A stretch of 64,000 nucleotides of DNA from an uncultured Acidimicrobiales bacterium (lineage in GTDB: Bacteria > Actinomycetota > Acidimicrobiia > Acidimicrobiales > SHLQ01). Below, piece by piece: positions 1-64,000 of the stretch (its first letter is position 1; the number at the start of each line of letters is the position of its first letter). The DNA lies in the NCBI GenBank assembly GCA_937922235.1, contig CAKZVC010000029.1, forward strand, positions 1 to 64,000, written 5' to 3'. The position numbers and the translations under genes were made by a program. The notes under the pieces were generated by a model. That model worked only from the letters and a program-made list of their open reading frames with translations, ran no database searches and had not been told where the DNA came from.

Positions 1-67
1 CGGAAGAAATTCCGGACGCACATAACCGATAGCAACATCTTTCGAGATGGTGGTATCGGAGCACCTA

Positions 68-140
68 GCCCCGTTCGTCTAGCGGCCTAGGACGCCTGCC
101 TCTCACGCAGGTAACACGGGTTCAAATCCCGTACGGGGTG
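68..140 (+). tRNA. tRNA-Glu, anticodon CUC
   Basis: A 73-nt cloverleaf can be folded by eye. The acceptor arm pairs GCCCCGT (68-74) with ACGGGGT (133-139), with discriminator G at 140. The anticodon arm pairs CCTGC (95-99) with GCAGG (107-111) around the loop CTCTCAC, giving anticodon CTC at 102-104, which reads GAG (Glu). The T-arm carries the conserved GGTTCAAATCC core. The 3' CCA is not encoded. The glutamyl-tRNA synthetase gene lies about 3.3 kb downstream on the other strand. Confidence 0.97.
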
Positions 141-147
141 CTCTGAA

Positions 148-173
148 GAAACCCGAGCTTCGGCTCGGGTTTC
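148..173 (+). terminator. Terminator hairpin after tRNA-Glu
   Basis: A perfect 11-bp stem (148-158 with 163-173) is closed by a TTCG tetraloop immediately behind the tRNA. The 3' arm ends in TTTCT. There is no long separate T-tract, so the termination call rests on the strong UUCG-capped stem and its position. Confidence 0.65.
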
Positions 174-194
174 TGCCGTTTGTAGCCTGTGGCT

Positions 195-1097
195 ATGTCT
201 CCCATCGACGAGCCATACGCTCCGGCCATTTCGATGTGGGTTGAGTTGGCGACGGGTCGATATGTCGAGCGGTGTGATGAGCGTCTGTCAGGGGCAACCA
301 CAGCAACGATCGTTCCGCTAACAACTACTGATGGGCAACACCTCATCGCCAAGATCTACGACCGCGAAATCGACGGGGTTGGCGTCAAGGACATTGCCCG
401 CGATGAGGCCGCCATGGTCGCCGCGGCCGAGTTAGGCGTCGCTTCGCCCCAAGTGGTTGCTACCGATGCAGCTGGCGACCACCTGGGTTCGCCAGCCATC
501 CTGATGACGCGCCTCGGCGGAGCGCCGCTGGCCCACGGCGGCGACAACCCCGAGCGTTGGGTCGATGGTCTTGCCGATGTGCTGATCGACGTGGCTTCGG
601 CTGGGACCCCACGCACTCCACTCCCCCACTTTGCGAGCTGGGTTCCTGAACGAGTCACGACCCCGGCGTGGTCGACCAACCACGAACTCTGGGCCGACAT
701 CGCAACGACACTCGACGGTGGCGTGCCAACCTCACCGCCCCGATTCATCCATCGTGACTTTCACCAGTTGAACGTCCTCTGGCTCGACGGCACACCGACC
801 GGCCTCGTGGACTGGGTCAACGGGTGCCTCGGACCAATCGAAAGCGACATAGCGACTGGTCGAGTCAATATCGCGCTCGCCGGTCCAATTCACGATGGAA
901 TTGCCCTCGCCGATCGATTTCTCGCCCGATGCGTTGATGCGGGCCTGCCATGGCACCAGCATTGGGACCTCGAGTTCATCGCAGGCGTCGCCGAGGAGCC
1001 CGAGACGTTCCTCGTCGGCCGAAGTCTCGGTGCCGAGAGCACCATCGAAAGCGTCTACACCGCGCTCGAAGCACTCTCCCAACGCGCACTGGACTAA
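195..1097 (+). CDS. Aminoglycoside/choline-kinase-fold phosphotransferase
   Basis: A protein of 300 residues with the APH/choline-kinase fold. The catalytic Brenner-type motif HRDFHQLNVLW lies near residue 185, followed by the metal-binding segment GLVDWVNG. An N-lobe ATP-binding region with a conserved lysine (LIAKIYD) precedes it. Family members transfer ATP phosphate to small hydroxylated molecules; the substrate cannot be told from sequence. ATG 195 is chosen, with GTG 189 in the same frame as an alternative; neither has a clear ribosome site. The gene stands alone after the tRNA, and nothing nearby suggests an antibiotic-resistance role. Confidence 0.82.
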   Translation: MSPIDEPYAPAISMWVELATGRYVERCDERLSGATTATIVPLTTTDGQHLIAKIYDREIDGVGVKDIARDEAAMVAAAELGVASPQVVATDAAGDHLGSPAILMTRLGGAPLAHGGDNPERWVDGLADVLIDVASAGTPRTPLPHFASWVPERVTTPAWSTNHELWADIATTLDGGVPTSPPRFIHRDFHQLNVLWLDGTPTGLVDWVNGCLGPIESDIATGRVNIALAGPIHDGIALADRFLARCVDAGLPWHQHWDLEFIAGVAEEPETFLVGRSLGAESTIESVYTALEALSQRALD

Positions 1098-1114
1098 GCG
1101 CTCACTGGACTGAG

Positions 1115-1726
1115 TCAGCCTTGCCAGTTACTGATGCGGCGGTAGCTGACAATGCGGCCGACGCTCACCGCGGCACTCTCTAAGACCAGTCGGCGAATGC
1201 CGTTGTCGTCGCCTGCGGCCACAACCGTTGCCGTAAGCCCAACCTCGGCGGCGATGTCAGCGCTTCGACGGGCATGGTACGCATCAGTCACCACAACAAC
1301 ATCCCGCTCGTCTGGACCGAGTTGGTTCGCAGTGGCGAGCAACGACTCGTACGTGTCGCCACCGTCGACGATGACCACGATCTCGTCCTCGGAGATCCCG
1401 GCGTTGCGCAGGTAGCGAAAAGCAGCAAACCCTTCGGTGAACTGCTCCCCTGGCTGACTCGCTCCCGTCGTCACGACCTGAGGGGCCGCCGAGTCCTCCC
1501 ACAGGCTCAACGCCGCATCAAGGCGACGTTCGAGGACCGGCGAGGGCTCGCCGTTGTATTGGGCCGCCCCCAAAACAACGATCGCATCGCCCTCGGCGGT
1601 ACGGCCTTGGGCATTTCTCGCCTCGACACTGACCGAGACGAAGGCGTACGCAAACCATCCGAGAGCCAGAAGAACAAGCGCAGCGCAAAGCTTGCCGGCA
1701 ATTCGTCTGCTCGGTTCCGCTGCCAT
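1115..1726 (-). CDS. DUF218 (YdcF/SanA-like) membrane-anchored protein
   Basis: A 203-residue protein with one N-terminal membrane segment (about residues 13-32, rich in Leu/Ala/Val) followed by a DUF218 domain. Recognisable pieces are DAIVVLGAAQYNG, the VTTGASQPGE turn, and VVVTDAYHARRSADIA near the C-terminus, which matches the family's HxxRA-type motif. Relatives (YdcF, SanA, ElyC) act at the cell envelope, some in vancomycin tolerance or peptidoglycan precursor handling, but their biochemistry is poorly defined. It converges on the upstream kinase gene across a 17-nt gap. ATG 1726 is preferred to the GTG one codon earlier. Confidence 0.85.
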   Translation of the reverse strand: MAAEPSRRIAGKLCAALVLLALGWFAYAFVSVSVEARNAQGRTAEGDAIVVLGAAQYNGEPSPVLERRLDAALSLWEDSAAPQVVTTGASQPGEQFTEGFAAFRYLRNAGISEDEIVVIVDGGDTYESLLATANQLGPDERDVVVVTDAYHARRSADIAAEVGLTATVVAAGDDNGIRRLVLESAAVSVGRIVSYRRISNWQG

Positions 1727-1818
1727 CACTCAAGTCTGACGGAATCTGGTGCCCGATCCACATCAGGGCACACGTTTCACAGGTTGGGCATCACGCTGAT
1801 TGCCGCGAAGATGTCCAC

Positions 1819-2427
1819 ATGCAGATCGAGCCCAAGCACACGTACCCGGTTGACGAACTCGAGGTGGCACACGCCTACAAGCTGGCAACCAGCATCGTCG
1901 CTCCCCGTCCGATCGGCTGGATTGGCACGCGAGCTGAAGACGGCAGCAGCAACCTGGCGCCGTACTCGTTCTTCAATGTTGTCGCGGCCTACCCACCGAC
2001 CTTCGTGGTAGCACCTGCTGTCACCGGCAGGCGAGACACGCTCAACAACATCGAGGCCACGGGCGAGTTCACCGTGAACATCGTGAGCGAGTCGACAGTC
2101 GAAGCAATGAACCTCTCTTCAGGCTCATATCCAGCCGGCGAAAGTGAGTTCGAGATCTGCGGTCTTACCGAGGTCCAGGCCGAGACGATCAACGCTCCCC
2201 TCGTTGGTGAGGCGATCGCAAACTTCGAATGCACGGCATCGCAGATCATTCCCGTCGGGACCGGCAAGTTGATCATTGGTGAAGCGAGCCACATCCACGT
2301 GGCCGAACGCGTCGTTGGCGACAACTTCCACATTGCGCAGGAAGAGCTCCACCTCATCGGCAGACATGCCGGTGGAATGTACAGCCGCACCGCCGAAACA
2401 CTGTTTAACCTCGACCGCCCCGACTAG
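1819..2427 (+). CDS. Flavin reductase-like FMN-binding protein
   Basis: A 202-residue single-domain protein of the flavin reductase-like, FMN-binding split-barrel family. The start ATSIVAPRPIGWIGT is followed by SNLAPYSFFNVVAAYPP, the classic FMN phosphate-binding region with an SxxS/N pattern, and later FTVNIVSE. Members bind FMN and either reduce free flavin for a partner oxygenase or act as small flavoenzymes. No monooxygenase partner lies beside it, so the physiological acceptor is unknown. It converges on the next gene across 14 nt. Confidence 0.85.
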   Translation: MQIEPKHTYPVDELEVAHAYKLATSIVAPRPIGWIGTRAEDGSSNLAPYSFFNVVAAYPPTFVVAPAVTGRRDTLNNIEATGEFTVNIVSESTVEAMNLSSGSYPAGESEFEICGLTEVQAETINAPLVGEAIANFECTASQIIPVGTGKLIIGEASHIHVAERVVGDNFHIAQEELHLIGRHAGGMYSRTAETLFNLDRPD

Positions 2428-2437
2428 CAACGGGGCG
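2416..2437. terminator. Hairpin between convergent genes
   Basis: A perfect 7-bp GC stem (2416-2422 with 2431-2437) with an 8-nt loop spans the stop codon of the flavin reductase gene and the short gap to the converging gene. It has no T-tract on either side, so it may only slow polymerase. The bidirectional terminator call is tentative. Confidence 0.35.
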
Positions 2438-2441
2438 AGGC

Positions 2442-3281
2442 TCAGGTGTCGATCACTTCCGAGTCGACGCTTGTCTCAATGGCGATCCGAGCGAGCGGCA
2501 CATTGTCGTACCAGACCACCACAAACTGCTGACCCGGACCTGCGTCTTCGGCCCGAACAGTCGCCAACGCCGAAGAGTTGACCGGCAAGGTGTCGTGGAT
2601 GAAGCGGCTGAACGTCGTGGCTGGAGTTCCGGATTCGTTCTCGACGCGTACAGCAAAGTCCTCGGTGTAGAGCTCCTCGTCGGTCGAGACACTCTTGATG
2701 CGGAGCGCAAACGAATACACCTCGCCGTTCGATGGTGCGGCGTCATAGACAGACACTTCGATGTCCTCGGCGGCGACGGTGACGAGAACGGGTTCGATCT
2801 GGGCCACCTCCCGAGCTACCTCCTCAGCGGCAACCACGTCGAGAGGTTCCGGATCATCGAGCTCGTTCAGCTCGCTTCGATCGGTTTGCTCCGAGCTGTC
2901 GATCTGTACGGTCTCGACGTCGATCGTGCGAACCGGTCGGGACTCGAGCGATGTAGCCAGCAAGTAACAGACGCCCGCTGACACGCCGATCGCAAGGAAC
3001 AGAAGCCATCGCAAGAGGGTGCCGCCATCAGAATCGTCCACCTCGAACCGTGGTTGTGGCGGCCGCTCTGGTTGAGCAGTGTCCGCGTCCGCCTCGGGGG
3101 CCACAGATGGGGCCTGACGCAACGCATCGGCTTCACGGCGTCGAGCGTTTCGCTGCGACGCGAGCGTGTCATGTCGATCATCAGCGCGCTTGGACAACAC
3201 GTCCGCCAACAGTTTTGCTCCGTCGTTGCTGAGCCGTGGTGTCCCGTCGCTGTCAATGTCCATGGTTGCCAGACCCGCCAA
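2442..3281 (-). CDS. Hypothetical single-pass membrane protein
   Basis: A 279-residue protein with no family I recognise. The N-terminal 80 residues are charged and probably cytoplasmic (SKRADDRHDTL, RNARRREADAL). One membrane segment (LLRWLLFLAIGVSAGVCYLL, about residues 90-110) follows. The rest is an acidic extracytoplasmic part ending in a beta-rich domain of about 110 residues (EDIEVSVYDAAPSN, YSFALRIKS, TFSRFIHDTL) resembling an immunoglobulin-like sandwich. That structural resemblance is inference only. Confidence 0.6.
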   Translation of the reverse strand: MAGLATMDIDSDGTPRLSNDGAKLLADVLSKRADDRHDTLASQRNARRREADALRQAPSVAPEADADTAQPERPPQPRFEVDDSDGGTLLRWLLFLAIGVSAGVCYLLATSLESRPVRTIDVETVQIDSSEQTDRSELNELDDPEPLDVVAAEEVAREVAQIEPVLVTVAAEDIEVSVYDAAPSNGEVYSFALRIKSVSTDEELYTEDFAVRVENESGTPATTFSRFIHDTLPVNSSALATVRAEDAGPGQQFVVVWYDNVPLARIAIETSVDSEVIDT

Positions 3282-3401
3282 GGTTCTCCTGCCCGATTAC
3301 CGGGCAGTAAGGACAGTGTCGCGCAGCTCACACTATGAACTCAAAATTGGGGCTGACACCACTTATGGTGAAGTCGATAGAGCTAGGTGGGCAGGAAATG
3401 C

Positions 3402-4805
3402 CTACAGAAGTGCCTTGGCTGCGGCGATTCGACGGAGAACGACGTCCCGGTCAAGCGTTGCGGCTGCATCCCACAACGGAATACCGGCGTTTGTTCCGGT
3501 GATCGCCACGCGGGCGGGAACCTGGGACCGGGCCTCAAGTCGGTCGCCGACCTCGGAGACCGCAGCATTGAGCGCCTCGGCAGTCCATTCAACGTCGGCG
3601 AACGCCTCAGCCATGCCATCGAGGATCTCGGGGATCATCTTCCCCTTGATCATTGCCTTCTTCCAGCCCTTGCTCTCAACGTCGTACTCGACCGAATCGC
3701 TGAAGAGCCAACCGATGTAGTGCGGCACCTCGGCAAAGGTAGCGACGCGTTGCTGCACATCGGCCGCGACCATCTCGAAGACCTCGGGCTTGTAGTCGGC
3801 CTTGTCCCAGCTGATCTCGGTGTCGACGCCGTAGACAAACGGTTCGGACTTCTCAATGAACTCCTCAACAGGCAGCGCACGGATGTACTCGCCGTTGATG
3901 TGATTCAGCTTTGCAATATCGAAGAAGGCCGAGCCCTTGTTCACGTTCTCGAGCTTGAAGAGCTCGACGATCTCGCTGATCGGGCGAATCTCTTTCTCGT
4001 CTGGCGGACCCCAACCAAGCAGCGCCAAATGGTTGACCATGGCCTCGGGCAAGTAGCCCTGCGAGAGGAAGTCCATAAGCGACACATCGTCACGACGCTT
4101 CGATAGCTTCTTGCGCTGCTCGTTCACGAGCAATGGCAGATGCGCATACGTCGGCTTCTCACCGAGGTCGAGCGCATCCCACAACAGCATGATCTTCGGA
4201 ACGGTGTTGAGAAGATCCTCACCACGAATGACATGCGTGATGCTCATGTCAGCATCATCGACGGCGTTCGCCACAAGGAACGTGGGGCTTCCGTCGCTGC
4301 GGCGAATCACGAAGTCTTCGAGCTCAGCGCAGTTGAACCGCACCTCGCCGCGAATGACATCGTCAAAGACGACCTCGCCATCATCAGGAGTTCGGAATCG
4401 GACAACACAGTCGGGGCCATCTTCGATGCCCTTGTCGCGGGACCAGCCGTGGTATCCGGCGGGAAGGCCAGCTTCCTTCGCGAGCTCATCTGCCTGGTCG
4501 CGGGTGAGGTTGCAGAAGTATGCGTGACCAGATGCGACGAGCTTCTCAACCGCGTCGACATGGAACTGCTTGCGCTGTGACTGGTAGTACGGCCCCTCCG
4601 ACCATGTGATGCCGAGCGTCTCGAGCGGCTTGACGATGGCGTCGATGAACTCTGGCTTGCGGAGTGCAGCGTCGGTGTCTTCGATGCGCAAGATCATCTC
4701 GCCGCCCACCGATTCGGCGTAGAGCCAGTTGAAGAGAGCAGAACGAGCGGAGCCGACGTGGAGGAATCCGGTCGGAGCTGGGGCAAAACGAACACGAGTA
4801 GTCAC
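3402..4805 (-). CDS. gltX: Glutamyl-tRNA synthetase
   Basis: A class I aminoacyl-tRNA synthetase that charges tRNA-Glu. The N-terminal HIGH-type signature FAPAPTGFLHVGSA lies at residues 7-20, and the KMSKS-type motif KLSKRRDD lies near residue 235. The all-helical anticodon-binding domain fills the C-terminal third. At 467 residues it is of normal bacterial length. An Acidimicrobiia genome would be expected to use this enzyme with the GatCAB route for Gln, but no gat gene is in this window. The gene stands alone, with a 118-nt gap downstream that holds nothing recognisable. Confidence 0.96.
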   Translation of the reverse strand: MTTRVRFAPAPTGFLHVGSARSALFNWLYAESVGGEMILRIEDTDAALRKPEFIDAIVKPLETLGITWSEGPYYQSQRKQFHVDAVEKLVASGHAYFCNLTRDQADELAKEAGLPAGYHGWSRDKGIEDGPDCVVRFRTPDDGEVVFDDVIRGEVRFNCAELEDFVIRRSDGSPTFLVANAVDDADMSITHVIRGEDLLNTVPKIMLLWDALDLGEKPTYAHLPLLVNEQRKKLSKRRDDVSLMDFLSQGYLPEAMVNHLALLGWGPPDEKEIRPISEIVELFKLENVNKGSAFFDIAKLNHINGEYIRALPVEEFIEKSEPFVYGVDTEISWDKADYKPEVFEMVAADVQQRVATFAEVPHYIGWLFSDSVEYDVESKGWKKAMIKGKMIPEILDGMAEAFADVEWTAEALNAAVSEVGDRLEARSQVPARVAITGTNAGIPLWDAAATLDRDVVLRRIAAAKALL

Positions 4806-4861
4806 GACAGGCAGGCTAGCGACCTGTCGCGACTAGTCGGTTGTAATCGACGGTGTTTGGG

Positions 4862-5941
4862 TTAGCTCTCGCAGGAGACGAAACTAAGCGCTCCATCAGG
4901 GTCGGTGCACGTGTCGATACCTTTTCCGGCCCAAAGCGTGTCGGACGCACCTGCGCCACCGGTCATGATGTCGTGGCCATTGCCGCCGCGAAGGAAATCG
5001 TCACCGAGCCCACCATCAATGTCGTCGGGCCCGTTGCCGCCTTGCAGTCGGTCATTGCCGCTACCCCCTTCGATGGTGTCGCCTCCTTGGCCACCAGCAA
5101 CTTTGTCATTGCCTTCGTCGCCGCTCAGCTGATCGATTCCGTAGCCACCGTCGATCTCGTCATTGCCCGGCCCGCCAAAGATCGTGTCGGGCAGGCCGTT
5201 GCCGAGCAGGATGTCATCGCCAATTCCGCCGTCGATCGTGTCTTCACCCTTCTGTCCACGAATCCGATCGTTTCCGGCTTCACCGAATACGACGTCGTCA
5301 CCGGTTCCCGCCTTGATTCGATCGTTGCCATCGCCACCGCAGATGAGGTCGTCGCCTCCAAGCCCAAGAATCACATCGTTTCCACCAAGCCCGACGATGA
5401 CATCATCGCCGGCGGTTCCTCGGAGCACCTCACCTCGCGCAGTTCCAACGATCGTTGCTTCGACGCCGTTGCAACTGGAGCCAGATGGCCGCGATGCGAC
5501 CGGAACAACCGCCACCACGGGAGGAGCGCTTGTTGTCGTGGTGGGCGCAGCAGTTGTGGTGGTTGTTGTCGTCGTGATTGGGGCAGATGTTGTGGTCGTA
5601 GTTGTCGTGGTCGTAGTTGTCGTGACAGCTGGTGCGCTTGGGACACGACCGTTTGACTCACAACCGACTCCGTCCTTGTCACGGTCAAGCTTGTACGGAT
5701 CAGAGCCTCGAACCAAGATCGCCGAGCGGTGACGCTTGACTTCGCTGTCGCTACAGTTCAGATCGCCCGCGATCGGCAGGCAAGGCCAATAGTTGTCCGA
5801 GAACCCGGCTGGACAGTCGAACAGACCCGCCTGAGCATCGGCCGGTTTGGCCAGGACGAACGCTGATAAAGCCAACAGCACGGCAAGCAAGAGGACGAGA
5901 ACGGAACGCAGGCCTCGGGGATGAGCCATTGAAACCACCAA
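4862..5941 (-). CDS. Secreted excalibur and RTX calcium-binding protein
   Basis: A 359-residue exported protein with a modular layout. A signal peptide (residues 1-36, ending around PADAQA) is followed by an excalibur-type calcium-binding domain (about 38-95, with DRDKDGVGCES and conserved cysteines). Next comes a threonine-rich linker (about 105-145, long Thr runs broken by SAP/AAP), then some 18 RTX nonapeptides of the form GGxGxDxxx (about 165-335), and a short Cys-containing tail. RTX repeats fold into a calcium-loaded beta-roll. The mix with an excalibur domain and the lack of a type I secretion operon beside it suggest export by Sec. No catalytic domain is visible, so a structural or adhesive surface role is likely. 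Confidence 0.88.
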   Translation of the reverse strand: MVVSMAHPRGLRSVLVLLLAVLLALSAFVLAKPADAQAGLFDCPAGFSDNYWPCLPIAGDLNCSDSEVKRHRSAILVRGSDPYKLDRDKDGVGCESNGRVPSAPAVTTTTTTTTTTTTSAPITTTTTTTTAAPTTTTSAPPVVAVVPVASRPSGSSCNGVEATIVGTARGEVLRGTAGDDVIVGLGGNDVILGLGGDDLICGGDGNDRIKAGTGDDVVFGEAGNDRIRGQKGEDTIDGGIGDDILLGNGLPDTIFGGPGNDEIDGGYGIDQLSGDEGNDKVAGGQGGDTIEGGSGNDRLQGGNGPDDIDGGLGDDFLRGGNGHDIMTGGAGASDTLWAGKGIDTCTDPDGALSFVSCES

Positions 5942-6054
5942 CTAGTTGTGCGTCGACCGCCGCCGACGGAACGCCCTGAGTGGGCGAACGTCAACAGTTT
6001 TATTCCGGCTTCTGCACCCATGCCAACGCGAAGCGACACTACTCGCAAGATAAA

Positions 6055-6123
6055 GGGGTTTGACCCCTAGCAAGCTCGCTATCCCGCTGAGTGGGATACG
6101 CCGCCAAGAAGGGGTCAGACCCC
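6055..6123. repeat. Alternating 13-nt motif / 15-nt hairpin element
   Basis: Part of the 309-nt gap between two minus-strand genes. Two copies of the 13-nt palindrome (6055-6067, one variant base, and 6111-6123, exact GGGGTCAGACCCC) flank a 15-nt hairpin (6082-6096, TCCCGCT G AGTGGGA). The spacing is exactly 14 nt on each side. The same architecture recurs at 37.9 kb with a different 13-mer. It looks like a REP-type dispersed palindromic element. No transposase is adjacent. Confidence 0.75.
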
Positions 6124-6145
6124 AACTGGCGAGTTTCGAGCCCCT

Positions 6146-6250
6146 AGGCGAGAAACTCGGGTTCGACGATCCTCGTCAGAGGTGAGTCGATACAGCCCCC
6201 AGGCGAGAAACTCGAGTTCGACGATCCTCGTCAGAGGTGAGTCGATACGG
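6146..6250. repeat. 55-bp tandem duplication
   Basis: Two nearly identical 55-nt units (starting at 6146 and 6201, beginning AGGCGAGAAACTCG and ending GAGTCGATAC) sit directly downstream of the palindromic element. They abut the stop codon of the next minus-strand gene. The first unit also pairs with an upstream arm (CGAGTTTC at 6130-6137 against GAAACTCG at 6152-6159). No open reading frame of note covers it. Confidence 0.8.
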
Positions 6251-6772
6251 CTATTGGCCTAGCTGATCGCGCCAGTTGGCGCGGTAGCGGCTGGCGACCT
6301 GATCTGGGGTCTGCAACAGCACGTCGTTACTCACCATGTCGGCGATCGCACGACGCTCAAAGTAGTGGAACGAATAGTGCACCTCGGCGAAGGCTTCCTT
6401 GCGGAACTCGACCAGTTCGGCTGCGGGGTTTTCGTCGAGGAAGCCAAACAACATGTAGGCAATGCGGAGGTCGTGCACGACAGGTGCGCGGTGAAACAAT
6501 GATGCTCGCTTGGTTGCCACGCCAACACATCCAGAGTTGACATCGCCCTTGTACTCGCCGTCGGTGAGCTCGAGCTTGTTCTCGAACACCTTGACCAGCG
6601 TGAGAGCAAAGCCTTGGTCGGGTCCTTGAGCTCCAAGCCGGCCGCCGGACTGCACCGGAGCGCCAAACGTCTCGCCAGGGCGAGATGCCGACCACGCACC
6701 AGCTCGCTGAGGTGGCGAGGTGTAGTGCTTCGACGTGGTGGGCCCAGTTGGGACGAACTCAGGTGCTGCCAT
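6251..6772 (-). CDS. Conserved-looking hypothetical protein
   Basis: A 173-residue soluble protein that I cannot assign to a family. The N-terminal 50 residues are Pro/Gly/Ser-rich and probably disordered. The rest is a compact, mostly helical region with aromatic patches (AYMLFGFLDENPAAELVEF, VHYSFHYFERRAIADM). It is the last gene of a run with leuB and cimA (24 nt after cimA, same strand), so it is probably cotranscribed with them. No catalytic motif is evident, and the link to branched-chain metabolism is positional only. Confidence 0.65.
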   Translation of the reverse strand: MAAPEFVPTGPTTSKHYTSPPQRAGAWSASRPGETFGAPVQSGGRLGAQGPDQGFALTLVKVFENKLELTDGEYKGDVNSGCVGVATKRASLFHRAPVVHDLRIAYMLFGFLDENPAAELVEFRKEAFAEVHYSFHYFERRAIADMVSNDVLLQTPDQVASRYRANWRDQLGQ

Positions 6773-6796
6773 AGCGCAATCGTATCCGATCGGGTC

Positions 6797-8479
6797 TTAG
6801 GTCGGTGGGTGGAGGAATCCGTAGACGACCGAGTCGGCCAGCGCTTGCCAGCTCGCCTCGATGATGTTCTCGGAAACGCCCATGGTCGACCATGTCTCTT
6901 GACCGTTGGTGCTCTCGAGCAGGACTCGGGTGACTGCGCCGGTGCCGCGGCCGGTGTCGAGCACACGCACCTTGTAGTCGGTGAGGGTGATCTTTTCGAG
7001 CATGTCGGCGTAGTGCCGGCGCATGGCGTAGCGAAGTGCCGCGTCGAGCGCGTTGACCGGGCCGTTACCCTCACCGGTTGCGACGATGCGTTCGTCACCA
7101 ACCCAAATCTTGACCGTGGCTTCGGTTTCTACCTCGACTGCTTTGTCGGTCCAGGCACGGTTACCCGAGCCAGACCGGTGATCGAGGTTGACCCGGAACG
7201 ATTCGAGACGGAACCACTCCTGCTCAAATCCACTGGCGGCGCGCATGAGCAGTTCGAGCGACGCATCAGCAGCTTCGAAATGGTAGCCCTCGTATTCGAG
7301 CTTCTTGAGCGTCTCGGTGATGTCGCCGAGGACCTTGCCATCGACATCGATGCCGAGCGACTCGGCCTTCAGGGCCAGCGTCGAACGGCCAGCCATATCG
7401 GACACCAAGAATCGGGTGCCGTTGCCGACCGATTCAGGGTCGACGTGCTCGTAGGCGTCCGGGCGACGGGCGATCGCTGACGTGTGCAATCCAGCCTTGT
7501 GCGCAAAGGCCGTGGCACCGACATAGGGCTGCTGCGGGTCGGCTGCGAAGTTGACAAGGTCGGCGACGTTGTGCGCCACGCTCGTCAGGTTTTTGAGCTT
7601 GTCGTCGCCGATGGTCTCGACGCCCATCTTCAGGCTGAGGTTCGCAATGACCGGAACCAGGTCGCAGTTGCCGACCCGTTCGCCATAGCCGTTGATCGTC
7701 CCCTGCACCTGCGAGGCGCCGCCGCGCACGCCAGCCAACGCGTTTGCGACGCCGCAGCCAGTGTCGTTGTGCAGGTGCACACCGATGCCAGCCGTGCCGT
7801 TCGGGCCGCCGAGATGGTCGTAGACCTCCGACACCATGCGTTCGACGTCGACGGGCAACGAGCCACCATTCGTGTCGCACAGCACCAAGCAGTCAGCGCC
7901 GGCAACCGCGGCGGCTTCGAGCACCGCGAGGCTGAACTCGGGATTACGACGGTAGCCATCGAAGAAGTGCTCGGCGTCGAAGAAGACCTCACGTCCCTCA
8001 CCCTTTAGGAAGGCGATCGAATCCGAGACCATCGCAATGCCCTCATCGAGCGTTGTCTGGAGTGCCCCTTCGACGTGGTAGTCCCACGTCTTGCCGACGA
8101 TACAGACCGTTCCAGTCTCGGCGCTCAACAGGTTGGCAAGCGTCGGGTCGGTATCGGTCTTTCCCTTTGCCCGTCGGGTTGATCCGAAGGCGACCATCTT
8201 GGAGTTCTGCAGGTCGAGCTCGTTCCGGGCGCGCTCGAAGAACTCGATGTCCTTCGGGTTCGCTCCGGGCCAGCCGCCTTCGATGTAGGTGACGCCAAGG
8301 CGGTCGAGCTGGCGGGCGATCTTCAGTTTGTCTTCGACCGTCAGCGAGATGCCTTCGAGCTGGCTGCCGTCACGCAACGTCGTGTCATAAATCTCGACGC
8401 GGTCAGGCTGACGTTCGGTCCGGTCGATGCCCGACAGATCGCTTTGCACATCACTCATGGTCGACTTCTCCGTGCTCAT
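6797..8479 (-). CDS. cimA: (R)-citramalate synthase
   Basis: Condenses pyruvate with acetyl-CoA to citramalate, the first step of the threonine-independent route to 2-oxobutyrate and isoleucine. The 560-residue protein carries the HMGL-like TIM-barrel signature IYDTTLRDGSQLEG near residues 30-43, the second signature GIGVHLHNDTGCGVANA near 230-246, and a C-terminal LeuA-type regulatory domain (about residues 420-540). Sequence around the barrel start (GVTYIEGGWPGANPKD) is typical of the long CimA clade rather than LeuA. Its ATG overlaps the leuB stop by 4 nt (ATGA), implying translational coupling. LeuCD, needed in the same pathway, are encoded 37 kb away. An in-frame ATG seven codons in is an alternative start. 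Confidence 0.92.
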   Translation of the reverse strand: MSTEKSTMSDVQSDLSGIDRTERQPDRVEIYDTTLRDGSQLEGISLTVEDKLKIARQLDRLGVTYIEGGWPGANPKDIEFFERARNELDLQNSKMVAFGSTRRAKGKTDTDPTLANLLSAETGTVCIVGKTWDYHVEGALQTTLDEGIAMVSDSIAFLKGEGREVFFDAEHFFDGYRRNPEFSLAVLEAAAVAGADCLVLCDTNGGSLPVDVERMVSEVYDHLGGPNGTAGIGVHLHNDTGCGVANALAGVRGGASQVQGTINGYGERVGNCDLVPVIANLSLKMGVETIGDDKLKNLTSVAHNVADLVNFAADPQQPYVGATAFAHKAGLHTSAIARRPDAYEHVDPESVGNGTRFLVSDMAGRSTLALKAESLGIDVDGKVLGDITETLKKLEYEGYHFEAADASLELLMRAASGFEQEWFRLESFRVNLDHRSGSGNRAWTDKAVEVETEATVKIWVGDERIVATGEGNGPVNALDAALRYAMRRHYADMLEKITLTDYKVRVLDTGRGTGAVTRVLLESTNGQETWSTMGVSENIIEASWQALADSVVYGFLHPPT

Positions 8480-9447
8480 AGTGCGGCGATGACCTTGTCA
8501 CCCATCTCGACGGTCGTGCCGGTTTCGGCAGAGACCGCCTCGCAAGCGTTGCGGATGCGGGTTGCCGCGACGGTCTCACCCAGGTGCTCAAGCATCATCG
8601 CTCCCGAGAGAATTGCTGCGAGCGGGTTCGCGATGCCTTGGCCCGTGATGTCGGGAGCAGAACCGTGGACAGGCTCGAACATCGAGACGCCCTCGGGGTT
8701 GAGGTTCGCCGATGAAGCCAGGCCAACGCCACCAGAAACTGCGCCGCCGAGGTCGGTAAGGATGTCGCCGAACAGGTTGTCGGTAACAATGACGTCGTAG
8801 CGCTTTGGGTCTTCGACGAAGTAGATGCATGCGGCATCGACGTGGTTGTACGCCGTCTCGACGTTCGGGTAGTCGGCGGCCACCTCGTTGAAGGTGCGCT
8901 CCCAGAGATCGCCCGAGAACGTGAGCACGTTGGTCTTGTGCACGAGGGTCACGTGGTTGCGGCGCTTGGTCGCCTGTTCGAATGCGTAGCGACATGCCCG
9001 CTCGACGCCCATCCGGGTGTTGACCGAACCCTGAGTGGCGATCTCGTGCGGGGTGCCCTTACGAAGGAGACCGCCCTCACCGGCATAGGTGCCTTCGGTG
9101 TTCTCGCGAACAACGATGAATTCGTGCGAGCCATCGGGAGCGAGAAACGGGCGATGGTTGATGTAGAGGTCGAGCTCGAAACGCATGCGCAATAAGAGAC
9201 CTCGCTCGATCAGTCCGGGTGGAACGTCAGGCGTGCCAACAGCGCCGAGGTAAATTGCATCGAGCGCACGCCACTCGTCGAGGATCTCGTCGGTGAGCAC
9301 GACGCCATCTTTGAGGTAGCGCTGACCACCCAGGTCGTAGTCGACCGTGTCGAGCTCGACGCCAGCAGCCTCGATGACGCGCATTCCCTGAGCAATAACC
9401 TCAGGTCCAATCCCGTCGCCACCAACGATTCCGACTTTGTGTGCCAT
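8476..9447 (-). CDS. leuB: 3-isopropylmalate dehydrogenase
   Basis: An NAD-dependent oxidative decarboxylase that acts on 3-isopropylmalate (leucine) and, in the citramalate route, on 3-methylmalate (isoleucine). The 323-residue reading begins at ATG 9447, where the family start KVGIVGGDGIGPEVIAQG follows at once; the open frame extends 25 codons further without homology-like sequence. Key family segments are the substrate-binding LLRMRFELDLYINHRP, the lysine segment LVHKTNVL, and the signature DNLFGDILTDLGG. It is the first gene of leuB-cimA-hypothetical, which fits shared use of LeuB by both pathways. Confidence 0.93.
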   Translation of the reverse strand: MAHKVGIVGGDGIGPEVIAQGMRVIEAAGVELDTVDYDLGGQRYLKDGVVLTDEILDEWRALDAIYLGAVGTPDVPPGLIERGLLLRMRFELDLYINHRPFLAPDGSHEFIVVRENTEGTYAGEGGLLRKGTPHEIATQGSVNTRMGVERACRYAFEQATKRRNHVTLVHKTNVLTFSGDLWERTFNEVAADYPNVETAYNHVDAACIYFVEDPKRYDVIVTDNLFGDILTDLGGAVSGGVGLASSANLNPEGVSMFEPVHGSAPDITGQGIANPLAAILSGAMMLEHLGETVAATRIRNACEAVSAETGTTVEMGDKVIAAL

Positions 9448-9584
9448 TGCGTGTATTCCTCTGATTCCTATGCGGCGCGGACATTGCGCCCCGTCGAGTC
9501 TACGCGGAGCGCCAGGAACCACTAATCGGGCTGAATTCTGCTGAGTACAGATGCCCTCTCTGCTCCACCTCGTCCACGAATGGA

Positions 9585-10106
9585 CTAGCCGGCGAATACT
9601 CCAACGCCCGCAACACCTTCGAGGTCGGCAATGTCGGCCGTGAGACGGCCGGCATCTGACGGGTCGGCAAGGTCGACGAGAATCGACGCGTCGATGGCGA
9701 TCGCTCGAGCGTCGGGGACGAAGCCAAAGACCTCGCCTGTGGGGCTGAATGTCACACCGTTGACGTAGGGCAGGTCGTCGAGCCGTTCGAGGAGGGCGCT
9801 CGTCGGGCTCGACGGGTCGTCGTGAGTTCCCAGGTCTTCGAGCAGATACACCACGGCATCAGTCTCGACCGGAGGTTGTATGCCATTGCGCAGGTCGCCG
9901 TCTGAATCGAGGTCGTCGAGTTCGATGCTTGCTGGATCGACGTAGTTCTCCTCATCGTCCATGGACGACCCGGCAAAGGCGAACACGCCGAGGCCAATCG
10001 CTGCAACAGCTAGCCCTGCGCCAAGGATGGCGATGACCGGCTTGGATACGACAACCCCATGTTCGGGCTCGTGTTCCTGATCTTGGATCTCGTCTTGCAC
10101 CTGCAC
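9585..10106 (-). CDS. Hypothetical membrane protein with FtsX-like tail
   Basis: A 173-residue protein from GTG 10106, which is preceded by GGGAG at a good distance; a TTG four codons earlier is the longer option. After a 20-residue acidic N-terminus comes one membrane segment (VIAILGAGLAVAAIGLGVF). The outside part has a beta-alpha rhythm (DAVVYLLEDL, LDDLPYVNGVTFSPTGEVF, DIADLEGVAGVGVFAG) resembling the extracellular domain of FtsX-type proteins. That resemblance is by eye and weak. It shares the strand and spacing of the downstream leuB operon and the upstream SIMPL gene, but no functional link is evident. Confidence 0.6.
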   Translation of the reverse strand: MQVQDEIQDQEHEPEHGVVVSKPVIAILGAGLAVAAIGLGVFAFAGSSMDDEENYVDPASIELDDLDSDGDLRNGIQPPVETDAVVYLLEDLGTHDDPSSPTSALLERLDDLPYVNGVTFSPTGEVFGFVPDARAIAIDASILVDLADPSDAGRLTADIADLEGVAGVGVFAG

Positions 10107-10184
10107 CGTCTCTCCCAAGGTCCGCCGCCCGGCTCTCGTTACTACTACGAACGAACGCCTTCGGCGGTTCCCGCCGGCGACTTC

Positions 10185-10799
10185 TCAGAGCGCGTGATAC
10201 ACCATGGTGATGTTGGCGTACACCGACTGTTCCGACGGTTCGAGCGACTCGGCAGCAGCGCCACCTGCCGCAGCCAGGCCGCGCATCATCGGCGCAGACT
10301 GCACCGACCCACTCTCGATAATCTCCATCAGCTCGCCAAGCGTTAGCCCTGCCGCACGGGCGTAGCTCTCGGCCTTCATGCGGGCATCGTCGACGGCAAG
10401 TTTCCGAGCCTCCTCGTGGGCGGGATTGTCAGGACGGATGCGCCAGTTCGGTCCTTGGACAGAGACATGGTCGAGCAACGTGGCCTTCTCGAGTAGATCG
10501 AAGGCTGCAGTCGGGTCGCTGATCGTGCACGACACGGTTGCGTTGGCGTCCCAGCCATCGCGCACCTCGCGATCCTTTCGCCACAGGACTCTGGGGTGCA
10601 CGCGTGCACGCTCGACTCCTCGTTTATCTTCAGGAATGCCAATGTCGTCGAGCAACGCAACAAGCGATTTGGCGGCGTCGGTTGCCTGCGAAAGCGCAGC
10701 GTTTGCCTCGCTACCGCGTCCCTGGCATCCAAAGGTGAACGTTGCTTCATCGGGAGCACTCGTCGTGCGTCCCTGCCCGGTAACTCGAATCTCAGCCAT
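10185..10799 (-). CDS. SIMPL (DUF541) domain protein
   Basis: A 204-residue protein that is nearly all SIMPL/DUF541 domain. It starts IRVTGQGRTTSAPDEATFTFGC, shows the conserved GVERARVHPRVLW region, and ends with the family's SYARAAGLTLGELMEIIESG stretch before a terminal strand (VYANITMVYHAL). Relatives include eukaryotic IRAK1BP1 and bacterial periplasmic YggE, linked to oxidative-stress tolerance. No signal peptide is visible, so this copy looks cytoplasmic. Confidence 0.88.
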   Translation of the reverse strand: MAEIRVTGQGRTTSAPDEATFTFGCQGRGSEANAALSQATDAAKSLVALLDDIGIPEDKRGVERARVHPRVLWRKDREVRDGWDANATVSCTISDPTAAFDLLEKATLLDHVSVQGPNWRIRPDNPAHEEARKLAVDDARMKAESYARAAGLTLGELMEIIESGSVQSAPMMRGLAAAGGAAAESLEPSEQSVYANITMVYHAL

Positions 10800-10838
10800 A
10801 ACCGACGGTAGCTCGCCAGGGCTAGGAAGGTTGATCGG

Positions 10839-11444
10839 TTAGTTCGGATCGAAGTCCGTCTTGAGCTCCATCGAGTTGATGAGCTCGGGGAATAGCTCAA
10901 GGTTTGTGTCGGTAACAAGACCCCACATGAAGATGACGGTCGTGTCGGCATCGCGATCGGTGTCGAAGTCGACCACCGCGCTCATCGCTTGGAAACCATC
11001 ACGACGGTCCGACTCGTGAGTGAAGATGGTGGCCCGGTTAGGTCCATCGATCTCCTGGCGGTTGAGAATCGGCAACTCGCGACCCGAGGCACCCGTGTTC
11101 AGCAAACGGAGCGGCAGAAGGTCGGGCTCCTGTCCTTGCGATAGACCCATCTCCATAAACCCAACAAAGTCGTCGAAGCTGTTGCCACCGCTGCTCTTCC
11201 AGAGCTCACCGGCAATGACGGTCACGTCGGCTGCGCCATCGAGTTGGGTGACAAACCAGCACTGGTTCTCCGCCGGCGAGACATCGGCAGCGATGTAGTT
11301 GTCCGGCAGAACGAGTCCTTCGACACTCAGGCAGGGAGTGTCGAGCACGACGGTGTCGATGGCCAATGCCGCCGTAGAGGAGGACTGTGATCCGCACGCG
11401 GCGAGCACGAGGCAAAACGCAACAATGCTGACCACTCGACCCAT
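10839..11444 (-). CDS. Hypothetical lipoprotein
   Basis: A 201-residue predicted lipoprotein. The start at 11444 (MGRVVS) puts the signal peptide and lipobox (LVLAACGS, Cys near residue 18) in the usual place; the open frame runs seven codons further upstream. The mature part is a small mixed alpha/beta domain with several Cys residues (TPCLSVEGLVLPDN, ENQCWFVTQLDG) and no family I can name. It resembles the sensor-type lipoproteins common in actinobacteria. Confidence 0.65.
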   Translation of the reverse strand: MGRVVSIVAFCLVLAACGSQSSSTAALAIDTVVLDTPCLSVEGLVLPDNYIAADVSPAENQCWFVTQLDGAADVTVIAGELWKSSGGNSFDDFVGFMEMGLSQGQEPDLLPLRLLNTGASGRELPILNRQEIDGPNRATIFTHESDRRDGFQAMSAVVDFDTDRDADTTVIFMWGLVTDTNLELFPELINSMELKTDFDPN

Positions 11445-11543
11445 AGGAACCAGAGTGTCACCCAACGAGATCCGCTGCGTCTTCCGTTTGGCCTATGCGG
11501 CAATACGAGAATTTGAACACGAAACCTCTCCTACGCTGAAGTA

Positions 11544-12338
11544 ATGACGCCACGTTCGCTGTACATCCCGCATGGCGGCGGGCCGATGCCATTGCTCGGA
11601 GATCCGGGCCATGCCGAGCTCATCGCCTATCTGAAAGAAGTTGAACCGACGATTGGGCGACCGAAGTCGATCGTCGTCGTCAGCGCGCACTGGGAGGCGC
11701 CTAGCCCGACGGTTACTGCGAGTTCCGACCCTGGTCTCCTGTTCGACTACTACGGGTTTCCACCCGAGACGTATGAGTTCAGCTATCCGGCGCCAGGCTC
11801 GATTGAGCTCGTCGAGCGACTCGCTTCAGTCGCCGATGAGGCCGGCTTCGACCTACGACTTGACCACGAGCGCGGCTTCGACCATGGCATGTTCGTGCCG
11901 CTCATGCTCATGTACCCCGATGCCACTATCCCCGTCGTGCAGCTATCGCTCATCAGTGGGTTGGATCCCGTTCTCCACATCGAACTTGGGCGAGTGCTCA
12001 GACCACTAACCGACGATGGCGTGCTTGTTTTGGGTTCGGGGTTGAGCTTTCACAACATGGGCGAGTTCGGCCTAGGCGGTAGCGAGCTAGTCGACGAAGA
12101 GAACGAGGCATTCGACGCCTGGCTTGAACGGACGTGCACGAGTCATGAGCTCAGCGAAGCCGACCGTTCAGCATCGCTCGCGGCGTGGATCGATGCCCCC
12201 GGTGCCCGGTACAACCACCCACGGGAAGAGCACCTCCTGCCACTGCATGTCTGTTACGGCGTAGGCGGTGGCCTCGCGACCCGATCGTTCGATGGGCGCG
12301 TGCTGGGCAAGCGGGTCGCCGGATACCAGTGGGGCTAG
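11544..12338 (+). CDS. Class III extradiol (4,5-DOPA-type) dioxygenase
   Basis: A 264-residue LigB-superfamily ring-cleavage dioxygenase of the DODA/YgiD type. It starts SLYIPHGGGPMPLL, with the first metal-binding His, and has IVVVSAHWEAPSPTV with the second. It also has DHGMFVPLMLMYPDA, with the conserved HG pair, and ends near a His-containing EEHLLPLHVCYG. Family members hold Fe(II) or Zn(II) and open catecholic rings; the true substrate in bacteria is often unknown. The gene converges on and overlaps the next gene by 4 nt. Confidence 0.88.
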   Translation: MTPRSLYIPHGGGPMPLLGDPGHAELIAYLKEVEPTIGRPKSIVVVSAHWEAPSPTVTASSDPGLLFDYYGFPPETYEFSYPAPGSIELVERLASVADEAGFDLRLDHERGFDHGMFVPLMLMYPDATIPVVQLSLISGLDPVLHIELGRVLRPLTDDGVLVLGSGLSFHNMGEFGLGGSELVDEENEAFDAWLERTCTSHELSEADRSASLAAWIDAPGARYNHPREEHLLPLHVCYGVGGGLATRSFDGRVLGKRVAGYQWG

Positions 12339-13060
12339 CCGCAAAGCTCGATCGAGTCGAGCTCGAGCGTGAAGGCGCCGTCGACGCCATCGCTCAACAT
12401 GATGCCCATGCGAGTCGCCAGGTCTTTGCGAAATGGCTCAGCCTCGACGGGCACCCCAAATGAGGCGGCGAACAGGTCGTCGAGCATGACCGTCGCCGTC
12501 TCCCACTCGCCCGTCGCCTCGAACTCGATCGGAGCCCGATACGACACACGTCGATCGAACCGGTCGACGCTGTCGTCGAACGTGACCACGTAGCTGCGAC
12601 CGTCGGAACGCGCCCGAAATACCATCCGATCAGCCGTGGCCATCAGGTCAGGTTCGAGCGGCAGGCGAAGCGACGCAAAGCCACCTCCATCGGTGTTGAT
12701 CGAACCAGAGAAGACCATCGTGTCGTCCGTGAACGTTCGATCGCCGAGCGAACGTCCACCCATGACGTTGTCATTCACGACGATCCATTGTGCGTTCGCG
12801 GCAGTATCGGTGAAGTCGGTAACGGTCGTGCAGTCCACAACGGACTCCTCAGTAGGTTCGGTCACGGTTGTCGTCTCCGGGAGCGTCGTCGGGGTTTTCT
12901 CCGTAGCAGCGACCTCAGAAGTCGTCGTCGTGCTGCTGATCGTGGTCGGAACTTCTGGCTCTTGTGCCAGTTGGACCGTCGTCGAAGAACACCCAGCTGC
13001 TACCAGCGCGAAGACTGTGAGGGTTCCACGAAGACGGGTCACCGACCAATCGCAACACAT
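12335..13060 (-). CDS. Lipoprotein with CIA30 domain
   Basis: A 241-residue predicted lipoprotein (lipobox LVAAGC near residue 24), then a Thr/Ser/Glu-rich linker (about 35-75), then a C-terminal CIA30-like beta-sandwich of about 155 residues. The family signature WIVVNDNVMGGRSLG is present, as are FASLRLPLEPDL and the strand-rich end. CIA30/NDUFAF1 proteins are complex I assembly factors in mitochondria; bacterial secreted copies have no defined role, and the fold resembles carbohydrate-binding modules. Confidence 0.82.
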   Translation of the reverse strand: MCCDWSVTRLRGTLTVFALVAAGCSSTTVQLAQEPEVPTTISSTTTTSEVAATEKTPTTLPETTTVTEPTEESVVDCTTVTDFTDTAANAQWIVVNDNVMGGRSLGDRTFTDDTMVFSGSINTDGGGFASLRLPLEPDLMATADRMVFRARSDGRSYVVTFDDSVDRFDRRVSYRAPIEFEATGEWETATVMLDDLFAASFGVPVEAEPFRKDLATRMGIMLSDGVDGAFTLELDSIELCG

Positions 13061-13096
13061 GAGCTCACATCACGGATGACCGAGCGGGCCGGGTGA

Positions 13097-13957
13097 CTAA
13101 TCGATGAGAGCGTCGCTGCGAACCCGCTGCTCTTCGGCGTCGATATGCGCTTGAAGCACTCGACCGAAGAGCTGTTGGGTGCGCTCGAGTCGACCGATCA
13201 CGTCGGGTTGCTCGGTGTAGGCGAAGATGGCAGCGTGCCGAGGTTTCGAGTCGCTGGCGACGCGGCTGACCGAGTGGAGCGAGTAGCGCCCACGGAAGAT
13301 CTGCAAGTCGCCCGGCCGCAGGTCGAGCGTGTGCACTCCCGTTCGGCCACCTTCGAGCACTTGCTGGATATGGGTAAACCCCTCATCACCATCGGATCGA
13401 ATCGCCGGTACGTATTCGAACAGGCCACCCTCATCGGCTTCTTCGACGAGCACCGTCACGGCGAACTCGTTGGTGTCGAAGTGCCAGGTGAACTGCTGGC
13501 CCGGGTCGAGGATGTTGGCGGTGAGGCCAGCGAGCGGGTCAGCGTATGGGTAGAGCTCGGGAATCTCGAGACAGTCGGCCAAGAACGAGGTGACGGCCGG
13601 GTGTTCAAACAGAAACCGCATTGCCGTGGTGTCTTCCCACGAGTCGCCTGGGATGAACCCGCTCGACCGTTCGAGGAACGTGTTCATGGGGTGGTCGTCG
13701 GCGTACTCATCGTTGTGATGGAAGTGGAAGTACGGGTTGATGACCTGTGTTGAGAAGTGGGTCGTGTCCTTGCGGTCCCAGATTTCTTCGCCGAGCCGAG
13801 TGAGGCCGTCGGGCAGCACCAGGTCTTTGATCACCGCGCATCCGACGGACCGAAGCCCGTCTCGGGCGTGACCAACAGCAGCCTGGTATCCCGGACTGTC
13901 GGGCTGGTCGATCGGATAACGATCGAGGTCGACGAGTTCTCCCAGTGAAACGGTCAC
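13097..13957 (-). CDS. Fe(II)/2-oxoglutarate oxygenase-like protein
   Basis: A 286-residue protein with a cupin-type oxygenase core. The facial-triad pattern is visible as WHFDTNEFAVTVLV (HxD) and, about 60 residues on, RGRYSLHSVSRV (distal His), with GGLFEYVPAIRS between. This spacing and the GGLFEYVP segment resemble the BesD/HalD-type amino-acid oxygenases. Because the HxD aspartate is kept, hydroxylation rather than halogenation would be expected. It starts with GTG 9 nt after the upstream dehydrogenase gene on the same strand, so the two probably form an operon. The substrate is unknown. Confidence 0.7.
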   Translation of the reverse strand: MTVSLGELVDLDRYPIDQPDSPGYQAAVGHARDGLRSVGCAVIKDLVLPDGLTRLGEEIWDRKDTTHFSTQVINPYFHFHHNDEYADDHPMNTFLERSSGFIPGDSWEDTTAMRFLFEHPAVTSFLADCLEIPELYPYADPLAGLTANILDPGQQFTWHFDTNEFAVTVLVEEADEGGLFEYVPAIRSDGDEGFTHIQQVLEGGRTGVHTLDLRPGDLQIFRGRYSLHSVSRVASDSKPRHAAIFAYTEQPDVIGRLERTQQLFGRVLQAHIDAEEQRVRSDALID

Positions 13958-13966
13958 GTGCGCTCC

Positions 13967-14875
13967 TCACGCTTCCCAGTGCGGAACCCAGTCGCCGTCG
14001 AGTCGGAACGACAGCTGGGCATCATCTTCGATTCGCTTGGCGACATGGAGTTCTCCAACGTCGGCTCCGTATCGTTCTGTCGCGCGGGCGAAGGTCTCCT
14101 GTGCCCGCTCGGTCATCGGCAGGTCGGTGTCGACGTTCTGTGCGAGCTCCATGGTGAGACCGAGGTCTTTCATGCAGAGGTCGAGCGTGAAGCTTGGGTC
14201 GTAGTGGCCAGCGAAGATCGACGGCGCGTCATGGCGGGCAACGAAGCTGTCACCAACCGAGTCCTTGATGGCATCCCACAGCACGTCGAGCTCGACGCCA
14301 TTGGCCATGCCAAGAGCAAACCCCTCGCCGATGCTGGCGGCAGCGATGAACCACAGCTGGTTTGTCACGAGCTTGGTGACGTTGCCCGTTCCAAGCCCAC
14401 CACAGCGAATCGCACGACCAAGGTGTTCGAGCACAGGAACGACCCGGTCAAGGTCGGGGTCAGACCCACCAGCGAACAACGTCAGCTTGCCATTGCGGGC
14501 TCCGTCGACCGCTCCCGTCACCGGGCTATCGACCACGGTCACGCCCTCTGGGGTCAGACCGGCAAGCTCGAGCACGAACTCTTTGCGGTTGGTCGTGAGG
14601 TCGACCCAGATGTTGCCAGCCGACAATTCGCTCAACACTCCACCGTCAACCATCACAGCTTGAACGTGGTCAGGCCTCGGCAGCGAGGTCATCAGCAGAT
14701 CGGCATGCCGTGCACATTCGTTCGCATCAGCCGCCGCCGTACACCCGCCAGAGACTGCTTTTTCAAGGGCGTCAGCGTTGATGTCAAAAGCCATGACGTC
14801 GTACCCAGCAGCCACCAGACGGGTAGCCATCGGGCCACCCATGTTCCCCAGCCCTACAAAACCAATCTTGTCCAC
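13967..14875 (-). CDS. 3-hydroxyisobutyrate dehydrogenase-family oxidoreductase
   Basis: A 302-residue beta-hydroxyacid dehydrogenase. It has the Rossmann start IGFVGLGNMGGPMATRL (residues 4-20), the substrate-binding DSPVTGAVDGARNG, and the catalytic lysine in GNVTKLVTNQLWF. Members oxidise hydroxyisobutyrate, tartronate semialdehyde or similar compounds with NAD(P). It is first of a two-gene unit with the 2OG oxygenase and is divergent from a LysR-type regulator, which may control it. Two imperfect copies of the local 13-nt palindrome (14456-14468 and 14550-14562) fall inside the coding sequence. Confidence 0.87.
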   Translation of the reverse strand: MDKIGFVGLGNMGGPMATRLVAAGYDVMAFDINADALEKAVSGGCTAAADANECARHADLLMTSLPRPDHVQAVMVDGGVLSELSAGNIWVDLTTNRKEFVLELAGLTPEGVTVVDSPVTGAVDGARNGKLTLFAGGSDPDLDRVVPVLEHLGRAIRCGGLGTGNVTKLVTNQLWFIAAASIGEGFALGMANGVELDVLWDAIKDSVGDSFVARHDAPSIFAGHYDPSFTLDLCMKDLGLTMELAQNVDTDLPMTERAQETFARATERYGADVGELHVAKRIEDDAQLSFRLDGDWVPHWEA

Positions 14876-14949
14876 AGTTCCCCTATTTCGTGGGGTCAGA
14901 CCCCGCTACCCAAGTGGGGTCAGACCCGATTCCGAACGATACGAGTGGT

Positions 14950-14982
14950 TTGACGAATGGTCAATCCAATGATTTATTGATC
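14950..14982 (+). promoter_or_regulatory. Putative promoter and LysR-type operator
   Basis: The divergent intergenic region is unusually AT-rich. A sigma-70-like pair TTGACG (14950-14955) and TTTATT (14973-14978) with a 17-nt spacer points to the LysR gene. Overlapping it is an inverted repeat GGTCAAT (14959-14965) / ATTGATC (14976-14982), a T-N11-A-like arrangement expected for a LysR-type site. This would suit autoregulation plus control of the divergent dehydrogenase-oxygenase pair. Confidence 0.45.
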
Positions 14983-15013
14983 TATCCATGCATTTTTTTA
15001 ATGGATCTGCCTA

Positions 15014-16159
15014 ATGGGGTCAGACCCCTCTGACGTGCCTGAAGGCGCCGAGTGGCCGCCGAGCTACATGTTCGAGCCCGGCGTCGACCCCAACGCGTTC
15101 ATTGTCGATGGTGTTCGAGGGGGCAAGAAACCAAGGAAAACAAAGGGCAAACGAAGGGCAAAGCGGAAGCCTGTGCACCGCACAACCTCTGCCTCATCGA
15201 AGGCCTCCACCGCAAAGAACCCGCCAGTGGGGTCTGACCCCGTGCGGAGCACAACGGGGTCTGACCCCATTCGTAGGGCGGGGTCTGACCCCACTGATCG
15301 GAACTTGCGGTACTTCGTCGCCGCCGTGCGAGCCGGGTCGTTTACGCATGCGGCGAAACACCTCGGTGTGGGGCAGCCGGCAGTATCGGTTTCGATTCGA
15401 GCGCTGGAACGCCAGCACGGCCTTGAGCTGGTGCGCCGGTCACGGACTGGCATTACGACGACCGCAAAGGGCCAGTTGCTCTTCGACGCCATAGCACCGG
15501 CTTTCGATCACATCGACCTGGCGGTGAAATCGCTCCAGCGTTCCGACGCTGGAACGGTCAGCCTCTCCGTCTCGACCTCTCTTGCGAGTTGGTGGCTCCT
15601 CCCGCGATTACCCGATTTCAAGCGGACGCACCCTGAGGTTTCGCTTCGACTCGTGACCGCAGACTCCGATGCCGGGGTCGACGCAAACGCCTTTGATCTT
15701 TGGGTTCCGCTCGGACGGATCGACGATGCACGCCTGCAGAGCACCGACCTCTGCCGAGAGGCATTGCTTCCGGTCGCATCGCCCGAGCTTGCCGCATCGA
15801 TCGGGTCTGACCCCAGTGCGTTGCTCACAGCGCCACTCCTTCATCTCGAAGAGCGGTACACGCCTCGGTTCGATTGGAAGCAGTGGTTCACCGCCAACGG
15901 AATCGACACACCAGGGTCATTGCCCGGCGACCGGTCGACGGACTACTCGCTTGTCGTTCAGGCCGCGCTCGACGGACAAGGCGTGGCGCTCGGCTGGGAA
16001 CACATTGTTCGCGACCTTGTCGACGATGGCCGTTTGGTCTCGCTCGGGGAGCCGATCGTGACGCAAAGCCCGTTTGTCGTCCTGAATCCGGCGAACCGAC
16101 CACTTTCGCCCGACGCGCTCGCCCTTCGGACATGGCTCATTGATCAACTGGCGGTCTGA
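15014..16159 (+). CDS. LysR-family regulator with repeat-derived N-terminal extension
   Basis: A 381-residue LysR-type transcription factor. The winged-helix domain begins only near residue 97 (LRYFVAAVRAGSFTHAAKHL, then GVGQPAVSVSIRALE) and the substrate-binding domain follows (about 180-375). Most LysR proteins begin within five residues of the helix-turn-helix. Here a 95-residue extension precedes it: a basic tract (KKPRKTKGKRRAKRKP) and three GSDP peptides encoded by the 13-nt palindromes. The apparent ATG itself overlaps a palindrome. GTG codons at 15228 and 15241 lie in frame and would shorten the extension to about 20 residues. Another palindrome encodes GSDP inside the effector domain (15802-15814). 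Length and start are therefore uncertain; the LysR identity is not. Confidence 0.82.
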   Translation: MGSDPSDVPEGAEWPPSYMFEPGVDPNAFIVDGVRGGKKPRKTKGKRRAKRKPVHRTTSASSKASTAKNPPVGSDPVRSTTGSDPIRRAGSDPTDRNLRYFVAAVRAGSFTHAAKHLGVGQPAVSVSIRALERQHGLELVRRSRTGITTTAKGQLLFDAIAPAFDHIDLAVKSLQRSDAGTVSLSVSTSLASWWLLPRLPDFKRTHPEVSLRLVTADSDAGVDANAFDLWVPLGRIDDARLQSTDLCREALLPVASPELAASIGSDPSALLTAPLLHLEERYTPRFDWKQWFTANGIDTPGSLPGDRSTDYSLVVQAALDGQGVALGWEHIVRDLVDDGRLVSLGEPIVTQSPFVVLNPANRPLSPDALALRTWLIDQLAV

Positions 16160-16186
16160 CTCCGGGGTCTGACCCCATCGTCATTG

Positions 16187-17347
16187 TTAGCCGTCGCTGC
16201 GGCTGCGGATCGCTTCGAGGATCGGCACTCGGGTACCGACCTTGAGAAGCGAAGTTCGATAGATCGCGCCCGCAAAGCGAAGGACGAGCGGCACCGACAC
16301 GGCCAAAACAAGTAGCGCCACCGCGATCTCCCACAGCGGTGGATCGGCCAGGGCCACTCGGAACGGAAGGACCATTGGCGAGGTGAACGGGACGAAGGAA
16401 GCGATTCGCAAAAGGATCGAATCTGGATTGCTGATCGAGGCAATAGCAATGCCGTAGCCAACAAACAGCGGAAGCATCACCGGAAGCTGCGCCGACTGAG
16501 CATCTTCTTGTCGAGAGACGGTCGAACCAACCGCAGCGAAGATGGCTGCATAGAAGCCGAATCCCAGGACGAACGTGATCAGCAGAATCGGCACCGCGTT
16601 CCACACCCCGTCTGGCACCTCGATTCCTTGCAGAAGCAACAGTGCCAACGCGACCCCAGACACGAGGATGGCCATCTGGAACAGCGCCAGTAGCCCAAGG
16701 CCAAGGATCTTTCCGGTCAGCAACGACCGGGCCGGGATGTGTGACAACAGCACCTCCACGACTCGGGACGACTTCTCCTCGACGACACCCATCGTCAGGA
16801 AGGATCCCCACGTCTGCAGGAGAACCAGCGTCGCGACCGTGGACACCATGGCAGCTGCAATCCGTACGCCTTGTTCGTCTTCGCTTCCGTCGAGCCGCTC
16901 CTCTTCCAACTCGACCGGTGCGAACAGTTCGGCGAGGTCGGTTGGGGCAAGCCCTTGATCGTTGGCCCGTTCGACAAACTCGGACTGGGTGACAGTAGTG
17001 CGCACATACGCATCGAGCGAGGGCCACGAAAAGCCCTCCCAAATGACGGTGGAGCCGTCGAAGGCAACATCGATTGAGCCGTCGTCAAACGCAGCCTGAG
17101 CATTGTCGATGGTGATGATCTCGGCATCGAACTGTTCGTTCGGCACGGCGAACGCGTCGGCGTACTCGACTCCCTCGCCGATCAGTCCGATCGTGACTTC
17201 TTCGGCCGCCTCATCGTCGCCGCCCGTGATCGTCGAGATTGCGACGGCGGCGGCGATGACACCGAGGAACAGAATCGCCGTCAAAACCTTGAACGACGTG
17301 GTTCGGGCGCGGGTGACGATTTCGCGCTTTGCGATGGTCCAGATCAT
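16187..17347 (-). CDS. ABC-2 type (NatB-like) transporter permease
   Basis: A 386-residue membrane protein of the NatB/ABC-2 class. One N-terminal membrane helix (VLTAILFLGVIAAAVAIS, about 22-40) is followed by an extracytoplasmic domain of about 130 residues. Five to six helices then occupy the C-terminal half, and the conserved MGVVEEKSSRVVEVLLSHIP stretch lies near residue 190. It pairs with the ATPase gene just upstream, overlapping it by 4 nt. Such exporters move sodium, drugs or lipids; the cargo here cannot be inferred. Confidence 0.9.
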   Translation of the reverse strand: MIWTIAKREIVTRARTTSFKVLTAILFLGVIAAAVAISTITGGDDEAAEEVTIGLIGEGVEYADAFAVPNEQFDAEIITIDNAQAAFDDGSIDVAFDGSTVIWEGFSWPSLDAYVRTTVTQSEFVERANDQGLAPTDLAELFAPVELEEERLDGSEDEQGVRIAAAMVSTVATLVLLQTWGSFLTMGVVEEKSSRVVEVLLSHIPARSLLTGKILGLGLLALFQMAILVSGVALALLLLQGIEVPDGVWNAVPILLITFVLGFGFYAAIFAAVGSTVSRQEDAQSAQLPVMLPLFVGYGIAIASISNPDSILLRIASFVPFTSPMVLPFRVALADPPLWEIAVALLVLAVSVPLVLRFAGAIYRTSLLKVGTRVPILEAIRSRSDG

Positions 17348-18267
17348 TCCGACACCTCGGCAGTCTCGACCTCGGCGCTTGTAATCGTGTCGGCAAAGAT
17401 GTCGGCCAGTGACGGCGGCTCGACCGACAGCATCGATACTTCACCAGCAGCGACGGCATGTCCGATCTGCTCGCTCATGTCGGACTGCGCCGGGAGTTCA
17501 ACAACCGCAGAGGTTCCGGTGAACTCGATCACCGTGCCATCGATTGGCCGCCAGTGGCCGACGTCTTCAGACCACGTGACTTCCATGCGACGCGTCGGGG
17601 CAGCAGCACGAAGATCGATCGGTCGTCCCGCGGCAACCTCGCGGCCCTCCGAGACGATAACCACACGGTCGCACATGCCTTCGACGACGTTGAGCTGGTG
17701 CGACGACAAGAGCACGCCGGCGCCGTCCGCCGCCCGTTCGCGAACGATCTCGCGCATGGTGTCGGCGGCGATTGGGTCGAGCCCAGCGAACGGTTCATCC
17801 AGCACGAGCAATTCAGGGTCGTGCACGAGCGACACCGCCAGCTGGACCCGCTGCTGGTTGCCGCCGGACAGCTCCTGCACCAGATCATCACGACGCTCCT
17901 CCAGCCCGAGCCGTTCGATCCAGTAGCTCGCTCGCTCGCTGGCGACGGCCGACTCGAGCCCGGCTAGGCGTCCGAAGTAAGTGACCTGCTCGTGCACTTT
18001 CATCCGGGCGTACAGCCCTCGTTCTTGAGGCATGTAACCAATGCGGTTGCGCACCTCTGCGTCGACTGGCGTGCCGTTCCACGTGATCTCGCCCGTATCG
18101 GGTTGCAAGATGCCGAGGATCATCCGCATCGTCGTCGTCTTCCCTGCGCCATTCGCGCCGAGAAACCCGATGAGCTCGCCCGGAGGCACGTGTAGATCGA
18201 CACCATCAACGGCGCGCAGATCGCCGAAGCTCCGCTTCAGATCTGTTACAGCGAGCCCACCTGCCAT
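17344..18267 (-). CDS. ABC transporter ATPase (NatA-like)
   Basis: A 307-residue nucleotide-binding subunit. Walker A GANGAGKTT is near residue 40, the signature LSGGNQQR near 135, and Walker B LLVLDEPFAGLD directly after. A C-terminal extension of about 90 residues ends in the typical DIFADTI segment. ATG 18267 is chosen because the ATPase fold begins at once (LAVTDLKRSFGDLRAVDGV). Its stop overlaps the permease start. The pair forms a complete half-transporter exporter unit. Confidence 0.93.
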   Translation of the reverse strand: MAGGLAVTDLKRSFGDLRAVDGVDLHVPPGELIGFLGANGAGKTTTMRMILGILQPDTGEITWNGTPVDAEVRNRIGYMPQERGLYARMKVHEQVTYFGRLAGLESAVASERASYWIERLGLEERRDDLVQELSGGNQQRVQLAVSLVHDPELLVLDEPFAGLDPIAADTMREIVRERAADGAGVLLSSHQLNVVEGMCDRVVIVSEGREVAAGRPIDLRAAAPTRRMEVTWSEDVGHWRPIDGTVIEFTGTSAVVELPAQSDMSEQIGHAVAAGEVSMLSVEPPSLADIFADTITSAEVETAEVSE

Positions 18268-18289
18268 GCGGCGACTGTAGCCAGAGGAG

Positions 18290-19042
18290 CTAACCAACGA
18301 GCAATCGTCCTAGCCCAACGACCGAGATCGCAAGCAACAAGACCAGAGTGTTCTTGCGGAATGACTCCACCGATGCTCCTAAGAACACGCGAGACCCGAC
18401 CAGCACACCAACAGCCATGACCGGGACCGACAAGACCACTCGCCACGCGTAGATCTGGTCGAGTTCGCCACGGGCCAGCAGCAGTCCGAGTACGACGATG
18501 TCGCTGACGAAGAAGTACGCGACCAAGGTGCCACGTAGGTCGGCGGGGGCGATCGACAGGGCGGTCATCGCCAAGACGAGCACGAGGCCTGACATGGCGG
18601 TAGCTCCGTTGACCACCCCGGCCACGACGCCGATACCGAAGAGGACAAGCGGAGTGGCAGCGACCTTCGTCGTTGTGCCCCCGACCAGCAGAGCGATCGA
18701 CAGCACACTCAATGTCACGAAGGTGACGATGCGCAATGGGTCGGCATCGACCGTCGTCAACAACAAGACGCCGAACGGGTTTCCGACAACCGCCGCAGCA
18801 ACCAGGATCCACAGCATTCGCCAGTCGATGTCGTCCCACACGCTTCGTCCTTGCACGACGCTGGCGAGGACTTCCATGCCGATCGCCAACGAGACGGCTT
18901 CGACCGGGTCGACCACGAACGCAAGGCCGGCGACAAGAACGGCCGAAAATCCAAAGCCCGAGTAGCCGCGCACGACCGACGCAACGAACATGACCACTGC
19001 TCCGACGAGGAGTTCGAATACCCCAAGTTCGAGCAGATCCAC
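18290..19042 (-). CDS. TSUP-family (TauE/SafE) transporter
   Basis: A 250-residue polytopic membrane protein with seven or eight helices and the TauE/SafE pattern, including an early GYSGFGFSAVLVAGL motif and a repeat of it in the second half (GVVNGATAMSGLVLVLAM). Family members export sulfite, sulfoacetate or thiosulfate. Two sulfur-linked genes, a rhodanese and metZ, lie 1 kb away on the other strand, which makes a sulfur-oxyanion cargo plausible but unproven. It is 6 nt after the dienelactone-hydrolase gene on the same strand. Confidence 0.85.
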   Translation of the reverse strand: MDLLELGVFELLVGAVVMFVASVVRGYSGFGFSAVLVAGLAFVVDPVEAVSLAIGMEVLASVVQGRSVWDDIDWRMLWILVAAAVVGNPFGVLLLTTVDADPLRIVTFVTLSVLSIALLVGGTTTKVAATPLVLFGIGVVAGVVNGATAMSGLVLVLAMTALSIAPADLRGTLVAYFFVSDIVVLGLLLARGELDQIYAWRVVLSVPVMAVGVLVGSRVFLGASVESFRKNTLVLLLAISVVGLGRLLVG

Positions 19043-19048
19043 GGTTAC

Positions 19049-19708
19049 CTAGTCGACTGGCTGGAGCGAACGGAGTGTCCCGGCAAGAAACTCAGACGTC
19101 TGACGCCAGGCAACAACCTCCGCCTCAGCGTCGTAGCCCGGCAGTCCCGATTCGGCGAAGCCGTCAGATGTTCCATCGTGGTGCTCGAAGCGGAAATCAA
19201 CCCCGGCCATCTGCAAGCTGAGCCCGAGGTCGGCGACTTCGAGGTCGCTCACCATCGAGTCGGTGCTCGACCAATGACTCAGGAACGACGCTTTAGCTCC
19301 GTCCATCGGAATCGACTGTGACCCGTAGTAGGTCACGACCGCGCCGATTTCGTCGGTAAGTCGAGCCGACAACCACAGCGCCCATGACGCCCCCGATCCG
19401 TACCCGAGGACACCGATGGGAGCACTTGGGTTTCGCTGTGCCCGACGCAAGATCCCGAGGCTCGACTGAGTGAGCGATGCGTTGACGTTGACGTCAGCTT
19501 CAGCGAGCGCGGTCATTGCGGTGTCTTCGTCTTCGAAGACTTCACCTGCAGCGAGGTCGGGCGCCAGCACGGTGAAACCGAGGTCGGCGAGACGGTTCGC
19601 CGTGTCTTTCGTCTGCCGGTTCAATCCCCAAAACGAGTGGAGCAATAAGACCCCGGGTCCGGGGCCGTCGTCGGGTGAGATGAAGTACCCCTGGCCTGCT
19701 GAGCTCAT
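19049..19708 (-). CDS. Dienelactone hydrolase-family protein
   Basis: A 219-residue alpha/beta hydrolase of the DLH family. It begins GPGPGVLLLHSFWGLNRQTK, where the first strand and oxyanion region lie. The nucleophile elbow reads GYGSGASWAL, so the nucleophile is Ser where classic DLH has Cys. A late EHHDGTSDGF supplies the catalytic His. The true substrate is unlikely to be a dienelactone. It lies in a short same-strand run with a DUF1737 protein upstream and the TSUP transporter downstream. Confidence 0.85.
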   Translation of the reverse strand: MSSAGQGYFISPDDGPGPGVLLLHSFWGLNRQTKDTANRLADLGFTVLAPDLAAGEVFEDEDTAMTALAEADVNVNASLTQSSLGILRRAQRNPSAPIGVLGYGSGASWALWLSARLTDEIGAVVTYYGSQSIPMDGAKASFLSHWSSTDSMVSDLEVADLGLSLQMAGVDFRFEHHDGTSDGFAESGLPGYDAEAEVVAWRQTSEFLAGTLRSLQPVD

Positions 19709-19711
19709 TGG

Positions 19712-19909
19712 TTATGACCCGAGGATGACGGCTTGGGCCACATAGGTGGTAGTGCCATCGAAGGTGAGCTGCGGGGATCCGTACAAGACGTAACCATCGT
19801 CGAGAAGCGCCGAGACCCGCTCGCAAAAGGCTGCGGTATCGGGGCCGGTTATGAGGCGATAGCGAAGCTTGCCCGAGGAGGTGTCGTCTTTCACTGAATC
19901 AGCATCCAC
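19712..19909 (-). CDS. DUF1737-like small protein
   Basis: A 65-residue protein from GTG 19909. The core LRYRLITGPDTAAFCERVS followed by LDDGYVLYGSPQLTFDG matches the DUF1737 pattern, a small domain of unknown function often fused or adjacent to other enzymes. Its stop is 3 nt before the dienelactone-hydrolase start, so the two are probably cotranslated. It is divergent from the rhodanese gene with a 40-nt spacer. Confidence 0.78.
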   Translation of the reverse strand: MDADSVKDDTSSGKLRYRLITGPDTAAFCERVSALLDDGYVLYGSPQLTFDGTTTYVAQAVILGS

Positions 19910-19949
19910 GAGTTACACGGTATCGGGCCTCGACCGTAGACTCGTCGTC

Positions 19950-20345
19950 ATGTCATATGCCGGAGACCTCACCCCGACCGAAGCGCATGAACTTCTCAAC
20001 GCCAGCGAGAACGCCGTCCTTGTCGACTGTCGCACGCAAGCCGAATGGACCTTCGTTGGCGTACCAACCATGCCCGATGCCCGGTTTGTCGAGTGGACTC
20101 GTTACCCCGACGGCTCGTCAAACGAGAACTTCATTAGCGATGTTGCAGGCGGCCTGACCCCAGACCAGCCAATCGTCGTCATCTGTCGCACCGGTGGGCG
20201 TTCAGAAGCAGCCGCCCACGCGCTGACCGATGCTGGGTTCGCCGAGGTCTACAACGTGACTGACGGCTTCGAAGGCCACCCCGACGCCGATGGTCACCGC
20301 TCGGGCGGTTGGAAGGGCGCCGGACTGCCATGGCACCAGGGCTAA
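19950..20345 (+). CDS. Rhodanese-like domain protein
   Basis: A 131-residue single rhodanese domain. The start MSYAGDLTPTEAHELL, the DCRTQAEW motif and the active-site loop VVICRTGGRSEAAA (persulfide-forming Cys in CRTGGRS) are all present. ATG 19950 is chosen over the longer open frame because the domain starts immediately. It overlaps the start of metZ by 16 nt, so the two are translationally linked. A role in delivering sulfane sulfur next to a sulfhydrylase is a reasonable inference. Confidence 0.93.
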   Translation: MSYAGDLTPTEAHELLNASENAVLVDCRTQAEWTFVGVPTMPDARFVEWTRYPDGSSNENFISDVAGGLTPDQPIVVICRTGGRSEAAAHALTDAGFAEVYNVTDGFEGHPDADGHRSGGWKGAGLPWHQG

Positions 20346-21538
20346 CCAACGACCCGGGCCGATTTGACGATGCTGCTGAGGCGACTCGACTCGTCCGCGG
20401 CGGGCTGACGCGCACCGGTTTCGAAGAGACGGCCGAAGCCATCTTTCCGACCTCGGGCTATGTCTATGCATCGGCTGCTGAGGCTGAAGCGGCGTTCGCC
20501 GGGGACACGAAGCGCTTCATCTATTCGCGCTACGGCAACCCCACGGTGGCCATGTTCGAAGAACGCCTCCGCCTCCTCGAGGGTGCCGAAGCTTGCATGG
20601 CAACGGCGAGCGGCATGGCCGCGGTCTTTGCCTCGATGGCGTCGTACCTTGCGTGCGGCGACCGGGTGGTCGCTTCTCGGGCGCTCTTTGGATCGTGCAG
20701 CGTCATCCTGACCGAGATCCTTCCCCGCCTGGGCGTCGAAACCGAGCTCGTCGACGGCACCAACCTCGACCAATGGGCGGAGGCGCTGAAGACACCAGCC
20801 AACGCGGTCTTCCTCGAATCACCCTCGAACCCCGGATTGCAGATCGTCGATGTCGCGGCGGTCGCCGCAATGGCACACGAGGTCGACGCTCTCGTCATCA
20901 TCGACAATGTCTTTGCAACACCGGTGCTGCAAAGACCACTCGAGCTCGGCGCCGATGTTGTTGTCTATTCGGCGACGAAGCACATCGATGGTCAGGGCCG
21001 TGTGCTCGGCGGGGCCGTGCTCGGCACGCAGAAGTACGTCGACGACCACCTGATGCCGTTCCTTCGCCACACGGGCCCGTCGATGAGCCCGTTCAATGCG
21101 TGGACGCTCGTCAAAGGCATGGAGACCTTGCGTCTTCGCGTCGACGCCTCGTGTGCGTCTGCATCTCTGCTCGCTTCGAAACTGGACGGCCACACCAAGC
21201 TCTCGGCAATGCACTATCCCGGGCATGCCTCACACCCACAACACGACTTGGCGATGTCGCAGATGAGCAAGGGAGGCACTGTCCTGGCTGTCGACATCGA
21301 CGGCGACAAGGACGCCACCTTCCGGTTCCTCGACGGCCTGCGGCTCTTTGACATCTCCAACAACTTGGGCGACTCGAAGAGTTTGGCGACGCACCCAGCC
21401 ACCACGACCCACCGTCGACTGGGCGTCGATGGCCGTGAAGCGGTCGGCATCGGCGAGTCGATGGTTCGCTTGTCGATCGGCCTCGAAGACGGCGAAGAAC
21501 TGCTTGCCGACGTCCTGGCGGCACTCGACGAGGTCTAG
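20330..21538 (+). CDS. metZ: O-succinylhomoserine sulfhydrylase
   Basis: A 402-residue PLP enzyme of the Cys/Met metabolism family that makes homocysteine directly from O-succinylhomoserine and sulfide. The PLP-binding lysine is in SATKHIDGQGRVLGG. The N-terminal FEETAEAIFPTSGYVY and RFIYSRYGNPTV segments are typical of MetZ rather than MetB or MetY. ATG 20330 lies inside the rhodanese gene and is the first start that keeps the family N-terminus. Confidence 0.93.
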   Translation: MAPGLTNDPGRFDDAAEATRLVRGGLTRTGFEETAEAIFPTSGYVYASAAEAEAAFAGDTKRFIYSRYGNPTVAMFEERLRLLEGAEACMATASGMAAVFASMASYLACGDRVVASRALFGSCSVILTEILPRLGVETELVDGTNLDQWAEALKTPANAVFLESPSNPGLQIVDVAAVAAMAHEVDALVIIDNVFATPVLQRPLELGADVVVYSATKHIDGQGRVLGGAVLGTQKYVDDHLMPFLRHTGPSMSPFNAWTLVKGMETLRLRVDASCASASLLASKLDGHTKLSAMHYPGHASHPQHDLAMSQMSKGGTVLAVDIDGDKDATFRFLDGLRLFDISNNLGDSKSLATHPATTTHRRLGVDGREAVGIGESMVRLSIGLEDGEELLADVLAALDEV

Positions 21539-21554
21539 TAGCTATCCTGGCGGC

Positions 21555-22022
21555 ATGGCTTCCAGTAAAGAACTCTCACAAGAGACCTTCGATCGCCTGC
21601 AGGCCGAGCACACCGATCTGACCACCCGTGGTCGAATCGATATTGCTCGAAAGATCGAAACTGCACGTGAATTGGGCGACCTCTCCGAGAATGGCGACTA
21701 TCACGCCGCCAAAGAGGAGCAGGGCAAAATGGAGGGACGGATCATGTTCCTTGCCAAGACGCTCGAAGAAGCCACGATCGTCGAGGCAACCAACGACGGC
21801 ACCGTCCAAACCGGAACGGTCGTCGAGCTTCGCTACGAAGGCGACGACGACACTGAGAAATACTTGTACGGCTCGATTGAGGAGCGCCAGGAAGGGATGG
21901 AGAACCTCTCGCCTGGCTCGCCGCTCGGAGTTGCGCTACTTGGCGCGACGGCCGGCGACACTGTCTCGTTCGAAACACCGGCAGGCGGCACCCTGTCGGT
22001 AGAGGTGGTTAGCGTCGGGTGA
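21555..22022 (+). CDS. greA: Transcription elongation factor GreA
   Basis: A 155-residue GreA. The N-terminal coiled-coil hairpin carries the conserved tip ARELGDLSENGDYHAAKEEQ, whose acidic residues reach into the RNA polymerase secondary channel to stimulate transcript cleavage. The C-terminal FKBP-like domain holds GTVVELRYEGDD and SPLGVALLGATAGD. The frame is open far upstream through metZ sequence, but ATG 21555 gives the family start. It is 16 nt after metZ and overlaps the next gene by 4 nt. Confidence 0.96.
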   Translation: MASSKELSQETFDRLQAEHTDLTTRGRIDIARKIETARELGDLSENGDYHAAKEEQGKMEGRIMFLAKTLEEATIVEATNDGTVQTGTVVELRYEGDDDTEKYLYGSIEERQEGMENLSPGSPLGVALLGATAGDTVSFETPAGGTLSVEVVSVG

Positions 22023-22900
22023 ACCCGCAGGTGTTGCCGCGCGATGTGCTCCCCGAAGCACACGAGGTAACACTGACGCGCGGTTCAACACCTGTCTGGG
22101 ACACCGGCCCCCACGCGAGCAGCCTTCCACCGCTCGTGCTGCTGCACGGGTGGAACATCGACGCTCCCACGAACTTTGGTTACGCGGTTCCGGCGCTCGC
22201 CGAAGACCGTCGAGTCATCATGTTCGACCACCATGGTCATGGCCACGGCCCCCGCTCGACCGATCGATTCACCCTCGCTGCAGCTGCTGATGATGTCATC
22301 GAGATGCTCGATGTTCTCGGCCTCTCGTCGGCCGTGATGGCCGGATATTCGATGGGCGGCGCAATCGCTCAGCTGGTGGCCCACCGGCATCCCGATCGAT
22401 GCGAGGGACTGCTGTTGATGGCAACCGCCGGCGTCTTTGCTGAGCACCGGCGCGAGCGGGTGGTGTTTGCCGCGTGTGCTGCTGGAGCACGGGCGATGCG
22501 CGTGCTCCCCGACCGAGCACGGGAGCGCGCGTTCGATCGGTTGGCCGTCGCCGGCTGCCGCAGCTATCCCGATTGGATCCTCGACACAGTTCGTATCGCT
22601 AACCCGGTGAGCTTGCTCGAGGCGGGTGCTGACCTCGGCCGATTCAACTCGTCGTCGTGGATTGGCAACCTTCGGACACCCACAGCCGTGATGATCACCG
22701 CGCACGACACCGTCGTGGCACCACGACGTCAGATCTGCCTGGCGGCCGATGTAGAAGCGATCCATGTCGAAACCGTTGGCGCTGATCATGACCTGCCCAT
22801 TCGCAACGACCCGCGGTTCGCCGGGGCAGTGCAGCGTTCGATCGCTGCACTCGACGGAGTAGCGAACCGAAACAACCATCTCGTCGACGCTGCTCACTAA
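22019..22900 (+). CDS. Alpha/beta-fold hydrolase
   Basis: A 293-residue hydrolase of the alpha/beta superfamily starting at GTG 22019, which overlaps the greA stop (GTGA). It has LVLLHGWNIDAPTNF (oxyanion strand), the nucleophile elbow AGYSMGGAIAQLVAHRHPDR near residue 110, an acid in MITAHDTVVAPRR, and a late HDLPIRN that would carry the catalytic His. It resembles generic esterase/lipase or haloperoxidase-like enzymes; the substrate is unknown. Coupling to greA looks incidental. Confidence 0.88.
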   Translation: MNPQVLPRDVLPEAHEVTLTRGSTPVWDTGPHASSLPPLVLLHGWNIDAPTNFGYAVPALAEDRRVIMFDHHGHGHGPRSTDRFTLAAAADDVIEMLDVLGLSSAVMAGYSMGGAIAQLVAHRHPDRCEGLLLMATAGVFAEHRRERVVFAACAAGARAMRVLPDRARERAFDRLAVAGCRSYPDWILDTVRIANPVSLLEAGADLGRFNSSSWIGNLRTPTAVMITAHDTVVAPRRQICLAADVEAIHVETVGADHDLPIRNDPRFAGAVQRSIAALDGVANRNNHLVDAAH

Positions 22901-22912
22901 CCTACGTTTGTG

Positions 22913-24241
22913 ATGCGCCAGCCTTCCCTAGCCGAACGGCTATCGCTCTCATCGACCGTCCTTGCTGTTCTTGCAGTCGGGTGCTTGCTGTTGTCCGCCT
23001 GCGCAACGCGAGAAGGCGATCAAATTGGATCTCCGATCTTCAACGGCACCACACCTGACGGGATCACCGTAGAGCCTCCCCGCACCACGCTCCCCGCCCC
23101 CGAGATCGACGCCATCCGGGTTCCACTCGACTCGTTCTCGATCCAGGGCGCTGTCGATCAGGCAAGTCCTGGCGATCTCATCCTTATCGACCCTGGCGTG
23201 TACACCGAACAGGTCGTCGTGACGACGCCTGACGTCGTCATTCGGGGCCGGGACCGGAACACCGTGTTCATCGATGGAATCCATGGGCTTGAAACCGGTG
23301 TGATCGTTGAGGCCGACGGCGTTGCGATCGAGAACCTAACGGTGCGCAATTACCTTGGCGATGGCATTTCTGTCGGGACCGAAGGGCTTGCTGCGGTGAA
23401 TCGTTTCCGGGCGCTCCACATCACGACATCAAATACGGGCAGGAACGGCATTGCACTGCGCAACGTCACCAATGCCGAAGTTCGACAGGGATGGCATTCC
23501 GGCCACGGAGGTTCTGGTGTGCTCGTCACCGGCTGCACCCAATGCGCCACGCTGATCACCGCCACGCTCGCCGAGTATTCGGCCAAGGGTTTCAACGTGG
23601 TCGGAGCAATGGAGGGCGTGTCGATCTTCTCGTCGACGAGCCGCAACAACCGCGTCGGCATCCTGGTTGAGGACGGGCCGCTCCAGCCGACAAGTGGCGC
23701 AACGATTGCAGCCAACGTCGTACTTAACAACGGGTTCACATCAACCCCCAACAACGATCCCGCCGTCGATCGCGGCTTCGGCGTTGGCATTCAAGTCGGC
23801 GGAAGCGTGAGTACCGGCGTCATCGCCAATCGAGTGTCGGGCAACACGCGCGCGGGCATTGTGTTGGGCCCAACCACTGCCGGGACGACCGGCGACCCGA
23901 TCGCTCCCCGCGTTGAGCGAAACGCTGTTGACGGTCACATCGAATCGGACATCGTGCTTGCGTTCGAGGACGAGATCATCGACCCAAGCACCTGCATCAC
24001 GAACAACGGCGAAGCTACGATCGGCCCGCCTGGAGCTGCCGAGGCTGCCGCATGTGGCGACGCAAACACTCGACCGCCGTTGTTTGCCTGGACCGGTGAA
24101 ACTCAGCCAACTATCGACTACGTAAACGGTCCCGTACCGCCGGGAATCGACGGGATGATCGACGCCGATGCGGCGCCGGCAGCGCCTGCGAGCGAGGTCG
24201 TCTTGCCTGACACTTCGGCGTCATCACCACCAGCTGGCTGA
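22913..24241 (+). CDS. Parallel beta-helix lipoprotein
   Basis: A 442-residue secreted lipoprotein. The signal peptide ends at LLLSACATR (lipidated Cys near residue 30). The body is a right-handed parallel beta-helix of the pectate-lyase/NosD type, starting at DQASPGDLILIDPGVYTEQV and continuing through ten or more turns (for example IENLTVRNYLGDGISVG and GIALRNVTNAEVRQG). A Pro/Ala-rich tail follows. Catalytic residues of true polysaccharide lyases cannot be made out. It converges on the next gene with a 4-nt gap. Confidence 0.85.
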   Translation: MRQPSLAERLSLSSTVLAVLAVGCLLLSACATREGDQIGSPIFNGTTPDGITVEPPRTTLPAPEIDAIRVPLDSFSIQGAVDQASPGDLILIDPGVYTEQVVVTTPDVVIRGRDRNTVFIDGIHGLETGVIVEADGVAIENLTVRNYLGDGISVGTEGLAAVNRFRALHITTSNTGRNGIALRNVTNAEVRQGWHSGHGGSGVLVTGCTQCATLITATLAEYSAKGFNVVGAMEGVSIFSSTSRNNRVGILVEDGPLQPTSGATIAANVVLNNGFTSTPNNDPAVDRGFGVGIQVGGSVSTGVIANRVSGNTRAGIVLGPTTAGTTGDPIAPRVERNAVDGHIESDIVLAFEDEIIDPSTCITNNGEATIGPPGAAEAAACGDANTRPPLFAWTGETQPTIDYVNGPVPPGIDGMIDADAAPAAPASEVVLPDTSASSPPAG

Positions 24242-24245
24242 TCCG

Positions 24246-25043
24246 CTACGAGGTCTCTGATTCTGGACTTGCTGAATCGTTGCTTGCTGATTCGGTGCTC
24301 TCTGATTCGGCGCTCTCCGGCGCAGAGGTTGCTCCGTCCGTAGATCGCTTCGCTGCCGGGCCTTCGAGCTTGAGCATCAGGAGCAAGACGACGAGCAAGG
24401 TGATCGAGGCAACGATCCACCACCACCGATGGCGAGCTGGCGGTTCTGTCGTCCATACAACTCGAAGCTCTTCGGGAAGGTCATTGTCGATTTGCCATAC
24501 AACAACCCGGCCTTGAATCCGATCGGCGTTGTGCTCTTCGACAAGATCAGGCACACGAATCCGAAACTGTGCTGGATCCCATCTGGTGCGGCCCAGAGCT
24601 TCCATCACGACCGGATCGGTCGAGTCTTGGAGTCGAGAAAACGCCGTGTTGTTGGTTCGGAAGATCACTTCGGTCCGCTGCTCGTCGAGCACCCGCACTT
24701 CACCACCGCTCACGAGCAGCGTCGAAAGCTCTTCGGGCTGACCAGACCATCGGGCTTGGAGTTCGCGTCGATCTTGTTCGCCTTCGCCTACGACCGCCAC
24801 CCGGTTCGGATCGAAATCGAGATCAAGCGGAAGCTCGCCAAAGTCTCCGGTGCGAATCGCCGTGTCGATCTGCGGGCACGGGTCGTCCCCCCAGATGGCG
24901 ACCTGCAGCTCGTCGTTGCATACAACCGTGGCGAGTGCTCCAAACTCGATCGACCCGTCAGGCTGAACCCGAGCTTCTTCGATGTAACTGTCGCAGGCCG
25001 TCAACATGATTGCGGCTAACACCAAGAGGATCACTCGCTGCAT
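24246..25043 (-). CDS. LppM-like membrane lipoprotein
   Basis: A 265-residue protein with a lipobox (IMLTACDSY, Cys near residue 17), an extracytoplasmic LppM-like domain (about 20-205), one membrane helix (WWWIVASITLLVVLLLMLKL, about 208-227), and a low-complexity cytoplasmic tail made of repeated Ser-Glu-Ala/Thr units (SAESESTES, NDSASPESE). The tail is encoded by imperfect 15-18 nt tandem repeats at about 24255-24325. LppM proteins of mycobacteria act at the cell surface and in phagosome interactions. The role here is unknown. Confidence 0.78.
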   Translation of the reverse strand: MQRVILLVLAAIMLTACDSYIEEARVQPDGSIEFGALATVVCNDELQVAIWGDDPCPQIDTAIRTGDFGELPLDLDFDPNRVAVVGEGEQDRRELQARWSGQPEELSTLLVSGGEVRVLDEQRTEVIFRTNNTAFSRLQDSTDPVVMEALGRTRWDPAQFRIRVPDLVEEHNADRIQGRVVVWQIDNDLPEELRVVWTTEPPARHRWWWIVASITLLVVLLLMLKLEGPAAKRSTDGATSAPESAESESTESASNDSASPESETS

Positions 25044-25121
25044 CCCCGGAGTGTTCCACGACTCGCACGGAAATGTCGGGTCTGGTGACGCTTCTCACTC
25101 GCCCCAGTCGCCGGCGCCCTG

Positions 25122-25170
25122 GTTTTTCTGAGCATGGTGCACGGTATGCGTGGATCAGTCTCAGAAAAAC
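25122..25170. terminator. Hairpin downstream of helicase gene
   Basis: An 11-bp perfect stem, GTTTTTCTGAG (25122-25132) with CTCAGAAAAAC (25160-25170), encloses a 27-nt loop in the gap between two minus-strand genes. The T-run is inside the stem rather than after it, so it is an unusual terminator at best. A related arm (TTTTTCTGAGGATG) recurs at 62541 next to ftsH. Confidence 0.45.
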
Positions 25171-25179
25171 GGTGAGGCG

Positions 25180-28047
25180 TTACTGGGATACCCGGGCGAG
25201 GATTTCGGCCACGGCGTAGGCCCGGCGCATGCCCCATTGGCTCTCGGGCACATCGAGAATCGTCCAGCCGAGCTCGTGGAGTTCGATCCGCCTCGTGATC
25301 TGCTGTGCTGTTCCCGCCGGGTCGATGCGAGCATCAACGCCGATGGCAGACGCACCATCACCGACGACAAGATCGAGCTGATGACGCCCAACCTGGTAGC
25401 CAATGCGCACGGTTGCACCACCCACCCGAAGGTCGTCAGCGAGCAGGTTCACCCATGGGTCGTCGATGGCCACATCGGGCGGCGGGACCGGAGGAACGGT
25501 CGCAGCCCGAAGGTAGTCGCCCATGAGCCCAGCCGGCGGCGTAGCGAACGACGTCAACACGATGTTCTCTGCCCGAGCTCGGGTGATCATGACGTTGAAG
25601 ACGTTGGGGTCGTTGACGAACATCAGCGCAGCACGACTTGACGATTCAGCGACAGCCAACGAGACGATCATCGTGTCGCGTTCGCCGCCCTGGAACGCAT
25701 CGACTGTGCCGACCTGCAGACCGAGCGAGAGCAGCGCTTCCGGAGCGTATGCCTCGGTCAGCTTCTGGGTAATCGCTTCGGCCTGAGCAGGGAACGGGGT
25801 GATGATGCCGAGCGTGCCGAGTGCTTCCCCATCACGAACACGTTCGATTCGCCGGCCCACTTCCATCACAACAGCGGCGAGCTCGGCATGATTCACACCC
25901 TTGCGGTCCTGCTCGCCGGGGATCGTGATCTCGGTGATCGCATCGATACCTTCGTTCTTCGGATGGCGAGTCGCAACGTCGACTTGGCCGCCATAGAACC
26001 GTCTGGCGGGGAAGTCGATGATGTGCAGTCGGCTTCGATAGTGCGTGCGCAGCGTGATCGGAGGCGAGATCGCGGCGGCTGCATCAAAAACGGAGTTGAC
26101 CCGAATGTCGAACCGTGAGCGGGTTGGGCCGTCGAGGTGATAGCGGTCGGCGACGACATCGATGTCGGCACCGGTTGAGTCATGAGAGTTGTAGCGAGTC
26201 TGTTTTGGGTCGCCGACAACCACTGCGAACTTCGCTCTACCGAGCGCCGACGTCGCGTTAGGGATCTCGATCTGCGAGGCCTCGTCGAGAATCACCAGAT
26301 CGAACAGGCCGGGCGTCGATGGCAGGAACTCATCGATTTGATCAAGCGTGCCAAGCCAGATCGGTTCGGCGCTCAGCACTTGAGTCGCGTCGAGTCGACC
26401 GAGAATCTCCCGACGCGTCGCCGCCGTGCTGCGCAATGCCTGGGTCAACAAGTGCATCTGTTCCCGGTTCGAACCTCGGACTCGGTTCTCGACCATCGTG
26501 GCGGCTGACTGACCAATGACCTCCCGGGCGTTGCACAGCAGATCGACCACCGGGCCGAGAAGTTCGCCAGGAGGTTGGCGGTCATCGATGATGACGCTGC
26601 TTTCACGCAGCACCGCCATCTCAAGAGCAACGAGCGCTGTCTCGAGTTGGCCGTCGGCCGGTTGGCATAGTTCCAAGAAGGCGCTCACTGCGTGACGGCG
26701 TCGAAGTGGATTCCACGCATCGAGTTCGTTGCGAAGCTCGAGTGCTTTTGAGCGGTTCTCTTCGGTTGCCAACCCTGGAGCACGTCGGGTGATCTCGTTG
26801 AGCGTGTCGGCGGCTGGGTCGGGGAACCAGCTATCGAACTGCCTGAACGCTTGGCTGTAGGCGTTGTTCAGCTCCTCCATCGCAAAGCGTACGGCCAGAT
26901 CGCCCGGCACTTCGTCGCCTGCGGTCGGCGCCGGAAACTGATCGACAAGGCACCGTTCAAGCCGCTCAGCCATATCGCTCGCCGATTGCCCGATGCCGAA
27001 GACGACCGGGTCGGGCCCAGGCATGTCGTCAAAGAACTCACGTAACACGTCGAGGGCACGGTGTGTCTTCGTTGCTAGCAGGACTGTTCGGTTCAGCCGA
27101 ACAGCATCGAGCGCCAAGGCAGCGAGGGTTCGGCTCTTGCCCGTGCCCGGCGCGCCGGTCACGGTGATCATGCGAGTTGTTCGCGCCGCCTTCACGATGA
27201 GCTCTTGTTCGGCGTCGAGGCCAAGGACCGTCATCGGCAGCGGACCATCGTCGTGATCGACGGTGGTATGGATCGGGCGAAGGTCGGGGCGGATCAAGGT
27301 GGCAAGTGCCGTGTTCGACGTCGCTGCCGCATCGGCCCATTCGCGGATCGCGTCGGTCGTGGTGCTCGGACCATCGTCATTGTCGAGGAAAACGCCATAG
27401 CCCGGGACGATCGACAGGCCGGGCTGGCCCGCACGGTCGAACGGGTGGGTCGTAGCGACATCGACGTCGTCGATCTCGATGTTCAGCAGACGAAGCGCTC
27501 GGTCGATCCACTCCATTGTTCGTGCGTGAAGCTCGGTCCCCGGGTCGATGTAGGTGGTCGGCGCAACTAGGGGTGCCGAGCCGAGCAGCTCATGACGATC
27601 GCCGATCCGGCTGATCTTCGATGTGACCTCAAGGTCACCGGCCGGAGTCGCCAAGAGATCTTGTGTACCGGAGCCAGCGGCGTACTGCAGGTTGATCCGA
27701 CGGGTCAGCAGCGGGAAGCACACCGTTAGCGGTTCTTCATCGTCGTCGAGCACGACCGAACCGGCGACGAACAGATGGCCGAGACGCAGTTGACTATCGC
27801 CTGGCGTCAGGCTGTCGGCGAGCTTCAAGGCTTCGAGGTCGCCATCGGAGCTCAACCGAAGGCCCCGAACCGTTGTCGCGCCGCGGGTGATGTCCGAGCT
27901 CAGAAGGCGCAACCCTTCAGCCCCCAACCACGAGAGATCGGCACGCGCAGTGACGACCGATCCGAGCACGACGGGCTCGGGTGGAAGGAGTTCGCTGAGA
28001 AAACGAATGGTGTTCGGTATTGACGCCACCGATTCGTGTTGCACCAT
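25180..28047 (-). CDS. UPF1-like superfamily 1 helicase with C-terminal nuclease-like domain
   Basis: A 955-residue protein. An N-terminal region of about 280 residues of unknown fold precedes an AAA_11/AAA_12-type SF1 helicase core. Walker A VTGAPGTGKSRT lies near residue 300, the DEAS box in LVILDEASQIEIPNA near 580, and the late motif VDAFQGGERDTMIV near 785, with ITRARAENIVLTS after it. The last 90 residues (about 865-955) look like the PD-(D/E)XK domain seen on bacterial relatives (HQLDLVVGD, then IGVDARID, and ELGWTILDVPESQW), but the usual acidic-acidic-Lys triad is not clear. ATG 28047 follows AAGGAGGAG almost directly, and GTG 28044 would give better spacing. The longer frame would run into the B12 riboswitch. 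Confidence 0.85.
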   Translation of the reverse strand: MVQHESVASIPNTIRFLSELLPPEPVVLGSVVTARADLSWLGAEGLRLLSSDITRGATTVRGLRLSSDGDLEALKLADSLTPGDSQLRLGHLFVAGSVVLDDDEEPLTVCFPLLTRRINLQYAAGSGTQDLLATPAGDLEVTSKISRIGDRHELLGSAPLVAPTTYIDPGTELHARTMEWIDRALRLLNIEIDDVDVATTHPFDRAGQPGLSIVPGYGVFLDNDDGPSTTTDAIREWADAAATSNTALATLIRPDLRPIHTTVDHDDGPLPMTVLGLDAEQELIVKAARTTRMITVTGAPGTGKSRTLAALALDAVRLNRTVLLATKTHRALDVLREFFDDMPGPDPVVFGIGQSASDMAERLERCLVDQFPAPTAGDEVPGDLAVRFAMEELNNAYSQAFRQFDSWFPDPAADTLNEITRRAPGLATEENRSKALELRNELDAWNPLRRRHAVSAFLELCQPADGQLETALVALEMAVLRESSVIIDDRQPPGELLGPVVDLLCNAREVIGQSAATMVENRVRGSNREQMHLLTQALRSTAATRREILGRLDATQVLSAEPIWLGTLDQIDEFLPSTPGLFDLVILDEASQIEIPNATSALGRAKFAVVVGDPKQTRYNSHDSTGADIDVVADRYHLDGPTRSRFDIRVNSVFDAAAAISPPITLRTHYRSRLHIIDFPARRFYGGQVDVATRHPKNEGIDAITEITIPGEQDRKGVNHAELAAVVMEVGRRIERVRDGEALGTLGIITPFPAQAEAITQKLTEAYAPEALLSLGLQVGTVDAFQGGERDTMIVSLAVAESSSRAALMFVNDPNVFNVMITRARAENIVLTSFATPPAGLMGDYLRAATVPPVPPPDVAIDDPWVNLLADDLRVGGATVRIGYQVGRHQLDLVVGDGASAIGVDARIDPAGTAQQITRRIELHELGWTILDVPESQWGMRRAYAVAEILARVSQ

Positions 28048-28078
28048 CTCCTCCTTTTCGGCAGAACGCCGCAAAACA

Positions 28079-28195
28079 TTCGCCATCGGTACACTGCTGG
28101 CTGGTTGTGAACCGAAGTCCGGTGAGATCCCGGCACTGTCCCGCAACGGTGATGTTTCACTATGAAACGAGTCCGGTCGAGTTCACCGCCACAAA
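28079..28195 (+). promoter_or_regulatory. Cobalamin riboswitch
   Basis: The leader of btuF contains the B12-box core, AGTCCGGTGAGATCCCGGCA followed by CTGTCCCGCAACGGTGA (about 28111-28150). A closing segment GAGTCCGGTCGAGTTCACC (about 28170-28188) follows, and an upstream P1/P2-like arm lies near 28085-28108. This matches the adenosylcobalamin-riboswitch consensus in its short form. Downstream, CTCCT (28238-28242) can pair with AGGAG (28255-28259) of the btuF ribosome site, giving a plausible translational expression platform. Exact ends are estimated. Confidence 0.92.
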
Positions 28196-28265
28196 CACAC
28201 AACGAGACCCTCGAGGAAGGGGCTGGTCGTCACGGAACTCCTGTGCGATCGGCAAGGAGAAAACC

Positions 28266-29327
28266 ATGACTTTTCGCAAGCTGCTCGCACTACTAGCAGC
28301 ACTCACGATGTTCGCCACTGCGTGCGGTAGTACCGACGCGGCCGATGTTGTCGACTCAGCATCGGAGGCCGTCACCGACGCGGTTGACGAGGCCGGAGAC
28401 GCTATGGCCGACGAGGAGGAGGCCATGGAAGAAGGGGCCATGGAAGAAGAGGCCGACCACAGCGAAGACGCTATGGAAGAAGAATCCAGGGAAGAAGATG
28501 CGATGGAGGAAGAGGCCATGGCTGAAGAAGACGCCATGGAAGAAGAGCTTGCGAACATGAAGATCGTGTCGCTCTCTCCAACCTCAACCGAGATGCTCTT
28601 CGCCGTCGGCGCTGGCGACAAGGTCATTGCCGTCGACGCCTTCTCGAACTACCCACCAGAAGCTCCGATCACCGACCTCTCTGGCTTCGAGCCAAACGTC
28701 GAGGCCATTGCTGGCTACGAGCCAACCATTGTGTTCTCGCAGTCACCAATTGAAGGTCTTGAAGACCTCGGAATCGAGAACATGGTGCTTCCAGCAGCGG
28801 TCAGCTTCGATGACGTCTACACCCAGATCGAACAGGTCGGGGCCAAGACCGGCAACGTTGCTGCAGCAGCCGAGCTCGTTGCAAACATGCAGGGCGATAT
28901 CAAGGACGTTCTGGCAGCGCTGCCCGAGCGAGAGACTGCCCTCACCTACTACCACGAGCTCGATCCGACCCTCTTCTCGGTTACCTCGACCACGTTTGTT
29001 GGTGAGGTCTACAAGCTTCTCGGGCTCGAGAACGCTGCCGACCCAGCGGACCCAGAGGGCGAATCGTTCGGCTACCCACAGCTCAGCGAGGAGTACCTCG
29101 TGACCGCCGACCCGGACATCATCTTCCTCGCCGACACCAAGTGCTGCGAGCAGACCGCCGAAACCGTTGCTGCACGCCCGGGCTGGGATCAGCTGAGCGC
29201 CGTGAAGAATGGCAACGTCATCGAGCTCGACGATGACACCGCTAGCCGCTGGGGACCTCGTTTGGTCGAGTTCATCCAGACCGCTGGTGCAGCTGTCGCC
29301 GCTATCGAAGCCGTACCAGCGAGCTAG
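28266..29327 (+). CDS. btuF: Cobalamin ABC transporter substrate-binding lipoprotein
   Basis: A 353-residue lipoprotein of the BtuF/FhuD class III binding-protein family. The lipobox TMFATACGS puts the Cys near residue 20. An acidic, methionine-rich low-complexity stretch (about residues 45-97, repeated AMEEE units) links it to the binding fold, which starts MKIVSLSPTSTEMLFAVGAG and contains GYEPTIVFSQSPIEGLEDLG and PDIIFLADTKCCEQT. B12 specificity is inferred from the riboswitch and the cob genes downstream. ATG 28266 follows AAGGAGA at 5 nt. The open frame extends upstream through the riboswitch and is ignored. Confidence 0.92.
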   Translation: MTFRKLLALLAALTMFATACGSTDAADVVDSASEAVTDAVDEAGDAMADEEEAMEEGAMEEEADHSEDAMEEESREEDAMEEEAMAEEDAMEEELANMKIVSLSPTSTEMLFAVGAGDKVIAVDAFSNYPPEAPITDLSGFEPNVEAIAGYEPTIVFSQSPIEGLEDLGIENMVLPAAVSFDDVYTQIEQVGAKTGNVAAAAELVANMQGDIKDVLAALPERETALTYYHELDPTLFSVTSTTFVGEVYKLLGLENAADPADPEGESFGYPQLSEEYLVTADPDIIFLADTKCCEQTAETVAARPGWDQLSAVKNGNVIELDDDTASRWGPRLVEFIQTAGAAVAAIEAVPAS

Positions 29328-29354
29328 TCACGACGCTGTAGCCACTAGGCCACC

Positions 29355-30389
29355 ATGAATGTCCGCCCCGCCGCCGCCAGGTTGTCCTGGTTGGTCGGCG
29401 CGGCGGCATTCGTGCTTTTGGCCACGGTGATGAGCGTCTCGATCGGCCCAACCTCGATCTCGCCCCGAGGGGTTCTGCTCGAGACGGTCGACGCGATACT
29501 GCCCGGCGACTTCGACTCTGGATTGACCGAACGCGAGGTCAGTATCGTGCGGGTGCTTCGCTTGCCCCGGGTGGTGCTTGGCCTTCTTGTAGGAGCGGCT
29601 CTCGCCACATCGGGAGCGACGTTCCAAGGCGTGTTTCGTAACCCGCTCGCCGACCCGTACCTCCTGGGTGTGGCGTCGGGTGGAGGCCTCGGTGCGACGA
29701 TCGCCTTCGTCTACGACCTTGGCGACGGGCGCGGCTTTCTCGACATGGTTCAGGTACTTGCTTTCGTTGGCGCACTGACCGCCGTTGGCATGACGTGGGC
29801 GATGGGTGTCCTCGGCGACCGAACTCGCGCCGCCACATCGCTCATCCTCGCAGGTGTTGCCGTCGCCAGCTTCTTCACCGCCATCCAGACCTTCCTTCAG
29901 CAAGCCTTCACCGAAGATATCCGCGAGGTCTACACCTGGTTCCTTGGCGGCCTCTCGACCTCCGGATGGGCCGAGGTGTCCCAGCTTCTCCCCTTCGCCA
30001 TCATCTGCATTGTGCTCCTTGTGGCATCGAGCCGAACGCTCGACGTCCTTGCTGTGGGCGATGAAGAAGCCACAATGCTTGGCATGTCGGTCGGGCGCAC
30101 CCGGGTGGCCCTTGCGGTGCTCGCCTCATTGCTCACCGCCGCCGCGGTGGCGGTCAGCGGGTTGATCGCGTTTGTCGGCCTTATCGTCCCGCACGCAGTT
30201 CGCTTGGTCTTTGGGTCGAGCTATCGGGTGATCGTGCCGCTGTCGGTCGCGGTTGGTGCAGGCTTCCTCACCTTGTGCGATCTGTTTGCCCGCACCGCAC
30301 TGACGCCAGCTGAACTCCCGATCGGTGTGGTGACCGCGTTCTTCGGAGCGCCGTTCTTCATCGTGATCTTGAGGACGGCGAACAAATGA
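29355..30389 (+). CDS. btuC: Cobalamin ABC transporter permease
   Basis: A 344-residue FecCD/BtuC-family permease with about ten membrane helices. Family hallmarks include RLPRVVLGLLVGAALATSG, FRNPLADPYLLGVASGGGLG, the coupling-region segment GMSVGRTRVAL, and GLIAFVGLIVPHAVRLVFG near the end. It works as a dimer with BtuD to import B12 delivered by BtuF. It begins 27 nt after btuF and overlaps the ATPase gene by 4 nt. Confidence 0.94.
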   Translation: MNVRPAAARLSWLVGAAAFVLLATVMSVSIGPTSISPRGVLLETVDAILPGDFDSGLTEREVSIVRVLRLPRVVLGLLVGAALATSGATFQGVFRNPLADPYLLGVASGGGLGATIAFVYDLGDGRGFLDMVQVLAFVGALTAVGMTWAMGVLGDRTRAATSLILAGVAVASFFTAIQTFLQQAFTEDIREVYTWFLGGLSTSGWAEVSQLLPFAIICIVLLVASSRTLDVLAVGDEEATMLGMSVGRTRVALAVLASLLTAAAVAVSGLIAFVGLIVPHAVRLVFGSSYRVIVPLSVAVGAGFLTLCDLFARTALTPAELPIGVVTAFFGAPFFIVILRTANK

Positions 30390-31834
30390 CCGTCACCGTT
30401 CGCAACATCGGGGTCGCCATAAAGGACGTCACCCTCCTCAACGATGTGTCGCTGCAGGTGTCGCCCGGTGAGTGGGTGTCGATCATCGGACCCAACGGGG
30501 CCGGAAAGTCGACCTTGCTACGAGTGCTCGCTGGTGTGCTCGACCACGCAGGCAGCGTCGAAATCAACGGCATCGACATCGGCGGGCTCTCGCCGCGAGA
30601 ACGCTCCAAGCTTGTCTCTTGGGTTCCGCAGAGCCCAACGATTCCCCAGGGCGTCAGCGTGCTCGACTACGTCCTTCTCGGCCGTACCCCGCACCTTCAT
30701 CCTCTCGCGGCACCGAAACAGAGCGACGTCGGCATCGCCGAACAGATGCTCGAAACCCTCGACCTCGTCGACTTCGCCGGACGGCGGGTCGACACCTTGT
30801 CCGGTGGCGAGCTCCAGCGGGTGGCGATTGGGCGAGCCCTCGTGCAAGAAGCGCCGATCGTGTTGCTCGACGAACCAACGTCGGCACTCGACCTCGGCCA
30901 TCAACAAGATGTACTGATGCTGCTCGACGAGCTCCGCAAGGACGGCGACCGAACGATCATCTCGACGATGCACGACCTGACCTTGGCCGGACACTTCGCT
31001 GACCGACTGCTCCTGCTGTCACAAGGCGAAGTGGCCGCAGTTGGTCCGGCAGCGAACGTCCTCACTGAGGCACATGTTGCCGAACACTATGGCGCCAAGG
31101 TCCTCATCCGAAACGTGCAGGGCACCGTCGTCGTGTCGCCACGAATCGCAACGCCTTCATCTTTTGAACTTCCCGAACACTTCAACCAGTCCGATCTCGA
31201 CATCGAAGCATCGGCTCCGTCCAACACACCATCAACGATCTCTACAGAGGAACTAGTCATGAGCGAAAACAGCACCGAACCACTCACCGAGAACCCAGCG
31301 CAAGACAAGAGTGGGCGAGCCAAGTCGCTGGTCCTCGTGAACACCGGCGATGGCAAGGGCAAGTCGAGCGCGGCGTTCGGCGTCATGGTCCGTGGCGTCG
31401 CCCGCGACTGGAACGTTGCCGTTGTGCAGTTCGTGAAGTCGGGCAAGTGGAACGTCGGCGAAGAGAAGGTCGGACGCCAGCTCGGGGTCAACTGGTTCAA
31501 CGAGGGTGACGGGTTCACGTGGAACTCAGAAGACCTCGAGAACGACAAAGCGATCGCACAAAAGGGATGGGACACCGCACGCGATCTCATCATGGCTGGC
31601 GACCACGAACTGGTGATCCTTGACGAGCTCACCTACCTGATCAACTGGGGCTGGATCGAGGCCGACCCGGTGTACGAGACCATCACCAACCGGCCTGAGC
31701 ACGTCAACATCGTCGTCACTGGTCGCGATGCTCCAGCCGAACTCATCGACGTTGCCGACACCGTCAGCGAGGTGGTGAAGGTGAAGCACGCCTTTGATGT
31801 TGGCATTCTGGCGAAGAAGGGGATCGACTACTAG
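30386..31834 (+). CDS. btuD-cobO: BtuD ATPase fused to CobO corrinoid adenosyltransferase
   Basis: One 482-codon open frame encodes two enzymes. Residues 1-255 are an ABC ATPase (Walker A GPNGAGKST near 35, signature LSGGELQR near 138, Walker B VLLDEPTSALDLG) that would power BtuC. After a Ser/Thr/Pro-rich linker, residues 310-482 are a CobO-type ATP:corrinoid adenosyltransferase (P-loop VNTGDGKGKSSAAFG, then VILDELTYLINWGW), which adds the adenosyl group to reduced corrinoids. An internal ATG at 31259 (residue 292) follows AGAGGA with a 7-nt gap, so CobO may also, or only, be made separately. There is no stop between the parts. Uptake and activation would then be physically linked. Confidence 0.9.
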   Translation: MTVTVRNIGVAIKDVTLLNDVSLQVSPGEWVSIIGPNGAGKSTLLRVLAGVLDHAGSVEINGIDIGGLSPRERSKLVSWVPQSPTIPQGVSVLDYVLLGRTPHLHPLAAPKQSDVGIAEQMLETLDLVDFAGRRVDTLSGGELQRVAIGRALVQEAPIVLLDEPTSALDLGHQQDVLMLLDELRKDGDRTIISTMHDLTLAGHFADRLLLLSQGEVAAVGPAANVLTEAHVAEHYGAKVLIRNVQGTVVVSPRIATPSSFELPEHFNQSDLDIEASAPSNTPSTISTEELVMSENSTEPLTENPAQDKSGRAKSLVLVNTGDGKGKSSAAFGVMVRGVARDWNVAVVQFVKSGKWNVGEEKVGRQLGVNWFNEGDGFTWNSEDLENDKAIAQKGWDTARDLIMAGDHELVILDELTYLINWGWIEADPVYETITNRPEHVNIVVTGRDAPAELIDVADTVSEVVKVKHAFDVGILAKKGIDY

Positions 31835-31836
31835 CC

Positions 31837-32382
31837 ATGAAGCTTGGTCGTGGTTGCACGTTGTTACTCGGTGGCGCTCGGAGCGGAAAGAGCGACCTTG
31901 CGGTCAAGCTTGGCCAGGCGTGGTCGGGCGACGTCATCCTTGCGGCCACCGCAGAAGCGGGCGACGACGACATGGCGGCACGTATTGCCCGCCATCAGGC
32001 CGAGCGTCCAAGCGACTGGGGGCTGATCGAGGCACCGTTGCTCAGCGCCCAGGAGGTTGTCGCCGTCGATCCAGGAGCGCTTCTGATCATCGACTGCATC
32101 ACCTTGCTCGTGTCGAACCTGCTGCACGCCGACAAGACCGAAGCGCAGATCGACGAACACGCGTCGATCCTCACGCATTCGCTGATCAGCCGACCCTCCC
32201 CCACGATCGTGATCTCGAATGAGGTTGGCCTCGGTGTACACCCAACGTCGGAGCTTGGCCGTCAGTACCGCGACGTGCTCGGCCGCTACAACCGACGTAT
32301 CGCCGATCGAGCGCAGACGTCGCTCTTTGTCGCCGCTGGTCAAGTGATGGAGCTGCAGAACCTCGAGACCAACTGGTCGTAG
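31837..32382 (+). CDS. cobU: Adenosylcobinamide kinase/guanylyltransferase
   Basis: A 181-residue bifunctional enzyme that phosphorylates adenosylcobinamide and transfers GMP to it, preparing the nucleotide-loop assembly. Walker A LLLGGARSGKSDLA lies at residues 9-22, the metal-binding LLIIDCITLLVSNLL near 85, and the family's VISNEVGLGVHPTSELGR near 130-147. It lies 2 nt after the btuD-cobO stop and closes the riboswitch-led operon. Confidence 0.95.
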   Translation: MKLGRGCTLLLGGARSGKSDLAVKLGQAWSGDVILAATAEAGDDDMAARIARHQAERPSDWGLIEAPLLSAQEVVAVDPGALLIIDCITLLVSNLLHADKTEAQIDEHASILTHSLISRPSPTIVISNEVGLGVHPTSELGRQYRDVLGRYNRRIADRAQTSLFVAAGQVMELQNLETNWS

Positions 32383-32385
32383 CGG

Positions 32386-33615
32386 TTAGGTCGCTGGCTG
32401 CTTGCGGGCAAGGCCGCGCTGCCACACGTGCGTGATCCGGTCGGCGTGACCCCACACGCTCCTGTCGTCGAGCGGGTTGGCATCGAGCGCAATCACATCG
32501 GCGTCGTATCCAGCACGAAGCTGACCGGACTTGGGCGCTTGCGGGCCAAGTGTCTCGGGCCCGTTGGCCGTTGCTGCTTCGATCGCTTGAAGGTCGGTCA
32601 TGCCCGCAGCGATGAGGTGTTCGATCTCGCGGGAGTTCTCGCCGTACATCTGGCCTGACACGAAGATGTCGCAGCCGGTGGCGATGCGCACACCCTTTTC
32701 GATGGCGATCGCCATGGCGTCCTTATGCGCAGCGCTAACCATCTTTCCCTTTTCCTGGGCGTACGGCTGAAGCATGTCGAGCTGACCCAACAGCGACTCG
32801 ACAACGAAACGGGTCGGGACGAACATGGCCCCTTGATCGACCATGATGTCGGCGGCTTCCTCATCGAGCCAGCTGCCGTGCTCGATCGTGTGGCACCCGG
32901 CGCGCAAGGCCGCCATGATTCCGGCCTTTCCGTGACAATGAGCAGCCACGATCCGTTCGGCGCGGGCCGCTTCCTCGACGATCGCCGACAGCTCCTCATC
33001 GGAGAACTGCTGATGCTGAGGATGGTCGACCTCAGACATCACCCCGCCCGAGGCACACACCTTGATGAGGCGGGCGTTCTTGCGGAGGTTGATGCGAACG
33101 GCTTTCAAGACCTCGGGCACACCGTCGCACAAGATGCTGAAGCCGAATCGGCAACCAATGTCGTGGACCACCTCGAGTGGGAGCTCGTGGATATCGGCAT
33201 GGCCACCAGTGGTCGACAGGATGCGGCCAGCCGCATACGTCCACGGCCCCCTAACTGAACCGTCCTCGATCGTCGGAGCGATCGACAGGCCCATGCCGCC
33301 AACTTCCCGAGCGCTGGTGATGCCGGCGTCGAGCATCAGCCCGATGTCGGCCACGCTACGAACAGCGCATGCGACTGGGTCAGACGAGCCGAGCGTTCCA
33401 AGGTTTGGGATCGGCATGCCCACAAAGTGCGAGTGACAATCCCATAGCCCGGGCATCACCGCTGGCACTTCGATCAGCTTGTCGTTGGCTTGGCGAGCGG
33501 GTGCGTTGGCGGTCGGCCCGGCGTAGTCGATCACGCCGTCGTGCATCACCACCGTGCCGTTCTCGATCGGCTCTCCACGACCTGGAATCAAAACGTTCGC
33601 GATGATGTGCTGCAT
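32386..33615 (-). CDS. Metal-dependent amidohydrolase
   Basis: A 409-residue amidohydrolase-superfamily enzyme. The first metal motif is GLWDCHSHFVGM, followed by HCHGKAGIMAAL, GCHTIEHGSWLDEEAAD, and the late ATGCDIFV segment with the metal-ligand Asp. It ends with the small beta-sandwich (GYDADVIALDANPLDD). It resembles imidazolonepropionase-like or prolidase-like hydrolases. Its stop faces cobU across 3 nt. It interrupts the two cob units on the opposite strand, and a role in B12 metabolism is not indicated. Confidence 0.88.
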   Translation of the reverse strand: MQHIIANVLIPGRGEPIENGTVVMHDGVIDYAGPTANAPARQANDKLIEVPAVMPGLWDCHSHFVGMPIPNLGTLGSSDPVACAVRSVADIGLMLDAGITSAREVGGMGLSIAPTIEDGSVRGPWTYAAGRILSTTGGHADIHELPLEVVHDIGCRFGFSILCDGVPEVLKAVRINLRKNARLIKVCASGGVMSEVDHPQHQQFSDEELSAIVEEAARAERIVAAHCHGKAGIMAALRAGCHTIEHGSWLDEEAADIMVDQGAMFVPTRFVVESLLGQLDMLQPYAQEKGKMVSAAHKDAMAIAIEKGVRIATGCDIFVSGQMYGENSREIEHLIAAGMTDLQAIEAATANGPETLGPQAPKSGQLRAGYDADVIALDANPLDDRSVWGHADRITHVWQRGLARKQPAT

Positions 33616-33708
33616 GCGTCCCCCTCAGAACTGATAACTCAACGCTACTTCGCGCCCCCATAGGATCACATCACGCAGCGAACGGCCGATAGGTCGCGAT
33701 CTGGAACC

Positions 33709-34527
33709 ATGAAAGGTCCAACTATGTGGCACGCCCCTCGCCCACGCTTCTCGACTCGTACTGCGCTGCTCTGCGCCGCTCTTGCGTTCACGCTGCTGGC
33801 AACTGCATGCAGTGGTTCTGATTCGACGACCGCTTCGGAGTCCGACACACCCGCGGCAACGACGGCCGCCGACTCCTCCGACGTCAGCACCGAAGGCTCC
33901 GAGTCGTCCGATAGTGATGACGTGGGGGAAGGCGCTACCCCGACAAACGAAGCAGCGACCTCTGGGCTCGCTCCTGACACAGAATCCGACCCTGACGCCC
34001 CGGACGCCGAGCCCGACGAGACGATCGATGCCGACAGCGACGACGCGAATGACACGTCGAGCGAGAGTGGCGACACGACTGATGCACCCCAACCGGTCGA
34101 GCCAGATCCGATTGGTGGCGACCCCCGTGACGCACTCGCCCAGATCTTGCCGCTCTTCGGCATCACCGATACGGACGCAGCAATCGAATGCATCGAGCGC
34201 GAGGCTGAGAAGGACGGGATTCCGCTCGACAAGGTGACCGCCGGTGCCGGTAACGCCATGATGATCGCCGCAGTTCGATGCGACCCCAACGCGATGCGTG
34301 AAGGCTTTTCACAGTCGTTCGCCGAGATCGACACGAGCCAAATGGCCTCCACACCAGCGCAACTCGATTGTGGTCTCGAGACGCTCTTTGGATGGTTTCA
34401 AACCGTGCCGCTCACCGAGGCCGACGCAGTCTTTGAAGGTGACGCCCCACAAGAGGTCCTCGACCTCCTCGTCGACACGTGCGATATGAGCGAGTCGGAC
34501 GCCGACTTCTTCCTGAACGACGCCTAA
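33709..34527 (+). CDS. Acidic hypothetical lipoprotein before cobT
   Basis: A 272-residue lipoprotein (lipobox FTLLATACSG, Cys near residue 29). An Asp/Ser/Thr/Glu-rich disordered region follows (about 35-130). The folded C-terminal domain of about 130 residues has paired Cys residues and two repeated units (DAAIECIEREAEKDG and a similar DCGLETLFGWF region). No family recognised. It is only 18 nt upstream of cobT on the same strand and so is probably cotranscribed with cobT-cobS. I see no riboswitch in its 93-nt leader. Confidence 0.7.
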   Translation: MKGPTMWHAPRPRFSTRTALLCAALAFTLLATACSGSDSTTASESDTPAATTAADSSDVSTEGSESSDSDDVGEGATPTNEAATSGLAPDTESDPDAPDAEPDETIDADSDDANDTSSESGDTTDAPQPVEPDPIGGDPRDALAQILPLFGITDTDAAIECIEREAEKDGIPLDKVTAGAGNAMMIAAVRCDPNAMREGFSQSFAEIDTSQMASTPAQLDCGLETLFGWFQTVPLTEADAVFEGDAPQEVLDLLVDTCDMSESDADFFLNDA

Positions 34528-34545
34528 ATCTCTAGGGCAAGTAGT

Positions 34546-35553
34546 GTGCCCCGAGTGGATTTGTTACTACGCGAAGAATTCGCCGCAGCCCCCCGAGCTG
34601 ATGCCGATTCAGGCGCCGCTGTGCGAGCTCGAATCGATGACATCCTTCGCCCTGGTGGCGCTATGGCGCGCCTCGACGAAGTTGCTGTCTGGCTCGCGAG
34701 TTGGCAGCGGACACGGACTCCTAAGGTCACCAAACCAACAGCTGTGATCTTTGCTGCTGACCATGGGGTCGTTGCCGAAGGTGTAAGCGCGTACCCCGCC
34801 GAGGTCACTGGGGCCATGCTGGCCGCGTTCGAGGCCTCTAAGGCCAGCGTGTCTGCCCTTGCCGAGGTCGCAGGAGCCTCCGTGCTCGCCGTCGATGTTG
34901 GGGTCGGTCAGCCAACGAACAACCTTCGAGTCGAACCAGCGCTCAGCCCCGAGCGGTTCGCTGAGTGCTTCCAGATCGGCCGCTCAACGGTCGCCTCGCT
35001 CGATACCGACTTGCTGATCGTTGGCGAAATGGGCATCGGTAACACCACTGCAGCGGCCGCGGTCTCCGCCGCGATCCTCGGTACCGATGCAACCCCCTTC
35101 GTGGGGCGAGGCACCGGCGTGTCCGACGATTCGTTGAAGCTGAAGGCCGAAGTCGTCGCCGATGCCGTTGCGCGCATCTCCGACGTGACCGACCCGCTCG
35201 AGATAGTGCGAGAGGTCGGCGGCGCCGAGCTTGTCGCGATAGCCGGTGCCCTGTTCGAGGCCCGCATGCGATCGATCCCGGTGCTGCTCGACGGCTACAT
35301 CGCCACGTCCCCAGCGCTCGTCCTCCATGCGATCGACCCCGAGCTCATCGCGAACTGCTGGGCCGGCCATGAGTCAGCCGAGCCCGGTCACCGTCTGGTT
35401 CTTGCTCACCTCGACCGACGTCCGCTACTCACGCTCGACATGCGACTTGGCGAAGCGTCGGGTGCAATGGCGGCGGTGCCGTTGGTGAAGATGGCCTGCG
35501 CCCTTGTCACGGACGTTCCGACATTCACCGAGTGGTTCGGACCAGATGCCTAG
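34546..35553 (+). CDS. cobT: Nicotinate-nucleotide-DMB phosphoribosyltransferase
   Basis: A 335-residue enzyme that makes alpha-ribazole phosphate from dimethylbenzimidazole and nicotinate mononucleotide, building the lower ligand of B12. Family segments include AVIFAADHGVVAEGVSAYP, VGEMGIGNTTAAAAV, GRGTGVSDDSL, and the C-terminal LDMRLGEASGAMAAVPLV with the catalytic Glu. It starts at GTG 34546. Its stop is overlapped by the cobS ATG (8 nt). Confidence 0.95.
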   Translation: MPRVDLLLREEFAAAPRADADSGAAVRARIDDILRPGGAMARLDEVAVWLASWQRTRTPKVTKPTAVIFAADHGVVAEGVSAYPAEVTGAMLAAFEASKASVSALAEVAGASVLAVDVGVGQPTNNLRVEPALSPERFAECFQIGRSTVASLDTDLLIVGEMGIGNTTAAAAVSAAILGTDATPFVGRGTGVSDDSLKLKAEVVADAVARISDVTDPLEIVREVGGAELVAIAGALFEARMRSIPVLLDGYIATSPALVLHAIDPELIANCWAGHESAEPGHRLVLAHLDRRPLLTLDMRLGEASGAMAAVPLVKMACALVTDVPTFTEWFGPDA

Positions 35554-36292
35554 CTTTCTGCATTCGCTTTGGGTTGCCGTTGGCTTCCTCACGCGAATTC
35601 CCGTCGGCGACGTCACCCGGGGTGGCCGCTCCGAGGTCGACATGACCAAGGCCGTTCCATGGTTCCCGGTTGTCGGCATCGCCATTGGAGCGATCGTCGG
35701 CGGTACATACGTCTTGGCTGACGAGTTGCTCAACGTTCGAGTAGCAAGCCTGCTGGCGGTCGGCCTCGGGCTCTTGATCACCGGGGCCTTCCATCATGAC
35801 GGCCTCGCCGATATCGCCGACGCTTTCGGTGGCGGGTGGACCGTCGAACGACGACTGGAGATTCTCAAAGACTCACGGCTCGGCACCTATGGAACTGCGG
35901 CGCTATGTGTTGCGATCGTTGGTGAAGTTCTTGCGATATCCGAGCTCAAAGGCGCGCCTGCCATCGGCGCGATCATCGTGGCCCACTCCCTGGGCCGGGC
36001 CATGGCACTCGCGGCGATGCTGCTAGCTCGAAGCGCCGGCGAGGGCATGGGATCCGACTACATGCAGCAGCTCTCGCCGCTCGCCGTCACCTCCGGAATT
36101 CTCGCTGGAATCGTCGCAACGTTCGTCTGGTCGCCGATCTTCGCGCTCGCAACGATCGGCGTAGCCGCCGTCCCAACGATCGCCATCGTTGCTTTGGCGA
36201 ACCGAAAGATCGGCGGCATCAACGGCGACGTTCTCGGGGCGATCACCGTGGTCAGCGGCCTCGCCACCCTCATCATCAGCGGAGCGACCTGA
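35546..36292 (+). CDS. cobS: Adenosylcobinamide-GDP ribazoletransferase
   Basis: A 248-residue integral membrane enzyme that joins adenosylcobinamide-GDP and alpha-ribazole to finish B12. Hallmarks are VGFLTRIPVGDV at the start, the metal-binding HHDGLADIADAFGG, and RLGTYGTAALC further on, among six to seven hydrophobic helices. The open frame extends 42 nt upstream, but ATG 35546 gives the family N-terminus and overlaps the cobT stop. Confidence 0.95.
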   Translation: MPSFLHSLWVAVGFLTRIPVGDVTRGGRSEVDMTKAVPWFPVVGIAIGAIVGGTYVLADELLNVRVASLLAVGLGLLITGAFHHDGLADIADAFGGGWTVERRLEILKDSRLGTYGTAALCVAIVGEVLAISELKGAPAIGAIIVAHSLGRAMALAAMLLARSAGEGMGSDYMQQLSPLAVTSGILAGIVATFVWSPIFALATIGVAAVPTIAIVALANRKIGGINGDVLGAITVVSGLATLIISGAT

Positions 36293-36381
36293 CCGCCTTC
36301 GCATCGAAAGCTGCGCTGCGGTAACTTCCTTCTACGTTCGGTGGGGGCCGAGCGTGTGGCTAAATCAAGGGGGATACCACC

Positions 36382-37917
36382 GTGAAAGTGGCGTTGACGA
36401 TAAACGATTTTCTGGACCGGGCCGTTGCGGTCTATCCGGAGCGAGTGGCGATCGTCGACGAACCCGACCAACCCGCAACTCCAATGAAGACCATCACCTA
36501 CGGCGAGCTCGGCGATATCCGCCGCCAGATGGGTGTCGCCATGGACAAGATGGGGATCGGCATGGGTGAGCGTGTGGCGATGGTGTCGCACAACTCGGCC
36601 CGTCTGCTCACCTCGTTCTACGGAGTAAGCGGGAACGGGCGAGTATTCGTGCCGATCAACTTCCGTTTGAGTGCCGATGAAGTGAAGTACATCGTCGAAC
36701 ACTGCGGCGCAACGGCGTTGCTGGTCGACCCCGAGCTCGCAGACGCGCTCGCCGACGTCGAGTGCGAACGCAAGTGGATCCTCGGTGAAGAGTCCGACGC
36801 CGCGTGGCTCGGTCACGAGGGCACGCCCGAGCCATGGGAACCCGACGAAGATGCAACCGCGTCGATTAACTACACCTCGGGCACGACCGCCCGCCCCAAG
36901 GGCGTCGAGCAAACCCACCGTGCCCGCTGGACAAACGCGGTCACCTTCGGCTGGCATGCGGCGGTTACCGACCGAGACGTCTACCTCCACACGCTCCCGA
37001 TGTTCCATTGCGATGGTTGGGGCATGCTCTACACCGTGACCGGCATGGGCGTAAAGCACGTGGTGCTCCGCAAGGTCGATGGCGCCGAGATCCTCCGCCG
37101 AATCGACGAGCATGGGGTCACCCTTATGTGTGGCGCTCCAGCTGTGGTAGCCGCGGTACTCGACGCGGCCAAAGACTGGGACGGCGAGATCCCAGGGTCA
37201 GGAACGGTGCGAATCGTGGTTGCTGGTGCGCCACCGCCCACGGCGACGATCGAGCGAGTCGAAACCGAGCTGGGATGGGAGTTCATTCAGCTCTACGGAC
37301 TGACTGAAACTGCACCGCTGCTCACCTTTAATCGCTGCCGTCCGGAGTGGGACGAGCTCACGCCAGCCGAGCGAGCCAAGAAGCTCAGTCGTCAGGGTGT
37401 CCCGACGATCGGCGTCGAGATGAAGGTGTCGCAATCGGGCGAATTCCTAGCTCGTAGCAACAACGTGTTGAAGAGTTATTGGGACAATCCTGACGCTAGT
37501 GCTCAGGCGTTGGAGGGCGGATGGTTCCACACCGGCGATGGTGGCGTCATGGACGACGAGGGCTACTACTCGATTCTCGATCGCAAGAAGGACGTCATCA
37601 TCTCGGGCGGCGAGAATGTCAGCTCGATCGAGGTCGAGGACTGCGTGTTCAGCCATCCTGACGTGACCGAGGTTGCCGTAATTGGCGTGCCACACGAGAA
37701 GTGGGGCGAGACCGTCAAGGCGCTTGTCGTGCTCGGTGAGGGAGCAACGTCAACCGAGCAGGACATCATCGACTACTGCCGCGAGAAGATGGCCCACTAC
37801 AAGTGCCCGACGTCGGTCGAGTTCCGCAACGAACTCGCCCGCACGGCCACTGGCAAGCTCCAGAAGTTCAAACTTCGCGAGCCCTACTGGGCCCACATGG
37901 ACAAAGCCGTCAACTAA
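36382..37917 (+). CDS. Fatty-acid/acyl-CoA synthetase
   Basis: A 511-residue AMP-forming CoA ligase of the ANL superfamily. The P-loop motif YTSGTTARPKGVEQ lies near residue 170, QLYGLTETAPLLTFN near 310, and the hinge region with GWFHTGDGGVMDDEG and DRKKDVIISGGENVSS near 385-415. The adenylating lysine is in RTATGKLQKFKLR at the end. Chain-length preference cannot be told. GTG 36382 is the assumed start. It is followed by an intergenic repeat element and an enoyl-CoA hydratase gene, which suggests lipid or acyl catabolism. Confidence 0.93.
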   Translation: MKVALTINDFLDRAVAVYPERVAIVDEPDQPATPMKTITYGELGDIRRQMGVAMDKMGIGMGERVAMVSHNSARLLTSFYGVSGNGRVFVPINFRLSADEVKYIVEHCGATALLVDPELADALADVECERKWILGEESDAAWLGHEGTPEPWEPDEDATASINYTSGTTARPKGVEQTHRARWTNAVTFGWHAAVTDRDVYLHTLPMFHCDGWGMLYTVTGMGVKHVVLRKVDGAEILRRIDEHGVTLMCGAPAVVAAVLDAAKDWDGEIPGSGTVRIVVAGAPPPTATIERVETELGWEFIQLYGLTETAPLLTFNRCRPEWDELTPAERAKKLSRQGVPTIGVEMKVSQSGEFLARSNNVLKSYWDNPDASAQALEGGWFHTGDGGVMDDEGYYSILDRKKDVIISGGENVSSIEVEDCVFSHPDVTEVAVIGVPHEKWGETVKALVVLGEGATSTEQDIIDYCREKMAHYKCPTSVEFRNELARTATGKLQKFKLREPYWAHMDKAVN

Positions 37918-37933
37918 CCACTCGACCACTCCA

Positions 37934-38056
37934 TCCCGCTCAGCGGAACGCAAACGCCGTTTGGTGCCAGGTACAAAACACGCACCTCATTCCGCTCAGC
38001 GGAACGCGAACCCCATTTGGTGCCAGGTACAAAATGGCGGTTTGGTGCCAGGCACC
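37934..38056. repeat. 56-nt tandem hairpin / GGTGCCAGG element
   Basis: In a 177-nt gap, a 15-nt hairpin (37934-37948, then 37990-38004, TTCCGCT C AGCGGAA) alternates with a 13-nt motif (37963-37975, 38019-38031, GGTGCCAGGTACA). The spacing is exactly 14 nt at every step and the period is 56 nt. A third 13-mer, the perfect palindrome GGTGCCAGGCACC, follows at 38044-38056. The layout matches the element at 6.05-6.12 kb although the 13-mer differs. Confidence 0.85.
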
Positions 38057-38094
38057 GTTGCGCGCTTGTGAAGGGAGATCCTTAGGATTCACCC

Positions 38095-39054
38095 ATGGAA
38101 CTCCAGCAACTGACGTACGAGGTTGAGGACGGGATCGCGACGATCACGTTGAATCGACCGGACAAGCTGAACGCGTTTACGTCGCGCATGGTGCACGAGA
38201 TGGTGACAGCGCTCGATGCTGTCGATGCAGATGACGACGTGCGCGCGGTCATCGTCACCGGTGCAGGGCGTGGATTCTGCGCTGGTGCCGACATGTCTGA
38301 GGGCGCTGAGACGTTCACAAAGACCAGCCAGCGCTACGAGAAAGCGCCACCCGGGAACGAAGCGAAGCGCAGTGACCACGCAGACGACGTGGGGACGTCG
38401 ACCGGAAGTGTCGACAACAACAGAGCGAAGCGCGACGGTGGCGGCATTGTTTCGCTTCGATTGTTCAACTGCTTGAAGCCGGTGATTGGTGCGGTGAATG
38501 GTCCGGCAGTTGGCGTTGGCTCGACGATGTTGCTGCCGATGGACGTTCGCTTGTCGTCGACCGAAGCGAAGTTCGGGTTTGTCTTCACCCAACGCGGCAT
38601 CGTGCCTGAAGCGGCATCGAGTTGGTTTTTGCCACGCGTGGTCGGCATCAGCCAGGCACTCGAGTGGAGCTTCAGCGGCAAAGTCTTCGACGCCGAGGAA
38701 GCACTCGCTGGTGGGCTCGTCAAGAGCCTGCATGCACCGGATGACTTGATGGCCGACGCTCGAGCGCTCGCCAAGTCGATGACGGAGAACACGTCTTCGG
38801 TATCGGTTGCCATGGCCCGCCAACAGCTGTGGCACATGCTTGGAGCGCCGCACCCAATGGAGGCCCATCAGGTTGAGTCTGCAGCTGTCCCCCAGCTCGG
38901 CGCGATGGCCGACGCTCAAGAAGGCGTGACCAGCTTCTTGGAGAAGCGGCCACCGGAGTTCACGCTCGGCCCGGCCAACGACATGCCACCGGTGTTTCCG
39001 TGGTTCGAGGAACCGGAGTTTCGTTCTCTCGACAAACCAGTCACCGATGACTGA
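38095..39054 (+). CDS. Enoyl-CoA hydratase/isomerase-family protein
   Basis: A 319-residue crotonase-fold enzyme. The start is typical (IATITLNRPDKLNAFTSRMV), with the oxyanion-hole segments GRGFCAGADMSEGA near residue 65 and KPVIGAVNGPAVGVGSTMLL near 135. A polar insert of about 35 residues (about 82-118, containing NEAKRSDHADDVG and NNRAKRDGG) separates them and is not usual in the family. The helical trimerisation region follows. Its stop overlaps the next gene by 8 nt. Confidence 0.9.
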   Translation: MELQQLTYEVEDGIATITLNRPDKLNAFTSRMVHEMVTALDAVDADDDVRAVIVTGAGRGFCAGADMSEGAETFTKTSQRYEKAPPGNEAKRSDHADDVGTSTGSVDNNRAKRDGGGIVSLRLFNCLKPVIGAVNGPAVGVGSTMLLPMDVRLSSTEAKFGFVFTQRGIVPEAASSWFLPRVVGISQALEWSFSGKVFDAEEALAGGLVKSLHAPDDLMADARALAKSMTENTSSVSVAMARQQLWHMLGAPHPMEAHQVESAAVPQLGAMADAQEGVTSFLEKRPPEFTLGPANDMPPVFPWFEEPEFRSLDKPVTDD

Positions 39055-39631
39055 CTCAAGCAGCGACGACGGATCTCGACGGGAGTTCGAGGAACTAACA
39101 GTCACCACCTGGACGCTCGAGATGACAGATCCGAGCCAGCATGAACGCGGCCGCAAGCCCGATGTTGAGCCGGTCGTGATGGAGGCGTTGCACCCAGCGC
39201 CTGAGCTCTCAGAGTTTTTCTACAAGCTCGTCGGCGGACCTTGGCAATGGACCAGCCGCCTGAGCTGGACCAAACAACAATGGTTTGATTGGGCGAACAA
39301 GCCCGAACAGCACTTGCTGACGTGTTGGGTCGATGGTGTTCCGGCCGGATACGTCGAGTTTGAACAGCAGGGCACAAGCGTAGAGATCTGGTACTTCGGC
39401 CTCGTCGAAGAGTTCCACGGCAACGGGCTTGGAAGCTGGCTTCTGAGCTATGGCATCGACTTCGCCTGGTTGATCCCAGGAACCGAACGGGTCTGGCTTC
39501 ACACCTGTTCGCACGACGGACCGGTTGCTCTTGCCAACTATCAGGCGCGAGGATTCGTCGTGACGGGAACTGAGGTCACGACCGAGCACGTCGCTCCGCC
39601 TCGCCCCCGCCTCCAGCACCCAACGACCTAG
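39047..39631 (+). CDS. GNAT-family N-acetyltransferase
   Basis: A 194-residue acyltransferase. The GNAT core shows the beta-strand pair before motif A (PAGYVEFEQQGTSVEIWYFG), the acetyl-CoA pyrophosphate loop FHGNGLGSWLL near residue 127, and a late motif-B region (ALANYQARGFVVTGTE). The N-terminal 30 residues are polar and may not all be translated; an ATG at 39122 also lies in frame. The substrate is unknown. Confidence 0.85.
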   Translation: MTDSSSDDGSRREFEELTVTTWTLEMTDPSQHERGRKPDVEPVVMEALHPAPELSEFFYKLVGGPWQWTSRLSWTKQQWFDWANKPEQHLLTCWVDGVPAGYVEFEQQGTSVEIWYFGLVEEFHGNGLGSWLLSYGIDFAWLIPGTERVWLHTCSHDGPVALANYQARGFVVTGTEVTTEHVAPPRPRLQHPTT

Positions 39632-39640
39632 GAGGTCATC

Positions 39641-39889
39641 ATGTGCCGCAACATCACCACGCTTCGAGGACTTGAACCGTCAGCAACCGACGAAGAGATT
39701 GAGGCCGGCGCCCGGCAGTATGTCCGCAAGATCACCGGTGTCCAGAAAACTTCTGCTGCGACCGAAGAGGCGTTCGAGAAAGCCGTGGCCATCATCGCTG
39801 CCGCGTCACGCGAGGTTCTTGCCGAGTTGCCGCCACGCAAGGTTCCGCCAAAGACGGTTCCTCCGCTACGGCGGCTCGCTACCCGTTAG
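39641..39889 (+). CDS. DUF2277 family protein
   Basis: An 82-residue protein that begins MCRNITTLRGLEPSAT and continues EEIEAGARQYVRKITGVQ, the defining sequence of DUF2277, a small actinobacterial family of unknown function. A basic Pro-rich tail follows. A strong ribosome site (AGGAGG) sits 6 nt before the ATG. It follows the acetyltransferase by 9 nt, so cotranscription is likely. It overlaps the converging histidine-kinase gene by 4 nt. Confidence 0.88.
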   Translation: MCRNITTLRGLEPSATDEEIEAGARQYVRKITGVQKTSAATEEAFEKAVAIIAAASREVLAELPPRKVPPKTVPPLRRLATR

Positions 39890-41247
39890 TCGAGCGGCAA
39901 CCGTACGTGCATCTGTGCGCCGCCTAGTGGCGAGTCCTGCACGCTGATCGTGCCGCCGTGGGCGTCGACGATCGCTTTTGCGATCGCAAGGCCGAGCCCG
40001 GTGCCACCCGTCGAGCGATTGCGTGACTCATCGACTCGTCCGAAACGTTCGAAGACGATCTCTCGATCGGCGAGCGGGATGCCGGGCCCGTCGTCATCGA
40101 CCGTGACCACCGCATCGTTGCCGTCGATGAGGCACGACACTTCGATCCGCTCAACGGCATAGCGACTGGCATTGTCGATCAGGTTTCGGAACAGCCGACC
40201 AAGGCTTCGTTCGTCGCCCTGGATACGCACCGCGGAGATGCCGCTCGTGGTCACATCGCGAGGCTGCATGGTCGCTTGTTCGTGAAGGACGTCGTCCAGA
40301 TCGACGTCAGACTTGGCAATGGCGTTCTCGCCGGCGCGGGCGAGTTCGAGAAGATCGTGGATCATCTCGCTCATCCGCTTGCCGTGCTCGATGACCAGAG
40401 CGTTGGCTGCGGCGAGTGCCTCGGTGTCGCCGCTTTGCGCGGCAAGTTCAGCCTCGCCGATCAACACGGTAAGCGGGCTCTGAAGTTCGTGTGATGCGTC
40501 GGACACGAACTGACGCTGCTGGGTTGCACCCTTGTCGAGTCGGTCGAGCATCGTGTTCAGCGTTCGGGTGAGTCGGCCGATCTCGTCATTGGTTTCCGGG
40601 TCTTCCAACCGCTGATGCAACGTGTCGGTACTGATCTCGCTAGCGCGACGAGTGATCTGGTCGACGGGACGCAACGTGCGGCCTGCCATCAGCCACACGA
40701 GACCTCCGAAGACAAGGGCGAGCACTGGGATCGTGATCAGAAGCACTGAGCGAACCTGTCCAACGCTTCGTTCGACGATGTCGATCGAGCTGAATGCGAC
40801 TACTTCGTATTCCTGACCGTTGGGCCCTTGCGCAAAGGTCGACGTCTCTTCCCACACTTCCGTGTCTGCAAAGAACGCGTCGACGAAGGCACTGTCGAAC
40901 GGTGTGGTGGGAGGCTGTACATCTTCGACGAGGATCTCCCCGTCCACCAGGAAGTCCTCATCGATGAGCCCGAAGTCGGCAAACACGACGGATGAGTTGA
41001 TGAACTCACCCTCTTCGAAGATGGCGTACTCGGTTCCGTCGGTGCCAAGCGGGAGGAGTATCTCCGATGGCTCCTCGCCGTCTTCAATTCGCCCAGCGAT
41101 CTCCAGCATTGTCTCGTCACGCTGCTCGGCCAGGTCACTCCGCAGCGACCGGTCGACCAGAGTCACGATGAGTACCGCAGCCAGGGCGAGAACAAGCGCA
41201 AGGACGAGGGTGGACAGAATCGTGATTCGACCGCGAAGTGACTTCAC
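39886..41247 (-). CDS. Sensor histidine kinase
   Basis: A 453-residue membrane kinase. Helix 1 spans about residues 10-32. A 130-residue extracytoplasmic sensor rich in Asp/Glu/Phe follows, then helix 2 (VLLITIPVLALVFGGLVWLM, about 168-188) and a HAMP linker. The HisKA box FVSDASHELQSPLTVL places the phospho-His near residue 250. The ATPase domain carries VDDDGPGIPLADREIVF and GGTGLGLAIAKAIV. Its start overlaps the regulator stop by 4 nt. The stimulus is unknown, and the layout resembles MprB/TcrY-type actinobacterial sensors. Confidence 0.93.
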   Translation of the reverse strand: MKSLRGRITILSTLVLALVLALAAVLIVTLVDRSLRSDLAEQRDETMLEIAGRIEDGEEPSEILLPLGTDGTEYAIFEEGEFINSSVVFADFGLIDEDFLVDGEILVEDVQPPTTPFDSAFVDAFFADTEVWEETSTFAQGPNGQEYEVVAFSSIDIVERSVGQVRSVLLITIPVLALVFGGLVWLMAGRTLRPVDQITRRASEISTDTLHQRLEDPETNDEIGRLTRTLNTMLDRLDKGATQQRQFVSDASHELQSPLTVLIGEAELAAQSGDTEALAAANALVIEHGKRMSEMIHDLLELARAGENAIAKSDVDLDDVLHEQATMQPRDVTTSGISAVRIQGDERSLGRLFRNLIDNASRYAVERIEVSCLIDGNDAVVTVDDDGPGIPLADREIVFERFGRVDESRNRSTGGTGLGLAIAKAIVDAHGGTISVQDSPLGGAQMHVRLPLD

Positions 41248-41951
41248 TCGACAACCCGGAATCCGACGCGGCGAACGTTCTCGATGCGGTCTTTACCGAG
41301 CTTCTTGCGCAGGTAACCGATGTACACATCGACCACGTTCGGATCGCCGTCGAAGTCCATGCCCCACACTTGGCGCAGGATTTCGAGACGTCCCATTGGC
41401 TGATCGCCGTTGTTTAGAAGTGCCTGGAGAAGCGATGCTTCTTTCGAGGTGAGCGACACTTCGTCGCCGCCGAGGTGGCATCGGCGGGTCGTGGTGTCGA
41501 ACCGGACGGCGCCGCACGTGAGCTCTTCGGATATCTGCAATGCGGGGCGGCGTCGCATGAGTGCTCGAATCCGCGACACCAACACGGCGGGTGAGAATGG
41601 CTTGCGCAGGTAGTCGTCGGCGCCCAGGTCGAGCCCATCGGTTTCGTCGTACTCGCCGCTCTTGGCTGTCAGCATGAGGATAGGAACTTCGTTGCCCTCA
41701 GAACGAAGTGTTCGGCACACCTCGTAGCCGTTCATCTCCGGGAGCATGATGTCGAGCAGGATGCAGCCATAGCTTGCTTCACGAGCCATCCACAGACCAT
41801 CGAGGCCCGTGCGCGCAATGTCGGCTTCGAGGCCAGCTCCGGTGAGCGTGCGCTCGACCATGGCTGCGATTGCGTCGTCATCTTCGACGATAAGAATTCG
41901 AGAACTGATGGCCTCTAGTGTGGCATTGCCAAGGGCGGTCTCTGTGTGCAT
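41244..41951 (-). CDS. OmpR-family response regulator
   Basis: A 235-residue two-component regulator. The receiver domain has the acidic pocket RILIVEDDDA, the phospho-Asp in ILLDIMLPEMNGYEV, and the Lys in DDYLRKPFSPAVL. The winged-helix DNA-binding domain ends VVDVYIGYLRKKLGKDRIEN, typical of the OmpR/PhoB class. ATG 41951 is chosen; a TTG four codons upstream is also open. It is transcribed with and upstream of the kinase. Confidence 0.94.
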   Translation of the reverse strand: MHTETALGNATLEAISSRILIVEDDDAIAAMVERTLTGAGLEADIARTGLDGLWMAREASYGCILLDIMLPEMNGYEVCRTLRSEGNEVPILMLTAKSGEYDETDGLDLGADDYLRKPFSPAVLVSRIRALMRRRPALQISEELTCGAVRFDTTTRRCHLGGDEVSLTSKEASLLQALLNNGDQPMGRLEILRQVWGMDFDGDPNVVDVYIGYLRKKLGKDRIENVRRVGFRVVE

Positions 41952-42032
41952 GGGGTCAAGCAAATCAGTTGGGATCTGAGAGCTGTCTAAGCGAGTGCGC
42001 TGCCACGGGTTCGTTCGACCTACGATTCGACG

Positions 42033-43205
42033 GTGGCCGGCATCAAAAGAATCCGCAACAAGGGGTTAGACGATCCGTTCATTGTGGACGATCACACGTT
42101 CGAGCGTTTCAGCCAGGTCAACGACGTGTTCAGTCGGTCGATGTGGGATGACCGCGTGCGAGACGACCGCAGCGACACCTTCTTTGCGACCTACCGGCGA
42201 CCACTCACGAAATGGCGCAAGGCCAACGGGTTCACCCAGCGCGACTATGCGATTCGGAACGCGTCATGGCACGTGGCCGACATCTTCGCCGAGATGTTTG
42301 AAGCACACGACCGACGAGATGGCTTCCTCGACCCTCTGTCGATGCTGCGCGACGGTGCGAGCGAGCAGGTCGACGTAGGCCCGCCTGATCAGGCGAGCCG
42401 CGAGCTCAAGCAGGTGTCGGAGGTCTTCGGCGCCGACCTCATCGGCATCACCGAGTTCGACGAGCGATGGATTTACACCGAGCGCTACAGTGCGGCTGAT
42501 AAGGCAGCGAAGCCAAACGAACTTCCCGATGGGCTGACCCACGTTGTCGTCATCGGCCAAGAGATGAACGACTCGCTGATCAAGACCGCCCCGTCGGCAC
42601 TGTCGGGCACGGCGACCGGCCTTGGCTACTCGATGGACTCGGCAGTGTTGCTCGGCATGGCCCAGTACATCCGCAACCTCGGCTACCAGGCGATCGCGTC
42701 GATGAACGACACCGCCCTCGCAATCCCGCTGGCGATGCAAGCCGGCCTTGGCGAGTACGGACGCCACGGCCTGGTCATCAGCCCCGAGCTTGGCCCGCGC
42801 TTTCGCATCGGGAAGATCTTCACCGACATGCCGCTCGCTTCTGATACTCCAATCGAGTTCGGCGTCGAAGCGTTCTGCAACCAGTGCGACCGTTGCGCCG
42901 ACAAGTGCCCAGCGAAAGCCATCCCGCACGGCGAGCCCGACTGGCAGCCCGTCAACATCTCGAGCATCAAAGGCGTCAAGAAGTGGTCGGTCGATGGTGA
43001 GAAGTGCTTCAGCTACTGGTCGAAGATCAACAGCGACTGCGCCGTATGCGTCCGGGTCTGCCCGTACACCCGCGACTACGGCAAGGCTCGAAATCGAGCA
43101 TGGCGTTGGCTCGCAGGCACCCGCTTCCGAGGACTCGCTATGAAGATCCACGACGCCACCGGCGGGAGTGACCGCCTCAAGTCCAACGACTGGTGGACCG
43201 GCTAG
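42033..43205 (+). CDS. Reductive dehalogenase/QueG-like iron-sulfur protein
   Basis: A 390-residue protein starting at GTG 42033. The C-terminal half has two [4Fe-4S] clusters typical of the RdhA/QueG group: FCNQCDRCADKCPAKAIP (CxxCxxCxxxCP) and, about 45 residues later, NSDCAVCVRVCPY. The segment GLGEYGRHGLVISPELGPR just before them is a hallmark of the same superfamily. These enzymes use cobalamin to remove halogens or to reduce epoxyqueuosine. No twin-arginine signal is present, so it should be cytoplasmic. Location among cob genes supports B12 dependence. Which reaction it catalyses is unresolved. Confidence 0.78.
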   Translation: MAGIKRIRNKGLDDPFIVDDHTFERFSQVNDVFSRSMWDDRVRDDRSDTFFATYRRPLTKWRKANGFTQRDYAIRNASWHVADIFAEMFEAHDRRDGFLDPLSMLRDGASEQVDVGPPDQASRELKQVSEVFGADLIGITEFDERWIYTERYSAADKAAKPNELPDGLTHVVVIGQEMNDSLIKTAPSALSGTATGLGYSMDSAVLLGMAQYIRNLGYQAIASMNDTALAIPLAMQAGLGEYGRHGLVISPELGPRFRIGKIFTDMPLASDTPIEFGVEAFCNQCDRCADKCPAKAIPHGEPDWQPVNISSIKGVKKWSVDGEKCFSYWSKINSDCAVCVRVCPYTRDYGKARNRAWRWLAGTRFRGLAMKIHDATGGSDRLKSNDWWTG

Positions 43206-43744
43206 TTCCCCTCCGAGCGCCTAACGCCGAAGACCAGAGCCCCCGAACCAACAATGAGCGCGCCGCCGAGTAGGACGATCCACAACGGTAAGCCGTCGCC
43301 CTCCGCCACTGCTGGTGGGACTCCCTCGCCGAACTGTGCGATCAGCCCTGCCTCACCGACATTCATGACTTGATCACAAAAGTTCGTATTGACGACGCCG
43401 TTCCATTCCCGGGCGACGACAGCAACGCTATTACCGAGCGAAAACGATGCCCCGCAAGCTGACTCCTGTGCATGGGTGAATGCCACAAACGGCGTCGTGA
43501 CATCACCCTTGTATGCGCGTTCAACCTCGAAAACAAGACGGACCCCGTTGTCGGCAATGTTGTCATTCACCATGCGGTCGACCAGTCGACCGGTGAAGGC
43601 GTAGTCGAGACTGTCTGCCTCGTTCGCCAGCGAAGTCTGAATGCAGCTGCACGCGTGAGCGGAACCGGGAGTGAGGACAATCATCGAGGCGATCACCAAG
43701 GCAACGAGAAGCACCTGCCGAAACCGAGAGCTCGTGGATGTCAT
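43202..43744 (-). CDS. TIMP/netrin-like CSC membrane protein, copy 1
   Basis: A 180-residue exported protein. The signal peptide ends at GSAHA, so the mature protein would begin with CSC, followed by about 110 residues with [29 protein letters not shown] and two further Cys in ESACGASF and NFCDQV. A C-terminal helix (PLWIVLLGGALIVGSGALVF) and a short basic tail act as anchor. The Cys-x-Cys start plus FTGRVVD pattern recalls tissue-inhibitor-of-metalloproteinase/netrin-type domains, seen in bacteria with no known function. A paralog lies on the other side of cobQ. Confidence 0.75.
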   Translation of the reverse strand: MTSTSSRFRQVLLVALVIASMIVLTPGSAHACSCIQTSLANEADSLDYAFTGRLVDRMVNDNIADNGVRLVFEVERAYKGDVTTPFVAFTHAQESACGASFSLGNSVAVVAREWNGVVNTNFCDQVMNVGEAGLIAQFGEGVPPAVAEGDGLPLWIVLLGGALIVGSGALVFGVRRSEGN

Positions 43745-43780
43745 GCAACAAGTACATCACGACCTGCTGAGGCGATGTCG

Positions 43781-45247
43781 TCAGCTTCGGCGGGCCGCGA
43801 TCTCGAGCATGGCGTCGATGTCGAGTTGCTCTTCGAGCTGCCCCGCCCAAGCATCGAGCGCTACGTCGACCCGTTCGTCGTAGCGGACTGAGCTGCTCAC
43901 TCGTCCGGGGCGGAGCTCAGCCAGGTAGGCCTGACGAAACGCGTCGCTTGAGAAGACGCCGTGCACATAGCTCCCGACGATTCGACCATCGGACGAGGTT
44001 GCGCCGCTAGCCACTCCGTCTATGTGAAGCCATGGGTGCTCGGCGCCAGGCCCGTCGGTTTGACCCACGTGAATTTCGTAGCCGGCAACTTCGTGCCCGG
44101 AGGCCGAGTGCGTGCCTGTGACCGGGCGGGTGACCTTGTCTGCGTGCAGCGTGGTGGCCACGTCGAGCAAGCCGAGGCCTGCAACCTCCGCCGCGGGGCC
44201 TTCGACGCCTTCAGGGTCGGCGATCGATGTGCCGAGCAGCTGGTAGCCGCCACAGATGCCAACGACCCGACCGCCCCGACGCACGTGCGCCTGAATGTCG
44301 AGGTCCCAACCTTGTGATCGGAGGAACTCGGCGTCGGCGATCGTCGCCTTGGTACCGGGGATCAGAATCACGTCGGCCACGGGCAACGGCTGGCCGGGTG
44401 GAACCATCGTGACGGTGACGTCGTCTTCCAAGCTCAGCGGATCAACGTCGTCGAAGTTCGCTATTCGGCTGAGCATCGGCACCGCAATGTGGATGTCGCT
44501 GGCATCAGCTCGCCGCTCCCCCAGCTCAACGGCGTCTTCGGCAGGCAAGACCGCAAGGTCGTGCGACCAGGTGACGACGCCCAACGACGGCCAACCGGTC
44601 CGGGTCGAGATGTCGGCCAGTCCAGCGTCGAATAGCCCGACGTTGCCGCGGAACTTGTTAATGAGGAAACCGTGAATCATCGACCGGTCGGCGTCGTCGA
44701 GCACGACGTGAGTTCCGACCAGCGAGGCGATCACTCCGCCTCGGTCGATATCGCCAGCCAGCACTACCGGCACGTCAGCTGCACGAGCGAAACCCATGTT
44801 GGCAATGTCGCCAGCGCGAAGGTTTGTTTCAGCCGGGCTGCCCGCTCCTTCGACGATCAGGAGATCGGCCTGCTGTCCAAGCGAATCGAAACTCTGCAGC
44901 ACCGGTTCGAGTAGTGAGGCTCGGTCGGTTGTGAACCGTTCGGCTTCGAGGGTGCCGACCGGGTGGCCGTGCACAACGATCTGCGCTCGGGTGTTCGACT
45001 CGGGCTTCAGCAGCACCGGGTTGTGGTCGACCGAAAGCGGCACTCGCGCTGCAAGCGCCTGCAGTGCTTGCGCTCGACCGATCTCTCCCCCGCCCTCGAC
45101 TGCCGCGGCGTTGTTCGACATGTTCTGCGGCTTGAAGGGCTGCACCGACAGGCCCCGGTTCGCAGCCGCTCGGCACAGGCCCGCAACCAGCACCGATTTG
45201 CCCGCGTTCGAGTTCGTCCCTTGGATCATCAGCGCAGGCGTGGACAC
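43781..45247 (-). CDS. cobQ: Cobyric acid synthase
   Basis: A 488-residue glutamine-dependent amidase that adds four amide groups to adenosylcobyrinic acid a,c-diamide. The N-terminal ATP-binding domain starts MIQGTNSNAGKSVLVAGLCR and has KPQNMSNNAAAVEGGGEIGR. The C-terminal class I glutamine amidotransferase-like domain has the nucleophile in VVGICGGYQLLG and the His in GSYVHGVFSS. It lies 8 kb from the other cob genes on the opposite strand, between two TIMP-like paralogs. Confidence 0.96.
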   Translation of the reverse strand: MSTPALMIQGTNSNAGKSVLVAGLCRAAANRGLSVQPFKPQNMSNNAAAVEGGGEIGRAQALQALAARVPLSVDHNPVLLKPESNTRAQIVVHGHPVGTLEAERFTTDRASLLEPVLQSFDSLGQQADLLIVEGAGSPAETNLRAGDIANMGFARAADVPVVLAGDIDRGGVIASLVGTHVVLDDADRSMIHGFLINKFRGNVGLFDAGLADISTRTGWPSLGVVTWSHDLAVLPAEDAVELGERRADASDIHIAVPMLSRIANFDDVDPLSLEDDVTVTMVPPGQPLPVADVILIPGTKATIADAEFLRSQGWDLDIQAHVRRGGRVVGICGGYQLLGTSIADPEGVEGPAAEVAGLGLLDVATTLHADKVTRPVTGTHSASGHEVAGYEIHVGQTDGPGAEHPWLHIDGVASGATSSDGRIVGSYVHGVFSSDAFRQAYLAELRPGRVSSSVRYDERVDVALDAWAGQLEEQLDIDAMLEIAARRS

Positions 45248-45263
45248 CCGAGCAGTCTATGTT

Positions 45264-45827
45264 TCAGCCGCCGAAGCGTTGTTCTCGCCGCCACCGGAAG
45301 GCGAGCCAGAGCAGCAAGTAGACCAACACCGCCCCTGCAGCGGAGATAACTGGCAGCGGAAGCGTGGCCCGCTCGGCCAACGGCACTTCGTCGGGCACAT
45401 AGCCCTCGCCGTAGATGGCCGCGAGCTTGACCGGGCCAGCGTCGAATACTTGGTCGCAGAGATTCGTGGACATCTTGCCGTTCCACTCAGCGCCAAGAAC
45501 GGTCACGACCTCGTTGGCCGGGAACGAAGCGCCGCATCCTGCGCCATCGGCTTCGGTAAAGATCTCTACGGGCGAGGTGATGCCCTCACCGAGGTACACG
45601 CGCTCGACCTCAAAGACGAGACGAACCCCATGCTCATCACGTCCGTCTCGGACTTCCCGATCGATCTGTCGTCCAGTGAAGGCCAACTCATAGATGTCGG
45701 AGTACTCCGCAAGCGAGCCGCCGGCACAGCTGCAGGCCATGGCGGGTGCTGGTGTCAGCGATACAACGCTCGCCACGACAATGCAGCCGACCAGAAGTCG
45801 AAGAGGCATCAGCATGCGCATGTTCAT
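45264..45827 (-). CDS. TIMP/netrin-like CSC membrane protein, copy 2
   Basis: A 187-residue paralog of the protein on the far side of cobQ. The signal peptide ends at APAMA before CSC. The mature part repeats the same order: [40 protein letters not shown] and [10 protein letters not shown], then a C-terminal helix and Arg-rich end. ATG 45827 is chosen, although the frame runs far upstream through leuC antisense sequence. It is 16 nt upstream of cobQ on the same strand and may be cotranscribed with it. Confidence 0.75.
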
Positions 45828-45870
45828 ATCACCAGTGAAACACAACGCACCCCCAGGTAGCCTGCACGAC

Positions 45871-47307
45871 GTGAGCAGCGAACCTAAAACACCGCCGAGC
45901 GGCAGCGAACCAAAGACACTCAGCCAGAAGGTCTGGGAAGAACACGTCGTCCATCGTGAAGACGGCCAGCCCGACCTTTTGTATGTCGATCTCCACCTCG
46001 TCCACGAAGTGACGTCCCCGCAGGCCTTCGACGGCATTCGCCAGAGCGGTCGCTCGGTCCGCCGTCCCGATCTGACGATCAGCACCGAAGACCACAACGT
46101 GCCGACCGAGGACATCGACAAGCCAATCGCCGACGAGATCTCGGCCAAGCAGGTCGACACCCTTCGTGCGAACACCGAAGAGTTCGGCATCACCCATTAC
46201 CCAATGGGAGACAAGAACCAGGGCATCGTGCACGTCATCGGCCCCGAGCAGGGCCTCACCCAGCCGGGCATGACCATCGTGTGCGGCGACAGCCACACCA
46301 GCACCCACGGGGCGTTCGGCGCACTTGCCTTCGGCATCGGCACCAGCGAGGTCGAGCACGTGCTCGCCACCCAGACGCTGCTACAGCCGGCCCAGGAGAC
46401 GATGTCGATCACGGTCAACGGAGAGCTTCCTGAAGGATCGACGGCTAAGGACGTAGTCCTCGCGATCCTCGGCGAGTGCGGCACCGGCGGCGGCATCGGC
46501 GCAATTGCCGAGTTCCGCGGCCCGGTCATCGAAGCGTTGTCGATGGAAGGCCGCATGACGGTCTGCAACATGTCGATCGAGTTCGGCGCCAAGGCCGGAA
46601 TGATCGCCCCCGACGAAACCACCTTCGCCTACCTCGAAGGCCTTCCCAACGCTCCAAAGGGCGCCGACTGGGACGCTGCCGTAGCTCACTGGCGTACTCT
46701 CCGCACCGACGAGGGCGCGAAGTTCGACCGCGAGGTTGTGCTCGACGGTTCGAAGATCACCCCACACGTCACTTGGGGAACCAACCCCGGCCAGGTCATC
46801 AGCCTTGCCGACAACGTGCCATCGCCCGACATGTTCGACGACCCAGTTGCCCGTGACGCGGCCAACCGCGCCCTCGAGTACATGGGCCTCACCGCTGGCA
46901 CGCCGATGCGCGAAGTTCCTGTCGACACTGTGTTCATCGGCAGCTGCACTAACAGCCGCATCGAAGACCTCCGGGCCGCAGCGGCGGTGGCCAAGGGCCG
47001 CACCGTCAAAGACGGCATGCGCACCCTCGTCGTCCCCGGTTCTGGTCTCGTCAAGGAGCAGGCTGAAGCCGAAGGGCTCGACAAGATCTTCATCGATGCC
47101 GGTTTCGACTGGCGTGAGCCGGGCTGCTCAATGTGCCTCGCTATGAACCCCGACAAGTTGAAGGAAGGCGAGCGCTCAGCATCGACCTCGAACCGCAACT
47201 TCGAAGGTCGCCAAGGGCGTGGTGGCCGGACCCACCTCGTCTCCCCCGCCGTCGCCGCAGCAACGGCAATCGCCGGCACGTTTGCCACCCCGGAGGATCT
47301 GCGATAA
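45871..47307 (+). CDS. leuC: 3-isopropylmalate dehydratase, large subunit
   Basis: A 478-residue aconitase-family subunit that, with LeuD, isomerises 2-isopropylmalate (and citramalate in the isoleucine route). The iron-sulfur ligands are visible in [13 protein letters not shown] (first Cys) and [11 protein letters not shown] (the other two), and [19 protein letters not shown] is the family signature. The open frame extends upstream, but GTG 45871 gives a sensible N-terminus before [12 protein letters not shown]. It is divergent from the TIMP-like gene with a 43-nt spacer. Confidence 0.95.
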
Positions 47308-47309
47308 CT

Positions 47310-47368
47310 CGCCGAGACTTCCGCTCGGATCCCCTCTCCCTGTTTCGCCAAGACTTCCGCTCGGACCC
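47310..47368. repeat. Direct repeat between leuC and leuD
   Basis: Two copies of a 23-nt unit (CGCCNAGACTTCCGCTCGGA core at 47310 and 47346) are offset by 36 nt in the 90-nt gap. The first copy can form a 5-bp hairpin (CCGAG with CTCGG); the second has lost it. Nothing else is seen in the gap. Confidence 0.7.
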
Positions 47369-47397
47369 CAACCAACACTGTTTGAAAGCTCTCCACA

Positions 47398-47991
47398 ATG
47401 GACCCAGTACACATCGTTCAAGGAACCGCCGTTCCCCTCGATCGTTCCGACGTCGACACTGACCAGATCATTCCGTCCGATTGGCTCAAGCGCGTCGAGC
47501 GCACGGGCTTCGACAAAGGTCTGTTCGCCGAATGGCGTGACGATCCAACGTTCGTCATGAACCAGGACGAATACCTCGGAGCCAACGTGCTTCTCGGCGG
47601 CCCGAACTTCGGCACCGGCTCCAGCCGCGAGCACGCCGTATGGGCAATCCAGCAGTACGGTTTCGCCGCCGTCGTGTCGTCTCGCTTCGGACCGATCTTC
47701 CGCAACAACTGCACGAAGAACGGTCTCGTAGCCGTCGAGGTCACGCCAGAGATCAGCGACCAGCTCATGGCAGCCGTGCAGGCCGACCCCACGCTCGAGC
47801 TCACGATCGACGTCGAACGCCGCACTCTTGAAGTTCCTGCACTCGACATCGAGGTCTCGTTTGAGCTCAGCGACGCCGTGCAGCATCGCTTCCTCAACGG
47901 CCTCGACGACATCGGCCTGACGCTTCAGAACCAGGCGTCGATCGACTCGTTTGAGTCGGCACGCCCAGCCTTCAAACCCATCACCCGCTAA
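47398..47991 (+). CDS. leuD: 3-isopropylmalate dehydratase, small subunit
   Basis: A 197-residue swivel-domain subunit. It starts VHIVQGTAVPLDRSDVDTDQ, where the DVDTDQII motif is characteristic, and has GGPNFGTGSSREHAVWAIQ and SSRFGPIFRNNCTKNG. Together with LeuC it serves both leucine synthesis and the citramalate pathway encoded at 7-9 kb. It lies 90 nt after leuC. Confidence 0.95.
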   Translation: MDPVHIVQGTAVPLDRSDVDTDQIIPSDWLKRVERTGFDKGLFAEWRDDPTFVMNQDEYLGANVLLGGPNFGTGSSREHAVWAIQQYGFAAVVSSRFGPIFRNNCTKNGLVAVEVTPEISDQLMAAVQADPTLELTIDVERRTLEVPALDIEVSFELSDAVQHRFLNGLDDIGLTLQNQASIDSFESARPAFKPITR

Positions 47992-48050
47992 CCGCGGAAA
48001 ACTAACCCTGCAGTAACCGTGGGAACCGCCTGCGGAGCTGCCATCCTTCG

Positions 48051-49187
48051 ATGGTGCAGAAGTTCGAGACCGCCCCACTGAACGTTCCCACCACCGCCGA
48101 AGTCAAAGCGGCCATCCCATCGGAATGCTTCGAGCGAAGTCTCGCGAAGTCGCTCGGCTATGCGGCGTTCTCTGTCGGGCTGACCCTGTTGCTTGGCGTT
48201 CTTGCACTCACGTTCATCCCCCTCACGTGGGCCTGGACTCCGGCCTGGTTGCTCTACGCATACGTCAACGGAACCGTTGCGGTTGGGGTGTGGGTTGTGG
48301 CTCACGAATGTGGCCACAGAGCATTTGCCAAGACTCCAAAGGTCCAGGACTTCGTCGGCTTCATCTTGCACTCATCACTGCTCGTGCCGTACTTCTCGTG
48401 GCAACGCAGCCACGCGATTCACCACGGTAAGACCAACCATCTCACCGAAGGTGAAACCCACGTACCAAAGCGCATCACGACATCACGTGGTCTTCGCGCC
48501 CTCCGGGTTCGGCGGCGGTTCGGGTCTCGAGTCCACGGCGCGTTCACTGTTCTCAGCCGGCTCGGATTCGGGTGGCCGCTTTATCTATTGGTCGGAGCGA
48601 CCGGCGGCGCCGAACGCGGACTCACCAACCACTTCTGGCCAGCCAAGCCGTTCAGCCAGGCGCTGTTTCCCGACCGGTGGAAGCGCAAGGTCATCTGGAG
48701 CTCACTTGGCGTTCTTGCGATGCTCATCGTTCTCGCCGGGTGGGCGATCGCTCGCAGCCCGATGGAGATGATTGCCGTCTACCTCGGTCCGTACATGATC
48801 GTGAACGGCTGGCTCGTCACGTACACCTGGCTCCAGCACACCGATGCCGATGTGCCGCACTATGGCGGCGATGACTGGTCGTTTGTGCGCGGCGCATTCT
48901 GCTCGATCGATCGCCCGTATGGACCTATCGCCGACCTCTTGCACCATCGCATTGGAACCACCCACGTGGCGCACCACCTTGATGCGAAGATTCCGCACTA
49001 CAACGCACGCAAGGCGACCGAGGCCATCAAGGCAACGTTCCCCCATCTCTACCGCTACAACCCCACGCCGATCCGACGCGCGCTGTGGGAGGTTGCGAAG
49101 GACTGCCACGTAGTGGCCGAGACAACCGACGGGTGGCAGTTCACCGATGCGGTTCCAGCGAACGACGACATGCCCGCTGCGGCCTAG
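48051..49187 (+). CDS. Membrane fatty-acid desaturase
   Basis: A 378-residue integral membrane di-iron desaturase. The three His boxes are present: HECGHRAF near residue 87, HAIHHGKTNH near 122, and THVAHHLDAKIPH near 305. Hydrophobic helices lie at about 43-85 and 225-260. The order and spacing resemble the FAD2-type delta-12 clade. It introduces a double bond into membrane acyl chains, possibly as a cold response. Confidence 0.92.
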   Translation: MVQKFETAPLNVPTTAEVKAAIPSECFERSLAKSLGYAAFSVGLTLLLGVLALTFIPLTWAWTPAWLLYAYVNGTVAVGVWVVAHECGHRAFAKTPKVQDFVGFILHSSLLVPYFSWQRSHAIHHGKTNHLTEGETHVPKRITTSRGLRALRVRRRFGSRVHGAFTVLSRLGFGWPLYLLVGATGGAERGLTNHFWPAKPFSQALFPDRWKRKVIWSSLGVLAMLIVLAGWAIARSPMEMIAVYLGPYMIVNGWLVTYTWLQHTDADVPHYGGDDWSFVRGAFCSIDRPYGPIADLLHHRIGTTHVAHHLDAKIPHYNARKATEAIKATFPHLYRYNPTPIRRALWEVAKDCHVVAETTDGWQFTDAVPANDDMPAAA

Positions 49188-49196
49188 CCGCCAACG

Positions 49197-49820
49197 ATGA
49201 GCCCACGGGTTTGGTACGCCTCGTTCGGCTCGAACCTCTCGTACGACCGATTCCTCGTCTACCTGAACGGCGGTCAAGCTCCCGGATCGTCGCGTATCTC
49301 TCCCGGAGCGCGAGACTCCACGCCGCCGCCACGATCGCGCACGATGTTCACCCCTCGGCGTTTAGGCTTCGCCGGTGTTGCGGCCGGATGGTCGAACGGT
49401 GGCGTTGCTTTTCTCGACACCGAGCCGAGCAAGGCCGAAACAGCCCTGCGCCTCTACGACCTCACGCTCGAACAATTCGAAGATGTGTTTCGACAGGAGA
49501 ACGGCCTCGATTCGCCGCTCGTAGTCGACCTCGACGAGGTTGTAGCGGCCACGGTGCTCGACCTCAGCGACCGTTGGTACGGACGCATCGTGCATCTCGG
49601 CGATCTCGACGAGATGCCAATCCTCACCTTCACCGCTGCCGAGCGGCCAGAGACGAACGTGCCGCACCCGGCGTATGTTCAAACGATCGTCCGTGGACTC
49701 GAAACTGAAGTCGACGGCCACGGGTTTGGATTCTCCGACCGGGCTGATGTCCGGCGGTACCTCGCTGGCGCCCGGGGAATGCACGATTTTGGCGACGAGG
49801 ACTGGGATCAGGTCGTATAG
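49197..49820 (+). CDS. Gamma-glutamylcyclotransferase-like protein
   Basis: A 207-residue protein whose start RVWYASFGSNLSYDRFLVYL carries the YxSFGSNL motif of the GGCT/AIG2-like fold. Strands in GVAAGWSNGGVAFLDTEP and a basic-aromatic C-terminal half follow. The fold's catalytic Glu is not certain. It starts 9 nt after the desaturase and may be cotranscribed with it. Confidence 0.75.
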   Translation: MSPRVWYASFGSNLSYDRFLVYLNGGQAPGSSRISPGARDSTPPPRSRTMFTPRRLGFAGVAAGWSNGGVAFLDTEPSKAETALRLYDLTLEQFEDVFRQENGLDSPLVVDLDEVVAATVLDLSDRWYGRIVHLGDLDEMPILTFTAAERPETNVPHPAYVQTIVRGLETEVDGHGFGFSDRADVRRYLAGARGMHDFGDEDWDQVV

Positions 49821-49891
49821 GCCAAAAGGCTCATATCGAGAAACGTTCTGCCGATTGGATCTCCATTGGCGGAACACACTTGGAGAGCACA

Positions 49892-50821
49892 ATGGGAACC
49901 CTGTCCCACCGACGCAGCACCTTTGCACCTGCGCTTATCGCCCTTGCAGCGATTGCTGCCTACTCGATTGCGGACTCGAGCTCACCTGCCGTCACCACCA
50001 ACGAGCCTCTGGGCAAGAGGCAGACAACGACCGAGATCGTCGAGACGATCGACACCGAGGTGCTCTCGAAGGTCGAGCTCGCAACTGCGCAGCTTCGACA
50101 GATCGACGTTGACGCGACCGGTTTCGTCGGCGACATCGACGTCGACCTCCCAACGATCGACCCGGGTGTACTCGCCATCGCACCGTTCACCGATGACGAC
50201 GATGTAGACGTACGGGTGAAGTACATCGCAGCAACCGACGAGCTCGTCTTTGGGTTGCGCGGGGTTGCGGCCAATACCTCACTCATGATCGATATCGACA
50301 ACGACGGAACCTACGACGCAGCGGTCGATCAGCTTCCAAGCAATGCCCCGGACTACGTATTCTCCGTGCCGACGTTCTCCGCGATTCCTGGCAGCGACGA
50401 CTCTCTCGACTTCGGGCTGAGCGTGATAGACGGGGCTCAGGACAGCAATGATGTCGAGCCACTGATCGTCGCCCTCGACGCCACCCTTGGAAGCACGGTG
50501 TTCGTCGACCTCGACACCGATGGGTCGCACGACGATGACGAACCAGGCGCATCTGGTGTTCTGGCAACGCTGCTCGACGAGACCGGTTCCCCCATCGACG
50601 AGGCGACCACAGACTCCGAAGGCAACTACAAGTTCACCGTTCCGCCCGGAACCTACGCGATCGAATTCACCGCACCGCCCGGACGCTCCTTCGTCAAGCG
50701 GAACGCCGGCGACGACCGTTCGAACGACAGCAACGCAGCCCAGCTCACCGGCCGCACGTCGCTCGTGTTCGTCGGGCCAGGCGACGCCAACCTCACCCTC
50801 GATGCCGGCCTTACCCCCTAA
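49892..50821 (+). CDS. Secreted protein with SdrD-B-like domain
   Basis: A 309-residue exported protein (N-terminal hydrophobic stretch LIALAAIAAYSIAD). An Asp/Val-rich middle region follows, and then a C-terminal SdrD-B-type calcium-binding beta domain (VFVDLDTDGSHDDDEPG, DSEGNYKFTVPPGTYAIEF). No LPxTG sorting motif is visible. ATG 49892 follows GGAG at 6 nt; TTG 49880 is the longer option. A surface or extracellular structural role is likely. Confidence 0.78.
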   Translation: MGTLSHRRSTFAPALIALAAIAAYSIADSSSPAVTTNEPLGKRQTTTEIVETIDTEVLSKVELATAQLRQIDVDATGFVGDIDVDLPTIDPGVLAIAPFTDDDDVDVRVKYIAATDELVFGLRGVAANTSLMIDIDNDGTYDAAVDQLPSNAPDYVFSVPTFSAIPGSDDSLDFGLSVIDGAQDSNDVEPLIVALDATLGSTVFVDLDTDGSHDDDEPGASGVLATLLDETGSPIDEATTDSEGNYKFTVPPGTYAIEFTAPPGRSFVKRNAGDDRSNDSNAAQLTGRTSLVFVGPGDANLTLDAGLTP

Positions 50822-50822
50822 C

Positions 50823-50989
50823 GGGGACAGGCCCCTTTATGTCCAACCGGCCCGACCCGCCGCATAAAGGGGACAGGCCCCTTTATGTCTCGATAAGCCA
50901 CAAACTGCCCCGATTTCATTGGGTTTTCTGGGCGTCTTTATGGGGACAGGCCCCGTAAAGGCGTCTTTATGGGGACAGGCCCCGTAAAA
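50823..50989. repeat. Four GGGGACAGGCCCC palindromes
   Basis: Within a 264-nt gap there are exact copies at 50823-50835, 50869-50881, 50942-50954 and 50971-50983. The second extends to a 25-nt near-palindrome with CATAAA/TTTATG arms (50863-50887). The last two carry CTTTAT/GTAAAG arms (50936-50960, 50965-50989). No gene is seen in the gap. Confidence 0.88.
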
Positions 50990-51085
50990 GTGGGGAGATG
51001 ATGGGAACCGGGTCGGAATTTCAGCCGTAGTAGAAGTACACCGATACCAACCACTGCCGCAGTTCGGCATTCAGCGGGGTTACTC

Positions 51086-53416
51086 ATGTTCACAAAACGC
51101 ACGCTTGCACTCACTGGCCTCTCCCTCGCTTTGCTCGCATCGGCGTGCGGTAGCGATACTGGCTCGCCGTCGAATGGAAGTTCGTCTACCGGCGAGACCG
51201 AAACCGTTGTCATCAACGGCAACGAGATCGAGCTCACCAGCGGGCTCGCTACATTCGGCTCCTGCGATTCGCTCCTCACGCATTTGCGCACCGAAGGAGC
51301 CGAACGCGTCGGTCCGTGGGGCTTCAACTCCGGCAGCTACTGGGGCGGTGACGTCGGGATCATGGAAGAGGAAGCCATGGAAGAAGCGGAGGCCATGGAG
51401 GACGACGCTTCGTTCGACTCCGCCGATGCAGGCGGCAATACCGTCACCGAAACTCAGGGCTCCGATGGACGGCTGACCGAGGGCGAAGACTACTCAGGCA
51501 CGAACAACCAAGAAGACGGCGTTGATGAACCCGACTACGTCAAGACCGACGGCACCCGCATCCTCACCATGACCCGCGGCACCTTTACCTACGTCGACAT
51601 CGACGGAGACGCAGCGACGGTCCGGGGCTCGATCAACCTCAACCACAGCACGCAAGAAATGCTGCTCGTTGGGGATAGCGCCTACCTCTTCGGCACGAAC
51701 TACGGCGAAGAGGTCTACTACGAAGAAGACATCGCAGCTGACGACGCCGAAGCCGACTTCGCGAGCGACACCTCGATGCCCCGCTCGTTCAATGGTCCGA
51801 GCGTCACGATCATCGAGCTCGACATTTCGTCGGCCGACTCTCCCACCGTCGTGTCGACGCTCAATGTCGAAGGCCACTACCTGAGCGCTCGCAAGATCGG
51901 CTCGAACATCAGCGTTGCCCTCCAGAGCGACCAGCACGACCTTGGCTTCGTCTTCCCTCAAGGCTCGAAGGGCGAAGAGACCGCCGAGAAGTTCAACAAA
52001 GAGATCGTCGCTGAAACTGAGATCTCCGATTGGCTACCGAGCTACACGCTCACCGCCGATGGCGACACGACGTCGGGGCAACTCACCGACTGCGCCAACG
52101 TGCACGCGCCAGCAGAGTTCTCGGGCTTCGGTTCGCTTTCGGTTCTGAGCATCGACGGCAGCAACGGCCTCGAAGCTCCAGGCGCCGCCTCCGTGCTTGC
52201 CTCTGGCCAGAACGTCTACGCCTCCACCAACTCGATGTGGATCTCGACCAACCAGTGGTACGACTGGGGCATCCTCGAAGACGATGAGCGCGCAGCAACC
52301 GAAAACTCCTACACCACCCAGATCCACGGCTTCTCGATCGGCGAAAGCACTCCCGAGTACCTCGCATCGGGTTCTGTTCGAGGACATCTCCTCAACCAGT
52401 TCTCGCTGTCGGAGTACGACGGCGTGCTTCGGGTCGCTAGCACCGACGGCTCACCATGGGGCCGCGAGCAGAACCAGTCGGAGAGTTTCGTGACGACGTT
52501 CGCTATCGACGAGAACGAGCTCACACAGCTCGGCCAGGTCGGTGAAATGGGCAAGGGAGAACAGATCTTCGCTGTGCGGTTCGTCGGGGACATCGGCTAC
52601 GTCGTTACCTTCCGCCAGACCGACCCGTTCTACACCGTCGACCTGAGCGACCCGGCGAATCCTGAGGTTCTCGGCGAACTGAAGATCACCGGTTTCTCCG
52701 GCCAGCTCCATCCCCTCGGCCCTGACCACGTCCTCGGCATTGGACAGGAGGCCACTGACGAGGGTCGCACCACCGGAGCAAAGGTCACGCTCTTCGACGT
52801 GAGCGACCTCGCCAACCCGACCGATGTCGCCAACTGGACGGTCGACAACTCGTGGTCCGACGCCCAATGGGATCACAAGGCCTTCCTCTGGTGGCCGCAA
52901 GAAAACCTCGCTGTCCTGCCGGTTCAGAACTGGCAAGAGCAATTCTTCGGCGCCGTTGCGTTCCGTATCGACCTCGATGAAGGAACGATCACCGAAGCTG
53001 GTCGAGTCGCCCACGAGCCGGACGAGAGCGACACCCTCGGCAACACCAACTGCGAAGTCCTTCCCGACGACATCTTCGAACAATTCGCAGGCCAGGACTC
53101 CGAGCTTGGAGTGATGAGCGAAGAGATGCAATTCATGGGCGGTGAAGGCCAGTTCCAGGACTGTGCACGTGGCGAGTCAGGTGCAAACGGCTATTACTGC
53201 GAGCCGTGGGATTGGATTCCGATGACCGATGCTGATCGAGATGCTGCAGGCATTGATGGCACGCTCGAGTTCTGCTGGCCCGAAGGTCCAGGCCAGGACC
53301 CAATCGTGCGAACCATCGTCATCGGCGACACACTGTGGTCGCTCAGCTGGTCACGCCTGCAAGCGAACGATCTCGTCACGCTCGATGCTGGTGACTTCGT
53401 CAGCATCGGCGGATAG
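51086..53416 (+). CDS. Beta-propeller lipoprotein (PF09826-type)
   Basis: A 776-residue secreted lipoprotein. The lipobox LLASACGSD gives a Cys near residue 21. After an acidic Met/Glu-rich stretch (about 92-108, AMEEE-like units), the domain start TNNQEDGVDEPDYVKTDG matches the signature of the C-terminal beta-propeller family PF09826. The propeller blades run to the end (for example TSMWISTNQWYDWG and AVRFVGDIGYVVTFRQTDPF). The function of the family is unknown; it occurs widely in secreted proteins of archaea and bacteria. Confidence 0.87.
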   Translation: MFTKRTLALTGLSLALLASACGSDTGSPSNGSSSTGETETVVINGNEIELTSGLATFGSCDSLLTHLRTEGAERVGPWGFNSGSYWGGDVGIMEEEAMEEAEAMEDDASFDSADAGGNTVTETQGSDGRLTEGEDYSGTNNQEDGVDEPDYVKTDGTRILTMTRGTFTYVDIDGDAATVRGSINLNHSTQEMLLVGDSAYLFGTNYGEEVYYEEDIAADDAEADFASDTSMPRSFNGPSVTIIELDISSADSPTVVSTLNVEGHYLSARKIGSNISVALQSDQHDLGFVFPQGSKGEETAEKFNKEIVAETEISDWLPSYTLTADGDTTSGQLTDCANVHAPAEFSGFGSLSVLSIDGSNGLEAPGAASVLASGQNVYASTNSMWISTNQWYDWGILEDDERAATENSYTTQIHGFSIGESTPEYLASGSVRGHLLNQFSLSEYDGVLRVASTDGSPWGREQNQSESFVTTFAIDENELTQLGQVGEMGKGEQIFAVRFVGDIGYVVTFRQTDPFYTVDLSDPANPEVLGELKITGFSGQLHPLGPDHVLGIGQEATDEGRTTGAKVTLFDVSDLANPTDVANWTVDNSWSDAQWDHKAFLWWPQENLAVLPVQNWQEQFFGAVAFRIDLDEGTITEAGRVAHEPDESDTLGNTNCEVLPDDIFEQFAGQDSELGVMSEEMQFMGGEGQFQDCARGESGANGYYCEPWDWIPMTDADRDAAGIDGTLEFCWPEGPGQDPIVRTIVIGDTLWSLSWSRLQANDLVTLDAGDFVSIGG

Positions 53417-53680
53417 CTGCGCATGCGCCGGCGAGTGTTCGGCGGCATGACGCGGGACGATCTCAAGATGCACCACGGCATCAGGAGTCTGTAGCTCGTC
53501 GAGCAAGGGCCCTGGCGCCGCGTGTGCTGGGCTATGCCCCTGGAACATCTCCACCGTCTCGGACCCTGGTATCGGCGGAGGCGTCGGCGCCTCGCCGTTC
53601 AAGAGCTGACGCAACGAACGAATCCGCCGCTCCAAATCCTGCAAACTTTCCACCGCAACGCTCACTTCATTTCCGCCCAC
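53351..53680 (-). CDS. Possible small coiled-coil protein
   Basis: A 109-residue frame in the 375-nt gap after the beta-propeller gene, overlapping its end by 66 nt on the other strand. The N-terminus is a plausible short coiled coil (VESLQDLERRIRSLRQLLNG), then a Pro-rich and His/Ala-rich segment. No family recognised. The gap is GC-rich and has no other candidate. The overlap and length make this a tentative call. Confidence 0.4.
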   Translation of the reverse strand: MGGNEVSVAVESLQDLERRIRSLRQLLNGEAPTPPPIPGSETVEMFQGHSPAHAAPGPLLDELQTPDAVVHLEIVPRHAAEHSPAHAQLSADADEVTSIERDEIVRLQA

Positions 53681-53791
53681 CTAGCCCGCATTGGGCCACG
53701 CCTACGAGGACACCATAGTCAGACGCAGATGGCAAAGTCGGCCTATGTCGCGTTGTGTCACACGATCGCCACACATTAGGCACGCAGAGTG

Positions 53792-55669
53792 CTAGCCAGC
53801 TGCGCTATTCAGAAACTCTTCGGTCGCAGCCAAGGCGGCAACAATCGTCTCAGAACGCCGAAAACCATGGCCTTCTCCGGGGTACAGGTGGTAGGTCACT
53901 GGCACTCCACTGGTCGTGAGCGCATCGACAATCGCCTCGGCCTGGCTCGGCGGAACAACCTTGTCTTCCTCGCCCTGAAGCACCAAAAGTGGGACATCGA
54001 TCGAGTCGACATGGGTAAGCGGAGACCGCTCGGTGTAGATCGCCTCGTCTTCTGGCCAACGGCCGACGAGACCGTCGAGATAGCGAGCCTCAAACTTGTG
54101 CGTATCGGTCGCAAGCGACGCGAGCTGTGTGACGCCGTAGCGGCTGATGCCTCCCGAGAAGACGTCGTAGAGCGCAACAGCGTTGAGCACGGTTAGGCCT
54201 CCTGCACTGCCTCCCTCGATGAACATCCGGTCGCCATCGACTCGACCCGTGTCGGCGAGGTGTTTCGCCGCAGCAACACAGTCAACAACGTCGGCTACGC
54301 CCCACTCCCCCTGGAGCTCGTCTCGATACAAGCGTCCATACAAGGTCGATCCTCGATAGTCGACGTCGGCCACTGCGATCCCGCGCGACGTCCAAAACCG
54401 GATCGTCAGATGGAGCTGACGTCGAGCCGCCGACGTTGGACCGCCGTGCACCAACACGAGCAACGGCGGCAAGCCATCGAGCGTCTGCCCATCAGCAAGC
54501 GCCGGCTCGTAGAAGAGCGCGTGGGCGGTCGTGCCCGGTGGTTCTGCCGGGTCGATCCCGGAGATGTCGAACGAGATGAGTTCGGGTTCGGGGAACAGCG
54601 CTGCGTCCAGGCCCAGGTCTCGGGGCTGGGACAAGCGCGTGGCGGTCTGGCCATCATGGGCCCACACCGCGGTCTCCTCGGAGAAGGACGATGCGACGTA
54701 GACCACTCGACCGTCGGCGAGCGTTCGAATCGAGTTGACCGAGCTATGCCGATCTTCCACGTAGCCGTTCGGGAACCCAATGGTGTCGCCTTGAGGCGTG
54801 CCCGCCACGACGACGAAGCCGTCGGGAACTTCACACCATCGACTCAACCCAAATACCCAGCCGGGCGTAGCGATCTCGAACTCGCCCTCGACGATCGGCG
54901 TGTGCGCGCCGGTGGCCGGGTCGACCTCGACGAGGTTCCACCAGTTCTTCCGATCGGTTACCGCTAACAAGCGTCCATCAGAGGAGAATCCGGGGAAGAC
55001 GATCGACTCGGGACCGTCGGGGCTGCCCGGCACGGGCATGCGGGTCGTCTTGTCGATATCGCCGTCGAGCCACTCCGGGCCAATGCGCACGAGCTCGGTG
55101 TCGTCCCACGGCATGTTCGGGTTGTTCCACGCAACGCACACGAGCTGTCCGCCCAACCCGAATCGGGGCGATGAATAGAAGTCGTGATCGGTCATCAGCA
55201 CAAGCTCAGTGCCTTGTCCGTCGACGCTCACCGCCACGACCTCGTTGCGCACCTCGTTGCCTTGCACCCCATCGTGACGTTCACGAACACACACGAACCA
55301 CTGGCCGTCAGGGCTGAGGCGTCCGTCGGCATAGCGGTAACCGGACGAAGTCAGCTGAGTCTCTTTGCCGGACTCGACGTCGAGCATGAACAGTTCCCCG
55401 CCACGGGCATCGTCGCTGGTGAACAACTTGCCGTTCTCAACCCACCAGGCGCCGCCGCCGTACTCGTGGACCCGTGTGCGCACGTTTACGTCAGGGCCGG
55501 ATATCTCAGCAATCTCACCATCACGCCAACGTACAACGGCCGCTCGGCCGCCTTCTGACGGCCGGTTTTCGACCCAGTACACGTCGTTGCCATCGGCGAT
55601 GACTTCGTTGATTCCGACCGCTCCAGAGACGAGCAGTTCGGGCGTTATGGGAGAGATAATCGGTGCCAT
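53792..55669 (-). CDS. S9-family prolyl oligopeptidase-like peptidase
   Basis: A 625-residue peptidase. The N-terminal 380 residues form the beta-propeller gate (repeats such as GEIAEISGPDVNVRT and SSPRFGLGGQLVCVAWNNP). The catalytic alpha/beta-hydrolase domain holds MFIEGGSAGGLTVLNA (Ser), LVLQGEEDKVVPPSQ (Asp) and YPGEGHGFRR (His). It resembles dipeptidyl- or acylaminoacyl-peptidases. No signal peptide is present, so it works in the cytoplasm. Confidence 0.93.
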   Translation of the reverse strand: MAPIISPITPELLVSGAVGINEVIADGNDVYWVENRPSEGGRAAVVRWRDGEIAEISGPDVNVRTRVHEYGGGAWWVENGKLFTSDDARGGELFMLDVESGKETQLTSSGYRYADGRLSPDGQWFVCVRERHDGVQGNEVRNEVVAVSVDGQGTELVLMTDHDFYSSPRFGLGGQLVCVAWNNPNMPWDDTELVRIGPEWLDGDIDKTTRMPVPGSPDGPESIVFPGFSSDGRLLAVTDRKNWWNLVEVDPATGAHTPIVEGEFEIATPGWVFGLSRWCEVPDGFVVVAGTPQGDTIGFPNGYVEDRHSSVNSIRTLADGRVVYVASSFSEETAVWAHDGQTATRLSQPRDLGLDAALFPEPELISFDISGIDPAEPPGTTAHALFYEPALADGQTLDGLPPLLVLVHGGPTSAARRQLHLTIRFWTSRGIAVADVDYRGSTLYGRLYRDELQGEWGVADVVDCVAAAKHLADTGRVDGDRMFIEGGSAGGLTVLNAVALYDVFSGGISRYGVTQLASLATDTHKFEARYLDGLVGRWPEDEAIYTERSPLTHVDSIDVPLLVLQGEEDKVVPPSQAEAIVDALTTSGVPVTYHLYPGEGHGFRRSETIVAALAATEEFLNSAAG

Positions 55670-55692
55670 TCCAGCACCCTAGCCTCCGGGGT

Positions 55693-57024
55693 CTACGGCC
55701 CGGAGAAGGTGCCGCCAGTGGCGGCGCCAAGGTTCTCGTAGTAGTCCCGCTTCGGGTTGTAGTCGAGGGCGCCCCCGGCTTCCTTTGCGCGAAGTTCAGC
55801 GCGCCCCACAACCATCCAGTGGACCTCGTCTGGTCCATCGGCCAGACGCAGCGTGCGTTGCCCGGCATACATGTCGGTCAACGGTGTCCACTGCGAGATA
55901 CCGGTGCCGCCATGCATCTGGATCGACTCATCGATGATCTGGCAGACCCGAACCGGCACCATCGCCTTGATCGCGCTGATCCAGACCCGAGCTTCAGCGT
56001 TGCCGAGTTCGTCCATTGCCTTTGCAGCGGTGAGCACCATCCGGCGCATGGCCTCGATGTCGATTCGCGCCTTGGCGATCTGCTCGGTGTTTCCACCGAG
56101 GTTCGCCAATGGCTTACCGAAGGCCGTACGCGTAAGACCACGCTTGACGGTGAGATCGAGCGCCTTCTCGGCCGCTCCGATCGAGCGCATGCAGTGGTGG
56201 ATGCGACCTGGGCCAAGCCGAAGCTGGGAGATCTCGAACCCACGGCCCTCGCCGAGCAACATGTTCGTTGCTGGCACCCGGACGTCGGTGAACTTGATGT
56301 GCATGTGGCCGTGCGGGGCATCGTCGTTGCCGAACACGTTCATCGGGCCAAGCACCTCGTAGCCGGGTGCATCGGTAGGAACGAGGATCTGCGACTGGCG
56401 CTGATGCGCAGGACCATCGGGGCTCGTTTGGAGCATGCAGATCATGATCTTGCAACGCGGGTCGCCCGCGCCGGAGATGTAGTACTTCTCACCGTTGATG
56501 ACCCACTCGTCGCCATCCTTCTCGGCACGACACGAGATCTGCTTGGCATCCGACGACGACACGTCGGGTTCGGTCATGGCGTATGCCGAGCGAATTTCAC
56601 CAGCGAGCAACGGCTTGAGCCACTGCTCCTTCTGCTCTGGAGTACCGACACGCTCGAGTACTTCCATGTTGCCCGTGTCCGGCGCGCTGCAGTTCATCGT
56701 CTCGGACGCGATCGGGTTCTTACCGAGCTCGGTTGCGATGTAGGCGTAGTCGAGGTTCTTCAACCCTTCGCCCGTCTCAGCATCAGGCAGAAAGAAGTTC
56801 CAGAGCCCTTGCTCCTTCGCCTTTGCCTTGAGCTCATCGAGCAGCTCGAGCTGACCTTCGCCGTAGCCCCAGCGTTCCGCTCGTCCTTCGCCAAGACGGA
56901 AGAACTCGTTGGTGTGCGGGTCGACCTCGTTGGCGATGAACGCAACCACCTTGTCGAAGAGCGGCCGTGCGCCCTCGGACATTCGAAGGTCGTACATGTC
57001 GGGCGTGGTCGGCAATGCAGTCAT
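55693..57024 (-). CDS. Acyl-CoA dehydrogenase
   Basis: A 443-residue FAD enzyme. Family signatures include SAYAMTEPDVSSSDAKQIS (FAD/substrate region), WVINGEKYYISGAGDP, and the C-terminal QMHGGTGISQWTPLTDMYAG. It oxidises acyl-CoA to enoyl-CoA and passes electrons to ETF; chain specificity is unclear. It precedes the S9-peptidase gene on the same strand with a 23-nt gap. Confidence 0.94.
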   Translation of the reverse strand: MTALPTTPDMYDLRMSEGARPLFDKVVAFIANEVDPHTNEFFRLGEGRAERWGYGEGQLELLDELKAKAKEQGLWNFFLPDAETGEGLKNLDYAYIATELGKNPIASETMNCSAPDTGNMEVLERVGTPEQKEQWLKPLLAGEIRSAYAMTEPDVSSSDAKQISCRAEKDGDEWVINGEKYYISGAGDPRCKIMICMLQTSPDGPAHQRQSQILVPTDAPGYEVLGPMNVFGNDDAPHGHMHIKFTDVRVPATNMLLGEGRGFEISQLRLGPGRIHHCMRSIGAAEKALDLTVKRGLTRTAFGKPLANLGGNTEQIAKARIDIEAMRRMVLTAAKAMDELGNAEARVWISAIKAMVPVRVCQIIDESIQMHGGTGISQWTPLTDMYAGQRTLRLADGPDEVHWMVVGRAELRAKEAGGALDYNPKRDYYENLGAATGGTFSGP

Positions 57025-57099
57025 TGCGTCCTCTCTGGTTGCAGCAAGGACATGAGACTACGCCGAGACCACGCCCAACGAGAACCCGTTCGCAGGTTG

Positions 57100-58293
57100 C
57101 TAGCTCAGGAAGTCGACAATCCGTCCGACACCTTCGCCGAGATCGTCGTCACCAAGGGCAAAGCTCAGGCGAGCTGCGCCACCGGCACCGAACGCCTCGC
57201 CGGGGACGATGGCTACCTTGGCGTCGTCGAGCAGTGCTGCAGCGAGGTCGAGCGTGGAGTCGATCTGATGACCCTTGATGTTGCGGCCAAGAATGCCCTC
57301 GAAGCTCGGGTAGGCGTAGAACGCCCCCTGCGGCTCCTGGATCGTCACGCCGTCGACACCCGAGAGCAGCGTGTACATGGTCTTGCGGCGGCGGTCGAAC
57401 GCGTCACGCATTTCCGCAACAGCATCGAGTGGGCCGGCAACCGCGGCGAGCGCCGCACGCTGAGCCACGTTGTTGACGTTGCTGGTGTAGTGGCTCTGAA
57501 GGTTCGTTGCGGCCTTGATGACGTCGCCTGGAGCAACCATCCATCCGACACGCCAACCAGTCATCGCGTAGGTCTTCGCAACACCGTTCAAGATGATGCA
57601 CTTGTCGGCGAGCTCGGGAACAACGACCGGCATCGAGTGATGCTCGTTGTCGCCGTAGACGAGGTGCTCGTAGATCTCATCGGTGATGACCCACAGATCG
57701 TGTTCGACAGCCCAGCGGCCGATCGCTTCGATCTCGTCACGGTTGTACATCGAACCGGTTGGGTTCGACGGCGACACGAACAGGACAGCCTTGGTCTTGT
57801 CGGTGCGGGCAGCTTCGAGCTGCTCGACCGTGGCGCGGAACCCGTTCTCAACCGAAGTGAGAACTGGCACGTGTGAGGCGCCGGTGAGCGCAATGGCCTC
57901 GGGGTAAGTCGTCCAGAACGGGGTTGGGACGATGACTTCGTCGCCGGGGTCGAGGATGACTGCGAACGAGCTCGCGACAGCCTGCTTTCCACCGTTGGTC
58001 ACGAGCACGTTGCTGGCTTCGCACGAGAAGCCAGAGTCACGAATGGTCTTGGCCGCAATGGCCTCACGCAGGTCGGGCAAGCCGCTCGACGGCGTGTACT
58101 TGTGGTTCGCTGGATCGGTGCATGCTGCGACGGCGGCATCGACAATGTGCTGCGGGGTTGGGAAGTCGGGTTCACCAGCGCCGAAGCCAATAACCGGTTC
58201 GCCGGCGGCCTTCAGTGCCTTGGCCTTCGCGGTGATTGCCAGCGTTGCTGACTCCTTGATTGCACCGATTCGGTCCGAGATGCGAGCACCCAT
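57100..58293 (-). CDS. Class I/II aminotransferase (aspartate-type)
   Basis: A 397-residue PLP aminotransferase of the AspB/AspC class. It has [20 protein letters not shown] at the start, VTNGGKQAV for cofactor phosphate binding, [13 protein letters not shown], and the Schiff-base lysine in [19 protein letters not shown] 58293 is chosen because the family start [14 protein letters not shown] follows. It is divergent from serC with a 68-nt spacer, which groups two amino-acid transaminases. Confidence 0.92.
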
Positions 58294-58361
58294 CGAAACT
58301 CCATAAAAGTTTTGTTTGGCCAGGCGCGAATTCGCCAAGTCCAACTGCGAAACTATCGGGT

Positions 58362-59486
58362 ATGACTTCAATCCCAGACATCACGATTCCTGACTCGATG
58401 CGCCCGGTCGACGGCCGCTTCGGCTCCGGTCCTTCGAAGGTGCGTTCAGAAGCCGTTGCCGCCCTTGCCAGCGAGGCCGATGACTTCCTCGGAACCAGCC
58501 ACCGGCAAGACACGGTCAAGCTCGTTGTCGCCGCACTTCGCAACGGCCTCCTCGAGATGTTCGACGCACCCGACGGCTATCAAATCCTCATGGGTAACGG
58601 TGGCGCCACCTTGTTCTGGGATGCGGCCACCTTCCACCTCATCGAGAACAGCGCCCAATTCGTCGTCGCTGGAGAGTTCGGAAGCAAGTTCGCCAAGGCC
58701 GCAACCCTCGCCCCTCATCTTGGAGACCAGCACATCATCGAGGGCGACCCCGGCACTGCACCAGCGCTCGTTGCGAACCCTGAGGTCGATGCGTATTGCT
58801 TTACCCACAACGAGACATCAACGGCGACCATGTTCCCCGTCGTCCGCCCCGAAGGTGGCGAAGGCCTGACACTCGTCGATGCGACGTCGGCTGCGGGTGG
58901 CCTGCGGTTCAACGCTGCGAACAGCGACGTCTACTACTTCGCGCCGCAGAAGTGCTTCAGTTCCGATGGAGGTTTGTGGATTGCCTTGTGCTCGCCCGCC
59001 GCAATGGAGCGAATCGACAAGCTTGCTGCCACCGATCGGTGGGTTCCGGAGATCTTGAACCTCAAGACCGCCATGGACAACTCGCTCAAGGATCAGACGT
59101 ACAACACGCCCGCGCTCGCCACGATCTACCTTGCCCTCAAGTACACCGAGTGGGTAAACGAGAACGGCGGTCTCAACTTCGCGGCCGGACGTTCAGAAGA
59201 GTCGTCAAAGATCATGTACGGCTGGGCCGATGCAAGCGACTACGCCACTCCATTCGTTCAGAACGTCGAGAACCGCAGCCACGTCAACGCCACGATCGAC
59301 CTCGATGATGCCATCGACGCCGACACCGTCGTTGCCGTCCTTCGAGCAAACGGCATCCTTGACACTGGCGGCTACCGCAAGCTCGGTCGCAACCAGATGC
59401 GAATCTCGATGATGCCAGGCATCGATCCAAGCGACGTCGAAGCACTCACGCACTGCATCGATCACGTCGCCGCAGCCCTTCGCTAG
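58362..59486 (+). CDS. serC: Phosphoserine aminotransferase
   Basis: A 374-residue PLP enzyme converting 3-phosphohydroxypyruvate to phosphoserine. The start [19 protein letters not shown] and the HRQDTVK segment are typical of the actinobacterial SerC clade, and the PLP lysine is in [16 protein letters not shown]. The open frame reaches 58260, but ATG 58362 gives the family N-terminus. Confidence 0.94.
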
Positions 59487-59633
59487 GCGGCCAAAACACA
59501 TTTTCTGATACTCCGCGACTTTCCGTCTCGCTCGGACGTCGTACATGTGAAGTCCCCACCCAGGTATCCCGCCACCTGTGTGGGGTCTTCCTAGTTTTGG
59601 CGCGGACCCCTTCCAATTCGCTAGAACCGGAGC

Positions 59634-60962
59634 GTGACTCGCCTCGACCGGACCCAACCCCACCCTGGCTACTGGCCCTCATCATGGCCGGTCGAGTGCG
59701 GCGGGAACCGGCGACAGAAGGCAGCGCACGGTCGTCTCGACGCGGAATCGGGTTCAGCTGAGGTCGTCACACGCCACGACGAGAAGTGGCATGTCATGGC
59801 AATCGAGCGTGACCCGGGCCAGTGGTACGTGGGCGGAACGATGCCTGCGTTCAGCGGACCACCGCCCTATGGCTGGGTGGAGCGCATTGATCCAGACACC
59901 CTCGACGTCCTCGCCTCGAGCCCACAACTTCCGTGCAGCGAGCACGTGTGGTGCGGCGCAATCTTGGCCCATGCCAACGGATCGATCATGTCGGTTAACG
60001 GCGACTACCTCCACCGGCTCGACCCAGACTCGCTCGAGATTCTCGCTGAGCGCCGACTTCCGGTTAGTCGTTCGCACAACGGACTCCTCGCTTTCGCCGA
60101 TGGATCGCTCATCACCAAAGACCTGCGTCTCGAAGGCCAGGGCGGCACGACGATCACCCGCCTCGACCCTGACTCACTCGAGCTCATCGGCGAACCCCTC
60201 GTGATGCCCGAAGGCTCGATGGGGCGCATCGCTGCCGACATCACCAGTGACGGCGAATTCGTCTACGTCCCAGGTACGGAACGACTCTTTCGTTTACTCG
60301 TCGATGACGAACGGCTAACACTCGATGCATGGACCCCCACCTACCGACAGCCCAATGGCGAGCACGGTCTTGCGTGGGATTCGTGCATTGCCGGTGGGGC
60401 GTCGTGGGTTATGGACTGCGGCGATATCAACTCGGTCCGCATGATCCACACAACCGAACCCAACGGCCGCTGGGATACGCCGCCCGGAAGCGCGTTGAGC
60501 TGGAGGCAACCCGCCCCCTGGGATGGCCCGCAACGACTGCTTCGAGCCGACACAACGACCGGTCACATCGAGGCCATTGCCCCCTTTGGCACACCTGGCG
60601 GCGGCATCATCGCTCCCCCAGTGCACATTCCTGAACACGACATGGCGATTGCGTGGGACTCGGTGAACGGCGGCCTCGCCGGAATTTCGACTCGCGACGG
60701 GTTGGACGTCGCGTGGACGATCGGCGACGTCCGTCCGAGCATGCAACCGGTCGTTTACCCCACGTCGGGTGAGTTGGTGATCAACGACTTCACGGCCCAA
60801 GGATCTGATGATGTCATCGTTGTCGACATTTCATCGGGCGCCATTCTCGATCGAGTGTCGACGGGCAGCCGGATCGCCAACGGCATGTTCCTCAGCCCCG
60901 GCCCAGGGCGGAGCATCTTCTACTGCTCGACGCTCACGGTGGCCAAAATCACCTGGAGCTAG
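59634..60962 (+). CDS. Beta-propeller-like hypothetical protein
   Basis: A 442-residue protein with repeats of the type RIDPDTLDVLAS, RLDPDSLEILAE and RLDPDSLELIGE, each 40-60 residues apart, as in seven-bladed NHL/SMP-30-like propellers. No signal peptide is visible from GTG 59634, and the N-terminal 40 residues look non-conserved, so an internal start (ATG 59794) is possible. Function unknown. Confidence 0.7.
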   Translation: MTRLDRTQPHPGYWPSSWPVECGGNRRQKAAHGRLDAESGSAEVVTRHDEKWHVMAIERDPGQWYVGGTMPAFSGPPPYGWVERIDPDTLDVLASSPQLPCSEHVWCGAILAHANGSIMSVNGDYLHRLDPDSLEILAERRLPVSRSHNGLLAFADGSLITKDLRLEGQGGTTITRLDPDSLELIGEPLVMPEGSMGRIAADITSDGEFVYVPGTERLFRLLVDDERLTLDAWTPTYRQPNGEHGLAWDSCIAGGASWVMDCGDINSVRMIHTTEPNGRWDTPPGSALSWRQPAPWDGPQRLLRADTTTGHIEAIAPFGTPGGGIIAPPVHIPEHDMAIAWDSVNGGLAGISTRDGLDVAWTIGDVRPSMQPVVYPTSGELVINDFTAQGSDDVIVVDISSGAILDRVSTGSRIANGMFLSPGPGRSIFYCSTLTVAKITWS

Positions 60963-60982
60963 ACCACCAGGCTGATCGGGCG

Positions 60983-61018
60983 GCGTTCATTTCTCTGAAC
61001 GCGATGTGAACGTGTTCA
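60983..61018. promoter_or_regulatory. Putative operator with GTTCA/TGAAC half-sites
   Basis: Upstream of the spondin-domain gene lies a 7-bp inverted repeat GCGTTCA (60983-60989) / TGAACGC (60996-61002). A perfect 12-nt palindrome TGAACGTGTTCA (61007-61018) follows. Four half-sites in 36 nt look like a binding site for a dimeric regulator. The regulator is not identified. Confidence 0.45.
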
Positions 61019-61130
61019 TAGGCCAAAACACCTAGTTAACATCAGGCCACTTCTCTTCCAGAATTTCGCAATGAGTGGTGAAGTGCTCGCTGCATGGCAA
61101 ACGTCATGCAGTTGACGAAGGAAGTCCCTC

Positions 61131-62462
61131 ATGAAGAGCACTCACCTCAAGAAACGAGCGTTTCTTGTCCTAACGGCGCTGCTCGCCATCGTGTTGCCCA
61201 CCGCAACCACGACTGCAGCCGGCGCAACAACGAACTATGGCTACTACGGCCAGACCGAAGCGACCTATCAGGTCGAGTTCACCAACATCACGAGCGGCCA
61301 GTACCTGACACCGCCCAACTTCCTCGCCCACGAACGCAACGTCGATGTCTTCCAGCAGGGCCAGAAAGCAAGCCCGGGTGTTCAGGCAGTAGCCGAGAAC
61401 GGCGCAGTTCCCGTGCTCGCTGAAGAGCTCGCCGGCCTTGCGTCAAGTGGCGGAGGCGTTAGCGGTGTCGGTGGAGATGGCCCGCTCGCTCCCGGCGCAT
61501 CTACCTCGTTCGACTTCACCACCACGAGCAGCCGTTTGAGCATCGTGTCGATGGTCATCTGCACCAACGACGGATTCGCCGGCCTCGACGCCCGTAGCCT
61601 CCCCGGCCGCGACGGACAGACCCGCACCTACTACCTCCGGGCCTACGACGCCGGAACCGAGATCAACACCGAGAACCGCGCAGACATTGTCCCCGCACCA
61701 TTCTGTGGTGACGGCGGCGGCACCGGCGAAAGCAACCCAGAGCTCGCCGAGAATGGCGTCATCCGCAACCACCGCACCCTCCGCGGTGTCGGCGACCTTC
61801 CCGCCAAGTTCGACTGGCGTGGCCCGGTTGCAAAGATGACCGTCACCCGTGTTAACCCCGCTCCGACGTACACCATCACCGCCGAGAACATCACCTCCGG
61901 CCAGTACCTCACCCCACCAAACTTCGCTGTGCATAGCCGTCATGCCGACGTGTTCCAGCGGGGCCAGAAAGCAAGCCCGGGTGTTCAGGCAGTCGCCGAG
62001 AACGGTGCTGTTCCGGTACTTGCGGCTGAGCTCGCGAATGCGATCGACGCGGCCGGACTCGGTGTCAGCGGTGTTGGTGGAGATGGCCCGCTCGCTCCTG
62101 GAGAGTCGACGACCTTCACCGTGGAGAGTAAAGAGCGCCGTTTGAGCATCGTGTCGATGGTCATCTGCACCAACGACGGATTCGCCGGCCTCGACGCTCG
62201 CAGCCTTCCACGCTGGGACGGACAGACCCGCACCTACTACCTCCGGGCCTACGACGCCGGAACCGAGATCAACACCGAGAACCGCGCAGACATCGTCCCC
62301 GCACCATTCTGTGGTGACGGCGGCGGCACCGGCGAAAGCAACCCAGAGCTCGCCGAGAATGGCGTCATCCGCAACCACCGCACCCTCCGCGGTGTCGGCG
62401 ACCTTCCCGCCAAGTTCGACTGGCGTGGCCCAGTGATGAAGATCACTGTCACCCGGAACTAG
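61131..62462 (+). CDS. Secreted protein with two tandem spondin-N domains
   Basis: A 443-residue exported protein (signal peptide about residues 1-31, ending near TTAAGA). It has two spondin_N-type domains (about 43-240 and 246-443), each with the order NITSGQYLTPPNF, QKASPGVQAVAENGAVPVLA, GVGGDGPLAPG, RLSIVSMVICTNDGFAGLDA and PAKFDWRGPV. The domains are over 80 percent alike by eye, and their second halves (61531-61847 and 62137-62453) are nearly identical in DNA. In animals this domain is found in extracellular matrix proteins; bacterial roles are unknown. Confidence 0.87.
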   Translation: MKSTHLKKRAFLVLTALLAIVLPTATTTAAGATTNYGYYGQTEATYQVEFTNITSGQYLTPPNFLAHERNVDVFQQGQKASPGVQAVAENGAVPVLAEELAGLASSGGGVSGVGGDGPLAPGASTSFDFTTTSSRLSIVSMVICTNDGFAGLDARSLPGRDGQTRTYYLRAYDAGTEINTENRADIVPAPFCGDGGGTGESNPELAENGVIRNHRTLRGVGDLPAKFDWRGPVAKMTVTRVNPAPTYTITAENITSGQYLTPPNFAVHSRHADVFQRGQKASPGVQAVAENGAVPVLAAELANAIDAAGLGVSGVGGDGPLAPGESTTFTVESKERRLSIVSMVICTNDGFAGLDARSLPRWDGQTRTYYLRAYDAGTEINTENRADIVPAPFCGDGGGTGESNPELAENGVIRNHRTLRGVGDLPAKFDWRGPVMKITVTRN

Positions 62463-62505
62463 CCGCGACGTCTCGACTCTTCCGGTCGAGACTCGCGAAA
62501 ACCTG

Positions 62506-62545
62506 AGAGGCCGGGCCCAAGGGCCCGGCCTCTTCGTGTTTTTTC
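62506..62545 (+). terminator. Rho-independent terminator of the spondin gene
   Basis: A 13-bp GC-rich stem (62506-62518 with 62521-62533) with a minimal AA loop is followed by TCTTCGTGTTTTTT. It is the clearest intrinsic terminator in the window. Confidence 0.93.
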
Positions 62546-62581
62546 TGAGGATGATGCTCGCTGGGCGTGCATCATCCTCAG
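62545..62581. terminator. Second hairpin downstream of ftsH
   Basis: A perfect 13-bp stem, CTGAGGATGATGC (62545-62557) with its complement (62569-62581), and an 11-nt loop. It sits just beyond the ftsH stop on the minus strand. It lacks a T-tract on that strand. Its left arm resembles the hairpin at 25122. Confidence 0.5.
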
Positions 62582-62595
62582 AGGAACAGCTGGTA

Positions 62596-64000
62596 CTACT
62601 TCTTGGCGGTAGTTCCGCGAAGGTCGATCGTGTTCGTTGCTTCCGATGCAACTGGACCAATGGCCCGGAAGATCTCGGTGAGCTCAGCCTTGTTGAGCGT
62701 TTCCTTCTCGATGAGTGCCTCGGCCATTTGGTCGAGCACCGGACGATGGAGGGTGAGAATCTCACGGGCCTCTTCAGCTGCTGCCGCAATCATCTTCGCG
62801 ATCTCGTCATCGATCTTCATCGCCAAGTCGTCGGAGTAGTTCTTCTGCGACGACATCGCGTACTGCTCACCGACCGAAGCACCAAACTTCTGCAGACCGA
62901 GCGAACTCATTCCGTACTCCGTCACCATCGACCGAGCCAGAATCGTCACACGCTGAAGATCGTTGTGCGCACCTGTCGTCGGGTCACCGAAGATGATCTC
63001 CTCGGCAATTCGACCGCCGAGCAACATCGCCATCTCGTCATTGAGCTCCGAGCGGCTGCGAAGGATCTTGTCCTTCTCGGGAAGCGCAAGCGTAAACCCG
63101 AGCGCCTTCCCGCGGGCGATGATCGAGACCTTGTGGATCGGGTCAGCATTTGGCAGCACGTGCCCAACAATTGCGTGACCGGCTTCGTGGTACGCAATGA
63201 CGTACTTTTCGCGCTCGGACAGCGTGTTGGCGCCCTTCTCGGGCCCAGCGATCACTCGATCGAGCGCATCGTCGATCTCGGCATCGCCGATGGTCGACTT
63301 ATCTCGACGGGCCGCAAGCAATGCCGCTTCGTTGAGGAGGTTGGCAATGTCGGCACCGGTGAATCCAGGGGTGCGGCGAGCAATCGTCTCGACGTCGGCG
63401 TCTGGGCCAAGCGGCTTGCCCTTGCTGTGCACCGCAACGATTTGGCGGCGACCCTCAAGGTCAGGGGTTTCGACGGCTACTTGACGGTCGAAGCGACCTG
63501 GACGTAGCAATGCGGCATCGAGCACATCGGGGCGGTTCGTTGCGGCGATGAAGAGCACACCGGTGTCAACGTCGAATCCGTCCATCTCGACGAGGAGCTG
63601 GTTGAGGGTCTGCTCGCGTTCCTCGTTGCCCGCAACTGCACTTCCGCCGCGATGCCGACCAACAGCGTCGATCTCATCAACAAAGATGATCGCAGGCGCC
63701 TCTTTGCGAGCCTCTTCAAACAGGTTGCGCACTCGGCTTGCGCCGACACCCGCATACATTTCGACGAAGTCGGATCCCGAGAGGGTGAAGAACGGAACGC
63801 CAGCTTCTCCAGCGACAGCACGAGCGAGCAAGGTCTTGCCGGTGCCGGGAGGGCCGTACAGGAGCACACCCTTTGGAATCTTGGCGCCGATGTCGGTGAA
63901 GCGGCTTGGGTCGAGCAGAAAGTCACGGACTTCGCCGAGTTCGATAACTGCTTCATGGCAGCCAGCAACATCTGCGAACGTGACGTCTTGAGTCGTCTTG
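62596..64000 (-). CDS. ftsH: ATP-dependent zinc metalloprotease FtsH (5' end outside window)
   Basis: The C-terminal 468 codons of an AAA+ membrane protease that degrades misfolded membrane proteins. Visible are the start of the AAA domain (DVTFADVAG), Walker [17 protein letters not shown], Walker [12 protein letters not shown], the second region of homology [11 protein letters not shown], and the zinc motif [12 protein letters not shown]. The frame stays open to the window edge, so the N-terminal membrane segments lie outside. The end is normal for an actinobacterial FtsH. Confidence 0.97.

Follow-up and report, generated by a model that had tools for sequence, protein, structure and literature searches.

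REP repeats are usually regarded as pairs of one palindrome. Two described systems resemble the repeats studied here. REPIN or BIME elements are presented, in the parts of the literature considered, as non-autonomous palindrome pairs at a set distance which are linked to a Y1 gene (RAYT), and E. coli contains mosaics of different palindromes, y being combined with z1 or z2 (PMC2817692, PMC6006769, PMC8266576). TIRtrons comprise Y1 HUH transposase genes (TIRYT) with flanking inverted repeats, some of which share GGGGWSAS; the same account, as far as it was covered, reports TIR repeats found elsewhere as dimers and clusters, degenerate REPs attached to unrelated stem-loops, and small stem-loops within the spacers of dimers (Di Nocera et al. 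2013, PMC3733652).

The window analysed here, a stretch of 64,000 nucleotides from an uncultured Acidimicrobiales bacterium, holds two loci, W1 and W2, in which 13-nt palindromes are separated by 14 nt from a 15-nt dyad, which we call H (core CCRCTSAGYGG; Table 1). These loci share with REPINs and BIMEs, as described in those parts, the paired palindromes at a set distance, the Y1 link and the mosaics; they differ in that the REPs have no GTAG/GTGG tag (found at the hairpin foot in 3/137 REP units, vs 5 for the reversed tag) and that H is not the REP of any Y1 gene seen. With regard to TIRtrons, GGGGTCAG and GGGGACAG fit the GGGGWSAS-type TIRs as described there, whereas neither the GGTGCC nor the GGTACC family does; within the window the motif fits GGGGTCAG (W1) but not GGTGCCAG (W2). 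The portion of PMC3733652 considered does not describe a single dyad kept 14 nt away from REPs of several types. In the present loci one dyad of a different kind keeps a constant distance from several REP types, across loci and species, while the spacer is free. Literature searches on the 13-mer letters and on REP in Acidimicrobiia returned nothing related, and one on IclR with TTCCGC/GCGGAA gave no usable match.

Table 1. Coordinates of the repeat features at W1 and W2 in the window
Feature	Sequence	Position	Strand	Remark
W1 13-nt REP/TIR palindrome, GGGGTC family	GGGGTTTGACCCC	6055..6067	.	sequence read directly
W1 15-nt dyad H	TCCCGCTGAGTGGGA	6082..6096	.	14 nt to either neighbour
W1 13-nt REP/TIR palindrome	GGGGTCAGACCCC	6111..6123	.	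type that also flanks Y1_Tnp genes L032 and L034
W2 15-nt dyad H, copy 1	TCCCGCTCAGCGGAA	37934..37948	.	sequence read directly
W2 13-nt REP, GGTGCC family	GGTGCCAGGTACA	37963..37975	+	
W2 15-nt dyad H, copy 2	TTCCGCTCAGCGGAA	37990..38004	.	
W2 13-nt REP	GGTGCCAGGTACA	38019..38031	+	
W2 13-nt REP	GGTGCCAGGCACC	38044..38056	.	12 nt after preceding REP; type found on the flanks of Y1_Tnp gene L031
Full 67-nt unit H-14-REP-12-REP, within W2		37990..38056	+	

The original prediction of a hairpin alternating with a 13-mer, with a gap of 14 nt in five of five intervals and a period of 56 nt, was borne out by direct reading. Its description of the 13-mers as palindromes holds for GGTGCCAGGCACC, which is perfect, and not for the 13-mers alternating with the hairpin at W2 (GGTGCCAGGTACA), which are imperfect; the perfect palindrome sits 12 nt past the neighbouring 13-mer, outside the 14-nt alternation. 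At W1, the two 13-mers differ from each other at 2 positions. The pattern CCGCTNAGYGG has 5 matches (3 sites) in the window vs 0.50 expected, and none of 100 shuffles reached 5. A chance origin was ruled out by shuffles, reversed-pattern controls and genome-wide counts. When the window was searched against Rfam, only a tRNA at 68-140 reached the gathering score, and the composites matched no curated RNA family.

The prediction had also proposed a REP-type tyrosine transposase, and Y1 genes were indeed present with 13-mers on their flanks. The 13-mer pattern GGKGYCAGRCMCC matches the genome 116 times, vs 5 for the reversed pattern. Seven Y1_Tnp genes were recovered in this genome, six of which (L031, L032, L033, L034, L036, L037) are flanked on both sides by palindromes of one family; the flanks of L035 carry no 13-mer palindromes. 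Across the genus 44 Y1 loci were found and 34 examined, and the same palindrome core occurs on both sides in 21/34. Judged from these sequences, the 13-mers are REP/TIR repeats of resident Y1 HUH transposases of the RAYT/TIRYT type. The Y1 proteins that go with GGTGCC and GGGGTC are encoded at C23 and C6, respectively. In none of the 34 examined loci is H repeated on the flanks; isolated H cores near Y1 genes amount to one exact core more than 1 kb away (L201) and four single cores with one mismatch (L215, L216, L219, L035). At L207/L218, repeats 56 nt apart lie beside a Y1 gene, and this candidate was rejected as there is no H-like sequence between them.

The distribution of H was then considered in the whole genome, which is 87.5% complete. 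Seven copies occur at 4 loci (≤1 mismatch, plus the copy at 37990), every one beside a palindrome, and the gap between H and REP is 14 nt in 11/12 cases, the remaining gap being 13 nt. The pattern YCCGCTNAGYGGRA has 9 matches at 7 sites genome-wide, all inside composites, with 0 for the reversed control. Beyond W1 and W2, copies were found at C12, C27, C64 (a decayed one) and in three congeners. The expected 14-nt spacing was kept in 17/18 examinable H-REP gaps of the genus, from four species, the exception being the 13-nt gap; this count adds to the 12 gaps of the own genome 6 others, at C64, G009, G007 (2) and G010 (2), those of G007 and G010 not being independent because they are orthologous pairs. 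The composites take several forms: REP-14-H-14-REP at W1, H-14-REP-14-H-14-REP-12-REP at W2 and C27, and a mixed form at C12. H as a common genome motif was rejected, since at ≤2 mismatches there are 35 sites per strand vs 26 for the control, and the 28 two-mismatch sites left outside composites correspond to the background level. A palindrome at C3:2227 with an H-like 15-mer 14 nt away was set aside as a coincidence inside a coding motif.

IclR-family operators are dyads immediately ahead of catabolic genes and of the gene for the regulator itself. H resembles them in occurring at an iclR promoter, and differs in that, as a candidate operator, it is joined to REPs in this genus. The repeating unit is 67 nt long, made of the 15-nt H, 14 nt, a 13-nt REP, 12 nt and a second 13-nt REP, and it recurs in three congeners. 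Its edges are given by the iclR and gmc copies, which match at 54/67 positions in G010 and 55/67 in G007, compared with 9 to 12 of 40 in the flanks; beyond the unit, similarity is near chance. The same iclR promoter holds the unit in four species; the REPs come in three combinations and the gap is unchanged, so that the module swap anticipated from the window (fixed spacing, changed palindrome) is supported at this orthologous locus. Two H-like dyads precede iclR in the four species, placing the dyad at the regulator's own promoter. In both G007 and G010 a Y1 gene (L199 and L196, respectively) has GGTACCTGGTACC on its flanks, and their own units carry this REP type. In aligned pairs, double-sided changes were found in 9 cells vs 2.9 in shuffles (0/500) and fall in four pairs, three of them in REP. 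Neither the number of pairs with double changes (4 vs 2.3 in shuffles, 59/500) nor that of further pair types (6 vs 6.2, 397/500) was in excess.

Sites of the H type also occur without REPs. Five further genomes of the order have seven such sites (TTCCRCTSAGYGGAA) between them, each of which lies upstream of genes, and the loci read there contain no REP (18 of the 29 loci of relatives were read). Two of them precede operons with a common arylmalonate-decarboxylase-like gene, 67% identical; no IclR gene was noted beside these sites. For H, the role of a regulatory dyad is more probable than that of another REP hairpin, because no transposase of its own appears among the examined loci and because other genera have REP-free sites ahead of genes. 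The candidates discarded include exact TCCC..GGGA forms (L066-L070, from five other genomes): no REP was seen alongside by eye, and some resemble terminators or coding sequence. A worldwide scan for H-16N-REP returned four stretches, the sole fit being L142, from an uncultured Acidimicrobiales and the same element as in G009; the other three showed no REP context by eye. Viral contigs gave no match.

We read the composite, with about even confidence, as a non-autonomous REP-type element bearing an operator-like dyad, in which H is joined to a REP pair at a fixed distance. H would be a regulatory dyad and not a REP, probably a binding site for a dimeric regulator of the IclR type or a similar one, and would have joined the REP pair before the species diverged. 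Copying or movement of the unit would most likely be the work of the resident Y1 HUH transposases, acting on folded single-stranded DNA. The REP modules switch type through paired changes that leave H and the gap unaltered, as shown at one orthologous locus. A gap kept across relatives despite changing palindromes points to a very small module, which may take a control site from one gene to another. Against this reading, the copy at W1, where the REPs are of the GGGGTC type, could have been assembled independently. A more far-reaching version, which we consider doubtful, is that a REP pair captured the operator of a regulator at a fixed 14 nt and that the 67-nt cassette spreads to promoters, its ends being exchanged to suit the host transposase; if true, this would be a minimal mobile operator, rewiring regulation. 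Two questions follow from the composites: do REP transposases gauge how far away a second site lies, and do repeats of this kind bring regulatory sites to new genes?

Traffic in the reverse direction is an unlikely explanation, in which H would represent resident operators and REPs would insert repeatedly at a fixed distance, favoured by the transposase or by local single-stranded structure. The REP-free sites that precede genes in five other genomes agree with it, as do spacers only 35% identical between loci (25% for shuffled spacers), but the two loci of G007 and of G010 have spacers that agree at 7/14 and at 7 or 8 of 12, above that due for unrelated spacers, the own genome has no known REP-free H at ≤1 mismatch, and REPs flank an H on both sides at W1, W2 and C12. 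It is equally improbable that no constraint acts, the composites being drifting remnants of old recombination-copied clusters whose fixed gaps reflect shared descent only. The W2 tandem units are 88% identical over 52 nt and spacers are slightly more alike than chance, as such remnants would be; yet spacer letters are nearly randomised while one gap length persists in almost all gaps across four species.

A purely structural H, an apical hairpin that assists folding of the REP pair into a single arm, would account for the predicted REP-REP stem around H (14 bp at W1, 16 bp at C12) and for the folding scores of the W1 strands (z -7.1 and -4.8 as RNA, -5.1 and -3.6 as DNA) and of C12 (z -4.6 and -6.1), and the A.C mismatch of H becomes a tolerated G.T on the strand opposite the aligned one. 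Such a role seems quite improbable, however, as W2 lacks this fold (z -2.4 to -2.9), pair 2-14 of H is unpaired in 5/13 rows, and H-type sites upstream of genes exist without REPs. We consider it very improbable that a third Y1 transposase, absent from the incomplete assembly, has H as its REP, the loci then being hybrid BIMEs. The covered part of PMC3733652 reports hybrid dimers in Stenotrophomonas maltophilia (~10% of dimers), and the completeness of the assembly leaves room for a missing gene, but H is repeated on the flanks of none of the examined Y1 loci of the genus.

The non-autonomous element that we favour is supported by the absence of W2 in 4/4 relatives which keep fadD-echA together and of W1 in G009. 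Several points speak against it. No transposition was seen, the record consisting of presence and absence with no clean empty site, and the position of C27 between convergent genes would be odd for an operator. The single 13-nt gap, the failure to find an H free of REPs at ≤1 mismatch in the own genome and the two pair-change measures not in excess of shuffles also count against it, as does a genome completeness of 87.5%. The own iclR copy, at C64, matches W2 at only 36/67 positions and C27 at 40/67. Among the 67 positions of the unit, 26 are REP letters, which are common in any case. The 36-nt covariance-model matches read in the own genome correspond to REP-12-REP pairs.

Direct reading of the sequence showed that the two palindrome arrays of the original prediction, W1 and W2, are real and had been described nearly correctly. 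A 15-nt dyad (H), whose core is commoner in the window than chance predicts, is held 14 nt from 13-nt palindromes (REPs), and a 67-nt unit, H-14-REP-12-REP, recurs.

Coordinates and composition of palindromic features (numbers between sequences are spacers in nt)
Feature	Position	Composition and context
W1	window 6055-6123	GGGGTTTGACCCC-14-TCCCGCTGAGTGGGA-14-GGGGTCAGACCCC; codirectional genes
W2	window 37934-38056	TCCCGCTCAGCGGAA-14-GGTGCCAGGTACA-14-TTCCGCTCAGCGGAA-14-GGTGCCAGGTACA-12-GGTGCCAGGCACC; codirectional genes
Repeat directly beside W1	window 6139-6248	55-nt sequence in two tandem copies (96%), terminator-like stem; one related stem only at the corresponding flank in relative G009
ORF	window 15014-16159 (+)	LysR regulator-like by eye; several in-frame GGGGTCTGACCCC palindromes, encoding repeated GSDP near the N terminus
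Palindrome cluster	window 50823-50983	GGGGACAGGCCCC four times, two of these inside CATAAA/TTTATG
Palindrome pairs, same genome	C47:119782; C49:20401	GGGGCCTGACCCC-12-GGGGTCAGGCCCC, mutual reverse complements
iclR unit, same genome	C64:74241	H agrees at 12/15 positions; REPs GGTGCCAGGCCCC + GGGGCCAGGCCCC
Coding-region palindrome, same genome	C3:2227 (L001)	GGGGTCAGACCCC, 14 nt from an H-like palindrome encoding VPLCGKS
Palindrome pairs at Y1 genes, two congeners	L207 816-884; L218 1287-1355	long GGGGTCAGACCCC palindromes 56 nt apart; no H in the interval between

In the source genome (4.4 Mb in 118 contigs, 87.5% complete), GGKGYCAGRCMCC is matched 116 times (positions listed for the first 100) and its reversed control 5 times; GGTGCCAGGTAC is matched 35 times and its reversed control never. 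Among its seven Y1_Tnp genes, L031 was flanked by GGTGCC palindromes, L033 by GGTGCC palindromes and GGTACC forms, L032 and L034 by GGGGTC or GGGTC palindromes, L036 by ATTAGGGACTGTCCCTAAT and L037 by GGGGACAGTCCCC; the inspected flanks of L035 were without palindromes. The genus yielded 44 Y1 genes in 11 genomes; of the 34 loci examined, 21 have one palindrome core repeated on both sides. Given these copy numbers and the palindrome families flanking Y1 genes, the 13-mers are REP/TIR repeats belonging to Y1 transposases. Of these, the GGGGTC type matches GGGGWSAS, the TIRYT class motif (PMC3733652). Classical REPs carry a GTAG tag, which is absent here (3/137). Neighbouring GGTGCC/GGGGCC units at most 30 nt apart in the stretches read were spaced by 12 nt in 19 of 22 pairs. 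The GGGGACAGGCCCC form also adjoins the Y1 gene at C114 (L037) and is therefore probably the repeat of that transposase. The C47 and C49 pairs look like intermediates between REP families, and tandem GGTGCCAGGTACC units about 25 nt apart were seen in another genus of the family (L170, G013).

The 14-mer form of H matched 9 times in the source genome, at 7 sites, and its reversed control not once. Seven H copies, counted with at most one mismatch plus that at 37990 with two, lie at W1, W2, C12 and C27; a REP adjoins each, at 14 nt in 11 of 12 gaps and 13 nt in the other. These composite loci are intergenic with flanking genes in every orientation, divergent at C12 and convergent at C27. H was repeated on the Y1 flanks at none of the 34 loci examined (44 found), and lone exact or one-mismatch H cores occurred at Y1 loci L201, L215, L216, L219 and L035. 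The 56-nt palindrome spacing in L207 and L218 is probably a coincidence.

A covariance model of H-14-REP was run against 197 relatives and matched strongly in the source genome and G009; reading of weaker matches revealed the same arrangement at two loci each (iclR and gmc copies) in G007 and G010. The C64 locus occupies the same place as the relatives' iclR loci, before an IclR-family gene (HTH_IclR, IclR_C). An Rv2466c-like gene faces it in G009, G010 and the source genome; the G007 stretch read does not reach that gene. All four species share the order REP-12-REP-14-H-15-H''-iclR, where H'' is a second dyad resembling H. The REP type changes at constant gap: GGTGCCAGGTACC + GGTACCAGGTACC in G009, and GGTACCAGGTACC + GGTACCTGGTACC in G007 and G010, where GGTACCTGGTACC also flanks one Y1 gene each (L199 and L196, respectively). 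The iclR and gmc copies are identical at 54/67 positions in G010 and 55/67 in G007, with H at 14/15, spacers at 7/14 and 7 or 8 of 12, and flanks at only 9 to 12 of 40. The source genome's copies are less alike (W2 against C27, 50/67; iclR copy against W2, 36/67, and against C27, 40/67). Overall, the H-REP gap was 14 nt in 17/18.

Over nine units, identity between loci was 87% for H and 74% for REPs. The 14-nt spacers were 35% identical against 25% when shuffled, so their letters drift at constant length. Among 13 distinct rows, double-changed cells (9 against 2.9) and the covariation score (0.179 against 0.096) were reached by 0/500 shuffles; the counts of pairs with double changes (4, shuffled 2.3) and of pair types (6, shuffled 6.2) were unremarkable. 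REPs hold 3/4 of the double-changed pairs. REP-REP pairing around H is possible in W1 (14 bp) and C12 (16 bp); this simple fold was not seen in W2.

Elsewhere, H-type sites stand alone upstream of genes. Seven TTCCRCTSAGYGGAA sites were recovered from five other genomes of the order (two each in G034 and G037, one each in G076, G116 and G173), a count that is not a census since the sites came from model matches; composition alone predicts about 0.02 per 4 Mb, or about four in 197 genomes. Genes lie downstream of all seven, and the 13-mers (at most one mismatch) were absent from the loci read. In G034, one of the sites stands before an arylmalonate-decarboxylase-like gene; in G037, one stands before a CoA-transferase III gene, and next comes a homologue of that G034 gene with 67% identity. 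Three genomes belonging to a single genus have an H-type site between one and the same divergent gene pair (formate-tetrahydrofolate ligase-like and FAD dehydrogenase-like, by eye); a second dyad, CTGTTC..GAACAG, adjoins it (L179, L189, L192). An operator would be expected to look like these REP-free sites.

A Y1 protein may copy or move the unit, H may be bound by a regulator, and the H-REP distance may matter. On the boldest reading the unit would be a mobile operator; C27 speaks against this, as does the lack of free H in the source genome. REP dimers with structured spacers, hybrid dimers and REPs fused to unrelated stem-loops are already described (PMC3733652); no report of these 13-mers, or of REP work in Acidimicrobiia, was found in the open-access literature.

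No clean-edged insertion was found in the relatives' loci compared. In G001, G010, G006 and G008, exactly the four relatives where fadD and echA are still neighbours, no W2 lies between these two genes; G009, G005 and G003 carry a different gene before echA, and the match in G002 was partial. Neither H nor REP (at most one mismatch) occurred in seven relatives' loci read at the W1 position, and in G009, which lacks W1, gltX comes directly. By comparison of these genomes, the W1 and W2 copies are lineage-specific.
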